Made by a program: the position numbers and the translations under genes. A DNA stretch of 64,000 bases. Origin: Bolinopsis microptera. Taxonomy: Eukaryota > Ctenophora > Tentaculata > Lobata > Bolinopsidae. The notes below the pieces were generated by a model. The model worked only from the letters and a program-made list of their open reading frames with translations. It had not been told where the DNA came from and did no database searches. The stretch is from the NCBI RefSeq assembly GCF_026151205.1, contig NC_087084.1, positions 14,338,235 through 14,402,234 on the forward strand, given 5' to 3'. Positions 1 through 64,000 of this stretch are shown here, piece by piece (position 1 is the stretch's first letter; each line of letters begins with the position of its first letter).

Positions 1-2930
1 GTAAGTCTTTCCGGACAGTAAACAGTAAGTTTTAGTGTAATCGAGGAACTGAGAACCCTGATGCGGGATATGGATATATAATGGAGGGGGTTATCTGGCG
101 TAGATCGGACTTAGTTCCGACATAGTATGATAGTAGTAGTACTCAAGTAGTAATCGATCGCATTGCTTGTGGTAGGCACCACGCCTCTACTTATCCCAAA
201 ATGCCCTGGTCGTATCCAAACTCTCAGAGTTTTAGAGTTTAGAGGCAGTTCAGCTTCTGTTTACTGTTCTCCAGAAGAATTTGCGCGCATACCCACAGAG
301 TCTGCAACCGTTGCTAAGGAACCTGCACTCTGCAACCCCTTCATCTGCCCTTATTAGGGGGGACTTACAATTCAATGCAGGTAATTGATACAACTTTACA
401 TGAAAATCTGATGACATTGAGGGCTGCACCCCAGCCGCGAAAGGCTGGCCGCATACGGCATAAAGCTCGTCAATACTGACAGTTATTGATAACAATAGAA
501 TCATGCAAAAAGCTACAAATTTAAAGGCCAACCATTCGTGGCCGGAGTAAGGCAGGCGTGCAATTAAACGATTTTATATGTGTTACTTATTTAAGCTCTG
601 GTTAATTATTTAATTATATAAGCATGAAGACCTTATAGTCTTCTGTAAAGACTGCAATCACCTTCGGATTGCAGGTTGCATGTCTAGGTTTTTTCTTCCA
701 TGTCGAGGCGGAAAAGGTGCAGGAGACCACCTACTCCACGATGGCATCTCATACAATACAATTTTTAAGCAGGTTAATTATATAACCACGGATAGGTTCG
801 GTAATAGGCAGTACCAATCATTAAGTTAATTACAGTGGCGTAACGTTGCCTGTTGGCGCCCCCACCCCTCCCCTTTTGGCCCTTCGTTACGCCACTGGTT
901 AATTATATAACCACGGATAGGTCCGGTAATAGGAACCGTGCGGATATCTGTCCGGTAATAGACAGTACCAATCATCATTTCACAATAAAGTATTGTGGTC
1001 ATAGTAACACAATATTATGCGCATAATTACACAATATTATGCGCATCCTGTGTATTCAACACGCACAGTCTACGATATTTTGATACAAAGATAAACACCA
1101 GTAGTTAGACAAGAGCTCACAACCTTTTGAGGCCCTGCAAATCAATGATCTCAGTATACGTAACCCAGGAATCGTGGCCAGGAATCCTGAAGCCTCTGCA
1201 TGTTTGCATTGTGCATTCTTGTGGAATAGTCTAAAATCTAGACGTTGAAACGATCCCTAGTTTCATCCGCAGACAGTAAACTTTGCCTTTATCAGAACAA
1301 CTCATATCCGGTAAACTTATTTACATATCTTCAGTGGAACTTGGTGGCTTGGTACCGTTCAAAACATGAGATGATGATTGAGGAAGACTACATATTATCT
1401 TAACAAGGTTCAACTTAAAATGGAAATAGTTGAAAACTCTCACATGTTGAGGTGCTGCCAGAGGGCTAAGGAGGAACCAACGAAATGGCAATGAAAAAGC
1501 AAAGAACAGATCCTGATCTTTTATTCTGAATGCATCTCCCCCTTTCCACACTGCGTCAATCCCCCCTCTTATAAAGACTAACTATCTTCCTCCCCTCTCT
1601 TATATCATCTTTTATGGTATGGTCTAGCCTCAGGACTCATGCGAATGGGTGTACTTGGAAATCTGCATTAACAAGGGAACCCTGCAGTAGAAATTGTATA
1701 CCTACATGATCATTGATTACTGGTGATAAGTTCTTTAGTCGGTGCCACTAAATCACTCGCCGAGGGTTTTTAATTCGTTACAGAAGGGTCCTGAACATAA
1801 TATGAAAGTAACACCGATCGAATGTATTTTTTAATGTTTAGATGAGACCATTTCTTTTGGACCATTACCCAGAACTGTAAAAACCCAAGTCACTTGATAG
1901 CGCGCTGGCGAATGAATTAGTAAAAGCCTTCTCCAGCACCCACCAGTACCCACCATCACCCACCAGTACCCAATAACGCCCTCCAGTACCCACTAACGAC
2001 CAAGAGCACCCGCGTAATGTCCGATCAAATATATTCCGATAGGTCCGCGATTAGAGATTACTGTTCAAATAGAGAGTTACAATAAGGTAGGAAGATAGAT
2101 AAGGTTGATTTGATGAGGTTATTCCTATAAGTTCTGACCACCAATCAATGATCAAATTCTAACGAATCATATAATCATGATGACCGAACATGACCGTCCA
2201 CTAACATGATGACCGCTACACTTCTACCAAGATGCCTAGTATTTAAATAACGAAGATACGATCTTACAGAACTCGAATGTTAAAAGAACATAAGAAGGTT
2301 TATATACGTGGTCCGTGGAGCGGTTTATAAAAACGCCCAAAAAAGAAACAATTTGCTGATTCGAGGGAAACCAGCCAGGGTAGTGCTGACGAACTAACGA
2401 ACGAAAAGACGCAGATGATAAAGTAAAAAAGACATGTTATATAACGAATACCCGTGGTTTGCGTGTACACCGTTCAGGGTACCACCTACCCTGTACAGGG
2501 TACCCCGTACAGCTTAGAGTTTACTGGTTATCCGCCCAAACACTAATTATAGATAAACAACTCCTGTGTTATTTATCTATATCTCCTGTGTTCACTCATT
2601 GGATAATGGATACAGCAGCACATTTTCCGCGACCACTTTTTTCAAAGTACTTAAAACCTATAAAAGACAGACAATCGAAACAATTACCGAGCGTATCGGA
2701 CCAATTTAGTAATTTTGTTTGCATTATCTGTGGTCATCTGCCGGTAAAAAACAGATCGTTAATAACTAATTCGTACTTTTTTGTGAGTTTAGCTCAATTA
2801 CCAGCCATTTCCGTTGCTGTTATTGGTTGTTGTATGTCAGTGGCTTGCGTGGGTTTATTTACAAACTGATAAATGTAACAAAAGTCAAAAAGAGGTCTGA
2901 CGTAAGTCGGATACTCCCGGGAAAAAACAT
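1..2930. other. Intergenic, no gene seen
   Basis: I see no coding exon with plausible splice sites. The short open frames here show no recognisable domain. The stretch holds a 65-bp hAT-type MITE (833-897). The same roughly 50-bp sequence (taattatataaccacggata...) lies on both sides of it, near 775-823 and 900-970. A short run of CACCAGTACCCA-like units lies at about 1936-2010. Confidence 0.6.
833..897. mobile_element. 65-bp hAT-type MITE with 8-bp target-site duplication
   Basis: The element begins CAGTGGCGTAACG and ends with the exact inverse, CGTTACGCCACTG, giving 13-bp perfect terminal inverted repeats. It is flanked on both sides by the 8-bp direct repeat GTTAATTA (825-832 and 898-905). 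CAGTGG-type termini with an 8-bp target duplication are the signature of hAT transposons. At 65 bp it cannot encode anything, so it must have been mobilised in trans. A left-end-like sequence (ggcgtaacgttgcc) recurs at about 41965, beside the poly-C donor array. Confidence 0.9.
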
Positions 2931-4024
2931 TTCCCATAACAAGGAAAATGAGTTCCCATAACAAGGAAAATGAGTTCCCATAACAAGGAAAATGAGTTCC
3001 CATAACAATGAAAATGAGTTCCTATAACAAGGAAAATGAGTTCCCATAACAAGGAAAATGAGTTCCCATAACACTAGGAAAATAAGTTCCCATAACACTA
3101 GGAAAATGAGTTCCCATAACAAGGAAAATGAGTTCCCATAACAAGGAAAATGAGTCCCCATAACATGGAAAATGAGTTCCCATAACAAGGAAAATGAGTC
3201 CCCATAACACTAGGAAAATAAGTTCCCATAACACTAGGAAAATGAGTTCCCATAACAAGGAAAATGAGTTCCCATAACAAGGAAAATGAGTTCCCATAAC
3301 AAGGAAAATGAGTCCCCATAACAAGGAAAATGAGTTCCCATAACACTAGGAAAATGAGTTCCCATAACAAGGAAAATGAGTTCCCATGACAAGGAAAATG
3401 AGTTCCCATAACACTAGGAAAATGAGTTCCCATAACAAGGAAAATAAGTTCCCATAACACTAGGAAAATGAGTTCCCATAACACTAGGAAAATGAGTTCC
3501 CATAACAAGGAAAATGAGTTCCCATGACAAGGAAAATGAGTCCCCATAACACTAGGAAAATGAGTTCCCATAACAAGGAAAATGAGTTCCCATAACACTA
3601 GGAAAATGAGTTCCCATAACACTAGGAAAATGAGTTCCCATGACAAGGAAAATGAGTTCCCATAACACTAGGAAAATGAGTTCCCATAACAAGGAAAATG
3701 AGTTCCCATAACAAGGAAAATGAGTTCCCATAACACTAGGAAAATGAGTTCCCATAACAAGGAAAATGAGTTCCCATGACAAGGAAAATGAGTTCCCATA
3801 ACACTAGGAAAATGAGTTCCCATAAAAAGGAAAATGAGTTCCCATAACAAGGAAAATGAGTTCCCATAACACTAGGAAAATGAGTTCCCATAAAAAGGAA
3901 AATGAATTCCATAAAAAGGAAAATGAATTCCATAACAAGGAAAATGAGTTCCCATAACACTAGGAAAATGAGTTCCCATATAACAAGGAAAATGAATTCC
4001 CATGACAAGGAAAATGAGTTCCCC
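2931..4024. repeat. 22/24-bp minisatellite, about 1.1 kb
   Basis: A core of GGAAAATGAGTTCCCATAAC is repeated head to tail about 48 times. Two spacer forms alternate irregularly, 'aa' (22-bp unit) and 'acta' (24-bp unit), with scattered point variants (tccc, catgac, ataagttc). The mixed unit lengths explain why several overlapping minus-strand frames stay open with LWELIFLV-type repeats. I do not regard those as genes. Confidence 0.95.
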
Positions 4025-4304
4025 TGTCACTCAGTGATATGACAACCAGACTGCCTACGAGATATCCTTTGTTGGTATTCGTAACATCCGACTCAGACTG
4101 CTATTCGTAACATCCTACTAAGTACTCAGTGTTCTGAGTATTGAATGCCATTATTATATTATTTAACTGAAACACAAAAAGTTTCAAGTTGTACCAGCAG
4201 GTCTGGCAGGGACTTTATAAAAGCCGCGAGGATCTGAACTGAAGGTCAGATGGTTTGGAAATCTAACCATGACCTGCACGCTCCACAGAATTCTATAGTT
4301 ATAT

Positions 4305-5275
4305 GATGTCACGTGGTATGACGTCACGTGAGTCACGTGATTTCTGAGTAGTCACTTGTCGGGTAATAATGCCGTATAAATGAATCATGAGCTGCTCACC
4401 TTGGCGACAAAACAAAACTAAATGTTGTTCAATGCAAAGGTTACGCTCACAGTTGCGACAAAAAACAAAACCACTTGGGCGGGTTCGACCATAACGCTGG
4501 CACCGTGGCCATAAAATTGCCCCTGGGTATCTTTCCGATCATTATACTCAAATTGGTGACAAAACAAACCTACCCAGAATCATATAGGACCATAACGCCG
4601 GCACCATATCCGAATCTTCACCGAACACGAATACAAATTCCCACCCACATGCAATACGGACCAGTCACAACAAAGAACGAGGCCCACGTGACCGGAATGC
4701 TCCCCCACGTGACTGGAATGCTCCCCACGTGACCGGAATGCTCCCCACATGGGCGGCTGACTGCACAGAACCTACAATACTGACCTACTCAAACAGACCT
4801 CCAGGTAGACAACCCTGTTGTGGCCGGGTAATTGTTATTGTCAGACACGCTGAATAACCTTATAAAGTACCATAAACCCCGTACTATCAGGCCCATTGTG
4901 GGCGACAATCAGGCCACAATGAGTCACGTGATCAGGCCACAATGAGTCACGTGATGTAAAATACTGCTACACGTGGGGCAGTAATCTGAGCTGCTGACAC
5001 TGTCTAAATAGGGCAATAAGTCGGGGACCTGGATTTCGCTATAGCTAACATGACCTCTCACAATAGCACGTGGGTGGGACTCAGAGGATTAGTTTTTGTA
5101 ATATAATTAAAAACCAGACCCCGCCTGGGTGCGGATCTGATAACTGGTGATAATAATTGTAATACAACTATGAAGTGACTAACGCACTGCCGAATTTGTG
5201 ACCGTCATACCACGTGGTGTGAGCAGTGTTAGTGACGTCACGTGACGTCATGCTTTCCCTCACGTGACGTCACAC
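4305..5275. promoter_or_regulatory. Cluster of CACGTG E-boxes and TGACGTCA CRE sites
   Basis: CACGTG occurs about a dozen times in under 1 kb, often as TCACGTGA. TGACGTCA occurs repeatedly. At 4680-4750 a roughly 21-bp unit (CACGTGACCGGAATGCTCCC) is repeated three to four times. bHLH-zip factors (USF/MITF/MYC type) bind CACGTG and ATF/CREB factors bind TGACGTCA. Whether this is an enhancer or a CACGTG-rich repeat family cannot be told from sequence. No annotated gene start lies nearby. Confidence 0.45.
5233..5250. promoter_or_regulatory. Perfect 18-bp CRE/E-box/CRE palindrome
   Basis: TGACGTCACGTGACGTCA is its own reverse complement. It fuses two CRE octamers to a central CACGTG. Two further CACGTG/TGACGT composites lie within 30 bp on either side (5210 and 5261). 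It could serve ATF/CREB or bHLH-zip dimers; function is inferred from motif only. Confidence 0.5.
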
Positions 5276-7113
5276 TCAGTGATAATAACAATTACAATAC
5301 AACTGCGAAGGGACTAACGCAATGGTGACTGTGGCCCAATAGTCAATACTCAATAGACATCGGATCAGTCGTCAGGTACAATTAATTAAGGTGGTTAGTT
5401 TGAAAAATTTGTGGGTAACTATTTCCACAATAGAGTAACCAGGTTTTGGATGAGTCACATCTCCGCAAGCAATCCTTGTCAAGGTGTTTGATGAATTGTT
5501 AAAACAAACTGATTTGAAACTTGTTTGATTTGGATAATAGGTACAGATTTAAGTATAGCACTAGTCGGCATAAAGACAATATTTTCCAATAACCCATGCG
5601 GTCGATGAAGGATCAGCAAAACCAATCATTATTGCCAAAGACAAAAATACGGAATCGATTCCAATGCAAATAACTTGCAGGTGTATTTTTCATGATAGAA
5701 TTTACAGATAGAAACAAAATAAGTCGCAGAGTTAGAAATAATTTGTATGTTAATGATAACATTGTTACAAATATAATGTTATGTTTTGAAAATAAAATAA
5801 AAACGATTTTGAAGAATAAGAGTTGTAAAATAAAGAGTCGAGATGAGTGGTTTTATTAGCGACTAACTTGTAACGGCAAAGAATTGGAGATCGTTTTCAT
5901 GTCTTGTGTAGACACTAGACGCTTCCTCTCTCATAGAAAAAGAAGAGGTTGCACGTCTAGTTATACCATCTCCTAGAAAACGTTAACAGGTACGATTCTT
6001 GAAACAAAGATTGAGAGGCCCCAACAATAATTGGGGGGGGGGGGGGGGGGGGGGGGCTACATTGCGTTGTAACCATGGTAACAATTGTCTCCCCCCACAT
6101 AACGACTTTCCTACTCTGCTCCATAGCCCTCCACTAGCGACCTCAATTGTTTTTGAACCCAGGAAAGTACCCCAAACGTACGACTAAGCGGCCATTCAGA
6201 TCTCTCACGGAAGAAAATCCTAGAGCCCGACGTAAGGTAGCAAATTATAATCGTATGAATGGGATTCCTAGAACAGCTGCATTTTTATTTGTTAACCAAA
6301 TCCATTGTCTCCAGACACAAAGAAATATTTGTTACTGACCTAGCCCATTATGAATCCTGTTATTCCCGTACGAAGTTTAGCTAGTTCATCATAGCATCCG
6401 GACAAAAATATAGGGTCTTATTAATGTCTTGCGTAATTCTTACAGACAGACATGGTGAAGGAGTAATATTTTGAGATCAAAGATAAATTCCAGCGAGCGG
6501 TTGGGTAAAAGGGAGGTGGTTTACGACGGCCGAGCCGGTGGTTAAACGCTTAGGCACCGCGTCTACCTTATTTCAGTTAAACAACTTGGATTCTCTTTGA
6601 GAATATATCAGGTAAATTTATCATTTGAGAATTCCGAACATTGCTGGACAATAGCCTCCACAAATACTGTTTTAATGCTGGAGACTAACAGTAAAATAGT
6701 AGGATTCTTTAACGGGTGATACTCGTAAAATATTTGTTTCATATATTAGGACCGTCGACGAGTCCAACTCGGCGCGCGTCTTGGTAGGTTATAAACCTAC
6801 ATAGGATTCTACACTTAACTGGGTGACATAAAAATAGGAATTACTGTCCAAGGAAATAGACAGCTGTTTAAACATTATCCAAGGTACCGCAGAATCAGTT
6901 ATGCAGTGCCACGACGTATCGTGGTGAAGAGAACATGCAGTATGCACTAGTCTGGTTACCAGGTTACCAGGTTACCAGGCTACGACGTATCGTGGTGAAG
7001 ATAAAATTCACTAGTCGGAATATGACTCAGGTAGATTCCCTTGTTCAAGCTAAATACCTGGTAATATTGTAATAAGCTACCAGACCATTTCTTGAGAATT
7101 CCCCAGAAGAAGT

Positions 7114-7423
7114 AGGTTACCAGGTTACCAGGTTACCAGGTTACCAGGTTACCAGGTTACCAGGTTACCAGGTTACCAGGTTACCAGGTTACCAGGTTAC
7201 CAGGTTACCAGGTTACCAGGTTACCAGGTTACCAGGTTACCAGGTTACCAGGTTACCAGGTTACCAGGTTACCAGGTTACCAGGTTACCAGGTTACCAGG
7301 TTACCAGGTTACCAGGTTACCAGGTTACCAGGTTACCAGGTTACCAGGTTACCAGGTTACCAGGTTAACAGGTTACCAGGTTACCAGGTTACCAGGTTAC
7401 CAGGTTACCAGGTTACCAGGTTA
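7114..7423. repeat. 8-bp minisatellite (GGTTACCA)n, about 39 copies
   Basis: Nearly perfect 8-bp tandem array with one substitution (ggttaaca at about 7366). A short satellite of four units lies 150 bp upstream at about 6954-6980. The related 16-bp unit ACCAGGTAACTAAGTA occurs at 61465-61790. Confidence 0.97.
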
Positions 7424-8049
7424 GTTGTAACAGTGAGACAAGTCCTCCGCCCTTTCTGGCACCAAGAGGAAGTTAGTCGTGATATCTTTCATAATTAGCA
7501 ATAGGTTTCACTGGTTGGACTGGAACCTTACTTAACATTGCCTTTTTTCAAAAGGGTGAAAAGGAAAAAATCAGGCTGGCCTGGAAAGGGGATACAAATT
7601 CATCACATACTTTTCTCCAATAAAAGTTTATCGAGCTCCCTGATCCTATGTTGCAGTTTCCTAATTGATTGTTTACAATGCGTGTCTGAGTATGGGTTGG
7701 AGACTAAACTGTTGAATTAGCAAAGCTAGGGTTAGGGTTAAAATGCATTCGAGGACCGTTATTTACCTTGTTCTGAATAGTTTGCAAAGGACAACTGGCG
7801 CGCTGTGGCCCATGAAACCCCGGAGCAAGTTTCAAAAAGCCTGGTTAATAGAATATCATGATATCTCATATCTGCAAACTGTATCGATCGTTGGGCGTAT
7901 CTAATCTGTATAGGCCTTTATTCATTTGAATCCCATCCAATATCCATTCATACAATGAGCAAATTGTTACTTATCTTATGCACTGCCGGGGGGGGGGGGG
8001 GGGGTTGCACTGCAATTTTGGTTGCTCTGCAATCCTATTGTACGTGAAA

Positions 8050-8200
8050 AGGCAAGGTTTTAAACGGCCGTCCTGGATAGATGGACACAGCACAGATTTG
8101 TAACACGAATGACACCTCAACTGTGGACCGTGGCAAGGTTTTAAACGGCCGTCCTGGATAGATGGACACAGCACAGATTTGTAACACGAATGACACCTGG
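8050..8200. repeat. Tandem duplication, about 79-bp unit, two copies
   Basis: A segment of about 70 identical bases starting GGCAAGGTTTTAAACGGCCG occurs at about 8051 and again at about 8131. The second copy runs on to different sequence after 'gacacct'. No coding content is recognised. Confidence 0.85.
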
Positions 8201-10142
8201 CAGCTCAAACTGTTTCAAAGCGCTGATATTCTGGGAGCAGCATGGCGACACTGTATAGATTATGGTAATGAAGAACCGTGATAATGATGTGTTGTAACAA
8301 TGGTTGCTCCCCGAGTAAATCACAAAATAGACAAAAACTTTCCTCGCGACAAATTATTCACCGACCCATTGAGCATCTCCTTTATATGAAAAGTACTCAA
8401 ATAATGGTAGGAGCTGGATTTAGGGATCAGAGAACCAGCCAAATTGAGGACCAGGGACCCATCCGCAAAGAGAATGCACGTGGGACTTAGCACGTTCTTA
8501 GCAGTATACACGCAAACTCGAAGGGAAAAACACGTGGAAGAGTGCACGTTCTTAGTAATGCGGAGTCCTTTGATATGCAACAACCTCGAACAGAAGTGGA
8601 TCAGTGATCAAATGATGGACATTGGACATGTGCTGAACAGATAGTTGTACGATAGAGAATAATTTTTACCCATTTTGAATTTAATAACTGTTCAAACCAT
8701 CTGCCGGCCAAAGATGCATTTAAATAATAATAACGAATGTGTTCAATCTCCAATCTTTAAAAAATATAATAACAAAGAAAATAGGCCGGTTCCTTGAGTT
8801 AATCTCTACGTGCTCAACCTTCAGACCATATCCCGGACTATATCCCGGATACATGACGTAAGAAGGTAAGATTTGAGATGTTTCACATTTGCAAAATCAA
8901 ATAGAGATGTCTGAGTCGCACTAAACATCGCGGTCCACACCCTGTACAATGTTGTGCTTATCTCTGTACAATGCTGTGCTTATCTCTGTGCTATTACCAG
9001 TGCTTATCTCTGTGCTATTACCAGTACAGGGGTAGGGAGGGTGGTACTCAGCAACATTGTAAAGTTATAAACCTAGAAATAGTGCCATTACCAGGGCAGG
9101 AGGGAGGGGTGGTCCACACCTTGTGCCATGTTGGACTCAGGACTGATCTCTGAAGGTTAAAACTAGATCTAGCGCTATTGCCACGATATAGTAAAACTTG
9201 TATCTAGATTCTAGATCTAGTGCTTTTGCCAACTTATCAAGATATAGCAAACCTTCTATGCTGTTCTCTATATAGATATAAGGCTAAACTGTATTTCTTC
9301 GTACTGGTCAAAAAGAATAAAAGAATTCGATCCAGCGACTAAATTTTTAATGGTTTATCTCTCACGGTTTTTGCGGAAAGTCGTGTTATAGTTGATGTAG
9401 TGGTGTCAGTAAAATGGCAACAGATATATTAAAGTCGGTATATTAGAACCAGACAGAAACACAGTTTGAAGGGCCTGAACGGAACCCCTTGGTTTCAGTT
9501 CCTTGTTTAACACTGCCGTACAGCAAGGACATTCACCGAGTTCGTCAAGGCTGGGCACATAGCTCACTCCACAAGATGCTCTGTCAAATGTTGCTTATAT
9601 ACCGAGAATCGACAGGAAATATTTCCTTGTAGGTTTAGAGGGTGATCTGTGAACAGATCACCTCATTCCTAACTTATATGAATTAGAATTCCTATACTAT
9701 CCCAACGAGCTACACCAAGCATATCGTCTCGCTTTAATTTTAGTAAGATACCGCTATAACCAACTTACCAGGGTACAGTAAACATTTTTACCAGGATATA
9801 GTTAACCTATACTGATTACTGCTATTACCAACAAATAGCAAGGAGGGTTTGTCCACTTCATAGCTCTTGATGACAAGGGCACTCTGTTATAATGATTTAT
9901 GCAGGAAAAAGCTAGCGCTATTACCAGTGCTTTTCAAAGATAAGCTCACCAAGTTCATGTTGTCTCTCCCTGATAGGCCGCCAATCAGGGGATATAATCC
10001 TCCAAATACGAACTCTCTGCTGTGCTGGCGCAACGAGCGAGACTTTACTTCGCTATGGGGTGAACAGAAGATTTGATGGCCCCGTCAAGTCTTGACAAAA
10101 CTCAAGACAGGTCAAGTAGGAAAGGTTTACTAACTACCAAGT

Positions 10143-10262
10143 AGGCTGAAGTCAGTGGATGAGATAGCTAGACTGATGGAGGACAGAAAGCTGTGGAGAA
10201 CTGTTATCAATGGATCTCGGGAACAATGCCCGCCTTACGTTAAGTCAAGTCAAGTAAGTAGG
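10143..10262 (+). mobile_element. LINE (non-LTR retrotransposon) ORF2 3'-end remnant
   Basis: Frame from 10143 reads RLKSVDEIARLMEDRKLWRT and continues VINGSREQCPPYVK. This is the typical C-terminal end of endonuclease-reverse transcriptase polyproteins (L..ED R..WR motif). It is followed directly by (AAGT)-type tail sequence (aagtcaagtcaagtaagta) instead of poly-A. The upstream frame at 9867-10076 may be more of the same element but I cannot join it. The element is dead: no RT core remains. Confidence 0.6.
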
Positions 10263-11229
10263 GGGGAGGGTCAAGTAGGGAAGGTTTACTAACTAACTTT
10301 CACTAGCTACTAAGTAGGGGGGAGGGTTCACTTCCAAGACAGTAAAATTGTTAGATATCAGGCCAGAACCTTGACTCGGCTGTTATACAAACTGTTGTGT
10401 GTGTTAGGTATCGTACAAAGAGCGTTGGTTTATTATAGATTTAACGTAGAATTAGATCTTGATAAATTAAAAGACATTTGAACAAAAGATATTAGAAAAA
10501 ATCGATTATATTGATTTGTTAAGGGGAAGGTATATGTTTTGATTTTGTTAAATAAGTGGAGAATTGGGCTCCTGTCACAAGGCAGAAGATATGGAAAATC
10601 AGATAAACAAATTCAAAGTGGTTAATTCTGAAATGTTTGCTCCTGCAATTAGGGACAGAAATAACTAAGAAGGAAATCACAGAAACAGCGACCAAATCTA
10701 GGATTAGGCTCTAAAACAACCGGGATTAAAAGTCAAGTACAAGCTGCACGCTAAAGTTGCTTTATTTAACCTGCAACATGTAGGTACTTTAACCATATTT
10801 TAACCAAACTTTAACCAAACTTATCCAAACTTTTACCATATTTTAACCATATTTCTGCTAACTTTATCAAATCGAGAAAAAGAGATACCAACTGCAATGC
10901 TACGATATAGAGATTTGGCATCCGACACGCTTGTACATATAGATTATCCCGAGAGGAACAGAGCGGTAGGATTTGTGGTTTGGTTGCGTAGCAACAAAGC
11001 TCAAGTAATGTTTAAAGTGGGATTGAATCCACAATTTACTTTACTAAATTATGATAATTGAAATTATAGCCACGCAGGTGTCATGGAAAGGGTGTCGATA
11101 CAAATTACAAATACGTTAGTTCTCAACAAGTTATTCACTTATAAGTCCCGCGTGATCCCTGCTTTGTTACCGAAGTCTTGCGGAGTAAAGTCTTGCGGAG
11201 TAATAATTCTGTGGTTAAATTGTTGTGAG

Positions 11230-11347
11230 AGAGTAAAGACAAACATAACTTATTTTCTATTGGTTACATACTATGTCAGTTACTAATTACTATAATATAT
11301 AGTAACTGACATAGTATCTAAAAATAAGTTATGTTTGTCTTCACTCT
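11230..11347. repeat. Long imperfect hairpin (inverted repeat)
   Basis: The left arm (about 11230-11284, containing acaaacataactta...tactatgtcagttact) is matched in inverse by 11298-11347 with a few mismatches around a short AT loop. It resembles a small fold-back MITE. No flanking duplication was identified with confidence. Confidence 0.75.
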
Positions 11348-11939
11348 GTAATACTTCTATCTTCAGATTACAGGTAATTGTAACCACACCTCTATATTTT
11401 GGTAATTTTAATTTAAACGTCACCTTTATAACTGTGTTAAAAGACGGCTGATAAAAAGATGGACCAATTAAACCCAAAATCATTCCTGTCACGTGGCAAC
11501 TAGTAACACAAATATAGTTCACCTTACAAACAGTATCCAGAAATATGTTCTTCAACAAAACCTGAAAAACAAAACAAAACCTGAAAAACTAGATTAGTAT
11601 TATTTTAGTAATTATTGATGACGGACCACGAACAAGAACAACTTAACTTTAAGTTTATCATATTTAATATTGATGATAATTACTGATACTAGTAGGGCAA
11701 TGAACGTCATTTCTTATGATGTAAGGTTGGTTCATTGTTAATTGCATCCTATAAGTATAACAACGGCTGGGTCATTAATTAATTATTGAAGATGACGCGC
11801 TTTACGCAATTACTGAACTCAGAACCTTCCAAAAATAAAGGCCTTGTAAAATGTAAAACCTAAACTAAAGATATAAAGGGCACATAGTCCGTTCTCGAGC
11901 ACAGAGAGCACACCCCGCAACCCTTGGCTGCTTCTCGTG

Positions 11940-12065
11940 TAAATCGCTCCCCTTTCTCTCCGCCAATCAGCAGCGCCCAGCTCTGTCATGTGACATTTCC
12001 AGCCAATCACAACACTAATACTTGCCCACGTGATCCCTCGCGTGTTGGCCCACGTGCAAGATTTT
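11940..12065. promoter_or_regulatory. CCAAT-box and CACGTG block, partly repeated at 14785-14830
   Basis: The block contains CCAATCAGCAGC, AGCCAATCACAAC and two CACGTG sites. About 40 bp of it (ACTAATACTTGCCCACGTG plus flanks) recur in inverted orientation at 14785-14830, where the match ends abruptly. CCAAT plus E-box suggests a promoter, but the dispersed copy suggests a mobile or duplicated element carrying the sites. Open frames in both copies share the translation ANTRG.TWASISVV, which follows from DNA identity and is not evidence of coding. Confidence 0.4.
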
Positions 12066-12828
12066 TTCAATACCATTACACGATGCTTTAACAGCCGGTT
12101 AAATTAACCGCCCGGTTAGTATAATTTCATAATCTGATACAGGAAGTGCTGATGCTTACAGAGCGGGAAACAGGGTTCAACTTATTGCTTGAACTGGGGG
12201 TCGGTTATATAATTGCTGTTAAGTATTTAATGTAAAAGATTAAAGTTTGCTAGGTGCTTGAATCTAAGATTTAATGTACTTTTTCCTAGTTAATACTCAG
12301 CATGTATTCAGTACGGTGGTACAGCAAGAATGCATATTGACTGAAAGAGGTCACAAAAATGAAAACCCCCAACAATCTTCCTTTCAGATACAAGAAGCTT
12401 AATTTTAATTGAATACAATGCAGAAAACGCTTGCGGAGTTAACTGCAAGGTGCTCACACTAACCTCCAGACTAAATTGTGGTAAATAAAATTTAATGAAA
12501 GAGAAAACAGCTATAGGTCTCTTTCTTGGTTTGTGTCAGAAGCGGTCTGCTCAAAGAAGTAAATTGTTCAAATCGTGCATCTGGGTGCACGGATAGGATC
12601 TCACTGACTCATATCCTGCGTCTAGGATATACCAGGAGACTGACTAATATCCTACAAGATATAGCCTACTTTAATGTGAATCCAGGTAGCTGCATTGTTA
12701 AATAATATGAATATTGGACCTAAGTCTACAATATTGACTAAATATAGCTAGAATAAAACGTTTCACAATGATACTGAGATTGGAGGACCATAGAAATCAA
12801 AATGACCTTCAAAATTAAAAACCAACGT

Positions 12829-12905
12829 CTGGTAACGCCTGGTAACGCCTGGTAACGCCTGGTAACGCCTGGTAACGCCTGGTAACGCCTGGTAACGCCT
12901 GGTAA
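12829..12905. repeat. 10-bp minisatellite (GGTAACGCCT), about 7.5 copies
   Basis: Perfect head-to-tail 10-bp units with a truncated last copy ending 'ggtaaggtaagtg'. No gene is associated. Confidence 0.95.
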
Positions 12906-13047
12906 GGTAAGTGACTTCACAGAAATCTCATTCCTACATTTTTAGGCACAATCCTTCTAAAAAGAGGTAAAAGATTAGGAGTTCCAAAGACATATGGCAA
13001 CCAAGTAATTTGTCAATAAGTTTGATGTAGAATCTTATATTCTAGTA
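12906..13047. other. Short unique spacer
   Basis: AT-rich sequence between two tandem arrays; nothing recognised. Confidence 0.5.
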
Positions 13048-13360
13048 ATCACACTGTATAGTGTATGTCGTCATACACTGTACATCGTCAATGTCTAGTG
13101 TATGTCGTCATACACTGTACATCGTCAATGTCTAGTGTATGTCGTCATACACTAGACATCGTCAATGTTTAGTGTATGTCGTCATACACTGTACATCGTT
13201 AATGTATAGTGTATGTCGTCATACACTGTACATCGTCAATGTATAGTATATGTCGTCATACACTGTACATTTTCAATGTCTAGTGTCTGTCGTCATACAC
13301 TGTACATCGTCAATGTCTAGTGTATGTCGTCATACACTGTACATCGTCAATGTATACAAT
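13048..13360. repeat. 37-bp palindrome-containing minisatellite, about 8 copies
   Basis: Each unit carries the inverted repeat GTGTATGTCGTCATACAC (stem GTGTATG/CATACAC) followed by TGTACATCGTCAATGTCTA. Units drift (tctagtg/tatagtg, gtcatacactaga), so the array is not freshly amplified. Every unit could form a small cruciform. Confidence 0.93.
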
Positions 13361-13439
13361 GCGTGACGATAAACAGTTTAGGTAGCGTACTGTTTATCAC
13401 CATTATGACAGTTCACGATAGTCGACCTTTAATTGAATT

Positions 13440-13887
13440 ATAATCCTGTGCAATCCTGTGTAATCCTGTTTAATCCTGTGTAATCCTGTGTAATCCTGTT
13501 TAATCCTGTGCAATCCTGTGTAATCCTGTTTAATCCTGTGTAATCCTGTTTAATTCTGTGTAATCCTGTGTAATCTTGTGTAATCCTGTGTAATCCTGTG
13601 TAATCCTGTTTAATCCTGTGTAATCCTGTGTAATCCTGTTTAATCCTGTGTAATCCTGTTTAATCCTGTGTAATCCTGTGTAATCCTGTGCAATCCTGTG
13701 TAATCCTGTTTAATCCTGTTTAATCCTGTTTAATCCTGTGTAATCCTGTGCAATCCTGTGCAATCCTGTGTAATCCTGTTTAATCCTGTGTAATCCTGTT
13801 TAATCCTGTGTAATCCTGTGTAATCCTGTGTAATCCTGTGTAATCCTGTGTAATCCTGTGTAATCCTGTGTAATCCTGTGTAATCCA
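13440..13887. repeat. 10-bp minisatellite (TAATCCTGTG/T), about 44 copies
   Basis: Two alternating unit types end in G or T, with rarer CAATCCTGTG and TAATTCTGTG or TAATCTTGTG variants. The order of the two types is irregular. The array is open in minus frames (TGLHRITQDY type), an artefact of the repeat. Confidence 0.96.
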
Positions 13888-15377
13888 TTTGATCTTCAAT
13901 ATCATGCACCGCATGAGCCCTTGTTATTGTTACTACGAGTACACTTTGGTTGGATTCTCCTTCCGAAATCATATCCTCGCACACAATAGATGGAACCAGC
14001 ACGATGCTACAGGCCCTCTCCTTCCAGGATCCAGCAACATAGCATAGGTTCAACAGCATGCTTACAAGTTCCTGGAGTGTTCAACCTGGCTGAAGTCAAA
14101 TCACGAATATGACGATGCGACAAGATGCTGGGCCAAGATTTGCAAACGGAGGAGATATGAAAAAATCCTCGAGAGGATCATCACGAGGGGTCTCAAAGGA
14201 AGAAATAAGGGTGCCGTCCATTTTGATGTCTTCTAAAGTCATACTCCTAGGCATACAGCCATCAGTAGAGTATGATTTATCCAAGATACTCACAATCTTA
14301 ACTTAACTACCACCACCACAATATACAAAACAAACAATCGTCAATGGTAATGATATGATTGCGCACGTGATCCCGCGCGGCCCACGACCAGCCCCCACCA
14401 CACAATACACCACACTATATCACACTATAAAACCCACCATCATTTCGTCACGTAGGTACAAATTCTAAAGCCCAATTACCCAATTTAACCTGAGCGGGGT
14501 CAATGAGCAGGGAGCTCGTCACACAAGCAGGCTGTGTTGTGTGTTAGTTGGCGATCCTGGAACCTCCCCTGAACCTCACAACATAGCACCCCATCTGACT
14601 ACAAGAGACGAGGATCATTTGATTATTATTGCGCGTGTGCTAAGTCTCACCATGCTCAGTGGACTAAAGATGGAGGTCTGCTGCTCCTGTGTCGCCGGGG
14701 GGAGTAGGGTGTGTCTGTTCTGGTCACTTCCACTGCCGGTGGGTACTTCAGAGGTCGGGGAACTGAGGGGGATGTTGGTTGCCAACACACGCGGTACCAC
14801 GTGGGCAAGTATTAGTGTTGTGGCAGACTTTCAAAGGAGGAGGAGGGGTTTCCTGCCGTGCTACTGATTATGGGGTTTAACTCGTCCCTATTTACCCAGA
14901 CGTGGTGAACATGACGTGGTGATTAATATACTTTAAAGCTTTAATAGCAACTTTGTGTAATTTTAAGAAATAAGACCGGGCAGGTCTTGCTTAACTTCTA
15001 TTGTCTGTGATAACCGGTCTGACGTGGAACTAGTAAGTTTACAAGTCTGCCGAGGAAAGTCTGCGGAGGAAAGGTGGTATCGCGGTTATGAGAATGGTGT
15101 CTAATACAAGTATTGCAATCGTTGAGTTCAGCATGTTTGGCTACTCGTTGCAGTCGCGTAAATAAAAACTTTAGGCAAAAAATTGGATGGATCAGCAAAG
15201 AACTCAATGGACCACCGGCTAACCTTCACTCACCTACCGTCTATCAAAATAGTGGCGCCATACAGCAATAAATGAGACATTTCAAGGTTTTTATGTAAGC
15301 TCACGTCACCCAACACGGAACCAACTTGCGACTATACAAATATCAATAATTCACGGACCCACCCCCTGGACCATAGC

Positions 15378-15502
15378 CCACGTGCAACTTTAACCACGCC
15401 ACGTGCAACTTTAACAACACCACGTGCAACTTTAACAACACCACGTGCATATCACGTGACCAAGATAAGCTAAACCCCGAGGTACTAACTGATACCACGT
15501 GA
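15378..15502. promoter_or_regulatory. Repeated CACGTGCAACTTTAAC units and further E-boxes
   Basis: Four roughly 21-bp units, each starting CACGTGCA, lie head to tail (15379-15450). TATCACGTGACC and ACCACGTGACTAG follow. This is another dense E-box cluster without an adjacent gene start. Confidence 0.45.
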
Positions 15503-17559
15503 CTAGGAGGTACAGTATGGCATCACAGGGGTGTGATAATGGTACTGTGGGTGGGGGGACTGTGTTACAATACCGGACTATAATTGTACTGAGGTTGTTG
15601 GAGCGTCACAGCTTATACTCCGTATATTAACTGGTGATAAACTTCCATGCCAGGGTACTTCATGTAACTGAGAAGTATAATGCTCATATTTACAGGTGAT
15701 ACCGACCCAGGTAGGTCCGACCCACTACTCTGCAAAAAGTTTGTCCTATAACGAAAGTCACATCATGAATATTTGGACCACTACATAAAATAAACCTTCT
15801 GATCTATAAAACCGTTCTACCATTCATCTTTAAAAAGGAAAAGCTTTTAAAAAATGACAAAGCTGTCATATCATCGTATGAATCAGAATTTATGGAAAAT
15901 TACTCGTTTATGATTCATATCATAACTTATGCTTAATGTTGATCAATTTGCGAGTAAAGGCCGTGCTTTTTTTGACTTAATTGATCATGGAAGATATTTA
16001 AGTAAGGCCATAAACTTCTTGCCCTCGTTTTCAATGATCACTACTTTCAATAAGTGGGCGTATCAATGCCATAGTAACACAACTTAGTTACCATAGTTAC
16101 TCCAAAACACAACCTCAACTGTACCAGCAAAACAGTGGAAAGTAATGTTGACAATAGCCGGTAACAACAGCTGAAGAGAAAGCTGGTACCTGATGACTCT
16201 GTGGTATAATTTTTCGATTGAATCTATATAATTCTATTCATCATATGTGTTTTATTCTAAGTAAATTCCTCAGGAAAGAATTACCTGCACAATTAAGATT
16301 GAGCAAATATTGTCGAAGGACTCATGACATAATTAATCTATAAAAACGATTAATTAACCAAGAAAGGTAAAATCTCTTTCCAGTTGATGGAGGCAATCCA
16401 ACTCTAATCTCCTTTACAACCAACCATTTTAATTGACGGATACTTTAATTGTGTCGGCCTTACTTTTTATTTTACGTTACAACTTTCTTCAACTTGTTGT
16501 TCTTATGTCTTGTCGCTAGCGGTCATTTTGGTAAAGCTTCTGAAACTGCATCTCCTGGACAATTAAGAAAGAATAAATAACGCAAAGGCAAGTAAAATTA
16601 AATTTACGGTTGGAAAATTTCATCAGCTTTAAAGCTGGTTAAGTTTTTTAAATGATCTTATTGATAAATAACGATTAAAACTAGCCGTTCTACCTGCTAA
16701 TGAATAACTTTTCCTTCCATTAATATTTGATTATTATTATCATTATCAAAGATACAATCGGCACAACATTGAATAGTAATACAAATAATAAGTATCTACC
16801 GCCAATTCAAATAAACTTGGATCTAAAATGGCACAAATTAGTAAACGACACGATGCCAAACAGGCAACAGCCAAGATTATAAGTCGGACATTATTATTAC
16901 AGCATATAAACAAAACATTGATCTTTAATTCAACTTTAGCTTGTACAAATTAGCATTAACTTAAAAGCACGTTACGTAAGCCTGGAGGGGGATATTTAAA
17001 ACATATACGAAAGGATTTTATTAGCAGGAGCTTTCAAAAAACTTGTGTAAATCGTCTTCAGCTGGGGATGATGTTGTGAAGGGTGACTAACATAAAGTTT
17101 ACAACATACGGCGATTAATTGTTAAAAGTCATCATACGAACAAGTGGACAATTAAAACTAAAAGGCAACTAATAGACAACACTAACAGAATTAGACGACG
17201 CTATCAATAGTGTGAGTCAAGTTAATCTAAATAACGAAATGTTTCGTATTTTATTTGTGTACATCTGCTCATTAAACTCGCGAAAGCTCACTTACTCATG
17301 TGCATTAATATACATAAGAGAGGGGAAGAGGGCTACCAGACAACTGAACCCAATTTGGACTTTTCCTAGACAGGGTAGCTTGGGAAAATGATTTTAAACC
17401 CAATCAGTCTGCCTAATTAACTTTGAAACGACAACTGAACCCAGTCGTAACTAGAAATAACTAACAGGGGAGGAGGAAGGGAATTAATATAAATCTGATC
17501 CAGAGATTACCATAATTAGTTTAAGAAAAGTATTATCAAGCAATCCAATTCATAATTAT

Positions 17560-18390
17560 CAGTCGTCGACTGGGGCCCCGGCCCCGGCCAACATTTGGCA
17601 AATCGCCGGGGGTAAACCCCGGCCCCGGCCCCGGCCAATAAATTTAACCCCGGCCAAAAACCATGCATTTGCCGGGGCCACAGCCGGGGATTTCATGAAC
17701 GATTTTGGCACATTTTTGAAAGAAATCAAACACAATTTAATAGTAATTATGAGATTTCAAAGTTGAAAAATTTATTGAGTACGTTTCAATATAAAAAATA
17801 CAACATACGGCTTAAATTAGACTACGGCTAGTAACATAAAAACCGTGGTTCTTCCTCAGTATGATCAGACTTTTCAATTAATCGTCTCCAAGAAATTTGC
17901 GATAAAATATACGTAGAAACTAGAAAGTAAAAATACTGCACTGCAGCTAAAACTACGGCTCAACGTAAACTACAGAGCCTAACATTTATGGTAAATTTTG
18001 TGAACTGAGCCATATTTGGATGTGGGATTACTTTTAAATCCCGAGGTCCAGATAAAGTAGCAGCTTGAGGATTAGAAATTAAGTATGGATCTCAGGATAA
18101 TGAGGATTATCCTGAGTTGGTTCACAGCACGAAGTTGCGGTTTAATCCTCAAGTCGGTGAGGATAAGCCGCACCTTGAGTTTAATCCTTCCCGATTGCAT
18201 CACACCAGCCTAAAAGTAAATTATTATCAAATTCATGTTTCAATTTCTGACTTCAGTTTGGTAAACTACCCCCGGCCCCGGCCCCGGCAAAATGGAAGAT
18301 TTCCCGGCCAATTCTCAGTGGTCAGCCCCGGCCCCGGCTATGTTGGGGCTCCCCGGCCCCGGTCAGAATCCTGCCCCCGGTCGACCACTG
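17560..18390. mobile_element. 831-bp non-autonomous hAT-type element, GC-rich ends
   Basis: The element starts CAGTCGTCGACTGGGG and ends with the near inverse (...CCCCCGGTCGACCACTG). It is flanked by a perfect 8-bp target duplication, ATAATTAT (17552-17559 and 18391-18398). Subterminal regions are packed with GGCCCCGGCC-type palindromic GC repeats (17575-17690 and 18268-18380), while the interior is AT-rich. No transposase is present. A related GC-rich fragment (cccggtc...gggcccggga) lies at about 38590-38640 inside an intron of the large gene. Confidence 0.9.
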
Positions 18391-19327
18391 ATAATTATAC
18401 TCTGCTATAAAGCCCGTGGTCACACGAAAGAAGCTTACCTCAGGCTATCATGTTCATAAACATAGAGATTAGGCGGAATGACAGGCTGAGCGCACCCAGT
18501 AAGGAAGAAGCTAATACTAATAGTATTCTTTGGTAGTCAGTTTTTATCGCATCAAGCAATATCCATCACAACCAAAAGGCAAAGATACAGCCGATGAAAA
18601 TGCAGCTCGCACTAAACACAACTTAATTGCCACAATGGCTGGTCTTTTGTTGGTGAAAAGTGGAAAGAACAGATAACCAAAATAGTAGGCAGAAAACATT
18701 GTATTTGTCATTATTAACAAAATGGGTTGAAAATGTTCGAAAGAGTAGTATCATTACAACTTCAATCATACAGGAATTTATCGTATTACTTGTTTCAAGC
18801 AGTCGCATAAATATGTGGAAAGAAGTTTCCTGAGATTGATAATGTCTAGCAGAAATATAACACTACAGAGTGGGTTGAAATGGCTAAAGATTCTAGCACC
18901 CCCTCCCTCAACGCCTCCTCCCTCAACGCCTCCTCCACCACCCTCCCTCATTTACCCTCCCTCTGCACTACACTGCATAATGTTCCAAGTAAACGTCACA
19001 GAGTCTTTAAGATTTTAAATTTCAAGACAGCCGCCCTGATTCGAACTAAATTCTGAATTTTGCTTCGCTACGTGGTCAAGTTATTGACGACTGTAAATCA
19101 AATCAAGCTTTATGTTTGGAATAAAACTAAAAAACATTCAAGTTACAAATTTAAAATTTTGTGGTAATCGATTACAGAAACAAAAGAAAACAGGCTTCTG
19201 TACTTGAATATAACAAATAAAAATATAAAGTTATCATTGAATCATTTTTGTAGCATCACAAATCAAACTTCCGTATATTTTTTTACTCTTTTCAATCAAG
19301 TCCATCTAAAAAATTCTTGTTTTCATT

Positions 19328-21077
19328 TTAAACCACCTCGATTGTGACGTCATCAGATACTTCCATACCCATCTGATCGAACTCACATCGGTAGGTACCA
19401 GTGTCTTCTGGTGTGGGGTTCTTGAATACCAGGATATACACTCCTGAAACACAAGGAAATATTTTATGTAGGGTTCCATAAGTATAAATACAGTAGGTTT
19501 GGTAAAATTGCAATGAAACTCGTTATCGGTGAAGCATGAGAATAAATGAAATAGTTTCATCAAGCAATGTTCTTCTAAAATTACTTAACGGCAATGTGAA
19601 TATTAAAAAGGATACAAATCTATGACTGTTGTTTAATCACATATGTTTTCCAATTCATTGATGGAACACATCAAGTTATACTCAAATCTCCAATAATTTG
19701 TCCCAAATTTCACACAATACAATAACTGGCTCTCACCCCTGCCCCTCTCGATGCCTATGGTGTCCGAGTCATCCATCAGCTCTTCACCATCCTCAGTAAC
19801 CTTGTACCAGTTAACATTGTCAGGACTCTTAGGGTCGTCTAATTTTACCTGGATCAAATTTTAGATAAACTATACCAGCATTTAAATCTTAATAGCTTAA
19901 TGGGCTCTTAGGCTCGTCTAATTTTACCTGGATCAATTAATACATAACATATACCAATCCTAAGAATAAGTCCTAAATCCTAATCCAGCTTCACGTCCCC
20001 TACTCATCTCCTTCATCGTACTCTCTAAGTCTAACCTATCTCCTTGGACTTGCCTTTATGCACACATCCAGAATTTTTTATTAGCATTTAAATTATTATA
20101 TTTGATTTCATTTCCACTTCGTGATATTGTAACACAGTTAAATTTTAAGATTTTATTTCCATAATTGTATTCGACTTTTGTTTTATATCTGAACGTATTT
20201 ACGAATTGATGTATAGCCAAAACGAGTTCGTTAGTGTTCTCCTTGGTAATTTCATGCTTAATTCCTGTTTAATTCCTGTTTAATACCAACATTTAGAATT
20301 CTTCTGACATCTATTTTACTCACGTTATCCAAATCAAGGTCGCATTTGATTTTGAGTTCCTTGCCAGCCTTCTGTGGCTTCATAAGAGCTTCCTCGTTTT
20401 CTACCGTCAGTGTAACTGAACCCTCTGAGATAAGTTATAGTGTCAATTCAATGCAAGTAACAGATTTCCGAAAGAATGAACAATTAAATTGTGTGTGTCT
20501 CACTCAAACTGAACGCAAATATCAATGTTGCACTAATTTATGCGCAACCCTTATCCTAACTATATCTTAATTAAGTAATTAACTATATCTTAATTAATTA
20601 TGTAATTGAATAATTAATTATCCAATAAAATTAAACGGAATCCTACCAACGAGTTCAGTTTCCACCTCGACCTCACATTTGGAGACCTCGCCGTCTTGGT
20701 CGATAAAGATAGAACCGACATACACACCAACGTCATCAACATCAAAGTCCCTAATAGGGGGGGGGGGGATGCGAATGTTAATAGCTGTTTCCACCAGTTA
20801 GTGGTGGACGTTAGTTTCCATCAGTGTTCTATCATTGATTATAGTTAATTACATACCCATAATTATTTAATTACATACCCATAATTAATCAGACTTAATG
20901 TCAAAGTATCGTGAAGTTCAATATTGCCTGATCATAAAACTGTTCATTTCAATATTACCTGATCATGAAGCCGTTAAGTTTGTCTTTTCCATCATCCTTT
21001 GGCTTCCAGGGGTCGTTGTTCTTCTCCCACGTGATTGTGGCGTATTTCTTCAACGTCTTCTTCTTCTCCCCCACCAG
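19328..21077 (-). CDS. Exons 37-41: two Ig-like domains and stop
   Basis: Exons are 20959-21077, 20647-20750, 20324-20424, 19737-19848 and 19328-19443. The first domain runs ATITWEKNNDPWKPKDD to DVDDVGVYVGSIFIDQDG then KCEVEVE. The second runs GSVTLTVENEEALMKPQ, LKIKCDLDLDN, NWYKVTEDGEEL and PEDTGTYRCEFDQMG. D.G.Y.C and a preceding W are the I-set or V-set core. The protein ends VTIEVV-stop with no anchor. An acceptor duplicate of exon 40 lies 79 bp upstream (19927). Confidence 0.85.
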
Positions 21078-24000
21078 CTGGAGTTGAAATATTATTGTTA
21101 GCTTAAATTATGTTGGTAAGTTTAGGTTAAGTTTGTAACATATTTCACTGTTCTGTGATAAGGAAAGTAACTGAGCTAGTTCTTTTTGGAGCCAATTCAT
21201 TTAATGACTAATGGGCTGATGAAACATTCATTACAACTTTTAAAATGCTGGTAAAATACTTGCATACAACTTTACCTTGACATTTACGTTCATTCCCTTG
21301 AATCCCTTGACCTTTTCTTTCTTAGGCTTAATATCACAGTCAACAAGTTGTAATGCCATACACGATCCGTCTTGTCCTTTCTCTGTTCCTTCTGTGCACT
21401 CGCAGTGGTAGTTGCCTACTTCATTGAAACAGTCCTACAGGAAATCAAATATTATCACTAAAAAATCTTCAATATAAATATAAATTACTCATTATTCACT
21501 GAACTTTTCAATTTTCATTTTATTTATTTCATTTATTATTAAGAAACTGTTTACACCATTAAAATATTCCAAACTCCTAAAAGAAATCAAGTCATCCTAA
21601 AATGGTGATCAGTACAGATCAAGACAGCTAGAGTTAAAATTTGTTTCTCCAAGCAACTCTATCATCGGCTAATATCTTAAGCTTATTAAGATCATTCAAA
21701 GAGTTAAGTTTTAAACCTCTACGGGTCAAATCATTCACAATAATCTTGAACAAATTCTTACGATGCGCACCGACGCGCCCTTTACAGTTTGTTGTGACAG
21801 CAAACTTTAACGCTAATGCAGCGGGGGAGTCATCAGCACTACGCAAGATATGACCTAGGAGCTTCCACCTTGCTTTAGGGACACGATCTGATAGCTTAAC
21901 TGAGTTACATCTTAGGTATAAGTTTGCATTGGATATTGTTCCATGAGGCCAATAAATGTTCAGTAATGATCTAAGGTGTTTTCTATGGCAAATGTCTAGT
22001 TTTTCTAGTGACTTTGCAGTAGGACACCAACTACTGCAATTGTACATGATGATTGATACAATTTGGGCTTCGTATACTGCTATCTTTCTGGTAACGGAGA
22101 TATTCTGCTGAGACCAGATCTTGGTGAACTTATAGAAGGCATTGTTCCCAGCAATGCATCGAGCAGCTATATCACTTTCACTACACAACAATGACCCAAG
22201 GATCTTACCCTTACGCCAATCTTCATTTCCACGTAACATGGTATCATCACGACCAGGGATTGTTTCCCCAACAGGAGCGAGGAAAACATGGGTAAATTCT
22301 GTTTTCTCTGTGTTAATGAACAGGTTAAACTCCTTGAAGACTTCCTTAGCTATTGGTAGGATAGCTTCTAAGGATTCTTTTTCCACGTTCATGAAGTTAC
22401 AATCATCTGAATACGCTGACTCCAGTGGCATACCTTCTTTTTAAATTTCATTTAATTTATTTTATCACTCTTGTGTATCTTCTTTCCACAATATATTTAA
22501 TTTTAAATACTTTTACCTGGTTTTCTCCACAAGGACTACCCTCACACTCGTCAATATCCACACATTTCCCTTTAATGGGTTACTTGTTACTATGGTTACT
22601 GTTACTTGTTACTATGGTTACTGTTACTTGTTACTATGGTTACTGTTACTTGTTACTATGGTTACTGTTACCTGGTTTTCTCCACAAGGACTATCCTCGC
22701 ACTCGTCGATATCCACACATTTCCCGTCTTCATTTTCATATCCGTCAGTGCACACACAGTCTTTTGTTTTAGGGTCCTTTACAAATGTGTCGAGGCAGTC
22801 ACAGATGAAACTTCCTGTAGTAGATTGGATTTTGTTAATATTATAATTAGTTATGATTAATAATTATATAATTAGTTCGGAGGATGTCTTGGTTTTCATC
22901 AGCAAAAACTGGTAAATCATAAGATTGATGTAACAAAAAAGGTGTTAACAAAAAAGGTGTTATAAAATTATAAACACCGTTATGTGTGTAATAAACATTG
23001 CTTAGAGTTATTGACAGTAACCATAGTAACAAAAACCTTCAACATTAGAACATCTCTCCGTGTCATCACAAGGGGTGTCCAGGCACTCGTTAATATCTTC
23101 ACAGGTCCCGTGAACAAGCTCATATCCTTTGTTGCACTCACATCTAACAAAAGGAATATTTCACGTTAGTTCCAGGTGAGCCAGTATGATTATTAAAAGA
23201 TTAAATTTAAAAAGCATTAAATAATGCAATGTCTTTAAATGTCGTAATTCAATGGTGAAAAGATTTATCTTGTAATCTCACGTTGTGTTATTTCTAAAGT
23301 TTTCACTGCACCACAATGCACCGGAACCTCGCTGTTTACACTAATTCACTAATTAACTAACGTATAAGATCCAAGAGTGTTATACTAATTAACTAATTGA
23401 CTAATTAACTAACGTATAAGATCCAGGAGTGTTATACTAATTAACTAATTAACTAATTAACTAATTAACTAATTAACTAATTAACTAATTAACTAATTAA
23501 CTAATTAACTAATTAACTAATTAACTACTTAACTAATTAACTAATTAACCAATTAACTAATTAACTAATTAACTAATTAACTAATTAACTAATTAACTAA
23601 TTAACTAACGTATAAGATCCAGGAGTGTTATACTAATTAACTAATTAACTAATTAACTAATTAACTAACGTATAAGATCTAGGAGTGTTATACTAATTAA
23701 CTAACGTGTAAGATCCAGGAGTGTTGGTACACTAATTACACTAATTACACTAATTACACTAATTACACTAATAATACTAATTACACTTATAATACTAATT
23801 AACTAATTAACTAACGTGTAAGATCCAGGAGTGTTGGTACACTCTCCATTTCCACAAGGTTCCTCGGGGCACTCGTCCACATCAGAGCAGGTCTCACCAT
23901 CGAACTTGTATCCCTCATCACACAGACACTTGTAGTTGGGACCGTCCTCCTGGCACTCTCCTGAAACGGGGAGTAGGTAATTAGTTGTGGTTAACTATGA

Positions 24001-26274
24001 AGATTAATAGGATAAGATATTTCACCCACAAGGAGGATGGTGTTTTTTATTTGATATTTCTCTTGAATTAAGCATGACTTAACGTTAAATATTATATATA
24101 AAGCTAGAAATAGCATGAGAGAAGATAACCTACAAATAAAATGACGTATAAGAAGATAAAGTAAAAGATAAGGTACCTTTGCCGCATTTGTCTTCCTCGC
24201 AACCACCAGGTATCCTAGGTACACACATCGGGAGTTCCTTAACCATCTGGCACTCTTGTTCTGCAGGGCACCGCACTTGTTCACAGGTTGGACAAGCCGT
24301 CTTGAGGTACTCCGAACTGGGGTGAAGCGGGGGTAACACCAGATTGGATAGCAGTCATAATCTTTGACTGCCTTAATTGTGAACGCTAAAGAAATAATCT
24401 AAATCATAAGTTTTTTGTTTTTTTTTCAAGTAAGTCTATTCATATTACGGGATTCAACAAATAAATAGTGATATTTAGTAAGTGCTAATATATTGCTCGC
24501 TAAAGTAATACCACACAACAACTTACCCAGTCAGTTTCTTACAGACAGCAGTAAGTTTACACCACTGATGACCAGCCGGGTTGCTCAAACAGTTGTCCAT
24601 GGAACAGGTTCCATCATCATTGATATCAACAGCACCGATACTGTTGATACGCGACTTGTTCTCGGCAGTCAGTTGTTGAGACCAGGGACTGTGGAAGATG
24701 CAACTCTCCATGACGTACCCTCCCGGACACTCTACTGAGGGGGACTTGTCTGCTTTGTTCCTGTAGTAAAACAGTTACTTACTGGTAATATCCGGATCGG
24801 AACATTAGTTGCATTGTTGCAATGATTCTGGGGCAAACTAAACATTTTGCTCCAGAAACTGGGCTACATTTGTGTAAGATTTGAAGATTTTGTTGATTTA
24901 TTCACTTCTTTTTGCTACATTGTCAGGGATATTTCTTTATGTTTTTAGTTAAGTGACCTAATCAGTTACTAACCTGTATTCTATTCCATGGATTTCATCT
25001 TGGGTGCAAGGATCAGTGAAGACAGAGTCATCACCACAATATGCAACTGCCTGAATGAAAATATGGTATTATATGCGAGGCCACTCAATATACGGAAATA
25101 CCCAAAACAGGCTTATATATTATTCTTGTCTTCAAATCAAAATTTAAATATGCAATCTTTCACATTGTCACACTATAAAGTTAATTCTTACCATGATTGG
25201 GAACTTCTTGCTGTTGGACGCTCTAGCCTCACACCTGGCAACCCCGTTTGAAGAGGTGATGGTGACACCATCAGCAGCACCGGGCATTCCGAATGTGTGA
25301 CACCTGTTGGTGATGGTTACAGTTAGGAACCAGACCAAAATATACCGGACCTACATATACCGGACGATATATCAGTTGGGTTCTATAATCGTTCTAGCTG
25401 GGTCTAGTCAGGATAGGCACACTGGTAGCTGATCCGTATCAAGAGATTAGATATCGGACATGTTCTGTCACTTGTCAGTGAAATATTTATCGTTGCTTTT
25501 TATAAATGTCTCAAATTCAATCGAATTATACTTTATCGTTTGTGAATACATGTTAAATTATTAAGACAAAGCTAAGGATCGTAGAGACCATACGTTTCAA
25601 GCGGCTCGTGTAATTTTGTTCTGTAGTGCTGTAGTACACCTCATAAAGAAAGTTCTGGAGTAATTCAAATAAGCAAATTAAGCATGCTGAATAAAATACT
25701 AATGAGCATCTAATTGTTAAAAAATCAGATGTGCTGATTAAGAGAATCAGTTACTAAAGGTTAAGTTTAAAATGGGTAATTGAAAAATAAAGTTATCCTA
25801 TTAAAATATGGGAACTGTACCTCATAACTTTCTCTCCCTCATTGCAAGAAGCGTAACTGTGAGCATCATCTCCAAGAGCCTTGTCACCATAAACAGTTCG
25901 ATCTGGATAGTTAGGTTGTATATTTAAAGAAGGTGTGATGCGAACAAGATTTTAAACATATAATCAGCACTAAAAGTACAATAGATTTTATAAATTTATG
26001 GAATACAGTCAATATTATTGGCGATCAGACTAGTCAACTGTTTTTGTGGAAAGTTCAAGAATTTCAATAGCTGATCCTTACTCTTAGTTAGGTTATGGTT
26101 GGTAACATTGTGTTTAGTGCTCTGTTGCAAAATTATAAAAGATAACGATCAATTAATGCGATATGTGGTTGGAGAGGACTGAGGAACTGAACTTCTAATA
26201 CCTGATCCCTTATGCTATTAATTGTTCACACATATCAACCTTGTGTCCTGGTGTCCAGATCTAAAAGATGAACA

Positions 26275-26309
<35 letters not shown>

Positions 26310-29300
26310 TTAAGAGATAAACATTAAAAATATCTCACATTTAGAGTGTTTAGGCATACAAGTTCCAGCGCTCTCATCGAACTCAAACCCGTCCTCGCAA
26401 TCACAAGTGTAGTCATCAGCCCCAACAGCCTCGCACTCGCCGTGATCTCCGCATCTGATGAGGTGGTGTTGCTATGGTTACATACCATATAAGGTAGTAT
26501 CAGTTTCACAGATAATATATTGGGAATAATAAAGACGAAGTACGGTATTATCCAGATTATTGTGTCTGGTGTTTAGTCGGTGAAGCAACTTCGTTTCTCT
26601 AAACGAATAATCTGTTTAATCTGTGAAAACACATACTTTTACTTACACATATTAATTAATAGTAATACTCGGTCAAATGCGGCTGTAAACACAAGCTCAG
26701 AGCTTTTTCATGACTATAAGATATTACTATAAGACATCATGTATTATAGTACTTTATCAATGTCCGTTAGACTTGTCCGCCAGGTGAAAAATATAGTTAT
26801 CATAATCTAAATTTATGAGCGATTGCTTTGGCAAAAGTTTAACTGATGAAATTGAAGCTAAAAGAAAGGTTTCAAGTTATTCAAACCTGTCGACATCGCA
26901 ACCGGTCTGTTTCTCAGAGCAGAACGGAACCTTAACCTCGGAGTCATCCTCCGCTTCTACCATATCACACACTTCCTCAGCAGCACAGTTCCAACCTTCA
27001 CAGTCCGGACACACCTTCGCTGCGTACGCGTTCCTGGGAGGGAGGGGTTTTACTGGACGTTTTTAGCAAAATTCGTTGCAAGAAACAAAATAGACATGTA
27101 TACGAAAATTTGGAGATTGCAGAGCAAGGGCCAAGGACAGGTTGATCACAGTCACAAATGAATCGAATTGTTCGCTCAAAGGTTCACTGAAAATTGAAAA
27201 AATATGGTATTCACCCTCTTTCCCTTTCCAAATAAAAATGTTTATCACTCACAAGTCATCCATTAGTTTGCAGACGAGGGTTACATCACACCACTTCTGG
27301 TCACTGCAGTTAGGCACAGCACATGCAGCATCGTTAGGAATTACTCCTACACCACTGATTCCTTTGTTTGTGAGTCTGCGAAGATATCAGGTTTATATAA
27401 AGTGCGAAAAGTTCAGGATTTATAATTATATAAAGTTTGAAAAGTTAAGGACTATTAAAAACACCCTGATTTCAGATACTAAGTTTAATATTTGACTGGT
27501 TTTATTCGTTGTATTATTTCATTGAGGTTATAATTCGTCATAGTTATAACTTTATCTCTGTCTTCACCATCTTAATCAGTGATCAGCGTATTAAATTAAT
27601 TAATTAATTAATTAATTAATTAATCAATGTAAAACCAACTTACTGATCCCACCAGAAGGAGTGAGCGTTACAGATGACAGGCTCATAACCAACAGGACAC
27701 TCCAGACTAGGACTGGCTCCCTTACTGTAAAGATGTTTGTATTTCTGGAGTTTGGGTCCGTTACAGGGGTCTCCAATCTGTTCATTCTCTGTGCACACTG
27801 CTTTAGCCTGGTTATGTTTTTAATTGTAAGGAGATGTGTCACAAACTTGAAGGAAATGGAATGAATAAGCACTGTTCACCCATAGCTACACTACTTACAG
27901 TGACACCATAGCAACACTACCTTATATGGTAATGTTACCATAGCAATAATACTTACAATGACTCCAGCACCTCCCCACCCGTTGTAAGCCACACAGATAG
28001 CCCCAGTTTGAGCGTTTACTAATGCTCCATCAGAGTTCACACCAACTTGTCCTGTTGCTACTTCACAGTACGTTACAACCTGATTAGCGGGGTTGCTCTG
28101 TCAATAATGGGGAGTAACTTTAAAAGTTATTTCAGATCGGATTTAAATTAGACTTGGAGTGGTAGACTTGAATTAAAGATCATAGTATGGACTATTTATA
28201 AAGCAATATACATTAGAAAAGGAAACTAAAAGTTGAAACCTTTCCGACAGGACAGGAAGCGGCGGATGTAGCGTCATCAACAGCAGCACTCTTATCACCA
28301 ACAACCTCATCTTCCGAGGCCATGTCCTCAATTACTGGGTCTTTAGGTCCCCATACCTTCAGAGAATGGCTTGTTATAATGAGGAACATGATAACAATCG
28401 TTACACGATGTGTATTTTAGGTCTTGTCCTTTGATCTTGTAGATTTAGAGCATATTAAACACAAAACAGTCTTAAACATTTTTAAAATCCCCAACAAATA
28501 TACCAAAACATTACCTTGACTTCACAGAGGGTGAGGAAAGTTTTGTCGTTAACAATTTTAACAGTCTGTCCCACAGCTCCGTGTCCCTCCTCACACTCCA
28601 CCTCGTACGCGTACTTCATTGGGTTGTACTTGACAGTTCCACAAAGGAAGTCTCCTACGTAAACCTGTCAAAGTTTGCTTTGTTAATTGGTTAATTGGTT
28701 AATTAACTGGGTTTAATTGGTTAATCTCCCACGTCGTTAGAGATTAACGAATGACTAGAGAGGCCTGTGGTATTTCGGGTTGCTGGGTTTAATTGACCAC
28801 TAAAATGCTCATTTGTGATTAAGATGCTTCGATAGTTTCCTCTTTTATATTCCCTGCCATAAAAAACGCCATTTTCTAATTCCTTCTGTGTTTTAGTATA
28901 TTACCTTAACACCATCAATTCGGTCACTACAGCAGTCCATCCTGTTTTTGATCCAGATTTTCTCTACAGCGCAGTTATCCTTCAAATCTACCATCCACCA
29001 TCCAGGTCCTGTAGTGTGTGTACATGTTCCCCTGCGGAGTAATTAATTACAATGAGGCATACAGCATGGTCTATATTCCTAGTTCTTATACCATATCCCA
29101 TACTATAAAATATATCCTTGTGTTTAAAAAGGGAATACGCTACACTCCTCAGTTACTTGGGATAAATTCCTAACAAGGATAGATAAGTCCTATTAAATAA
29201 GCTGTAAATATTTCCCATAGCTCACTTGGAATAAGTGCCGGGCTCTTTACAACTCACTTGGAATAAGTGCCGGACTCTTTACAACTCACTTGGAATAAGT

Positions 29301-32300
29301 GCCGGACTCTTTACAACTCACTTGGAATAAGTGCCGGACTCTTTACAACTCACTTGGAATAAGTGCCGGACTCTTTACAACTCACTTGGAATAAGTGCCG
29401 GACTCTTTACAACTCACTTGGAATAAGTGCCGGACTCTTTACCATCAACAGCCCTGTCAGGAACCCCTCCCCACCCGGTAGATGACTGAGAAGTAGGTTT
29501 CAGGTAGGCCAAGTTCACTAGATTATCCTTTCCCAACTCTGCTGTAGGGTCTGATAATACTTTAACCTGCGAGGGAGGGTAGTTACACGTGGTGTCCGTT
29601 ACATGTTCTGTATTAATTGTAGTGATCACTTGTCTTGATACATGTTTTTATTATCATCAGTTAAAATTAAAAGCTTCAAAGCTAGTTTAATAACTGATGA
29701 GGGGCCATACCTCGCACAGTGTGAGGAACTGTTTAGGAGCAGCTTTAATCCTGATGTTAGTTGCAACCACAGTCTCAACCGTGTCACTTTTACACGCTAC
29801 TTTGTAAACGTCTTGTTTCTCTACATATTTAATAGTTCCACAAAGGAAATCATCTGCGTACACCTGTAAAAGTGAACCATTTGTTAGTGTTGCTATGGTT
29901 ACATTGCCATATAAGGTAGTGTTGCTATGGTTACATTATATGTTAGGCATCTTTTTATATGGAAGCAGTGTGAAAAACTTGGTCTGGTGGGCGAGCAAAC
30001 TCAACATTAATCTGCACCCAGATTTCAGCCGAAATCTTCAATCATGAGGTTATCTTGATGGAGATCTGTTCCGAAATACCGAGTAAATATATTCTCTTCT
30101 CTTCCGATAACGGTATCAATATATAAATTCCTTACCGTGACTCCATCAATCCTGTTTCCACAGCAGTCCTTTCTGTTGTAGATAACCACCTTGGAAACTG
30201 GTACTGGTTCTGGGAATTCCAGGTGCCACCATCCATTGTTAACGTTTCCAGTGTGGGAACAACTTCCTCTGAGGATGAGCAGATTAGTGACAAATTAGTG
30301 ACAAATTAGTGACAAATTAGTGACAAATTAGTGACAAATTAATAACAAAATAGTGACAAATTATTCAAAAATTAGTTACAAATTAATTACAAATTAGTCA
30401 CATAGTTTAATTAATCACAATTCTGTTAATATAACCATTGGAGATAAAGACTGAACATTTAATTTATTCAACCTATTTCATCGTGAATCAAGTTACTTAG
30501 GTAAACTTACTCAGCATATTTAGCTTCAATGTTTCCGTCGATAGCTCTGGAAGCTACACCACCCCAGCCAACTGTAGACTGGGTAGCAGTACCGTCATCA
30601 GCTACATTAATTAGAGCTCCTAGATCATCACTTGGCTTAGCTGGTGGAAGTTAACTTTATATTATGGTAGTGTTACCTTAGTAACATTACCTTATATGGA
30701 AGTGCTATCTTTGTAACATTACCTTATATGGTAGTGTTACTTTAGTAATATTACCTTATATGGAAGTGCTATCTTTGTAACATTACCTTATATGGTAGTG
30801 TTACCTTAGTCACATAACCTTATATGGTAGTGTTACCTTAGTTACATTACCTTAATTGGTAGTGTTACCTTAGTAACATTACCTTATATGGTAGTGTTAC
30901 CTTAGTAATATTACCTTATATGGCAGTGTTACCTTAGTAACATTACCTTATATGGTAGTGTTACCTTAGTAACATTACCTTATATGGTAGTGTTACCTTA
31001 GTAACATTACCTTATATCGTAGTGTTACCTTAGTAACATTACCTTATATGGTAGTGTTACCTTAGTAACATTACCTTATATGGTAGTGTTACCTTAGTAA
31101 CATTACCTTATATGGTAGTGTTACCTTAGTAATATCACCTTATATGGTAGTGTTACCTTAGTAACATTACCTTTAAATATGGTAGTGTTACCTTGGTTAT
31201 AATGTGAGTTATGGGCACTGGCATATACTCTTACCTTCTTAGAACTGAGTAGGTACATAAATCTAGCTTAGGAATTAGGTAGAAATCCGAAATTGACAAC
31301 CGTTCCCAAAACACGATATAAATGAAGACAAGATTTGTTTTAAAGCTGTTTTAAAACTGACAAGATCTGTTTAAAGCTGTTTACTCACCAAGAACTTGGA
31401 CCTCACACAGAGTCAGATACTGTCCGTCCTGGGTGACACTGACCTTGGAACCACTGGCTCCGTTACAGTTAACACGGAACACACTGTTACTGGCTATATA
31501 CTCCACTGCACCGCACAGGGTGTCGTCAACATATACCTGGGGGAACACACTGTTACTGCCTATATACTCCACTGTACCGCACAGGGTGTCGTCAACATAT
31601 ACCTGGGGGAACACACTGTTACTGGCTACATACTCCACTGCACCGCACAGGGTGTCGTCAACATATACCTGGGGGAACACACTGTTACTGGCTACATACT
31701 CCACTGCACCGCACAGGGTGTCGTCAACATATACCTGGGGGAACACACTGTTACTGGCTACATACTCCACTGCACCGCACAGGGTGTCGTCAACATATAC
31801 CTGGGGGAACACACTGTTACTGGCTACATACTCCACTGCACCGCACAGGGTGTCGTCAACATATACCTGGGGGAACACACTGTTACTGGCTATATACTCC
31901 ACTGCACCGCACAGGGTGTCGTCAACATATACCTGGGGGAACACACTGTTACTGGCTACATACTCCACTGCACTGCACAGGGTGTCGTCAACATATACCT
32001 GGGGGAATACACTGTTACTGGCTACATACTCCACTGCACCGCACAGGGTGTCGTCAACATATACCTGGGGGAACACACTGTTACTGGTTATATACTCCAC
32101 TGCACCGCACAGGGTGTCGTCAACATATACCTGGGGGAACACACTGTTACTGGCTATATACTCCACTGCACCGCACAGGGTGTCGTCAACATATACCTGG
32201 GGGAACACACTGTTACTGGCTATATACTCCACTGCACCACACAGAGTGTCGTCAACATATACCTGGGGGGAACACACTGTTACTGGCTATATACTCCACT

Positions 32301-35300
32301 GCACCGCACAGGGTGTCGTCAACATATACCTGGGGGGAACACACTGTTACTGGCTATATACTCCACTGCACCGCACAGGGTGTCGTCAACAAATACCTGG
32401 GGGAACACACTGTTACTGGCTATATACTCCACTGCACCGCACAGGGTGTCGTCAACATATACCTGGGGGAACACACTGTTACTGGCTATATACTCCACTG
32501 CACCGCACAGGGTGTCGTCAACATATACCTGGGGGAACACACTGTTACTGGCTATATACTCCACTGTACCGCACAGGGTGTCGTCAACATATACCTGGGG
32601 GAACACACTATTACTGGTTATATACTCCACTGCACCGCACAGGGTGTCGTCAACATATACCTGGGGGAACACACTGTTACTGGCTATATACTCCACTGCA
32701 CCGCACAGGGTGTCGTCAACATATACCTGGGGGAACACACTGTTACTGGCTACATACTCCACTGCACCGCACAGGGTGTCGTCAACATATACCTGGGGGA
32801 ACACACTGTTACTGGCTACATACTCCACTGCACCGCACAGGGTGTCGTCAACATATACCTGGGGGAACACACTGTTACTGGCTACATACTCCACTGCACC
32901 GCACAGGGTGTCGTCAACATATACCTGGGGGAACACACTGTTACTGGCTACATACTCCACTGCACCGCACAGGGTGTCGTCAACATATACCTGGGGGAAC
33001 ACACTGTTACTGGCTACATACTCCACTGTACCGCACAGGGTGTCGTCAACATATACCTGGGGGAACACACTGTTACTGGCTATATACTCCACTGCACCGC
33101 ACAGGGTGTCGTCAACATATACCTGGGGGAACACACTGTTACTGGCTACATACTCCACTGCACCGCACAGGGTGTCGTCAACATATACCTGGGGGAACAC
33201 ACTGTTACTGGCTATATACTCCACTGCACCGCACAGGGTGTCGTCAACATATACCTGGGGGAACACACTGTTACTGGCTATATACTCCACTGCACCGCAC
33301 AGGGTGTCGTCAACATATACCTGGGGGAACACACTGTTACTGGCTATATACTCCACTGCACCACACAGGGTGTCGTCAACATACACCTGGGGGAACACAC
33401 TGTTACTGGCTACATACTCCACTGCACCGCACAGGGTGTCGTCAACATATACCTGGGGGAACACACTGTTACTGGCTACATACTCCACTGCACCGCACAG
33501 GGTGTCGTCAACATATACCTGGGGGAACACACTGTTACTGGTTATATACTCCACTGCACCGCACAGGGTGTCGTCAACATATACCTGGGGGAACACACTG
33601 TTACTGGTTATATACTCCACTGCACCGCACAGGGTGTCGTCAACATATACCTGGGGGAACACACTGTTACTGGCTATATACTCCACTGCACCGCACAGGG
33701 TGTCGTCAACATATACCTGGGGGAACACACTGTTACTGGCTATATACTCCACTGCACCGCACAGGGTGTCGTCAACATATACCTGGGGGAACACACTGTT
33801 ACTGGCTACATACTCCACTGCACCGCACAGGGTGTCGTCAACATATACCTGGGGGAACACACTGTTACTGGCTATATACTCCACTGCACCACACAGGGTG
33901 TCGTCAACATACACCTGGGGGAACACACTGTTACTGGCTACATACTCCACTGCACCGCACAGGGTGTCGTCAACATATACCTGGGGGAACACACTGTTAC
34001 TGGCTACATACTCCACTGCACCGCACAGGGTGTCGTCAACATATACCTGGGGGAACACACTGTTACTGGCTACATACTCCACTGCACCGCACAGGGTGTC
34101 GTCAACATATACCTGGGGGAACACACTGTTACTGGTTATATACTCCACTGCACCGCACAGGGTGTCGTCAACATATACCTGGGGGAACACACTGTTACTG
34201 GCTACATACTCCACTGCACCGCACAGGGTGTCGTCAACATATACCTGGGGGAACACACTGTTACTGGCTACATACTCCACTGCACCGCACAGGGTGTCGT
34301 CAACATATACCTGGGGGAACACACTGTTACTGGCTATATACTCCACTGCACCGCACAGGGTGTCATCAACATATACCTGGGGGAACACACTGTTACTGGC
34401 TATATACTCCACTGCACCGCACAGGGTGTCATCAACATATACCTGGGGGAACACACTGTTACTGGCTACATACTGCACTGCACCGCACAGGGTGTCGTCA
34501 ACATATACCTGGGGGAACACACTGTTACTGGCTACATACTCCACTGCACCGCACAGGGTGTCGTCAACATATACCTGGGGGAACACACTGTTACTGGTTA
34601 TATACTCCACTGCACCGCACAGGGTGTCGTCAACATATACCTGGGGGAACACACTGTTACTGGCTACATACTCCACTGCACCGCACAGGGTGTCGTCAAC
34701 ATATACCTGGGGGAACACACTGTTACTGGCTACATACTCCACTGCACCGCACAGGGTGTCGTCAACATATACCTGGGGGAACACACTGTTACTGGCTATA
34801 TACTCCACTGCACCGCACAGGGTGTCGTCAATATATACCTGGGGGAACACACTGTTACTGGCTATATACTCCACTGCACCGCACAGGGTGTCGTCAACAT
34901 ATACCTGGGGGAACACACTGTTACTGGCTATATACTCCACTGCACCGCACAGGGTGTCGTCAACATATACCTGGGGGAACACACTGTTACTGGCTATATA
35001 CTCCACTGCACCGCACAGGGTGTCGTCAACATATACCTGGGGGAACACACTGTTACTGGCTACATACTCCACTGCACCGCACAGGGTGTCGTCAACATAT
35101 ACCTGGGGGAACACACTGTTACTGGCTATATACTCCACTGCACCGCACAGGGTGTCGTCAACATATACCTGGGGGAACACACTGTTACTGGCTACATACT
35201 CCACTGCACCGCACAGGGTGTCGTCAACATATACCTGGGGGAACACACTGTTACTGGCTATATACTCCACTGCACCGCACAGGGTGTCGTCAACATATAC

Positions 35301-38300
35301 CTGGGGGAACACACTGTTACTGGCTACATACTCCACTGCACCGCACAGGGTGTCGTCAACATATACCTGGGGGAACACACTGTTACTGGCTACATACTCC
35401 ACTGCACCGCACAGGGTGTCGTCAACATATACCTGGGGGAACACACTGTTACTGGCTACATACTCCACTGCACCGCACAGGGTGTCGTCAACATATACCT
35501 GGGGGAACACACTGTTACTGGCTACATACTCCACTGCACCGCACAGGGTGTCGTCAACATATACCTGGGGGAACACACTGTTACTGGCTACATACTCCAC
35601 TGCACCGCACAGGGTGTCGTCAACATATACCTGGGGGAACACACTGTTACTGGCTATATACTCCACTGCACCGCACAGGGTGTCGTCAACATATACCTGG
35701 GGGAACACACTGTTACTGGCTATATACTCCACTGCACCGCACAGGGTGTCGTCAACATATACCTGGGGGAAGACACTGTTACTGGCTATATACTCCACTG
35801 CACCGCACAGGGTGTCGTCAACATATACCTGGGGGAACACACTGTTACTGGCTATATACTCCACTGCACCGCACAGGGTGTCGTCAACATATACCTGGGG
35901 GAACACACTGTTACTGGCTATATACTCCACTGCACCGCACAGGGTGTCGTCAACATATACCTGGGGGAACACACTGTTACTGGCTATATACTCCACTGCA
36001 CCGCACAGGGTGTCGTCAACATATACCTGGGGGAACACACTGTTACTGGCTATATACTCCACTGTACCGCACAGGGTGTCGTCAACATATACCTGGGGGA
36101 ACACACTGTTACTGGCTATATACTCCACTGCACCGCACAGGGTGTCGTCAACATATACCTGGGGGAACACACTGTTACTGGCTACATACTCCACTGCACC
36201 GCACAGGGTGTCGTCAACATATACCTGGGGGAACACACTGTTACTGGCTATATACTCCACTGCACCGCACAGGGTGTCGTCAACATATACCTGGGGGAAC
36301 ACACTGTTACTGGCTATATACTCCACTGCATCGCACAGGGTGTCGTCAACATATACCTGGGGGAACACACTGTTACTGGCTATATACTCCACTGCACCGC
36401 ACAGGGTGTCGTCAACATATACCTGGGGGAACACACTGTTACTGTCTATATACTCCACTGCACCGCACAGGGTGTCGTCAACATATACCTGGGGGAACAC
36501 ACTGTTACTGGCTACATACTCCACTGCACCGCACAGGGTGTCGTCAACATATACCTGGGGGAACACACTGTTACTAGCTATATACTCCACTGCACCGCAC
36601 AGGGTGTCGTCAACATATACCTGGGGGAACACACTGTTACTGGCTATATACTCCACTGCACCGCACAGGGTGTCGTCAACATATACCTGGGGGAACACAC
36701 TGTTACTGGCTACATACTCCACTGCACCGCACAGGGTGTCGTCAACATATACCTGGGGGAACACACTGTTACTGGCTACATACTCCACTGCACCGCACAG
36801 GGTGTCGTCAACATATACCTGGGGGAACACACTGTTACTGGTTATATACTCCACTGCACCGCACAGGGTGTCGTCAACATATACCTGGGGGAACACACTG
36901 TTACTGGCTACATACTCCACTGCACCGCACAGGGTGTCGTCAACATATACCTGGGGGAACACACTGTTACTGGCTATATACTCCACTGCACCGCACAGGG
37001 TGTCGTCAACATATACCTGGGGGAACACACTGTTACTGGCTACATACTCCACTGCACCGCACAGGGTGTCGTCAACATATACCTGGGGGAACACACTGTT
37101 ACTGGCTACATACTCCACTGCACCGCACAGGGTGTCGTCAACATATACCTGGGGGAACACACTGTTACTGGCTACATACTCCACTGCACCGCACAGGGTG
37201 TCGTCAACATATACCTGGGGGAACACACTGTTACTGGCTATATACTCCACTGCACCGCACAGGGTGTCGTCAACATATACCTGGGGGAACACACTGTTAC
37301 TGGCTACATACTCCACTGCACCGCACAGGGTGTCGTCAACATATACCTGGGGGAACACACTGTTACTGGCTACATACTCCACTGCACCGCACAGGGTGTC
37401 GTCAACATATACCTGGGGGAACACACTGTTACTGGCTACATACTCCACTGCACCGCACAGGGTGTCGTCAACATATACCTGGGGGAACACACTGTTACTG
37501 GCTACATACTCCACTGCACTGCACAGGGTGTCGTCAACATATACCTGGGGGAACACTCTGTTACTGGCTACATACTCCACTGCACCGCACAGGGTGTCGT
37601 CAACATATACCTGGGGGAACACACTGTAACTGGCTATATACTCCACTGCACCGCACAGGGTGTCGACAACATATACCTGGGGGAACACACTGTTACTGGC
37701 TATAAACTCCACTGCACCGCACAGGGTGTCGTCAACATATACCTGGGGGAACACACTGTTACTGGCTATATACTCCACTGCACCGCACAGGGTGTCGTCA
37801 ACATATACCTGGGGGAACACACTGTTACTGGCTATATACTCCACTGCACCGCACAGGGTGTCGTCAACATATACCTGGGGGAACACACTGTTACTGGCTA
37901 TATACTCCACTGCACCGCACAGGGGTTAGGCTTAGCTATCAATTGTATCATGTTACTTTTGAATTTACAAAGGAAACATGTGTAACAGTTACAGCGTGAA
38001 ATCGATTTTTTAACAGGGAAATTAAGTTCTCGATATCCTGATGAAGTGAGTAACCAGATGTGAATTATTAAATAAATCTAACTCAATAACTGCAACATCT
38101 CCCTAACCTTAGCGCCGTTAATTCTGTTCTGGCAACAGTCCAACCTGTTGTAGATAACAACAGCGTCCACATCAAAGTGGTCCAGTAAGTCCACCTTCCA
38201 CTGATTGAAGCCAGCGTTGGCAGAGTGGGTACAGGTTCCCATAGCCCAGATACCACTACTCTTCCTGTCTACCCCTCGTGATGCTACCCCGCCCCACCCG

Positions 38301-41300
38301 ACACTGCTACTCCAAGCAGGCATTCCTGGGTAGTGGTAACTATGGTTACTTGGTTGTGGTAACTATGGTTATTTGGTATAGATACCACTGCTACTCCAAG
38401 CAGGCATTCCTAGGTAGTGGTAACTATGGTTACTAGGTAGTGGTAACTATGGTTACTAGGTAGTGGTAACTATGGTTACTTGGTATAGATACCACTGCTA
38501 ATCCAAGCAGGCATTCCTGGTATTAACTAAACACAGAACATAATTGGCAAACAAAATTTAAAAAGTTAGAAAAAAATCACGTTTCGGTCCCGGTCAAAAT
38601 TCGGACCGGGCCCGGGATTAAGCCGGGATCCCGGTCGAACCTTGGTTGTAGTGAAACGATTTATAATTGGCGGTTGAGATCTCTGATGATAATAATAGAG
38701 GGTCTCACAGTATTTCCACTCGAAACAGCAGGAGTCGTAAGAAACGGCTTATTTTTTAAACTTACCTGCAGCGACATTGGTGAGCGGTGTTTCCTCGGTT
38801 TCCTGACCGTACGCCTGCACCTCACAAAGGGTAAGGTAGTTGTAGGGCAAGCTCACCTTGATAGCTCCTCCTACAGCTCCTCCACAAGATACCACGTACT
38901 TACTCTGTCCAGCTTTGAAGGCTACCTCTCCACACAGCACAGCTCCTACATATACCTGGGGAGGGGTTATAAAGGGTTATAAAGGGTTATAAGGGGTTAT
39001 AAGGGGTTATACGGGGTTATAAGGGGTTATAAGGGGTTATAAGGGGTTATAAGGGGTTATAAGGGGTTATAAGGGGTTATAAGGGGTTATAAGGGGTTAT
39101 AAGGGGTTATAAGGGGTTATAAGGGGTTATAAGGGGTTATAAGGGGTTATAAGGGGTTATAAGGGGTTATAACTATAAGGGGTTATAAGGGGTTATAAGG
39201 GGTTATAAGGGGTTATAAGGGGTTATAAGGGGTTATAAGGGGTTATAAGGGGTTATAAGGGGTTATAAGGGGTTACAAGGGGTTATAAGGGGTTATAAAG
39301 GGTTATAAGGGGTTATAAGGGGTTTAATGTAGGGGTTATAAGGGGTTATGAGGGATTATAAGGGGTTTAATGTGGGGGTTATAAGTGGTTTAATGGAATT
39401 TATTGGGAAGCATAATGAGGTTGTAACACGTTACATATAATAATAATAAAATGAAAGGAGAATGTTGTTACGTACCCTAGCGAGGTTTATTCTGTTCTGA
39501 CAGCAGTCCTCCCGATTATAAAGGACAACTCTGTCTACTTTGTACATTCCGTCAAGTTTTACCCTCCACCAGTTATTGATGTTAGAGGAGGTGTGTGTAC
39601 AGGTTCTGAACAGCAAAAAAACGATTATCATATGCATATAAACGTATGTATAATTAAATATATTATCCAATTGATGATCAAAATTAGTTGATGATGAGAA
39701 AACCTTTTTATTAATCGGCTTCCTGTAATTGGCCGGTTATACTTGTGTAAAAATGGGCCTGTTGAAATATCCGAAATAAAATAAGCGTTAGATTTTTAAA
39801 AATCGAGGTTTGCCAAATTCAACTGAATTAATCCAAAGACGATTAAACCAAGATGAGTATTATGTAATCGATTTTACATTTCAGGAAGCCATACATTAAG
39901 CTTATTCAATAATAACGATCAGTCTTGAATACTTAATTAAATTTTACGAAGTGTATTTTTTGTAAATAACTAACCCAGCTGGCCATTGCCCGTTTGTGTT
40001 TCCATCAATTGCTCGTGCGGCAACTCCACCCCATCCTACATTGTTTTGGGTGGCTACAAGATCCTTCGTCAGAATGTTAACCTCAGGCTCGTCCTCATCC
40101 TCACCCTCACCCTCACCTAGGGGTTTCTCTCTGATAATGGTATTCCACAATATAGGCACTCCGCCTGCCTTCAGCGCTGCTCCCCCAAACACTTCAAACT
40201 TTGTAGCACCGCTGTAGGCCTGCCTCTTTGGGAAGTTAACTCCAGGCATTACCTCCCCGTTAAAAGACGCAATATACTTATCCTCCAACACTGAAACGGT
40301 GATTTTGAACTCTTTGCCCGCTTCGAAAGCTGGAAGGGGTGCTCTCAGCTCTCCCTGCCAATTTGCATTCTTTCGAGAGTTCATAACTAGGATGCTTCCA
40401 TCCCCAGCGGGCCTGAAAGCCATTCTGAAGAGGTAGTTAGATGCACTGTCCTTGATGTTCATTCCGAACCTGGCGACAGCTGGTGTAAAAACACCGGAGT
40501 ATGTGATCTTGTCTCCAACCTGCAGACCGCCGAGTCCTTTGCTTGTTTGTCCTGGGGCAGGATATGGTAGAGAGCTTTAGTACTTAAGGTTACTGTTTAT
40601 AAGAGTTTCTGCTAGGAATATCACTTTTTGGGTAGTCCTTGTGAAACACAAGGTTTTATCTTTTGACCCCCTTTGAGACCAGGAGTTGCCTAGCTAAGCG
40701 GGTTTTTTTACTGCTGTTATCTACTGTTCAACAATACTGAAAGCTTAGTCAAATAACTAAATCTTTGCGGAGAAGTGAGTATTATAAAATAATAATTAAT
40801 TAATACAATAAAAATATAAAAATTGTGAAGATATGAATACCTGCTAGAACTGGGACTTTTGGAGCGTTGTAAGGTGTCTTGTAGATGTTTTGTGCTTTAT
40901 TTGTTCCAAGTACTTGGTCATCAAATACACTGATTTGACTTAGTTTTCCGGGTAACTTGACCCATTTAGTACCTGGCGAGGATGTATTACTTTTAGATAA
41001 TAATATAAACCTTTTAGATATAGTCAGAGTTTAGTTATGTTCTGTATGCCATAAAATCAATCAAATCTGTGGACACAAATGATAATGACTATACTCACGA
41101 TTACAATAAAAAGGGTATTAAAGCTGGAGAATTTACCTGTGGGGGCGGCGTTGCTGATTCCCTCCCGGTAATATATGTCATCAGCTGCATTCACTCCGAC
41201 CACAATGTCTCTTCCTGAAGCTATCCACTTCAGCTTTCCTGGCACCAACACCCACTGTAAAAGTGGGACAGTTAGAACTTTAAGCTTTTGTAGTAGTTGT

Positions 41301-42971
41301 ACAGCAATAGTAAGACCTCGTTATTAAGCTTTTGTGTATAAACATTGCAGAACAACAAGCTACAGACAGGGGTCACTGGAGAGGTCTAATACACCGGAGA
41401 AAGGAGTTACTATGTGGTGCAGGCCACTCCAACGACTAGGAGGAGACCTTTCCAAGTACAAGTAAGTAAGTATAAACATTGCGTTCTCTGTAACATTGTC
41501 CAGAGTCGACTAACATTGTCCAGAGTCGACTTGGCACTATTTCACTTCCAAAGACAAATAAAAAGATCTGAAGAATATCGTGAATGAGATGATCATCCGC
41601 AACATGAGAAACATAACACATACGGGATCTTATTGTGCTACAGTTGTACATTTATCAAACTATCATTTTTTAAATTCAAAAATCCAAATAAACATTCCAT
41701 CAATGTATTACAGTTAAATTTACAAAAGACCACAATATCTCCTGTGAGGCAAAAAACATGGAAAATGAGAGCTAGAAAAATATTCGTGCGAGACTCAACA
41801 CTACCAGTACCAGACTGTAGCTGGAGTGGTAAACATTATGTAAAACATCATAGTAAACTTTATTTGCACATACAGCGACAGACGAACCCCGAATAACTGG
41901 GTTTTACTTTTAAGGGAGATCAGAGATTTAGGAAAGGACAAAAAACCCCGTAAATGGGTGGTTAGGCGTAACGTTGCCCCTCCCCCCCCCTACACTTACA
42001 GTGGTCCCCCCTCCCCCCCCCCCTACACTTACAGTGGTCCCCCCCACTACACTTACAGTGGTCCCCCCTCCCCCCCCCACTACACTTACAGTGGTCCCCC
42101 CCCCCCCTCCTACACTTACAGTGGTCCCCCCTCCCCCCCCCCTACACTTACAGTGGTCCCCCCTCCCCCCCCCCCTACACTTACAGTGGTCCCCCCCCCA
42201 CTACACTTACAGTGGTCCCCCCTCCCCCCCCCACTACACTTACAGTGGTCCCCCCCCCCCTCCTACACTTACAGTGGTCCCCCCCCCACTACACTTACAG
42301 TGGTCCCCCCTCCCCCCCCCCTACACTTACAGTGGTCCCCCCCCCACTACACTTACAGTGGTCCCCCCCCCCCCACTACACTTACAGTGGTCCCCCCCCA
42401 CTACACTTACAGTGGTCCCCCCCCCCCCCCCCACTACACTTACAGTGGTCCCCCCCCCCCACTACACTTACAGTGGTCCCCCCCCCACTACACTTACAGT
42501 GGTCCCCCCCCCCACTACACTTACAGTGGTCCCCCCCCCCCCCCCCACTACACTTACAGTGGTCCCCCCCCCCCCACTACACTTACAGTGGTCCCCCCCC
42601 CCACTACACTTACAGTGGTCCCCCCCCCCCCCCACTACACTTACAGTGGTCCCCCCCCCCCCCCACTACACTTACAGTGGTCCCCCCCCCCCCCCCCACT
42701 ACACTTACAGTGGTCCCCCCCCCCCCCACTACACTTACAGTGGTCCCCCCCCCCCCCCCACTACACTTACAGTGGTCCCCCCCCCCCCCACTACACTTAC
42801 AGTGGTCCCCCCCCCACTACACTTACAGTGGTCCCCCCCCACTACACTTACAGTGGTCCCCCCCCCCCCCCACTACACTTACAGTGGTCCCCCCCCCCCC
42901 CCCACTACACTTACAGTGGTCCCCCCCCCACTACACTTACAGTGGTCCCCCCCCCCACTACACTTACAGTG

Positions 42972-43003
<32 letters not shown>

Positions 43004-46000
43004 ACTACACTTACAGTGGTCCCAGAAATGTTGTTATCACCACGTGTTCCGGCTCTGTAGTAAATGTTGTTTGCTGAGTTGACTACCCACACTCCTGCCA
43101 TTCCAACACTGCGCAGATAATTATGTTAATTATTTCATTTTTATGCTAATTAATTGAGTGATTAATTAAGTTAGTTATTTTTGTAATTAGCGTAAACAAA
43201 TTGCTGAAATAATAATTACATATTTTCTTATAGATCCTTAATTTTTAACCTTTGGTGATAATTTTACTGAACTCTGTATGGTGTTTAACTGAATCGGAAA
43301 TGTTCACCAAAAACTACGGCTACAAATCAAAAACAGCACCAGTATAGCAATTTACCAGTTTGATACTCTTACACTCCTATTTACAAGTATATAACACTAC
43401 ACTATTTCCCACTATTTACTGTACCTGACTTCTATAGCTTTCCCTTGGATTTCCTGCCACGAGTCACCTCGCCTTCTATAGATGCTGCCGGCTCCGTTGA
43501 CTCCCCAGACATTTCCATTATCGCTCACATCAACCTGAAGAGGTTCAATATTAGAGGGGATCTTGAAACATAGACGAGTCCACTCAGGTACTTGTAGTCA
43601 CTAATCTATAATGTGATGAAATCAAGCTTCTAAATTCGGGATAGCCTGTAGCAGGCAACGCCCGATTCTAATGCTTCTGCAGACCTACACAAGTGCAAGT
43701 AAGTAGGTAAATATTTCATGCTAGGCATGTGGCACCCATCCATTGAGCTATTACTCACGTTTATGAGTTGGCCGGGGATTGTTTGCCATTTGTTATCTCC
43801 CAGGTACTTGTAGATTTCACCTGGAGATCCCTGAATTTTGTTAACTCCCCACACCTCGGATCCTGACGCCACGTGGGTTAAAGCTTGTCCGGTTATTTGG
43901 GTCCAGCTTGCTCCTGATGGGGTGTAATTAGTTAATTAGGGTGTTTAGGGTGTAATCAGTTAATTAGGGTGTTTTGGGTGTAATTAGTTATTTACCTAAT
44001 TAGGGTGTTTTGGGTGTAACTATTAGTTAATTACTTAATTAGGGTGATTTGGTTACTTTGGATATTTCGGGTATTTTTAGGAATTTTTGGGTATTGTTTG
44101 GCATTTTTGATCGGTAGTTCGACATTAACCAATGAATAAATAAATAACAGAAGAGAATTTGCTCCTTTTGTGAAACTGTCAATTTTGTTTACGTGTCCTA
44201 ACAATCATTTTTCACATCAAGTAAATGTAACAAATGTAACAAATGTAACAAATGTAACAAATGTAACAAATGTAACAAAAGATAATTAGTAATTAGTAAT
44301 TAGTAATTAGAAATTTGTAATTTGTAATTTGTAATTAGTAATTAATAATTAGCAATTACCGTCCTCATTAAGCTTGTAGACGTTTCTACCACTGTTGACA
44401 CCCCACACTCCAGACTTCCCCTTGTTGATCCTTGTAAGACCCCCTGCAATCTGCGTCCATGCTCCCTCAAGCTTAGCTGAGTAAAATAAGTTCTTTTTTG
44501 TTTTTTTAATAGGAGAAATTCAGGGACCAAGTATGATCAATGATCATTGATCATGAGTCGGCTGTATGAGTTCACTATTCTGGCAAAAGTTTGAATATTA
44601 AAGGATTCCCCTTTCAACCTTGACTATAAGATGGAACCAGAATCAATATCATTTTAATTGTCAATAAGCAAGTTGGTGCTAGAATTCTACTAAGTTGACG
44701 GTGCTAACCGGGACAAGTAGCACTATCTAGCACTAAAAAATCAGCTATGTAGCGGCTATGTAGCGGCTATGTAGCGGCTATGTAGCGGCTATCTAGCAAT
44801 AATAAATCTACACCAAATTTCATTAGATAACAGGAAAAATAAGTACATGCTCTTGAATGCCTCCAAGCGATCACTTCAATCACCGTCAATCAATGTTTGA
44901 TAAGATAAATAATGTAAATGATAAGAAATTTACCCTTAGGACATTTCATATTCCTACTGTTAACCCCGTTCATAGATATGGATTGAGCCTCACTGAACTC
45001 TCTGTTCTTGAGGAAGCACCTTAAGGTGGACGGTTGGTGGGTAAGGGAAGCACACCCGGTCTGGGCAGTACACAGAGCTTTACACTTCACTATAGAGACC
45101 ACGTTAGGTACCTGAGATTATAGAGGCAACGTTAGGCACCTGAGATTATAGAGACCACGTTAGGCACCTGAGATTATAGAGACCACGTTAGGCACCTGAG
45201 ATTATAGAGGCCACGTTAGGCACCTGAGATTATAGAGGCCACGTTAGGCACCTGAGATTATAGAGGCCACGTTAGGCACCTGAGAATATAGAGGCCACGT
45301 TAGGCACCTGAGATTATAGAGGCCACGTTAGGCACCTGAGATTATAGAGACCACGTTAGGCACCTGAGATTATAGAGACCACGTTAGGCACCTGAGATTA
45401 TAGAGATCACGTTAGGCATCTGAGATTATATTTATAGAGACCATGTTAGGCACCTGAGATTATAGCGACCACGTTAGGCACCTGAGATTATAGAAGCCAC
45501 GTTAGGCACCTGAGATTATAGAGACCACGTAAGGCACCTGAGATTATAGAGACCATGTTAGGCACCTGAGATTATAGAGACCACGTTAGGCACCTGAGAT
45601 TATAGAGACCACGTTAGGCACCTGAGATTATAGAGACCACGTAAGGCACCTGAGATTATAGAGACCACGTTAGGCACCTGAGATTATAGAGACCACGTTA
45701 GGCACCTCAGATGTGGTTTGGAGTGAAAAGAAAAGTTTCATTTTTTTCCGATCCATTTCTTTTCTCGGCAAAGCTGCCTAAAAAGCTATTATTAAGGAGA
45801 AAGTGGATGGAAAACTTTGTAGGATAACGATCAGGTTATATGAAAGATCTCATACCATTTTTATGTCAGATCCACGGAAATCGGCGTTTTCTTTTACACA
45901 TCCATCCTCTTTCATGAAAATAACAAGGATAAAAAACGACAATTTGAATTACACCGATAAAAATCACAACGATAACATTTTAATTGTAATTGTAATAACT

Positions 46001-46721
46001 AACGTTACCTATCGATAGCTAGCGCTATCTAGCACTAAAACATAATTTGTTACCTTTATCAACCATAAAGGAAATTTCATTGGAAGGACTGTTCTTCAGC
46101 TCGACTCCTTTTCGCAGTGTGAACTTTTTGGATCCGGTCTCGTATGTGATACCTCCACAGTCTAGTGGAAGAAAGGGTGAAATGATATTTTACCAGAGAT
46201 TCTTTATATCTTAATTTGTTTATTTGATTTCTAGATAACCAATTAACCATTTATTATTTAATTAACTGCAAGTGTGAACTGACCGGATCGTTTGAGACAT
46301 TCGCTCTGAGCCTGCACAAGACCATCGTACTTTGCATTTCCTGCGCTGTAGCCGCCCAGGTATTTACCAGGGTTACGGCTCCAAGTTTCTGTAAATATTT
46401 CTATATTTTATCAAATTAGGGTACCAGTTTTCACTCGAAGAAACGTTTTTTTACTTTCACCAAGTTATTTTTTTTTCGATTGTCAGGCGAAAATTTATTT
46501 TTGTGTGATGAGGTTAAAAGTTAAAACTACAATATTAGATAAAGTTTACACTATAAGGGATTTCATTAGATAACACTAATAGAACAAATAAGTACTAAAA
46601 ATATTTTTAGTTGGAATAAAGTTTTTCCAGTCAATTTTACAAATCTTGAAAATGCCTTACCTCCGTTAACTCCAACAGCCAAAACGCTGCACACAGAAAT
46701 CACAAAAAGCACAAAACTCAT
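19328..46721 (-). CDS. Giant secreted multi-lectin/EGF/Ig modular protein (41 coding exons)
   Basis: I traced 41 exons with GT-AG borders by eye. Every phase matches its neighbour, and the exons total 5820 nt (1939 codons plus stop TAA at 19328-19330) if the last acceptor of the 66-bp array is used. Order from the N-terminus: signal peptide, PAN-like segments, tectonin repeats, galectin-like domain, four F-type lectin domains, cysteine-rich PCSK9-C-terminus-like modules with EGFs, two Ig-like domains. No transmembrane segment follows, so the product is probably secreted or matrix-bound. A role in glycan or microbe recognition is inferred from the lectin modules. At least nine introns contain minisatellites or duplications that include the splice site. 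Module entries below give the exon coordinates. I know no named gene with this architecture. Confidence 0.9.
19829..19940 (-). repeat. Duplicated splice acceptor of exon 40 (79-bp spacing)
   Basis: The genuine junction GATCCAG|GTAAAATTAGACGA at 19848 is repeated at 19927 with the same flanks (GATCCAG|GTAAAATTAGACGAG). The DNA between the two junctions begins GT and ends AG. Confidence 0.85.
21276..23960 (-). CDS. Exons 33-36: EGF-like and calcium-binding EGF domains
   Basis: Exons are 23816-23960, 23037-23143, 22672-22814 and 21276-21434. Calcium-binding EGF starts DVDECPEEPCGNGECTNTPG, DINECLDTPCDDTERC and DIDECEDSPCGENQ are clear, and each domain completes across an intron (GSYT|CECNKGYELVHGTC; NQ|DCFNEVGNYHCECTEG). 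The exon 35/36 intron carries a LINE insertion and a duplicated copy of the exon 35 end. The exon 33 donor is repeated in a TAATTAAC array. Repeated cbEGFs usually form rigid calcium-bound rods, here linking lectin and Ig ends. Confidence 0.88.
21634..22440 (-). mobile_element. 5'-truncated LINE: reverse transcriptase C-terminal part
   Basis: A 265-codon frame begins MPLESAYSDDCNF, the catalytic Y-x-D-D motif C of reverse transcriptase. It continues through thumb-region motifs (ILGSLLCSESDIAARCIAGN, SIIMYNCSSWCPT, HRKHLRSLLNIYW) to the typical LINE ending ILADDRVAWRNKF-stop. All RT motifs before C and the endonuclease are missing, as in ordinary 5'-truncated LINE insertions. The surviving part has no internal stop, so the insertion is fairly young. 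It lies in sense orientation in the intron between EGF exons 35 and 36. Confidence 0.85.
22510..22690 (-). repeat. Duplicated 3' end and donor of exon 35 around a 22-bp array
   Basis: A diverged second copy of the exon end (GKCVDIDECEGSPCGENQ, donor GTAAAAG) lies at about 22516-22570. It is separated from the genuine end at 22672 by about four TTGTTACTATGGTTACTG units. Reading from exon 35 through the array meets a TAA, so the second copy is a decoy or usable only by splicing. Confidence 0.8.
23340..23840 (-). repeat. TAATTAAC (8-bp) array carrying six copies of the exon 33 donor
   Basis: The genuine exon end ACTCCTGGATCTTACAC|GTTAGTTAATT (23816) is repeated in near-identical form at about 23357, 23412, 23607, 23667 and 23701. 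The copies are separated by variable runs of the 8-bp CTAATTAA unit. A different short unit (ACTAATTAC) fills 23730-23790. Confidence 0.9.
24177..25902 (-). CDS. Exons 28-32: cysteine-rich module B, duplicate of module A
   Basis: Exons are 25821-25902, 25192-25303, 24974-25050, 24527-24760 and 24177-24316. YASCNEGEKVMRCHTFG ... NGVARCEARAS ... IMAVAYC follows the CEEGW.L.GC...AVAICC layout of PCSK9 C-terminal modules. SPSVECPGGYVMESCIFHSP, HQWCKLTAVCKKL and ACPTCEQVRCPAEQECQMV align one to one with SPSLECPVGY, QKWCDVTLVCKL and VCPDCEGWNCAAEEVCDMV of module A. The pair therefore arose by internal duplication of about 200 residues including the following EGF. Confidence 0.6.
26277..26306. repeat. 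Poly-C run, about 30 bases
   Basis: Uninterrupted C homopolymer just downstream of the exon 27 donor in the transcribed direction (a G-run in the pre-mRNA). Length may be unreliable in any assembly. Confidence 0.9.
26339..28356 (-). CDS. Exons 22-27: cysteine-rich module A (PCSK9-C-terminus-like) plus EGF
   Basis: Exons are 28240-28356, 27957-28097, 27644-27807, 27253-27375, 26887-27033 and 26339-26454. Exon 22 is an acidic linker (VIEDMASEDEVVGDKSAA). Exons 23-25 show the pattern C..G...........G......A.C.....W...V.A.AVC and SPSLECPVGYEPVICNAHS. This resembles the cysteine modules of the PCSK9 C-terminal domain; the assignment is tentative. Exon 26 (VCPDCEGWNCAAEEVCDMVE) matches exon 33 of module B. 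Exon 27 is EGF-like (CGDHGECEAVGADDYTCDCE). Confidence 0.6.
27590..27623. repeat. (TTAA/ATTA)n microsatellite
   Basis: Eight to nine ATTA units next to the donor of exon 24. Confidence 0.9.
28515..29566 (-). CDS. Exons 19-21: F-type lectin domain 4
   Basis: Exon 19 (29418-29566) contains NLAYLKPTSQSSTGWGGVPD and ends ESGTYSK split across the joint. Exon 20 (28905-29031) contains CTHTTGPGWWMVDLKDN and NRMDCCSDRIDGVK. Here the His-to-Arg spacing is 24, two shorter than in domains 1-3, so sugar binding may differ. Exon 21 (28515-28664) is VYVGDFLCGTVKYNPMKYAY to FLTLCEVK. The donor of exon 19 is the first of seven copies in a 32-bp array. Confidence 0.88.
29214..29445 (-). repeat. 32-bp array: seven copies of the exon 19 donor
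   Basis: GGAATAAGTGCCGGACTCTT recurs at 29228, 29260, 29292, 29324, 29356, 29388 and 29420, a strict 32-bp period. In the transcribed sense each unit contains the last eight codons of exon 19 followed by TTCCAA|GTGAGTT. The first donor in transcription (29417/29418) keeps frame. Each later donor would add 32 nt and shift the frame. Confidence 0.95.
29711..30640 (-). CDS. Exons 16-18: F-type lectin domain 3
   Basis: Exon 16 (30511-30640): AKPSDDLGALINVADDGTA then STVGWGGVASRAIDG. Exon 17 (30136-30268): GSCSHTGNVNNGWWHLEF to YNRKDCCGNRIDGVT, with HX26RXDX4R intact. Exon 18 (29711-29863): VYADDFLCGTIKYVEKQDVY to FLTLCE. Phases are 2, 0 and 0 at the exon ends. A roughly 32-bp array fills the intron upstream of exon 16 (30660-31195), and a short GTGACAAATTA array lies upstream of exon 17 (30281-30370). 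Confidence 0.88.
30281..30370. repeat. (GTGACAAATTA)n short array
   Basis: About eight 11-12-bp units immediately upstream (in transcription) of the exon 17 acceptor, decaying to attacaaatta at the far end. Confidence 0.85.
30660..31195. repeat. 32-bp minisatellite, about 16 copies, in intron 15
   Basis: Units built on TTACCTTATATGGTAGTGTT plus ACCTTAGTAACA. The same CCATATAAGGTAGTGTTGC-type sequence occurs singly near other exons (26490, 27915, 29910), so the array grew from a dispersed motif. Confidence 0.93.
31389..38325 (-). CDS. Exons 14-15: F-type lectin domain 2, with the 66-bp acceptor array
   Basis: Exon 14 (38108-38325) runs MPAWSSSVGWGGVASRGVD to YNRLDCCQNRINGAK; the His-to-Arg spacing is again 26. 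Exon 15 in its shortest form is 31389-31536: VYVDDTLCGAVEYIASNSVF, then RVNCNGASGSKVSVTQDGQ and YLTLCEVQVL, phase 1. Its first 66 nt are the unit of the array that extends to 37923. If a more distal acceptor were chosen, the protein would gain one 22-residue VYVDDTLCGAVEY(I/V)ASNSVFPQ unit per copy. That holds up to about 11 extra copies before two 67-bp units shift the frame. Confidence 0.85.
31486..37923 (-). repeat. 66-bp array of splice acceptor plus exon start, 97 junctions
   Basis: Counting CCCCCAG|GTATATG junctions in 66-bp steps gives #1 at 31536, #12 at 32262, #13 at 32329, #14 at 32396 and #97 at 37874. Two units are 67 bp because of a sixth C. On the coding strand each unit begins GTATATGTTGACGAC and ends AGTGTGTTCCCCCAG. 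It translates as 22 residues (VYVDDTLCGAVEYIASNSVF plus PQ). Unit variants are mainly Ile/Val (tata/taca). Three plus-strand frames are also stop-free because 66 is divisible by three, so open frame alone is no proof of coding. Flanks are the intron after exon 14 and the unique remainder of exon 15. Confidence 0.97.
38304..38525 (-). repeat. Three copies of the exon 14 acceptor and exon start
   Basis: AG|GAATGCCTGCTTGGA with the following AGTAGCAGT (or AGTAGCAGTGG) occurs at 38325, about 38406 and about 38517. The copies are interleaved with GTAACTATGGTTACT repeats. Only the copy at 38325 leads directly into the unique exon. The others read into GTATCTATACC instead. Confidence 0.85.
38590..38640. 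repeat. GC-rich fragment related to the hAT-type MITE subterminal repeats
   Basis: GGTCCCGGTC, GGACCGGGCCCGGGA and CCGGGATCCCGGTC palindromic blocks resemble the subterminal repeats of the element at 17560-18390, but no ends are preserved. Confidence 0.5.
38766..39605 (-). CDS. Exons 12-13: F-type lectin domain 1, middle and end
   Basis: Exon 12 (39476-39605) has TCTHTSSNINNWWRVKL and NREDCCQNRINLAR. Counting from His to Arg gives exactly 26 residues, fitting the fucose-binding motif HX26RXDX4(R/K) of F-type lectins. Exon 13 (38766-38955) begins VYVGAVLCGEVAFKAG and ends in YLTLCEVQAYG plus the linker QETEETPLTNVAA. The acceptor of exon 13 is preceded by a roughly 10-bp array that is in effect an expanded pyrimidine tract (38960-39390). 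Confidence 0.88.
38960..39390 (-). repeat. 10-bp array (GGGGTTATAA)n, expanded pyrimidine tract of exon 13
   Basis: About 38 units, in the transcribed sense TTATAACCCC, running directly into the exon 13 acceptor ATAACCCCTCCCCAG|GTATATG. The AG itself is not repeated. The result is a several-hundred-nt pyrimidine/TTATAA tract in front of one acceptor. Confidence 0.93.
39975..40551 (-). CDS. Exon 11: galectin-like domain fused to start of F-type lectin domain 1
   Basis: A 577-nt exon, the longest in the gene. The first part (GLGGLQVGDKITYSGVFTP ... ILVMNSRKNANWQGELRA ... FEAGKEFKITVSV) matches the galectin fold order. Against the canonical HxNPR...V.N...W..ExR set, Arg, Asn, Trp, Glu and Arg are present, but the His and Asn of HxN are replaced (FRMAFR). 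Galactose binding may be lost or changed. An acidic linker (EGEGEDEDEPE) leads into the F-type motif NVGWGGVAARAIDGNTNG. The exon ends in phase 2. Confidence 0.8.
40841..44476 (-). CDS. Exons 5-10: tectonin (tachylectin/fish-egg-lectin type) beta-propeller repeats
   Basis: Exons are 44360-44476, 43759-43913, 43425-43534, 43015-43108, 41137-41254 and 40841-40972. Each carries the tectonin signature W..I.G.L..I..G....VWGVN...IY.R.G, for example AWTQIAGGLTRINKGKSGVW, VDVSDNGNVWGVNGAGSIYR and WVLVPGKLKWIASGRDIVVG. Exon boundaries fall inside the repeats, and the repeats read smoothly across the joints. For example, SGTT of exon 8 joins WVLVPGK of exon 9. Tectonin repeats form a lectin propeller that binds bacterial glycans and LPS in horseshoe crab and fish; the same role here is inference. 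Copy count is five or six. Confidence 0.85.
41370..41470 (+). mobile_element. Putative LINE/SINE 3' fragment with (AAGT)n tail
   Basis: Ends ...AAGTACAAGTAAGTAAGTA, the same kind of tail as the LINE remnant at 10143-10262 and the fragment at 43630-43712. No coding remains. Assignment rests on the tail only. Confidence 0.35.
41985..43020 (-). repeat. Donor array of exon 8: about 35 copies in a poly-C background
   Basis: ACTACACTTACAGTGGTC recurs about 35 times, separated by C runs of 5 to more than 25. In the transcribed sense each copy is GACCACT|GTAAGTGTAGT inside G runs. The genuine exon 8 end is the copy at 43015. GTAAGT is the ideal U1 snRNA match, so all 35 are strong donor candidates. 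G tracts on the transcript could form G-quadruplexes. Confidence 0.95.
43630..43712 (+). mobile_element. Putative retroelement 3' fragment with AAGT tail
   Basis: The sequence ATTCGGGATAGCCTGTAGCA to ACAAGTGCAAGTAAGTAGGT ends like the other AAGT-tailed fragments. It lies in intron 6 of the large gene. Confidence 0.35.
43918..44060. repeat. Degenerate GTGTAATTAGTTAATTAGGGT repeats
   Basis: Three to four diverged units directly upstream (in transcription) of the exon 6 acceptor. Confidence 0.75.
44220..44355. repeat. (AAATGTAAC)n and (TAATTAG)n runs at the exon 5 donor
   Basis: Six 9-bp AAATGTAAC units, then AGTAATT-type 7-bp units that run into the donor CGG|GTAATTGC region of exon 5. In the transcribed sense the second array repeats CTAATTACTAATTAC. 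Confidence 0.8.
44740..44800. repeat. 12-bp array (TATGTAGCGGC), five copies
   Basis: Short perfect array in intron 4, ending in a diverged unit. Confidence 0.9.
44934..46388 (-). CDS. Exons 2-4: PAN/Apple-like cysteine segments
   Basis: Exon 2 (46284-46388) begins ETWSRNPGKYLGGYSAGNAK and contains QAQSECLKRSG. Exon 3 (46054-46161) contains DCGGITYETGSKKFTLRKG. Together they look like one PAN/Apple-type or WSC-like half-domain pair. Exon 4 (44934-45089) reads VKCKALCTAQTGCASLTHQP then RCFLKNREFSEAQSISMNG, the C..LC....C.S pattern of PAN domains, which bind protein or carbohydrate. Exon 4 must start after TCTCTATAG at 45090 to keep frame. The nearby CAG|GTACC acceptor (45112) would put a stop in frame. 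That real acceptor is the 3' end of the 28-bp array. Confidence 0.65.
45090..45715 (-). repeat. 28-bp array of branchpoint plus acceptor, about 22 copies
   Basis: In the transcribed sense each unit starts GTGCCTAACGTGG and ends CTATAATCTCAG. It therefore holds a CCTAAC branchpoint-like hexamer, a short pyrimidine-rich stretch and an AG. The last unit, next to exon 4, is altered to TCTCTATAG|TG, the acceptor that fits the reading frame. Variants are mostly single-base (gaggcc/gagacc, gtaagg). Confidence 0.95.
46661..46721 (-). CDS. Exon 1: start codon and signal peptide
   Basis: ATG at 46719-46721 opens MSFVLFVISVCSVLAVGVNG, a short N-terminus plus hydrophobic core and small residues before the exon ends in phase 1 at GTAAGG. 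This is the first Met with a signal peptide in frame with the PAN exon, hence the start choice. A further stretch at about 46792-46990 ends in CAG|GTAAGC and could be a 5' non-coding exon; that is a guess. Confidence 0.8.
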
Positions 46722-48248
46722 CGTGCTTCTAATTCATACAGAAAGCACACGAGAAATCTAGAAATAATCTCACTCAGTTAAACTGCTTACCTGGAGCAGG
46801 CAACATGAAACAGTGTCAGCTCGTCCGTGCGCATGACCAGTATGTCGTGTCTCACTAGAGTCGTGATTATGCTCATGAAATCCAGGGTAGGAGAACTGTG
46901 GTGTACTCATTGTCCAATGTCCAGGGTAGGAGCTGTGGTGTAGTAGGAGAGCTGTGGTGCCTCTAGTTGTCATGGTAATGTGGTGTACACATAATCTGCT
47001 TCAGTTACATTCCGTACTGAGTATTTTCTTAAAAGCAAAGAGAAATAAATTTCATCAGCCGGCAAGCTCAAGTTACCCGTCAGCTTGGGCGCTAATATAA
47101 TTTACTTTCTATCGGAAAGATGGCAATATTGCATGAATACTCATCTTTCCTGTCCTAAATTTCCGCGTCATTTGATGAAACAATTATGTATTATGGTTAT
47201 ATTTGCAGGTTTAGGCTCAGTAAAAGACGTGGATGAATTTTCAAATTTTCAAAAAGAAAAAAAAAAGATTACAGAACTAGTTGAAGTAGTTTAATAATTA
47301 ATTAAGGCATTAATTCGAAAAATGTAGCTGACCAAATTCAAAGATGTATCGAAATTGACAGTTTTACAAGTTTTTCAAGTTCTGCAAGATTTACAAAAAT
47401 AGATTTATATTTTGTAAAATGTATATAATGTCAGATCACTAATTAGGAGTACTAAAATCAAATCCCAAATCCCAAAAGAAATCCGTTAGCAACAAAATTT
47501 GTTCAAACCAACAACAAAATCGATCAAGCCAATAGCTTGCATTAAATACATAAATCCTTGCAAAACAACAACGCGAACTTGCTCGTGAAAAAGTCCGTGT
47601 GAGCACAGTAAAACCCCGATTTACTGCCGAGAATTTGAGGGAAAGAAAACGTCCGCGGTAAATCGGAGTGTAGTAAATCGGGGTTTTACTGTACAATGAT
47701 ACCAGTATAGTATTGATTAAATTAATTAACGTTTATCATCCTCAAAGAACCACTTTAAATTATTAAGTCACTGAACCAATTCAACAATTTTACTCTTCAA
47801 AAAATGTTCCACTCTTCAATCTTAAATCTCTTTGCATTATTAGGTATTTTGGGTTAGTATTATCTCATCAGTGACATGATTATATAATAACTAAGTGCTT
47901 TTAAACTTTAACGAGTTGTTAAAACATTTTTCAAGGGCCATTCGGTGGTCTTTTGTAAAAAATAAATACCCACAAAAACATGTGGTAAATCATAAGCAAA
48001 AACTTGCCGGAGTGAAGTGTCAAATGTCAATTACTAAGTCACACTTCCTTTAATATACATTATACATAAATATAGACTTAAAGTTTGAACTTTAAATGTC
48101 TTAAAGTTTAACTTTGGGTCCTTCCACCATCTATACGATGGCTAATTCTGTTCAGTCACAATTCTCTTCAAGTTCCACAATCAGCTCTGCTTTACATCTC
48201 GCTTTTAATTGAGTGCGCGGCGCGGCCCAGTATGAGTAACGCATAGCG
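46722..48248. other. Spacer between two minus-strand genes; possible promoter of the large gene
   Basis: It contains a twice-repeated TCCAGGGTAGGAG...CTGTGGTG segment (46890-46960), a candidate 5' non-coding exon ending CAG|GTAAGC at 46792, and a small fold-back element (47605-47692). The remainder is AT-rich without recognised genes. The 3' UTR of the GPCR gene should lie just below 48249. Confidence 0.5.
47605..47692. mobile_element. 88-bp fold-back MITE-like element
   Basis: Termini ACAGTAAAACCCCGATTTAC and its inverse (GTAAATCGGGGTTTTACTGT) enclose about 45 bp with another gtaaatcgg copy. CAGTAAAACCCCG-type ends resemble pogo/Tigger-like MITEs of other animals. No TA duplication is certain. 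Confidence 0.6.
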
Positions 48249-51200
48249 CTACAAATCTCGCTTCTTTTCTTTGTTTCTTTGTCTCATCTTGCGGTTTATT
48301 TTCGTTGACATAACCGCTGCTGTACCACCTTTAGACATTTCTACCGTCTTTGGGGTGGCCATTCTTGTTTTTTTCTTATTTCCTCCTTTTACACTCCCGT
48401 CTGAAGTTCCTGGGATTTCTTTGTCTTTTACCTCAACAGATTCCAGCTCGATTCCAGTCTCAGTCTTTTCACGTGCTAAAAGTTTACTCAAGTTCTGGCG
48501 TAATTGTCGATAGACTCTTAAGTTTACCATGATTGTTCCAAGTCTCCGGATAGGAACGCTGATGTAGTGTGTCACAGTGTTATCGTAAATCAGAGGATTT
48601 ATGACAGAGTTTATTGGTAAAATAGTCATTGAGAACAGACTATACCAGGGTGTTGCATCCAGAACTTCAAGGGAATGCAATACACAGATCACTATGAAGG
48701 GCACCCAGCAAAAGAAATCTGTGCTGATAATGATGGCGATTTTTAAGTTCATTTTCCTGTTGCGTTCGGAGATTTGAGGGTTTGCTCCTGACTGTGTCAA
48801 AGCTTTAGATGATTTGTGAGAAATGATGCCAATGATAAAGTACGAGGCTGTGATAAAAAAGAAGCACACAAAGTTCAGGACAAGAATTGCCCATACCAAG
48901 TGTCTCTGTGGATCGTTTTCTTTGACAAAATATTTGAAGAGGCACACTCCATCACTCCCATAGAAGTCTACCTTTTGGATGTTCTTTGTGTAATCTTCAT
49001 ACCCATTATCGTGAGAATACATCTGTGACACCATTTTGTTGATCATACGCCAGCTTAGTGTTGTTTCCTTCATTCTACCGAAGTATCCCTGAAAGACGGC
49101 AAATAGTGTCTGCTTGTTCATTGTTCCAATAAATAGTTTCATCTCTTCTGCATACTTGATCCCATTCACGAAGAAATCCTCAAATTTGTTGATGATTGGG
49201 ATGATGGCGATGCTCATGGACGCCAGAGTCATCACCAACAATCCTCCTGCCACTTGCAGTGATTTTACCAAGGTTACTTCTCCTGGAATTCTCATTGAAT
49301 TGTGTATCCCATAGATCCGGGTCATGCTCAATGCACACATTGCAAATAAAGAGATTTGAGAACCTATGGTACTTATAACACCGATAATTGAACAGTTTAA
49401 ACTTGTAATCCAGTTTATCTGCTGAAGGCAGTAATTTTCTTTGTAGACTATACCATCGTATATTGATATAACGAATAAGTAACCACCAACTAGGAGGTCT
49501 CCTAAAGATATCATCATGATGAGGCACTTGTTGAACAGGGCTACTGTGGTCTTACAGTTCTTCAAAGTTACAGTATTTTTAGTAAGGATGACAAGGTTTG
49601 CAAATATAGCTAGAGATCCGATTGTCCAAGAAAGACTCTTTAGAGACGTCCCCTCTAGAATTTCCCTTGAACATTCTTCATTACATTCGTCTGATAAATC
49701 CAGACAGTCGAATGATCCATCACATTTCTTTGTGACCGGTATGTAGATATCTTTGTCACATATGAAGTGATTAGTACAGCTGTTTTCATCTGACCCGTCT
49801 CCGCAATCATCGGTGAGATCACAAACCTTCGAGTAGTCAATGCAGGTGCTATTATTGTTACAAATAAAATACCTATTCGTATATGTATTGTCGGATGATT
49901 TGGTAAAAAAGGTTAAGTATTCATTGTTAGCTATTGTTCCAATACGGTCATGGTATTGCCCTGGACAGTGTTCATATCTAGGGATATTCTTCAGGGGGCA
50001 AGGAGAACTTGAGCACTTGTCTGTACAACTAGTGTAAACATATTGCTCTCCAAACATGTGGTCACAAGTTTGTTGATCTTTTGGAAGTATCACTGCAGTT
50101 CTACTATCTACTCCGTAAAAATGATGGTTTGGATAAATAAAAGAATTCTTTGAGCAGGTATTTCTAAAGTGTCGAGTAGTTTCCATCCCTTTTAAGCAGT
50201 GAGATAGATGCTTTGTCATGCCCTTGTTGGTTGTAAGAACAGTTGTTGAAATTTTGGGTATATCACGTGACTCCGAGCAAATCTTGTTTTCGTTTCCGCA
50301 CGTTTCAACTCCGTCACAAAGATCACTCAATTCAACATATCCTGGCATGCCCCAACGACAAAGGAATACATTTTTACATGTGTCGTATCTGATAACAAAT
50401 CTTAACGTTTTGACACTCCCACAAGTGGGCCAAATTTCATCTTCGTCAATTCCATTTTGGCAGTCCTCCAGACCATCTTCCAACCAAGCTAACGGTATCG
50501 AGAGTTCCTCTCTATGACCGACCCGTCTTTTACACTTCCTAAGTGTCATGGAGTTGCACATTTGATGAGTTTCGTCGCTTCTGTCTGGACAGTCATCTTT
50601 ACCATCACACATGACATGTTTATGTAGATATTCAGTACACAGCACAGTAGATATTTGCAAACACTGGTTTTCAAGGTTATCATCACATATTCTCATTTCT
50701 ATTGATTCCGTATCATCAGACAACCAATCTGACCCTGACCCGGTGGTAGAAATACAAATGACATATTTAGAAAAAGTGGACATGAACCCGTTAACAAGGC
50801 ATAACCCCCCAACCCTTGCAGGATCGGTACAGTTTGTTTGATGTTCGTAGTGATTGCAGTACTTCATGTTGTCATAGTAAGATTCATATACCACTGCACA
50901 TCTTATAAAGTTGTGTATCGGTACTGTACGTTTAGTACTGTAATGTTCACAAGTGTACTGTGTCTCGTTAGTAACAGTACACTGAGCCTCGTCCTCTCCG
51001 TTAGCACAGGCCCCCAATACAGATCCATCACATATTTGGTTTGGTGGTACGTATACTGGTCTATTTTTAGTTCCACAATACAAACCGTAGCTATATCCGT
51101 TACAACTAGCCTCGTCCTCACAGGATTTGTGCCACAATTTACATTCACCATTACATACAAATTTTGTCTGTACTATGTGTCCACTCGGCATCCTTGTCAA

Positions 51201-51561
51201 TTCTTTTTTGGATTTGTTTCACTGCATCCCCTTTCATCTAAATCTGTATTCAGACAGTCCAACTCACCGTTGCAAGTAAGACCTAAGTTTTCTAATTGAT
51301 ATTCCAGAACGGCAAAGCCATAAAATTGTTCTAGCGCGCACAAATAGGTTCCACAAAGAATGTGGCCGTTTGTTGACGGGACAAATGACCAATAACCACA
51401 ATTTTGATAAAAGTGTGGATCTTTTGAACATATACCTGACCTAAGTCCGTCCGAATTTTCCCAATAGTATTCCTCGCTGTTGTGACATTTGTAGAGCTTA
51501 TAGGGCCAATTCCGACACACCTGTCTTAAGAATCCATTCTCTTCTCTAAAGCTGCATTTAC
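48249..51561 (-). CDS. LDL-receptor-repeat class A GPCR (LGR/GRL101-like), one frameshift
   Basis: One long exon (acceptor TTTCAG|GTAAATGC at 51561) encodes a cysteine-rich ectodomain. LDLa repeats include CDGKDDCPDRSDE, CDLTDDCGDGSDENSC and CDGSFDCLDLSDEC. A seven-helix domain follows from about codon 518 of the 983-codon frame (LAIFANLVIL, GDLLVGGYLFVISIYD, SMTRIYGI in place of DRY, TM7 SVINPLIYD, an NPxxY form). The layout fits relaxin-receptor/GRL101-type receptors. No leucine-rich repeats are seen. The upstream frame (RNWPYKLYKCHN...GCSETNPKK) ends in TGA at a run of six A, and one more base would join the frames. This is an assembly error or a true lesion. Earlier exons with the signal peptide were not found. 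Confidence 0.85.
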
Positions 51562-52499
51562 CTGAAAGGATTTTTTTAAATTCATGATCGTTTAGTGTGC
51601 ACTATATGTTTTATACCTTGACGAAAAATGAGCCGGTGAATATCATCACTACTCAAAGGCGAGGAAAATAATATGATTTGAATTTTCATTACACACCATC
51701 TATGTCTCCGCAAAAATGCACACACCCCAATTAATTTCGCGGTTTGCAATAACATCTTTCAGACTTCCTGAATTCAAAGTATTTTTTATCAGTATTTTAT
51801 CAAAACCCATAATTGGGTAGAGTGGACTGCTGCTAATGTCGTTCTTTCGGACAAATTGCTTAAGTACCGTTTTGAAAATACGGGTTTTTCGGTCTCGCTT
51901 TTTGTTTTTGGTAAAAAAATATCCCCGATGACCATTGGATACATTCACCGACGCACTAAAACCCCCTTTGGAACCCCCGAAAAGCCAAAAAGCTTTTACT
52001 CATTCTGAGAAAATGCTTAAGTAACAAATGGGAAAACGAGCGCCGTTTATTTCAATCATTTTGCCTTTCGGGAACTATAATATCATTGTTTTTTGGGTCA
52101 AAAACTGGCCTATGACGGCAATTTGTGTTCTATCTGTTTCCCGGAAAATATTTAGTGATAAGATTTTGAGAAAACTGGCGCGTTTTCCGTGTAATCGTAA
52201 TTGTTCTGAGTTATTACGGAGTGGGATTTGCCACAGGATCAAGTGAGTATCTGAAAATAGCCAACTAATCCGGACGTTTACCAATCTCAGTAGTTTTCAG
52301 GAATAGGCATCGATTGGTGATGGTCATAAACTTCAGAAACGCTAGCTTCACCGTCAAAATTGCCGATTTGTCAATGCAGAACGTTTCAAAATATACGTCA
52401 TAATTTGCTTTACAAATTTTTATTCTCTTATAAGTTGAGACTGGCGGGATTATTGACAGGCAAGGGAACATTACCAAAGAGATAGAAGCGATTTGCCCT

Positions 52500-53381
52500 G
52501 CTCCTTCTCTGTTGATATGGAGAAAGTTCTTTAACTACCACACATGCCGGAGTACAAGGAGGCGATTTTTAGAAGACGCCTTGTCACATTTAACGAGACC
52601 TTCGCGAGGCTGGGGTCAGACGGAGCTCCTTTAGCGATTCTTTGGAATGAGTCAATCGCAGGAAGGAAAGATGAGAATGTGTCCTCGACTTGGATAAGGG
52701 CAATAAAACATTTTGCCACAGGCAAGATTGGTGGTAGCAGGGAGATCATTTTTTGGGCAGACAATTGTTCTGCTCAAAACAAGTGTTGGACTTTATTTAC
52801 TGCCCTATGATCAATTATCAACAGCCCAGATGTTGACCTGGACAAGATAACGGTCAAGTATCTAGAGCCAGGGCACACCTTTATGAGTGCAGACTCATTC
52901 CACCATAAAGTGGAGTTGTCCATTAAACAATCAGGTCAACTTCATGATTATAAGTACTTTGTTCAGGCAGTTGAACAATGAACAGGTGGGTACTGCGATA
53001 AGCATGAACTGAACAGACTTTGAATCGTGGCCAAGGTCCTACGGAACAAGCAACCGTTGTAAAACTGAGAGACCTCTCTTAAAACTAAAAGATGTTTAAG
53101 TTGTAAGTTTCCAGCGTGGGTCTGTAGAAATGGAATGGAAAACAAATCATGACGAGGTTTCTTTTCATTTCACTCCATTTCTCAGACAAAAAGACGAGAG
53201 ACTCATTTCCATAGGTTGCAAAATAGCTTTTGCCCAGGAAGAGCCCCGGGGGATAGCTACTCCCAAAAAACAAGTCATTATACGTAAACTGTGCAGGCTT
53301 ATGGCCCCGAGTAGTAGGGTATTCTGGATGAACTTGCCTGATAGTACAGACATAACAGATCTTAATCGAGTGTTTGACTAA
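52500..53381 (+). pseudogene. DDE-type transposase-like pseudogene
   Basis: The frame PEYKEAIFRRRLVTFNETFA ... ILWNESIAGRKDENVSSTW ... EIIFWADNCSAQNKCWTLFT is followed by TGA at 52808-52810. The same frame continues SIINSPDVDLDKITVKYLEP, GHTFMSADSFHHKVELS to another TGA at about 52979. A later piece (53130-53381) contains KIAFAQEEPRGIATPKKQVI and FWMNLPDSTDITDLNRVFD. The WxDNCSxQNKxW and PGHTFMSADSFHH motifs recur in a widespread invertebrate transposase-like family. A TAA just upstream (about 52532) also breaks the frame. It is not functional. Confidence 0.7.
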
Positions 53382-53404
53382 AAATCATCTTGTCATACGT
53401 TGTA

Positions 53405-53485
53405 TGACCCGCCGCGCACGAAGTGCGCGGCTCCCCCTGTGAAACGACCGTGGGGGTCGCCATAGTGAAACGACCGTGGGGGTCG
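53405..53485. repeat. Three consecutive GC-rich hairpins
   Basis: GCCGCGCACGAAGTGCGCGGC folds into a 9-bp stem with a 3-base loop. It is followed by two copies of GTGAAACGACCGTGGGGGTCGC, each with a CGACC/GGTCG stem. They lie just after the transposase pseudogene, in otherwise AT-rich DNA. Confidence 0.75.
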
Positions 53486-53862
53486 CAACGTGATACAAAA
53501 ATCATCTATTTCTTGTATTATTTACCATTTATTTATGTACAGTATTATTTACAATTATGTTACATTTTTATACGCTTGTTTTTCTTTGCCTCGCGTTACG
53601 ATATCAATGATTCGCAAATAATTGGTCTTTATGAAGAAAGCCTCATCTGATTTCTTAATTTAATTTCTAAAGAAAGAAACTTATTTATTATTATAACCCT
53701 GTACTTTCACCAATCAACTCTTCGTTGAAATGCTGGTAGAATTCCGACTATTTTTTAATCCGCTGGGGAGAAGGGAATGTTTTCGTGTTCTTAAACCACC
53801 ACCAATCAATTTGTCGTAAAATTTTAGGTCAGCATGATCGCAGATAAAGTTCCCATTAATGT

Positions 53863-54240
53863 GGCTGTACTTAAGCACTTTTCTCAGAAAACGAAATTTT
53901 CAAATTTTCTATTTCAGCGTGTCCCCTTTTTACAACCAATGTTTCATCACAACAGTTTAAGGCTCATTTTTCGTTTTACTTTCGATGACCAATGGTTTAA
54001 ACGGGTCATTTTCATCAGAACATGGAGCTTTTGCTGATGTGGCTGTACTTATGCACTTTTCTCAGAAAACGAAATTTCAAATTTTCTATTTCAGCGTGTC
54101 CCCTATTTACAACCAATGTTTCAAAACAACAGTTTTAAGCTAATTTTTCGTTTTACTTTCGATGACCAATGGTTTGAACGGGTCATTTTCATCAGAACAT
54201 GTAGTATTTGCCGATGTGACTGTACTTAAGCACTTTTCTA
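53863..54240. repeat. About 180-bp tandem subterminal repeats
   Basis: GTGGCTGTACTTAAGCACTT begins two long, near-identical copies (about 53862 and 54041) and a partial third (about 54219). The related GCTTAAGTACC also occurs at the left end (51858), consistent with subterminal transposase-binding repeats. Confidence 0.8.
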
Positions 54241-55282
54241 AGAAATTCAAACTATAATTTGTGATTTTGAGGCACTTTCCGAGAAGTTAGGATGATGAAA
54301 CCTTGTCAGAAGTTTCAAAAGTCGACAAAGTACCTTAGAAACATAGTGGGTGCAGTTTAAATTGGACAGTAGCTAGCCCAGAGCAATTACAGAATTGAAA
54401 TCTTTAAAGTCAATTTGCACAAAATGAACCTTGTGTTATTTAAGCACTTTTGTCAGAAAACGGCAGTGCTAATGTCGTTCTTTCCCAAACAAAAGGAAAT
54501 GATATTGATTTAAATGACCGTTCTCAAATGCAAAATGATACTGAGAATGGAATCGGTCGGTCGCTTTTCCAATTCATTTACAATTGTAATATATAGATTA
54601 AGAAGAACTACCCGAAGGTAGCTGTACTCTGTACTCGGCAATAACGATTCAATAAACATCAGCTAATTGGACACTAACTACCACCCTTATCCCGAAATAC
54701 TAGGCATCGACCCGAAAGCAGCCCAAAAAGATCTTTACAGCATGTGATCATGATGAAATTAATCGAAACTTATTACAATTTGTAAGCCGTGAACGAATGG
54801 GAAAAGCGAGCGACTGATTTCATTATCGGTATCATTTTGCATTTGCGGACGCAGGACGGTTATTCATATTAATATCATTTCCTTTTGTTTGGGAAAGAGA
54901 GACTCTGGCAGCGGTCCACTCTACCCATGATTATGGGTTTGGTCAAATTCATATCTATGATATTCTTACGATAATGATTTATGATAATGATGGTTACCTT
55001 GAGAAGTGGGTACAGGCGAGCGGTTGTTCGTGATAATCGGTAATTCTTCTGAGGTTATTCGGGGTGGGGACGTGCCAGCAGGGATCGAAGTGAGTATCTT
55101 TGGAAAATAGCCAGACGTAATGCCGGCCGGTTTGCCAAGTCTCAGTAGTATCAGGAATAGGCTAAGTCTCATACTATGCCAACATGAACATGGTCTATAA
55201 ATATAATATATGATATATTTCAGGATCAGATAAGTTAAAACTGATATCACAATGCTGGCAAGCATGACCGTGCCTTTTATAT

Positions 55283-55378
55283 TCACAATACTATTTACCC
55301 CCTTTACTATTTACCCCCTTTACTATTATACCCCCTTTATTATTACCCCCTTTACTATTATACCCCTTTATTGTTTTT
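55283..55378. repeat. (TACCCCCTTTACTATTA)n short array
   Basis: Five 16-18-bp units of varying length with a decayed last copy. Confidence 0.85.
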
Positions 55379-56747
55379 CAGGCATTAAGACTCATCGAAA
55401 GTAGTTCAGCAGGTATATTTAAGTTCAAAACATTCTAATTCAATGTCAAAGATGACAGGAATAAGAAATAGTTATGTGGAGGTTTTTTAAGAAATTTGCG
55501 CAAAATTCGCGCCAGCATGTTATACAAAATTCGGTAAAAAACCGAAAATTGCCATATTCAGGTGCCTTAAAAACCATGTTAAAATTGAGTTAGAGATCTG
55601 AAACTTTGCAGGGCGTCTCGACGTTGACCAAATCGACTACAAAAAAAGTTTCAAGTTTCAGGAGCATTGGGAAGTGGATTTTCTAGAACCCCTGTTTTAC
55701 GACAGATTGTCGTGATATATACATATATTCAGGGATAGACGCTTTGACAGTCAAATGTAGTCAATTGTATCCTAAATTTAAGTGTCCATAGATTCAAAAG
55801 TATAAAAGATACAGCCATTTCCGACCACAGGTCTTGAAAATAATTGTTTACACTTTAGTTCACATTGTATAAAAAAATTATTTGACGTCATGAACACCCC
55901 TTGATGACGTCATCAAGTTAACCGTTTTTAAAACTTGATTTTCGACAAAGTAATAACTTTTAAAATTGATTTAACACCATTTAAAAGTATTTTTTTTCAA
56001 CATCTGAAGAAATTTTTATCTTTGCATTCTGAAAATCTACCGGAAAGTTTTCTTATCTTACTCCTTCATAAAGATATTTGCCTTTGAAGTTAGTGCTTTT
56101 TTGAAAAATTATTTTATAAAAACGTAAATTTTGCGATTTAGTATTCTCTGGTGTTGGGCTATCTCTTGGGTTGTGGAGCTCAGTTCTGCTTCCTATAGGT
56201 ATAAATTGTGCATTAGGCTAGTTTTAAAGTTGAAAATCAAAAAGTTGCACACGTGGGGACACGCCCAAATTGATTAAAAATTGCTAAAATCACTTAAAAT
56301 TGGTGTTTTCGCGATTTTTATCAACTTTGGAGTCCCGTTGTGATCCAAGTTCTATTTGAAATTTTTTGAAACTTTGCACGCTTATCAAACTATATATAAA
56401 ATACCGCTATGCAAAAATTTACGGCGATTCAATATTAGATGCGCACGCAACGTCCGCTCAAAGTTTGCACGTCCGAACGGTGAGAATTTTGCTCATTCGT
56501 GATTTCGAACAAATTCTGCTTTACCACGACAGTTCAATGTGATTATATATGAATTTAATGGCACCTTGAATGATTATAATGTGTTATGTTCAGTCAGTGA
56601 TAGACCGATATGCTTACTTAAACACAAGGAAATTTTTTAAAGGAAAAATTTCGAAATCGTTGAAACTTCCTCCTTATTAATGAAGACATCAGTTTATATT
56701 TCGACTTTATAAAGTATCCTGACATTATAATCAAAAAGAGATGATAT
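55379..56747. other. No gene seen between the two transposon blocks
   Basis: AT-rich sequence without exons or open frames of note. It may be transposon interior, but I recognise nothing. Confidence 0.5.
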
Positions 56748-57031
56748 TTGACCAAAACCCATAATCATGAGTAGAGTGGACCGCTGCCAGTGTCTCTCTT
56801 TCCCAAACAAAAGGAAATGATATTAATTTGATTGACCGTTCTCAAATGCAAAATGATACCGAGAATGAAATCGGTCGCTCGCTTTTCCCATTAATTTACA
56901 ATTGTAATAGATTAAGAAGAACTACCCGAAGGCAGCTGTACTCAGCAATAAAGATTCAATAAACTAAAGCTAATTCACTAACTACCAGTACCACCCTTAT
57001 CCCGAAATACTAGGTATATCGACCCGAACGC

Positions 57032-57137
57032 AACCCAAAGGAATTTTTACAGCATGTGATTGATTGTAAGCCGTGAATGAATGGCCATTCATTCACGGCT
57101 TACAATCAATCACATGCTGTAAAAATTCCTTTGGGTT
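57032..57137. repeat. Perfect 106-bp palindrome, 53-bp arms, no spacer
   Basis: The centre lies between 57084 and 57085 (ATGG|CCAT). The arms read outwards identically to 57032 and 57137, where identity stops. In the related copy near 54745-54800 the same sequence (GCATGTGAT...GTAAGCCGTGAA) is present only once, so the palindrome arose by an inverted duplication in this copy. Confidence 0.95.
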
Positions 57138-57221
57138 CGCTCGCTTTTCCCGGGAAAAGCGAGCGACCGATTTCATTCTCGGTATCATTTTCCATTTGAG
57201 AACGGTCAATCAAATTAATAT

Positions 57222-57810
57222 TAGGCGGTGCACGATAAAAATAAACTTGCTCGGATTTTCAAAATTTTTGTACCATCGTTTTCTAGAGACTGTGAGAATT
57301 TTCACAGTACCAAATTTATCATACCTTTTTGGAATGATCAGTGAGTTTCGCCTAGGTGCCATATTTGATGGTGCGCGGCTTTTGGAGCAAAATTAGGTGT
57401 AAAAGTCGCGTAATTTGACGAAATTCGTTGATTTTTGTCGTATTATTCTGTCATATCTTCGGTTCCTGAACATGAATCATGCTGAAAATTTGTCAGAACC
57501 TTCCAATCATACTTAACTACCGAACCTAATTTAGTTGGGAGAGATTGGCCTTGATTAAGAGGTCTAAAAATGACAAAATAGGTATAAATTCGTTGATAAC
57601 TCAAATTCTGAGCATCGAAATTGCTCAAACTAAATTAGGTTCAGTAGAACATAAGTGTTTACGTAAGCTGACCAAATTTCAACAAAATTGTTATATGAGA
57701 AGTATTATAACTTTTCGATTGTTTCCAAAATAATGTGCTGGCCGAAATAAGAGCTAAAAAACCATTCAATGGTCAGCGCGCGCGTCATATTGTCGATGGC
57801 GCACTGCCTA
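57222..57810. mobile_element. Nested 589-bp hAT-like MITE
   Basis: Ends TAGGCGGTGCAC and GCGCACTGCCTA (10 of 12 inverse matches) interrupt the right arm of the fold-back element. They are flanked by TTAATAT on both sides (57215-57221 and 57811-57817). Removing it and one flank restores the host element's arm. No coding capacity is recognised. Confidence 0.8.
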
Positions 57811-58296
57811 TTAATATCATTTCCTTTTGTTTGGGAAAGAGAGACACTGGCAGCGGTCCACTCTACCCATGATTATGGGTTTTGGTCAATAAATTATTAT
57901 TAATTGTTTAGACGAAGAGCTTTTGCAAATTAAAAATTTGCTGATTTCATTAGTTGCAGTTCAGTCATTTGTATATTTACACGCTGATACTTGCTCTAAC
58001 CAGAGCCCTCTCGCTTGCAGTAAGTAGCGCGCGACCGCGAAACAAGTTCGTCACGCAGTACGCGTATACAATTACACATGGCTATGTGAACGCTGATACT
58101 ATTTTTTGATATTGATAAGTGAGATGAAAGTGTCAGTAAAGTAGTATTTCCAATTACTACTAGTAAATACAGAGTGGCCCAGCATTAATTATTAACGTAT
58201 GGTCAGATTTATCACGAACAAGCTATGAAAACCCTAACTCTAAGTCTAAGTTAGTGATCAAGCTGATTGTCACAAGACCGGAAACGAAAAATAAAT

Positions 58297-58360
58297 CGTG
58301 AGACTAAATAACTAAATAACTAAATAACTAAATAACTAAATAACTAAATAACTAAATAAC
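58297..58360. repeat. 8-bp array (AACTAAAT), about 8 copies
   Basis: Perfect head-to-tail units ending in a diverged copy (aactaacaca). Confidence 0.9.
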
Positions 58361-59270
58361 TAACACAACTAATATAACTATAGTTATGTCTGATCTGGTT
58401 GATGAAGTATATCAATAAAATGTTTTAATGCCTCAAAATCTGCTTCGTTAAAATTCACGTTCGCAATGATTTGACTTTGAGTCAGGCAGATGTGAAAAGT
58501 AATAATTCCCATCACGTCTTACTCATAGTCATACGAACAATAAAATGAACAGTGAACAATTTAGTACGTTTCAAATGGTGTAGCACGTGATCAGTGAAAC
58601 TCGCCAGGATCAGGTCACACGTGATGTTATTTGCTTTCATGGCTATGGTAGATGGAAGGACAGTCTATTTTGTCCTTTTGTCCTGTTTAACATAACATTA
58701 GGCATAACAAAAGCAAAATTAACGCACGTGTTACGTGGGGTATATCATTGATCAGAATATGTATCCGCTTCCAGCGTGCACTGCGATTGTTGAGTGCACC
58801 GTCCGATACAGAATACTAATACTAATAACATATTTTCACATCTGTCACGAGACTGATAACTGCCGGTTTAGCTTATGCGCTGCGCTCTTTTCGAGCTTCT
58901 CGCATTGGTGAGAGAAGCAAGCAATAGACTAGCAAGCTTGGTAAGCTAGTACTAGTAGGGAAGCTAGGTGTCTGAGGCATTTAAGGCTTGCTTAAATGCT
59001 ACTTGCTATGCTAAGGACTATGATTAAGTGATCAGTGTAGGGTCGATGGTCATAATTTAAGGATGGAGCAAATAATTTTTGAGCATGCAGTATGTGATCT
59101 TCATCTAAATAAAGATGATAATTAATCACTATACACTCGAATAATGTTTATTGCAACCACAGATCGTAGCGATGCACTATTGAGCCGCTACGAGCTGTGA
59201 AGGATTGACCTTGAGCTGTGAAGGATTAATCAATCTAATCAATCTGAGTTGATTTACTCTGACCCCAAGT

Positions 59271-59338
59271 CTAACCCAATCAATAACTAGGTCTAGAGCA
59301 TATATATATGCTCTAGACCTAGTTATTGATTGGGTTAG
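59271..59338. repeat. Perfect 68-bp palindrome, 34-bp arms
   Basis: CTAACCCAATCAATAACTAG ... to the centre CATATATATATG, with no unpaired spacer. A second, imperfect hairpin with similar ends (GGGTTAGACTTTTAGCATAT) follows at 59337-59376. The CTAACCC / GGGTTAG ends resemble telomere-type repeats. Confidence 0.93.
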
Positions 59339-59404
59339 GGTTAGACTTTTAGCATATATGCTAAAACCCTAACCCGAGAAATTAGACCAACTTCATTATT
59401 TCGT

Positions 59405-60010
59405 CATGTCACGTGATCGAGACAGTTTTCACCGATATCTCGCCAGGCGGAGCATTTTAACACACTTTTACCCGTAACGTATCCAAATTTTCACAACAAT
59501 GTAGATTGTACATTATTAAAGTTTTCTAAATAAAGGACGTGGTTATTATTCAAAAACAAGTGATATGATCCATCTACATTGACAGAAAATCGTGGCAATA
59601 TATTATATCAACAACATGTCACGTGACTACCATATAAGGAGTGGCACGTGTTGGCGGACAAGGAGAGTTATAACGTCTTTTGTCGTCAATATAAAAAGTA
59701 AAGCAGCTCTTGTTAAACTCGAGGTCACGCGGTGGCCACCACGCGTGACGTCATCACGAGAAAACTACGTCACGTCATCACCACACCACGTGACTCAGGA
59801 AAATTCTTTTCACACAACTAACACTGTTCAGAGAGCCGTAGAAAAATAATATTAGAAAAGGTCAATTTTAAACCGACCCACAAGTCAACAGGTCCGGAAA
59901 CAGAGCACCTAAACTCGAGGGCCGATAAATTAAAAAAGTCTCTCAAATTAACAATAAAAAGTTCGTGTTAGCGTCCATTTGACGGTCCCGCGCGTCACAC
60001 CTGCAGCCCA
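59405..60010. promoter_or_regulatory. CACGTG and CRE-like site cluster
   Basis: CACGTG occurs at about 59409, 59619, 59645, 59787 and 60009, with CGTGACGTCATCACG at about 59745 and GTGACGTCAC at about 60021. The arrangement mirrors 4305-5275. It lies just beyond the stop codon of the Gln-rich gene, so its target is unclear. Confidence 0.4.
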
Positions 60011-60050
60011 CGTGGGCGGCTGTGACGTCACAAGAACCGTTCCCTCCAGA

Positions 60051-63000
60051 CTATCGGTGAGACCAGTAGTGTTTGGGGGTGGTGATTGAGGCACCCGGGT
60101 TCCTGGCCTGATCCATCCCTCGTTGTATGCTGCTTTGTGGCATCATTGCAGCTTGACCTTGACTCTGAAGATAAAGCTTGTGTTAGTCCTCTGATCTGGA
60201 GTACTTACGACAGGGACACTTTCAAAAAGTTTAACCAATGCTTATATAAAAGTTACTTTTGTAACACTGAGTAAGTGAATATTCATTAGAACACATCTCC
60301 ATGACCATTTGAGCATGGTACAAAGATGGCCATGCTGAAAAACATAGACCTCTGTTACACGTGCAGTAGCGCAATTGCAGTAGTGCACGTGCAGTAGCGC
60401 AATTGCAGTAGTGCACGTGCAGTCGCGGTTCCACATAAAGTTATACCTGTTGCATGTGCTGGATATAGTTAGGAAACTGCATGTAACCCATGTTAAACAC
60501 GTTCTTATCTCCCATCATCTTGGTGTAGTCGTTAGCAGTGGTAGCAGCCGGCAGATGGGATATACCTGGGGTATCAAATTAGAGGGTGTTTAGAGGGGTT
60601 TACACTTTACCTGGGGTATCAAATTAGAGGGGCTTCTAGAGGGGTTTACACTTTACCTGGGGTATCAAATTAGAGGGGCTTCTAGAGGGGTTTACACTTT
60701 ACCTGGGGTATCAAATTAGAGGGGCTTTTAGAGGGGTTTACACTTTACCTGGGGTATCAAATTAGAGGGGCTTCTAGAGGGGTTTACACTTTACCTGGGG
60801 TATCAAATATAGGGGGCTTTTAGAGGGTTTACACTTTACCGGGGGGGTATCAAATTAGAGGGCTTCTAGAGGGGTTTACACTTTACCTGGGGTATCAAAT
60901 TAGAGGGGCTTCTAGAGGGGTTTAGAGATGGATATACAATACATTTAACATGATATTGGCACTTCGAGGCACCCAGTTATTGGATGTCCGATGGCTATAG
61001 CTGTATAGAGTTATGTCCTGTTACTATGAATAACTGATGAATAGATGTCCTGTTATAGTTACTATGAATAACTGCTCAATAGATGTCCTGTTACTAGATG
61101 TCCTGTTACTAGATGTCCTGTTACTAGATGTCCTGATAAAAGTACCCACCGGGATGTTTGGCAGCTGCAGTCCCTCCGTACAGTTCCTTGTAGTCTGACT
61201 CATACTGTCCGAATTGAGAACTGGCTGTCTCGGACGAACCAAATGTGTTCGTTGCGGGGTAACTCGGCCTGAGAGAGATGACCCAATTAGTGAATTAGTA
61301 AATCAATAGAATATTAGATATAATATAGATAAGTAAATTAGTGTATAAATGTATCATCAAAATATGAAAATAATCTCAACGAACACAAGAAAGTTAAAAT
61401 GTTTCTAAAAAACCACTCACACACTGTGAGACTGTTTCTGGGTCTGCGCGTAGTTGAGCTAACCAGGTAACTAAGTAACCAGGTAACTAAGTAACCAGGT
61501 AACTAAGTAACCAGGTAACTAAGTAACCATGTAACTAAGTAACCATGTAACTAAGTAACCAGGTAACTAAGTAACCAGGTAACTAAGTAACCAGGTAACT
61601 AAGTAACCAGGTAACTAAGTAACCAGGTAACTAAGTAACCAGGTAACAAGTAACCAGGTAACCAGGTAACTAAGTAACCAGGTAACTAAGTAACCAGGTA
61701 ACTAAGTAATCAGGTAACTAAGTAACCAGGTAACTAAGTAACCAGGTAACTAAGTAACCAGGTACCTAAGTAACCAGGTAACACACAACAACAAGAAAGT
61801 TTAAATGTACTCACACGCTGTGAGACTGTTTCTGGGTCTGCGCGTAGTTGAGCGCAGCGGGACTGAAGGGGTGCGCGTAGTAGTTAGCAGTGTAGAGGTT
61901 GTTAGGATAAGGGTGTATGGGGTGGGGGTAGTGGTACCCCAGCAGGGGTCCGGGGTAACCACCGCTTAGTCCGGTGGGGGCTGCAGTGGTGGAGGATATT
62001 CCTGATGTTATCCCTGCTCCTACTGTGGGAAGAAGGGGTTACAGCGGGTAATTTAGGTTTATTATTTAAAGGATTGTTTTCCGGAATCCTTGAGAAATTA
62101 ACTGTGAATAGCTTTGAAGAATATTAAGAGAAATATCTTACTTTCATACTGGGTCGAAATTAACAGAATTATCAATAAGTTATAATACAACTCGTTGTCT
62201 CCTGGAGTATATAAGTTTACAAACCATGAGGAGGCTGATGTGAGTTGGAGGATAGTTGTAACTCGCTATTCCTGTGACTGCTGTAGTGTTTCTCCTGACT
62301 CACTCCAGAGCTGAACCCACTGCTCTCAGCTGGGTGCTGTTGCTGAGCTTGTTGCTGCTGCTGAGCCTGTTGCTGAGCTTGTTGCTGAGCCTGTTGCTGC
62401 TGCTGAGCCTGTTGCTGCTGCTGAGCTTGTTGCTGAGCTTGTTGCTGAGCCTGTTGCTGCTGCTGTTGCTGAGCCTGTTGTTGCTGAGCCTGTTGCTGCT
62501 GCTGAGCCTGGAACAATAATTTGGGTTAACTTTTGAATCAGATATTACAATGTGTTTTCTGTAAAGGACAGAGTTCCTAACACACCCTCTCCACAAGGAA
62601 ACACACCTGTCTCTGAGGATGGTGCACGTCGAAGGAGCTGCTGTTGCTACTGCTGTAATATCTCGACATATCGTAACTCATACCACTCGACTGTGTCTGA
62701 ATATTTCAAAGTGATGGTTGGGAACTGAGGCCAGGGAGAGTAAATTTCAAGTCAGCCATACTTTCTTAATTCTAGAACAAGAAAAAGTAGTAAACTGATG
62801 ATTTATCACCGAAAATTTAGTGAACGATTTTAAATCCAAATTCCGAGAACACTAAATAAAGATACATTGGGAAACTGCCCAAAAAGAATACCAACCTGCT
62901 GCTGAGCCTGATGCTGCTGAGCCTGATGGTGAACACTGCTAGCAGCACTATCCCCATAGTACATACTACTACCGCTACTTCGCAGATTACTTGTGGGGTA

Positions 63001-64000
63001 CACGCCTGGTGGCAGGCTCTTCTTCTGAGACATTCCAAAGGAGCTTTGCACGCTCGCTACTGCTGCCTCTTCTTCCGGTAACGAGTGGTTCGTTATCAGG
63101 TTGTTAGCTGAAGTTCGGGTGGTTAATGGTTCGTTAGCTGCACAGTGCACAGGTGGTGGTTTTAGTTTTTTGAAACATTAATGGTTGAAGGAAAGTGAGT
63201 TTATGGGACCATGCTCTCCATCTTCCAAACTAGTGCGCGTCCGATGGCTGCGCCTGTTTAGAGCTGGCGTTTTTCAGAGATGTATCAGTCGTGCCTGCAA
63301 TTCAGAACTGTCAACAATTAGTAAGCATTTATCAGTAAATTCACTCTCACGCCATCCCCGTTAATAACATGTCTTTCTCCTAAATTTAGCTCAAAAGTTG
63401 TAAACCATATAACATTTTCAGTTTGCAACCTCAAGTGTTTCCAGAAGCGAAAACAATGACGTCAACATCAATAGCATCCCGCATCTCGACAGTACGATGA
63501 AGTTCCTGTGTCACTCCTTTGCACCTACCACGTGTAGGACGAAGTGGAGAAGTAGCTAAGAGATGGGCGCTGCTCAATCGGGTAACTGATCGTCTTGTTG
63601 CTATCTCGTGCACTAGGTGTGGTTGAGTAAGTAAGGGAGGCAAACGTGATAACAAATGATTCTTTATCTATCGACCATTCAATGTGCGTACCTAACAATA
63701 TCACTTTTGCAATACTGATATCGACAGACCTACATTAAATTGAAAAGATCCATAAAAGACCTGACCACATTTAAAACTCACCGTTTCTGATGTTGTCAAT
63801 GTTGGGTGGAGGGAGGTTGGGTGGGGGAGCGGGCTGAGTTAGTCCTGCACTCTGCTGTACTAACGAACTGCCGCTCTGAGCCAGGTGCAGGGAAGAGGAC
63901 AACGTTGCCGGCTGGTGCAACGACGCTGATTGGTGCAACGAAGTAGGTTGATGCATCGAGGTAGGTTGATGCATCGAGGTTTGGGACGCTGATACCGTCG
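60051..64000 (-). CDS. Gln/Ser/Pro-rich protein, last eight exons (UBAP2/Lingerer-like?)
   Basis: Exons are 63782-64000 (open at the window edge), 62896-63137, 62607-62696, 62225-62507, 61815-62022, 61150-61268, 60447-60565 and 60051-60164 (TAG). All phases match. The protein is low complexity. It has a repeat of SMHQPTSLHQSASLHQP, PPPNLPPPNIDNIRN, GSSMYYGDSAASSVHHQ, about 60 residues of QAQQQQQ encoded by CAG/CAA, and GLSGGYPGPLLGYHYPHPIH. QFGQYESDYKELYGG, DYTKMMGDKNVFNMGYMQFP and a PKHYWSHR end follow. Composition and Tyr/Gly/Pro motifs recall the C-terminal half of UBAP2/UBAP2L (Lingerer), RNA-granule proteins, but no diagnostic domain is in the window. The N-terminal exons lie beyond position 64000. 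Confidence 0.75.
60566..60930 (-). repeat. About 47-bp acceptor array, eight copies
   Basis: In the transcribed sense units begin GTAAAGTGTAAACCCC and end TTTGATACCCCAG, so each is bounded GT...AG. The last junction, ACCCCAG|GTATATCCC (60565), is the genuine acceptor of the penultimate exon. Junction positions are about 60565, 60610, 60656, 60703, 60750, 60797, 60840 (variant) and 60887. Confidence 0.93.
61022..61138. repeat. (TAGATGTCCTGTTAC)n repeats
   Basis: Roughly 15-bp and 45-bp units (ATGAATAACTG.TGAATAGATG, then TAGATGTCCTGTTAC four times) directly downstream of the donor of exon 61150-61268. Confidence 0.85.
61412..61800 (-). repeat. 16-bp array flanked by a duplicated exon end and donor
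   Basis: About 20 units of ACCAGGTAACTAAGTA (61465-61790) separate the genuine exon end (CAACTACGCGCAGACCCAGA ... GT|GTGAGT at 61815) from a second copy at 61421-61464. That copy has the same 40-odd bases and the same GTGAGT donor. The duplicated exon end encodes LNYAQTQKQSHSV. Confidence 0.9.

Follow-up and report, generated by a model that had tools for sequence, protein, structure and literature searches.

Why do tandem repeats at this locus so often contain the splice junction itself? In the window (the whole 64,000-nt stretch of Bolinopsis DNA analysed here), the preliminary description had placed repeats at ten exon borders of two neighbouring genes, here gene A and gene B, and had proposed either that a process initiates duplication at borders or that redundant splice sites are selected for.

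Minus-strand Pfam matches between 45.1 and 22.6 kb give gene A, a lectin-like gene, the domain order PAN, tectonin repeats, galectin, four F5/8C-type (PF22633) modules and weakly EGF-like exons; the four PF22633 matches are among 138 matches listed genome-wide. Exons were placed using our own spliced-alignment program for exon peptides, with splice weights trained on 52 kinesin introns, and the borders are those of this model, not of RNA. The model reaches down to 19.7 kb and has 45 borders, including 45111, its first modelled exon start. Further exon starts are modelled at 38325, 31536 and 19848, and exon ends at 43015, 29418, 23816 and 22672. The borders read earlier from the letters agree with these to within 1 nt, except at 45111, where 45090, the low end of the array, had been given. 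A 9-nt exon (27807-27799) is not trusted and the adjoining introns are uncertain, as is the stretch 22671-19849, which has a reverse-transcriptase-like open stretch inside and may hide exons. A search of the whole window against Rfam at gathering scores gave no match. The gene and the repeats at its borders are listed here (caret, exon border):

19660 to 45111, minus strand: gene A, incomplete at both ends, with 23 modelled exons and 22 introns (Pfam, spliced alignment)
45091 to 45712, minus strand: 28-bp array, 22 copies, 93% match, whose unit includes the acceptor ATCTCAG^GT
41977 to 43015, minus strand: C/G-rich array of about 33 bp, 34 copies, whose unit GGACCACTGTAAGTG includes the donor of exon end 43015
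38302 to 38522, minus strand: duplication with an 84/107-bp period and the acceptor ACCCAG^GAATGCC of exon 38325, found at three places by BLAST, original included
31476 to 37924, minus strand: 66-bp array, 97.7 copies, 98% match, at the acceptor of exon 31536 (TRF, spliced alignment)
29221 to 29442, minus strand: 32-bp array, 6.9 copies, 99% match, which includes the donor TTCCAA^GTGAGT and extends 25 nt into the exon end
23336 to 23843, minus strand: AT-rich array with the repeated exon end TGGATCTTACAC^GTTAGT, 6 copies including the original
22508 to 22725, minus strand: exon end with donor AACCAG^GTAACAG, a 22-bp array (22671-22579) and a far copy
19826 to 19936, minus strand: acceptor GATCCAG^GTAAAATTAGACG in a two-copy duplication (copies 19857-19826 and 19936-19905)

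All eight named borders of gene A, four donors and four acceptors, have copies. A 24-nt word centred on the border recurs within 7 kb with at most 4 mismatches at 45111 (20 further copies), 43015 (32), 38325 (1), 31536 (96), 29418 (5), 23816 (5), 22672 (1) and 19848 (1); only these eight borders entered the test. Duplication of the junctions is thus observed directly, and copy identity is high in several arrays. The clearest cases are the 66-bp array, the 32-bp donor array and the 28-bp acceptor array, the last of which takes in 21 nt of the PAN exon. The 22-bp array at 22672 begins at intron base 1 and its unit lacks the border; beyond it, at 22570-22508, the exon end and donor recur as a 63-nt copy (93.7%). 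The duplication at 19848 consists of two copies of 32 nt (96.9%) and is no minisatellite.

The borders of gene B (60.3-64 kb) were read by eye and its exons are putative; the stretch 62833-63177 had no match in Pfam. Two repeats lie at these borders:

60563 to 60924, minus strand: 46-bp array ending at the putative acceptor 60565; exon without homology support
61415 to 61853, minus strand: putative donor 61815 and a copy of the exon end beyond a 16-bp array (61460-61782); exon without homology support

The first is marginal, covering only 3 exonic bases. The second has the same design as 22672, with an array unit that lacks the border and a 45-nt copy of the exon end at 61459-61415 (97.8%). 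The claim of repeats at the borders stands for gene A; it narrows to a copied exon end beyond the array at 22672 and 61815 and to a two-copy duplication at 19848, and in gene B it applies to putative exons.

The largest array bears on where such repeats come from. Its 66-bp unit is composed of 5 intron bases (CCCAG) and the first 61 nt of the exon (VYVDDTLCG...). CAG^GT is kept in 94 of 95 aligned units (AG/GT retention was counted in this array alone), and the units are 0-2 bases off consensus, except for the last one, at the working exon, which is 5 off. A DNA search with the 66-mer, which skips very common words, listed 46 matches, 45 of them in the array or its exon; a dispersed repeat as the source was rejected on this count, and in our reading the array arose locally from its own exon. 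The remaining match is a 48-nt partial one on the same chromosome (C13:7566813), inside an F5/8C paralog stretch. Pfam matches on the open reading frame of the array were judged spurious.

Could the array instead be coding, its 22-residue repeats translated as a protein domain of variable length? The unit measures 66 nt and no stop codon interrupts the exon frame in any of the 95 aligned units. However, two plus-strand frames are also open over most of the array (2170 and 2084 codons), which makes openness a poor guide, and the other three F5/8C modules are modelled with a single copy of this segment or of its homologue. Codon differences among the units comprise 68 nonsynonymous and 12 synonymous changes, and 44 of the 83 variant cells fall at one site. 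The variation looks neutral, without a purifying pattern, and a coding array is hardly credible.

Is the locus exceptional, or do arrays elsewhere behave alike? Arrays were compared with borders in 286 modelled introns in 56 gene stretches of five families, taken from Pfam-guided exon hits chosen regardless of arrays: kinesin (23 stretches, 2 duplicates removed), myosin (8, 1 removed), CCT (5), F5/8C paralogs (8) and HECT (12). The duplicates (L025, L026 and M6) are excluded from the counts. The multi-exon hits of these families were sampled in part; those omitted include two myosins (C9, C13), part of a third (C6), one CCT and one long HECT gene, and of the 24 F5/8C hits submitted, 10 yielded no model at their own position. 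Two F5/8C models (F6, F7) contain one zero-length exon each, so that two introns are counted as four. Arrays were those with a TRF score of at least 50 and a period of at least 6, of which 134 remained in the sampled introns after overlap reduction (before HECT was added, this step took 128 to 120). For the placement test, extra copies were collapsed and one unit was re-placed uniformly over all positions touching the intron; the 4000 simulations treat arrays as independent. As a separate observation, 35 9-mers of the array units are common to at least four arrays, compared with 1.8 in shuffles, some of them from arrays of one gene.

Arrays that span a border by at least 5 nt are not clearly in excess: 13 of 134, with 10.9 expected (P 0.28), or 12 of 72 at a score of at least 80, with 7.4 expected (P 0.049). 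The spanning excess shrank with each family added. In an analytic test, kinesin, myosin and CCT together gave 13/111 against 8.1 (P 0.048; at score 80 or more, 12/59 against 5.4, P 0.0036) and the addition of F5/8C gave 13/128 against 8.95 (P 0.097; 12/68 against 6.0, P 0.0095). Simulation of the four families gave 9.0 expected spanning arrays. With collapsed length capped at 600, 300 and 180 nt, the expectation for these 128 arrays rose to 12.0, 16.9 and 22.8, to be set against the 13 observed. The spanning arrays comprise 10 of 52 in kinesins and 3 of 49 in myosins, at 8 donors and 5 acceptors within the first four families; in CCT, F5/8C and HECT introns together, none of 33 arrays spans a border. 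The 8 paralogous F5/8C stretches (29 introns, 0/15 spanning) led us to reject a property of the gene family itself.

Arrays near borders behave differently. Those that span a border or lie within 25 nt of one number 53 of 134, compared with 29.7 expected, and none of the 4000 simulations was as extreme (at a score of at least 80, 34/72 compared with 17.0, again 0/4000). The gene-level bootstrap ratio is 1.78 (1.40-2.19) for near-or-spanning arrays and 1.20 (0.51-2.08) for spanning ones. This clustering at intron ends, directly observed in the sample, is carried mostly by kinesins (27/52 against 12.3), with 14/49 against 9.1 in myosins, 3/4 against 1.6 in CCT, 5/15 against 2.8 in F5/8C and 4/14 against 4.1 in HECT. 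The HECT set (40 introns, 14 arrays), which was added last as a pre-stated check, thus gave no near-or-spanning excess, and none of its arrays spans a border (1.8 expected). Low complexity of intron ends was rejected as an artefact, because locally shuffled introns (10 replicates) held 7-22 arrays each, of which 0-3 were near ends. In the four families, no array was wholly exonic in 43,919 exonic nt, compared with 119 in introns. A 24-nt word test in kinesins only found 5 donor and 3 acceptor cases among 110 introns, with interior words duplicated at 10.5% on average; it is weak, since seeding and array growth are confounded in it, and the seed-placement tests took its place.

These counts bear on how much can be left to chance. 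Minisatellites are common and introns short, so that some arrays must touch borders, and the locus could be a selected extreme. Gene A has 19 TRF arrays: 4 cross a border by at least 5 nt (1.7 expected, P 0.06), and 9 cross one or come within 25 nt of it (4.3 expected, P 0.005), but this is the discovery set and is biased. The pooled spanning count and its bootstrap ratio, the F5/8C paralogs, the HECT null and the uniform border phase described below all agree with chance, whereas the pooled near-or-spanning excess does not, nor does its persistence in collapsed introns shorter than 300 nt (28/35 against 17.5, four families). Pure chance is an unlikely account of the whole pattern. No special cause is required for border crossing in itself, but one may be for the clustering near intron ends.

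The clustering could reflect where arrays are born or where they survive. If births were uniform and arrays near ends survived longer, since deletions there remove splice sites, the same profile would, by reasoning, be seen in old arrays, and the ratio for all arrays of fewer than 3 copies at any identity (23/68 against 14.8, 1.56) is indeed below those for 3-10 copies (2.07) and at least 10 copies (1.92). However, young arrays, with fewer than 3 copies that match at 93% or more, are at least as biased (16/40 against 6.9, ratio 2.32). Such edge protection is accordingly rather improbable, and the young arrays suggest a bias of birth rather than of survival.

The distribution of seeds along introns has peaks near both ends but is less sharply defined in the interior. 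In the four families, seed coverage peaks at +5 to +10 from the donor (17/246, 6.9%) and at about -20 from the acceptor (15/246, 6.1%), as opposed to 0-2% (counts of 0-3) at 50-160 nt inside; at 200-400 nt it is 0-5.3%, from 38-69 introns with counts of 0-2, so that the interior level is poorly fixed. In a bootstrap comparison, the ratios of border coverage to that at 30-120 nt inside are 2.2 and 2.8, with intervals that reach or nearly reach zero difference. Donor-side array edges are concentrated at 0-11 nt (15 edges, 4.4 per 1000 nt, compared with 0.2-1.2 in the bins covering 12-119 nt); on the acceptor side the peak is less pronounced, with 2.0 per 1000 nt at 0-23 nt and 0.4-1.2 deeper. 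Where the border falls in the unit seems to follow a uniform distribution (18 cases in which the array enters the exon by at least 3 nt, the window contributing 4; KS P 0.93), which is what breakpoints indifferent to the junction would produce.

Coverage peaks, donor-edge concentration and the bias of young arrays would all be accounted for if R-loops, paused polymerase or the spliceosome broke exon-intron junctions and repair then left tandem duplications. This proposal, made in the preliminary description, would supply a specific molecular cause for the end bias. It has to contend with the coverage deeper in introns, where few introns contribute, with the weaker acceptor-side peak, with a border that has no preferred phase in the unit, with the HECT null and with large arrays in the window that lie outside both gene models (2931, 7114 and 13441), and we regard it as possible but tentative. 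The claim of a process that initiates duplication at borders survives in a weaker form, as enrichment within 25 nt that includes young arrays; in its strict form it falls short, with spanning not clearly above chance and a phase that looks random. More doubtful is the broader statement that ctenophore intron ends are hot spots of tandem-duplication birth, coupled to transcription or splicing, with minisatellites growing from splice sites genome-wide. If it were true, introns would be lengthened, and intron gain or sliding would have a continual supply of duplicated splice signals.

Selection for redundant splice sites or splicing enhancers, the other cause proposed earlier, would retain arrays that carry splice motifs. 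Near-border arrays do contain GTAAG in the sense orientation (7 sense only, 0 antisense only and 1 both, of 47), because they overlap the border; interior arrays have no sense bias (2 sense only and 3 antisense only, of 81). The periods of spanning arrays are not frame-biased either, 4 of 14 being divisible by 3, compared with 30 of 81 interior ones, and the 66-bp units vary neutrally, as counted above. Retention by selection is thus very improbable.

A pair of myosin genes gives the closest view of how such a duplication might start. In L034 (M5), a 72-bp unit is present in 3.1 copies across an acceptor; its near-identical paralog, L035 (M6), has a single copy there, flanked by a 10-nt direct repeat, CAACTATTTC, with one occurrence in the intron and one in the exon. 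This layout is a configuration for slippage or microhomology-mediated duplication; the single copy is presumably ancestral, although contraction would look alike. Microhomology is clear in this one case, and two other two-copy cases (L020, L004) have about 1 nt by eye. The related F1 and F5 donor-side arrays contain 2.9 and 3.9 copies.

The reading that we favour, at a probability of roughly 0.7, is that these are mirage-type minisatellites (named after the amphioxus repeats described below), which originate in tandem duplications that arise more often near intron ends, are then amplified and are tolerated. A short duplication near an intron end would be made by slippage or end-joining, sometimes guided by microhomology, and could cross the splice junction; the unit would then be amplified inside the intron by slippage or unequal exchange. 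One intact junction, the first donor or the last acceptor, would always be left beside the exon and is presumably the one used, so that the extra copies would leave with the intron and the mRNA would be preserved. We conclude that breakpoints ignore the junction and that the arrays are probably tolerated as intron.

Border repeats of this anatomy are already known, contrary to the earlier statement that no described system of the kind was known. Amphioxus mirages are minisatellite-like tandem duplications of exon-intron boundaries, reported in Adh3, the globins BflGb6 and BflGb9, TnC and PGBD5, with units from 10-72 bp (Adh3) to about 150-160 bp (globins), many of which keep AG/GT; they were reported without disturbance of regular splicing and have been proposed as a route to new introns (PMC3087553, PMC3902484). 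Somatic instability was reported for the Adh3 mirage (PMC3087553). In potato, a border-crossing tandem duplication in an RdRp gene made an intron (PMC4974935). A search of titles in the open-licence literature found none on ctenophore border minisatellites, and the published repeats that we found called mirages come from lancelets. Their occurrence here in several unrelated ctenophore genes, together with the clustering of arrays at intron ends, suggests that animals in general may acquire mutations by tandem duplication close to borders. The finding bears on how introns lengthen and on the raw material for intron gain by tandem duplication; its novelty would lie in the quantified end bias, should this extend to the whole genome.

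The Bolinopsis repeats share with mirages units that contain a donor or acceptor together with the exon edge, at both kinds of border and with AG/GT kept in many copies. They differ in phylum, in one gene with 8 such borders, in one 97-copy array and in the 286-intron placement test; somatic instability and RT-PCR evidence are reported for the amphioxus case. The likeness to intron gain by tandem duplication is that an intron-exon boundary is crossed and that AG^GT units could serve as donor and acceptor (PMC4974935, PMC3443670). However, the Bolinopsis arrays each touch one border of an existing intron, and no array listed for the modelled introns reaches across both ends of a single intron. 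Human segmental duplications contain internal tandem repeats at exon-intron boundaries, with units of about 30 bp, that may make novel introns (PMC2812944), but there the repeats elongate exons and introns of recent primate paralogs, and half of the cases lie within coding sequence. Rogers and Bendich (2025) found more direct repeats at or close to intron borders than chance predicts (PMC11782384); theirs are pairs of 4-30 bp at both borders, read as insertion scars, whereas those of Bolinopsis are one-sided tandem arrays.

Array units from unrelated genes share short motifs. When the units were compared, 35 9-mers were present in at least four arrays, against 1.8 in shuffled units, with some of the 35 drawn from arrays within one gene, and the motif-sharing arrays came from the window, from the sampled gene stretches L006, L016, L018, L023 and L049/L050, and from others. 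Short motifs found repeatedly in this way include CATAGTAAC, AGTTACCAT and CTAATTAAC. Such recurrence across unrelated genes hints at a common source of minisatellite seeds.

One array takes up most of its intron, in a kinesin gene:

L012, intron 1960-5212, gene orientation: 26-bp array, 112 copies

The end of this array reaches 3 nt into the following exon, and TTGTAGGTAG lies within its consensus unit. Introns of duplicate gene stretches differ strongly in length: intron 3 measures 1062 versus 122 bp in the kinesin pair L003/L025, and 812 versus 2743 bp in the myosin pair L034/L035. These differences could be used for dating the arrays.

The lectin-like gene on the minus strand (window 19660-45111) is an unusual mosaic, in which a single model, from Pfam matches and spliced alignment, joins PAN, tectonin, galectin and F5/8C modules with weakly EGF-like exons. 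One of its introns (22671-19849) contains an open stretch, perhaps a retroelement fragment, and the window also holds a receptor-like frame outside this gene model:

21637-22440, minus strand: weak reverse-transcriptase match (PF00078; E 2e-4, under the curated cut-off)
48252-51218, minus strand: single 989-aa open frame in which Pfam finds LDL-receptor class A repeats as well as a seven-transmembrane domain of the rhodopsin type

The layout of the 989-aa frame is one that we take to resemble that of relaxin receptors.

Follow-up and report, generated by a model that had tools for sequence, protein, structure and literature searches.

How did 97 nearly identical 3' splice sites come to stand in one intron of a ctenophore gene, and which of them would the spliceosome use? 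The window, the whole stretch of 64,000 nucleotides of Bolinopsis microptera DNA that was analysed, carries a lectin gene of at least 21 exons, and these 21, with GT-AG introns between them, assemble into a single 1087-aa frame with zero stops. The product has Pfam matches to PAN_1, Tectonin, Gal-bind_lectin and F5_F8_type_C_2. Intron 14 of this gene is long because of a tandem array that runs up to, and into, exon 15, and its non-repeat part amounts to merely 183 nt.

28515..46721, minus strand: lectin gene, exons 1-21, extending further downstream, with a signal-peptide-like start and PAN, tectonin propeller, galectin and F-type lectin (FTL) domains
38108..38325, minus strand: exon 14, coding for the first part of FTL domain 2, with a phase 0 end at AAG|GTTAGG
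37925..38107, minus strand: non-repeat part of intron 14, donor side, 183 nt
31476..37924, minus strand: minisatellite spanning the junction, with units of 66 nt and CAG|GT at 97 junctions; the final copy forms the start of exon 15
32263..32396, minus strand: two 67-nt units (84 and 85), which shift the frame for all acceptors upstream
31389..31536, minus strand: exon 15 (VYVDDTLCG...), lying between acceptor CCCCCAG|GTATATG and donor TTG|GTGAGT and coding for the second part of FTL domain 2

Anatomy and coding potential of the intron 14 array

TRF places the array at 31476-37924 with a period of 66, 97.7 copies and 98% matches. A minus-strand parse yields 97 CCCC(C)AG|GT junctions, from 37874 on the donor side to 31536, the true exon start, and the 96 spacings between them are 66 nt in 94 cases and 67 nt in two. 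An earlier note on this DNA had counted 97 acceptor junctions, and the parse agrees, with CAG|GT in 97/97; AGGT, the mark of a dual-specific array, is present at all 97 unit boundaries. The unit joins the last 7 nt of the intron (CCCCCAG) to the first 59 nt of exon 15, so that it holds both an intron end and an exon start, as a boundary duplication does, and the head-to-tail arrangement of highly identical units within the range of ~10-100 bp is that of a minisatellite. To describe each unit as a stretch of exon that could also act as a GT-AG mini-intron was right or nearly so. The motifs ascribed to every unit stand in most of them: GTATATG is exact at 93/97 junctions (the exceptions are GTGTATG twice, GTATTTG once and GTATATA once), AGTAAC is altered in 2/96 units, and the CCCCCAG end parses as CCCC(C)AG. 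The upstream edge is corrected to a partial unit at 37924/37925. Over 59 nt, the exon 15 copy matches a common unit type exactly. A two-unit query finds at least 95 matches in the genome, those listed all lying within this locus; the search ignores very common words, and its counts are therefore minimum values. So many near-identical units, 97 in all, cannot arise by chance, and the array reported from the sequence is confirmed as real.

Exon 14 joined to 31536 gives an open frame with the expected domains, which bears out the normal F-type lectin domain claimed for acceptor #1. The frame is open from the 12 exon-proximal acceptors (31536 to 32262), for which skipping of whole units keeps the coding frame, and each of #2-#12 adds 22 residues; the earlier range of #2 to #11 had the increment right and the limit one acceptor short. 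The remaining 85 acceptors lead to a stop because each meets one or both of the 67-nt units, which start at 32396 and 32329, and the frame shift predicted for distal acceptors thus holds for 85/97. The 22 distinct unit variants comprise 8 synonymous, 14 non-synonymous and 0 stop changes, against an expectation without constraint of ~5.7:15.7:0.7, and show no sign of coding constraint.

On a matrix built from the lectin gene's own 20 donors, CAG|GTATAT scores 6.97, above 5/20 real donors, and therefore could work as a donor; it occurs at 94/97 junctions. The commonest acceptor in the array scores 9.77, which is mid-range. The RNA of three array units folds less stably than its shuffles (z +2.1), so no structure masks sites in the three units folded, and the idea that RNA structure hides the inner acceptors was set aside as unsupported there. 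The paralogous acceptors have AG|GT at 19/20 and a spanning array at 0/20. Judging from these paralogues, AG|GT at the array junctions comes down from the FTL exon and was not built for recursion, and thus is no sign of design.

Arrays at other splice junctions

Ten arrays that cross or copy a junction were seen, at donors and acceptors, in the lectin gene and four other genes, and in 6/10 the unit length is not a multiple of 3. Besides the intron 14 array, the window contains the following.

38302..38522, minus strand: second acceptor-spanning array, exon 14; TRF periods 84 and 107, ~2 copies each; reaches 24 nt into the exon
29221..29442, minus strand: donor-spanning array, exon 19; 32 nt x 6.9 (TRF); copies TTCCAA|GTGAGT and extends over 25 nt of the exon
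41977..43023, minus strand: donor-spanning array, exon 8; 33 nt x 34.4 by TRF, the unit being variable; GGGACCACT|GTAAGTG copied; TRF end at 43003, 11 nt within the intron, with the extension over the donor to 43023 made by eye
45091..45712, minus strand: 28 nt x 22 array directly beside the exon 4 acceptor, with CTAAC, a pyrimidine stretch and AG in its units
60563..60924, minus strand: array across an acceptor of a different gene; 46 nt x 7.9; CCCCAG|GTAAAGT units up to CCCCAG|GTATATCCC; 3 nt exon overlap; exon boundary and phase by eye
23340..23814, minus strand: array beside a donor of an EGF-like gene, containing a copy of part of the exon end (AACACTCCTGGATCTTAC..); two TRF rows, 23340-23725 and 23728-23814, with donor 23815 by eye

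In the exon 14 acceptor array at 38302, the AG is followed by no GT. The exon 4 acceptor is TATAG|TGAAG, the candidate CTCAG|GTACC being ruled out by phase. The EGF-like gene has an EGF_CA match at E=0.0012, which falls short of the family cut-off. Elsewhere in the genome, a donor array of 43 nt x 46.7 lies in a slice with a CEP192-like gene, and a sushi gene has a 37-nt donor array and a 26-nt array ending at an acceptor. Seven contigs were each sampled by a 10-kb slice from base 6,000,001; the C6 slice contained two arrays that cross a junction and one that begins at a donor, and no crossing array was recognised in the other six, where exons were placed by eye only.

Do arrays cross junctions more often than chance placement predicts? 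As a null, founder units were placed randomly in the introns of the lectin gene (14 arrays) and the sushi gene (10), both of which had been found via their arrays, a caveat for this null and for the one below. Crossing is seen in 6/24 arrays against 4.6 expected (P 0.31), and, with the two lead arrays through which these genes were found set aside, in 4/22 against 4.1; random duplication plus tolerance is therefore enough for crossing itself. Arrays that cross or lie within 15 nt of a junction number 14/24 against 7.9 (P 0.007), or 12/22 against 7.0 without the two lead arrays (P 0.02), and chance placement may therefore be an incomplete account. This excess stems from the lectin gene (9/14 vs 3.7, P 0.003), not from the sushi gene (5/10 vs 4.2, P 0.42). 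Shifting whole arrays within their own introns gives 9/14 vs 1.75 (P < 0.0001) and 5/10 vs 2.68 (P 0.06), respectively, at 15 nt; we prefer the founder null over this shift, which yields smaller P values. For compound arrays, the units were picked by hand from TRF rows. The 41977 array crosses only with its by-eye edge, and TRF alone leaves three crossing arrays in the lectin gene. The sushi 26-nt array, which overlaps its exon by one base, is split by an insertion, yet was counted once. The founder null used an exon 11 start that is 23 nt off, in an intron without arrays.

A broader reading is that minisatellites of this genome arise preferentially at splice junctions through a process tied to transcription or splicing, that many genes carry donor or acceptor ladders, and that AG|GT ladders like that of intron 14 are removed stepwise by recursive splicing, shielding coding sequence against repeat expansion and letting introns grow from exons. 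As a whole, it seems to us decidedly doubtful. The pattern CAGGTN{46,76}YYYYCAGGTN{46,76}YYYYCAGGT has 1290 + 1871 = 3161 matches in the genome and its reversed control 116 + 185 = 301; these counts were dropped as evidence of enrichment, given that matches overlap and that a 76-nt array, adjoining a retroelement-like frame (C1:459 kb), is a large contributor among the matches listed. An edge-motif test compared the expected with the opposite orientation. Donors gave 15 v 7 across 108 array-strand pairs at other loci, 4 v 3 across the 102 pairs of the entire window and 2 v 3 across the 74 that are left when the lectin gene is taken out of it, and acceptors gave 1 v 0, 4 v 2 and 0 v 2, respectively; this test is weak, with matrices from the lectin gene, and no inference is drawn from it.

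Origin of the array and choice of acceptor

We propose that the array is probably a minisatellite masked by splicing, which began as a tandem duplication across the junction and has grown within the intron. A 66-bp duplication over the intron 14/exon 15 boundary would have copied the entire 3' splice region, including the AGTAAC branch-point-like site, the GTGTGTTCCCCC pyrimidine stretch and CAG|GT, and would then have expanded to ~97 copies and been homogenised. The extra copies would stay intronic and harmless because the exon-adjacent acceptor still yields a normal mRNA, and the suggestion that the array could be silent was to this extent right or nearly so. We infer that exon definition favours the last acceptor, 31536, which is our preferred account of acceptor use: this site and the consensus-like donor TTG|GTGAGT would bound an exon of 148 nt, and exons begun at acceptors farther upstream would grow steadily longer. 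Were the next 1-11 acceptors used now and then, each would add 22 residues, and use of the other 85 would lead to a stop and probably to NMD, unless the regenerated AAG|GTATAT were respliced. Masking is favoured by the make-up of the unit, by the open frame through 21 exons from 31536, by the 85 acceptors that lead to a stop, by the lack of any sign of coding constraint, by the weak folding of the three units, by the founder null for crossing, and by the same architecture elsewhere with units not divisible by 3 (46 nt at 60563, 32 nt at 29221, and the 43-nt, 37-nt and 26-nt arrays). Against it, the 97 acceptors are nearly alike, and 37874, nearest the upstream donor, is transcribed first and would therefore be favoured under first-come splicing.

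That first-transcribed acceptor is the starting point of a recursive, dual-specific ladder, in which its use would re-form a 5' splice site (AAG|GTATATG) and the array would be removed stepwise, by at least one unit at a time, until 31536 leaves a normal mRNA. The plausible donor and mid-range acceptor scores are consistent with such a ladder, as are the tandem AGGT sites of human UBC, which serve as both 5' and 3' sites according to the consulted part of PMC10809524. We nevertheless consider it unlikely. A unit of 66 nt is about half of the shortest of the gene's 20 introns (122 nt), and jumps might need at least two units; if 122 nt is a guide, the 26-46 nt units of several sister arrays are too short for unit-by-unit removal, and the 38302 array, with no GT after AG, could not work in this way. 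The AG|GT, as an inheritance from the FTL exon, is no sign of design, and the sites depart from the GTAAGT ratchet consensus.

Drosophila ratchet sites are single sites in very long introns; they join a strong 3' site to a strong GTAAGT-like 5' site and subdivide introns whose length does not depend on them. The comparison with them made in the earlier note amounts to a resemblance, a possible 5' splice site directly after a 3' splice site. GTATAT, which scores above 5/20 real donors, could work, but AG|GT is inherited, identical copies themselves lengthen intron 14, and several sister arrays have units too short for unit-by-unit removal if 122 nt is a guide. The repeat-protein option of that note finds no support in the variant counts. 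It would have several of the 12 in-frame acceptors used, so that FTL domain 2 carries 0-11 additional 22-residue repeats as a functional polymorphism. The 66-nt unit and the 12 open acceptors would suit it, but we regard it as very improbable: the coding sense is without sign of constraint, the extra residues would be placed within the FTL domain, at GAK|VYV (alignment with FBP32, 3cqo), the two frameshifting units persist, and most of the junction arrays listed (6/10) have units that are not multiples of 3. We give almost no credence to an assembly artefact, whether a wrong copy number or a collapsed or inflated array. Long arrays are difficult to assemble, but the unit variants are scattered in a definite order between unique flanks, similar arrays occur on other contigs, and an error would not make a junction-spanning unit.

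What does the array offer? The locus is a natural test of how the spliceosome picks one of 97 near-identical acceptors told apart chiefly by position, since different products are predicted under first-come use, under exon definition and under recursive removal. Copied donors and acceptors in several genes suggest a route to tolerating repeat expansion at exon edges, and the array suggests how a coding exon can become homogenised along with an intronic array.

Related systems are known, as far as the consulted parts of the sources go; that of PMC12221973 holds nothing bearing on copied splice-junction arrays. Dual-specific splice sites are known from the tandem repeats of human UBC and VCX3A (Duan et al. 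2024, PMC10809524), and the authors hold that splicing out expansions spares fitness. As here, AG|GT recurs in every unit, and the unit can serve as an exon piece or as an intron. However, UBC consists of 9 whole ubiquitin monomers with demonstrated splicing, whereas the lectin array, described from sequence alone, has 97 junctions, repeats a 22-residue domain fragment, sits at the 3' end of an existing intron and is mostly out of frame. In potato RdRp, one duplication over an intron-exon boundary, with transcript evidence, likewise copied a segment with branch site, pyrimidine tract and 3' splice site (PMC4974935); the lectin array differs in its 97 junctions and in having similar arrays at donors. 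For fission yeasts, the same source cites introns that span two and four copies of a segment of 24 bp. Human minisatellites make both exons and introns longer as they expand, and may switch on splice sites (PMC2812944), but these have ~30-bp units and a mean of 4 repeats and are not copied-junction arrays. C. elegans CeRep25B, an intronic minisatellite near alternative exons, resembles the lectin array in being tied to splicing decisions, but is a dispersed satellite with a presumed regulatory role rather than a copied splice junction (PMC4039745).

The exon 15 array of the lectin gene

Twenty-one exons of the lectin gene (minus strand, 28515..46721), positioned using GT-AG boundaries and phase, join into a single stop-free frame of 1087 residues. 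The joined protein gives profile matches to PAN, Tectonin, Gal-bind_lectin and F5/8-type galactose-binding (F-type lectin, FTL) domains, and the solved structure that FTL domain 2 matches best is FBP32 (3cqo; E 2.6e-26). Intron 14 separates exons 14 and 15 by 6571 nt, and the 183 nt adjoining its donor are non-repeat.

Features at intron 14 (window positions)
38325-38108, minus strand: exon 14, ends AAG, phase 0
31536-31389, minus strand: exon 15, starts GTA TAT GTT (V Y V)
31476-37924, minus strand: 66-nt array of intron 14/exon 15 (TRF period 66, 97.7 copies)

The array contains 97 CCCC(C)AG|GT junctions, spaced by 66 nt in 94 cases and by 67 nt in two, which bears out the earlier note's claim of CAG|GT at every unit junction. 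The unit consists of the final 7 nt of intron 14 and the initial 59 nt of exon 15; because it holds both an intron end and an exon start, the founding duplication spanned the splice junction. The last copy is exon 15 itself, whose first 59 nt match a common type of unit exactly. Relative to the array consensus, the units show 22 distinct base variants, one of which (G/A, V/I) is carried by 52 of 96 units. A genome search with two units returned at least 95 matches, every listed one at the exon 15 locus.

FTL paralogues were compared at 28 loci outside the window, the best among the genome matches listed, from which 30 loci were cut. A scoring acceptor was found at the VYV exon in 20 loci; the eight left out lack one, and some of these also read AG|GT. 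The VYV exon starts with GT in 19 of the 20 scored paralogues, and none of the 20 has an acceptor-spanning array; AG|GT is therefore an old feature of this exon and the exon 15 array a local novelty. In two of the 20, an array edge lies within 15 nt of the VYV acceptor. F-type lectin exons form a large cluster at G000:C1:3474000-3517000 in the same genome, and several of those exons are without a visible VYV intron.

Dual-specific AGGT sites are known in tandem repeats, with nine monomers in UBC and eight repeats in VCX3A (PMC10809524), and intron gain via duplication over an intron-exon boundary has been published (PMC4974935). Searches of open-licence papers turned up none describing copied splice junctions on such a scale.

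Splice signals, reading frames and acceptor choice

Splice-site matrices were built from the gene's own 20 introns. With an acceptor matrix that contains the exon 15 acceptor itself, 92 of the 97 array acceptors score a mid-range 9.77 and the other five 8.43 to 11.02. A donor-like CAG|GTATAT occurs at 94 of the 97 junctions and scores 6.97, exceeding five of the 20 real donors of the gene. Three array units fold less stably than shuffled sequences.

Read to the end of exon 15, the frame is open from 12 acceptors (31536 to 32262), which corrects the earlier note's range of #2-#11 to #2-#12. The remaining 85 run into a stop before the exon end because two units are 67 nt long, as had been predicted for the more distal acceptors. 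The variants comprise eight synonymous, 14 non-synonymous and no stop changes, against unconstrained expectations of about 5.7, 15.7 and 0.7; these 22 variants, a small number, give no sign that the repeats persist as protein.

Normal lectin mRNA probably uses acceptor 31536; the reason that we prefer would be exon definition, set by a donor of consensus-like sequence (GTGAGT) that lies 148 nt downstream. Leaky choice of the next acceptors would yield isoforms with 22 additional residues, and choice of a distant one would lead to a stop or to a re-formed AAG|GTATAT donor open to further splicing. The main rival is recursive removal of the array from intron 14. Such removal may need at least two units per step if the gene's shortest intron, of 122 nt, is a guide, and it leaves sister arrays with units of 26-46 nt unexplained.

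Arrays at other splice junctions

Four of the 14 arrays in the lectin gene span a junction, and nine of 14 span or approach one within 15 nt. Junction-associated arrays also occur in other genes, including one with a Sushi domain match at C1:402-408 kb, and in a 10-kb slice of contig C6.

Arrays at splice junctions
31476 and 38302, minus strand: acceptor-crossing, lectin gene
29221 and 41977, minus strand: donor-crossing, lectin gene (41977 only with by-eye edge extension)
60563-60924, minus strand: 46-nt array outside the lectin gene, 3-nt overlap with its exon
23340-23814, minus strand: EGF-like gene array, exon end copied beside its donor
C1:402-408 kb: 26-nt array, sushi gene, ends exactly at the acceptor with one-base overlap
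C1:402-408 kb: 37-nt array, sushi gene, spans donor
C6 slice: 43-nt x 46.7 array, spans donor
C6 slice: 69-nt x 9.4 array, spans acceptor
C6 slice: 9-nt array, starts at donor

The exon behind the acceptor of the 69-nt array matches Cep192_D5 (E 4.4e-12), and the other two arrays of the slice appear to share its gene. By eye, no junction-crossing array was recognised in the six other slices. Among the ten of these arrays that cross or copy a junction, those that abut one being left out, six have units that are not multiples of 3 (26, 32, 37, 43, 46 and 52), two have multiples of 3 (66 and 69), one has periods of 84 and 107, and one has a variable unit. Short-unit arrays at 44283-44358, 38962-39367, 30283-30402 and 43920-44052 also start or end 1-14 nt from donors or acceptors, and some of them repeat branch-point-like TAAC or CTAAT motifs.

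When founder units were placed at random in the introns of the lectin and sushi genes, 4.6 of 24 arrays were expected to cross a junction versus six observed (P 0.31), and 4.1 of 22 versus four without the two arrays that led to these genes. The simplest reading is a minisatellite-rich genome that tolerates duplications across junctions, since they are hidden by splicing; that splicing spares tandem-repeat expansions is an idea already published (PMC10809524). A bias of minisatellites towards splice junctions is possible. Arrays crossing or within 15 nt of a junction number 14 of 24 versus 7.9 expected (P 0.007), or 12 of 22 versus 7.0 without the two lead arrays (P 0.02), an excess confined to the lectin gene (9/14 versus 3.7; sushi gene, 5/10 versus 4.2).

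Bolinopsis is similar in karyotype and genome size to the ctenophore Hormiphora. The present assembly has 13 large contigs summing to 258.1 of 264.65 Mb, and C14 is 0.2 Mb. For Hormiphora, PMC8527503 gives 13 chromosomes and 13% of the genome marked as repeat by TRF.

Duplicated exon ends, a palindromic motif and retroelement-like frames

At 22460-22740 (minus strand), an EGF-like exon end (GKCVDIDECE.SPCGENQ) is present twice, about 155 nt apart, and the gap between a donor-like CAG|GTAACA and the second copy is filled by a 22-nt GTAACAGTAACCATAGTAACAA array; the exon end is duplicated here along with an array-made spacer. A second exon-end duplication (GCTCAACTACGCGCAG...CACAG; 61408-61860, minus strand) flanks a 16-nt array at 61460-61782.

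The palindromic motif GTTACCATAGTTAC, which we take to resemble an X-box, recurs with its relatives in several introns of the window and in the C1 sushi gene. Motifs of this type number 26 in the window; the sushi gene has 14 within 6.4 kb, and the other loci checked have one.

26468, 27934, 29889, 30672-31152 and 38339-38469 (window): GTTACCATAGTTAC-type motif

A retroelement-like frame splits the 26-nt array of the sushi gene (L045, a locus cut from C1; G000:C1 about 404.0-405.3 kb). A 76-nt tandem array starts in the C1 locus L046 and extends from G000:C1 458928 to at least 466075; immediately downstream of it is, as judged by eye, a retroelement-like frame that carries CCHC-type motifs. 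The window also holds an LDL-receptor-A repeat/rhodopsin-type GPCR gene with long open frames at 48249-51601 (minus strand).
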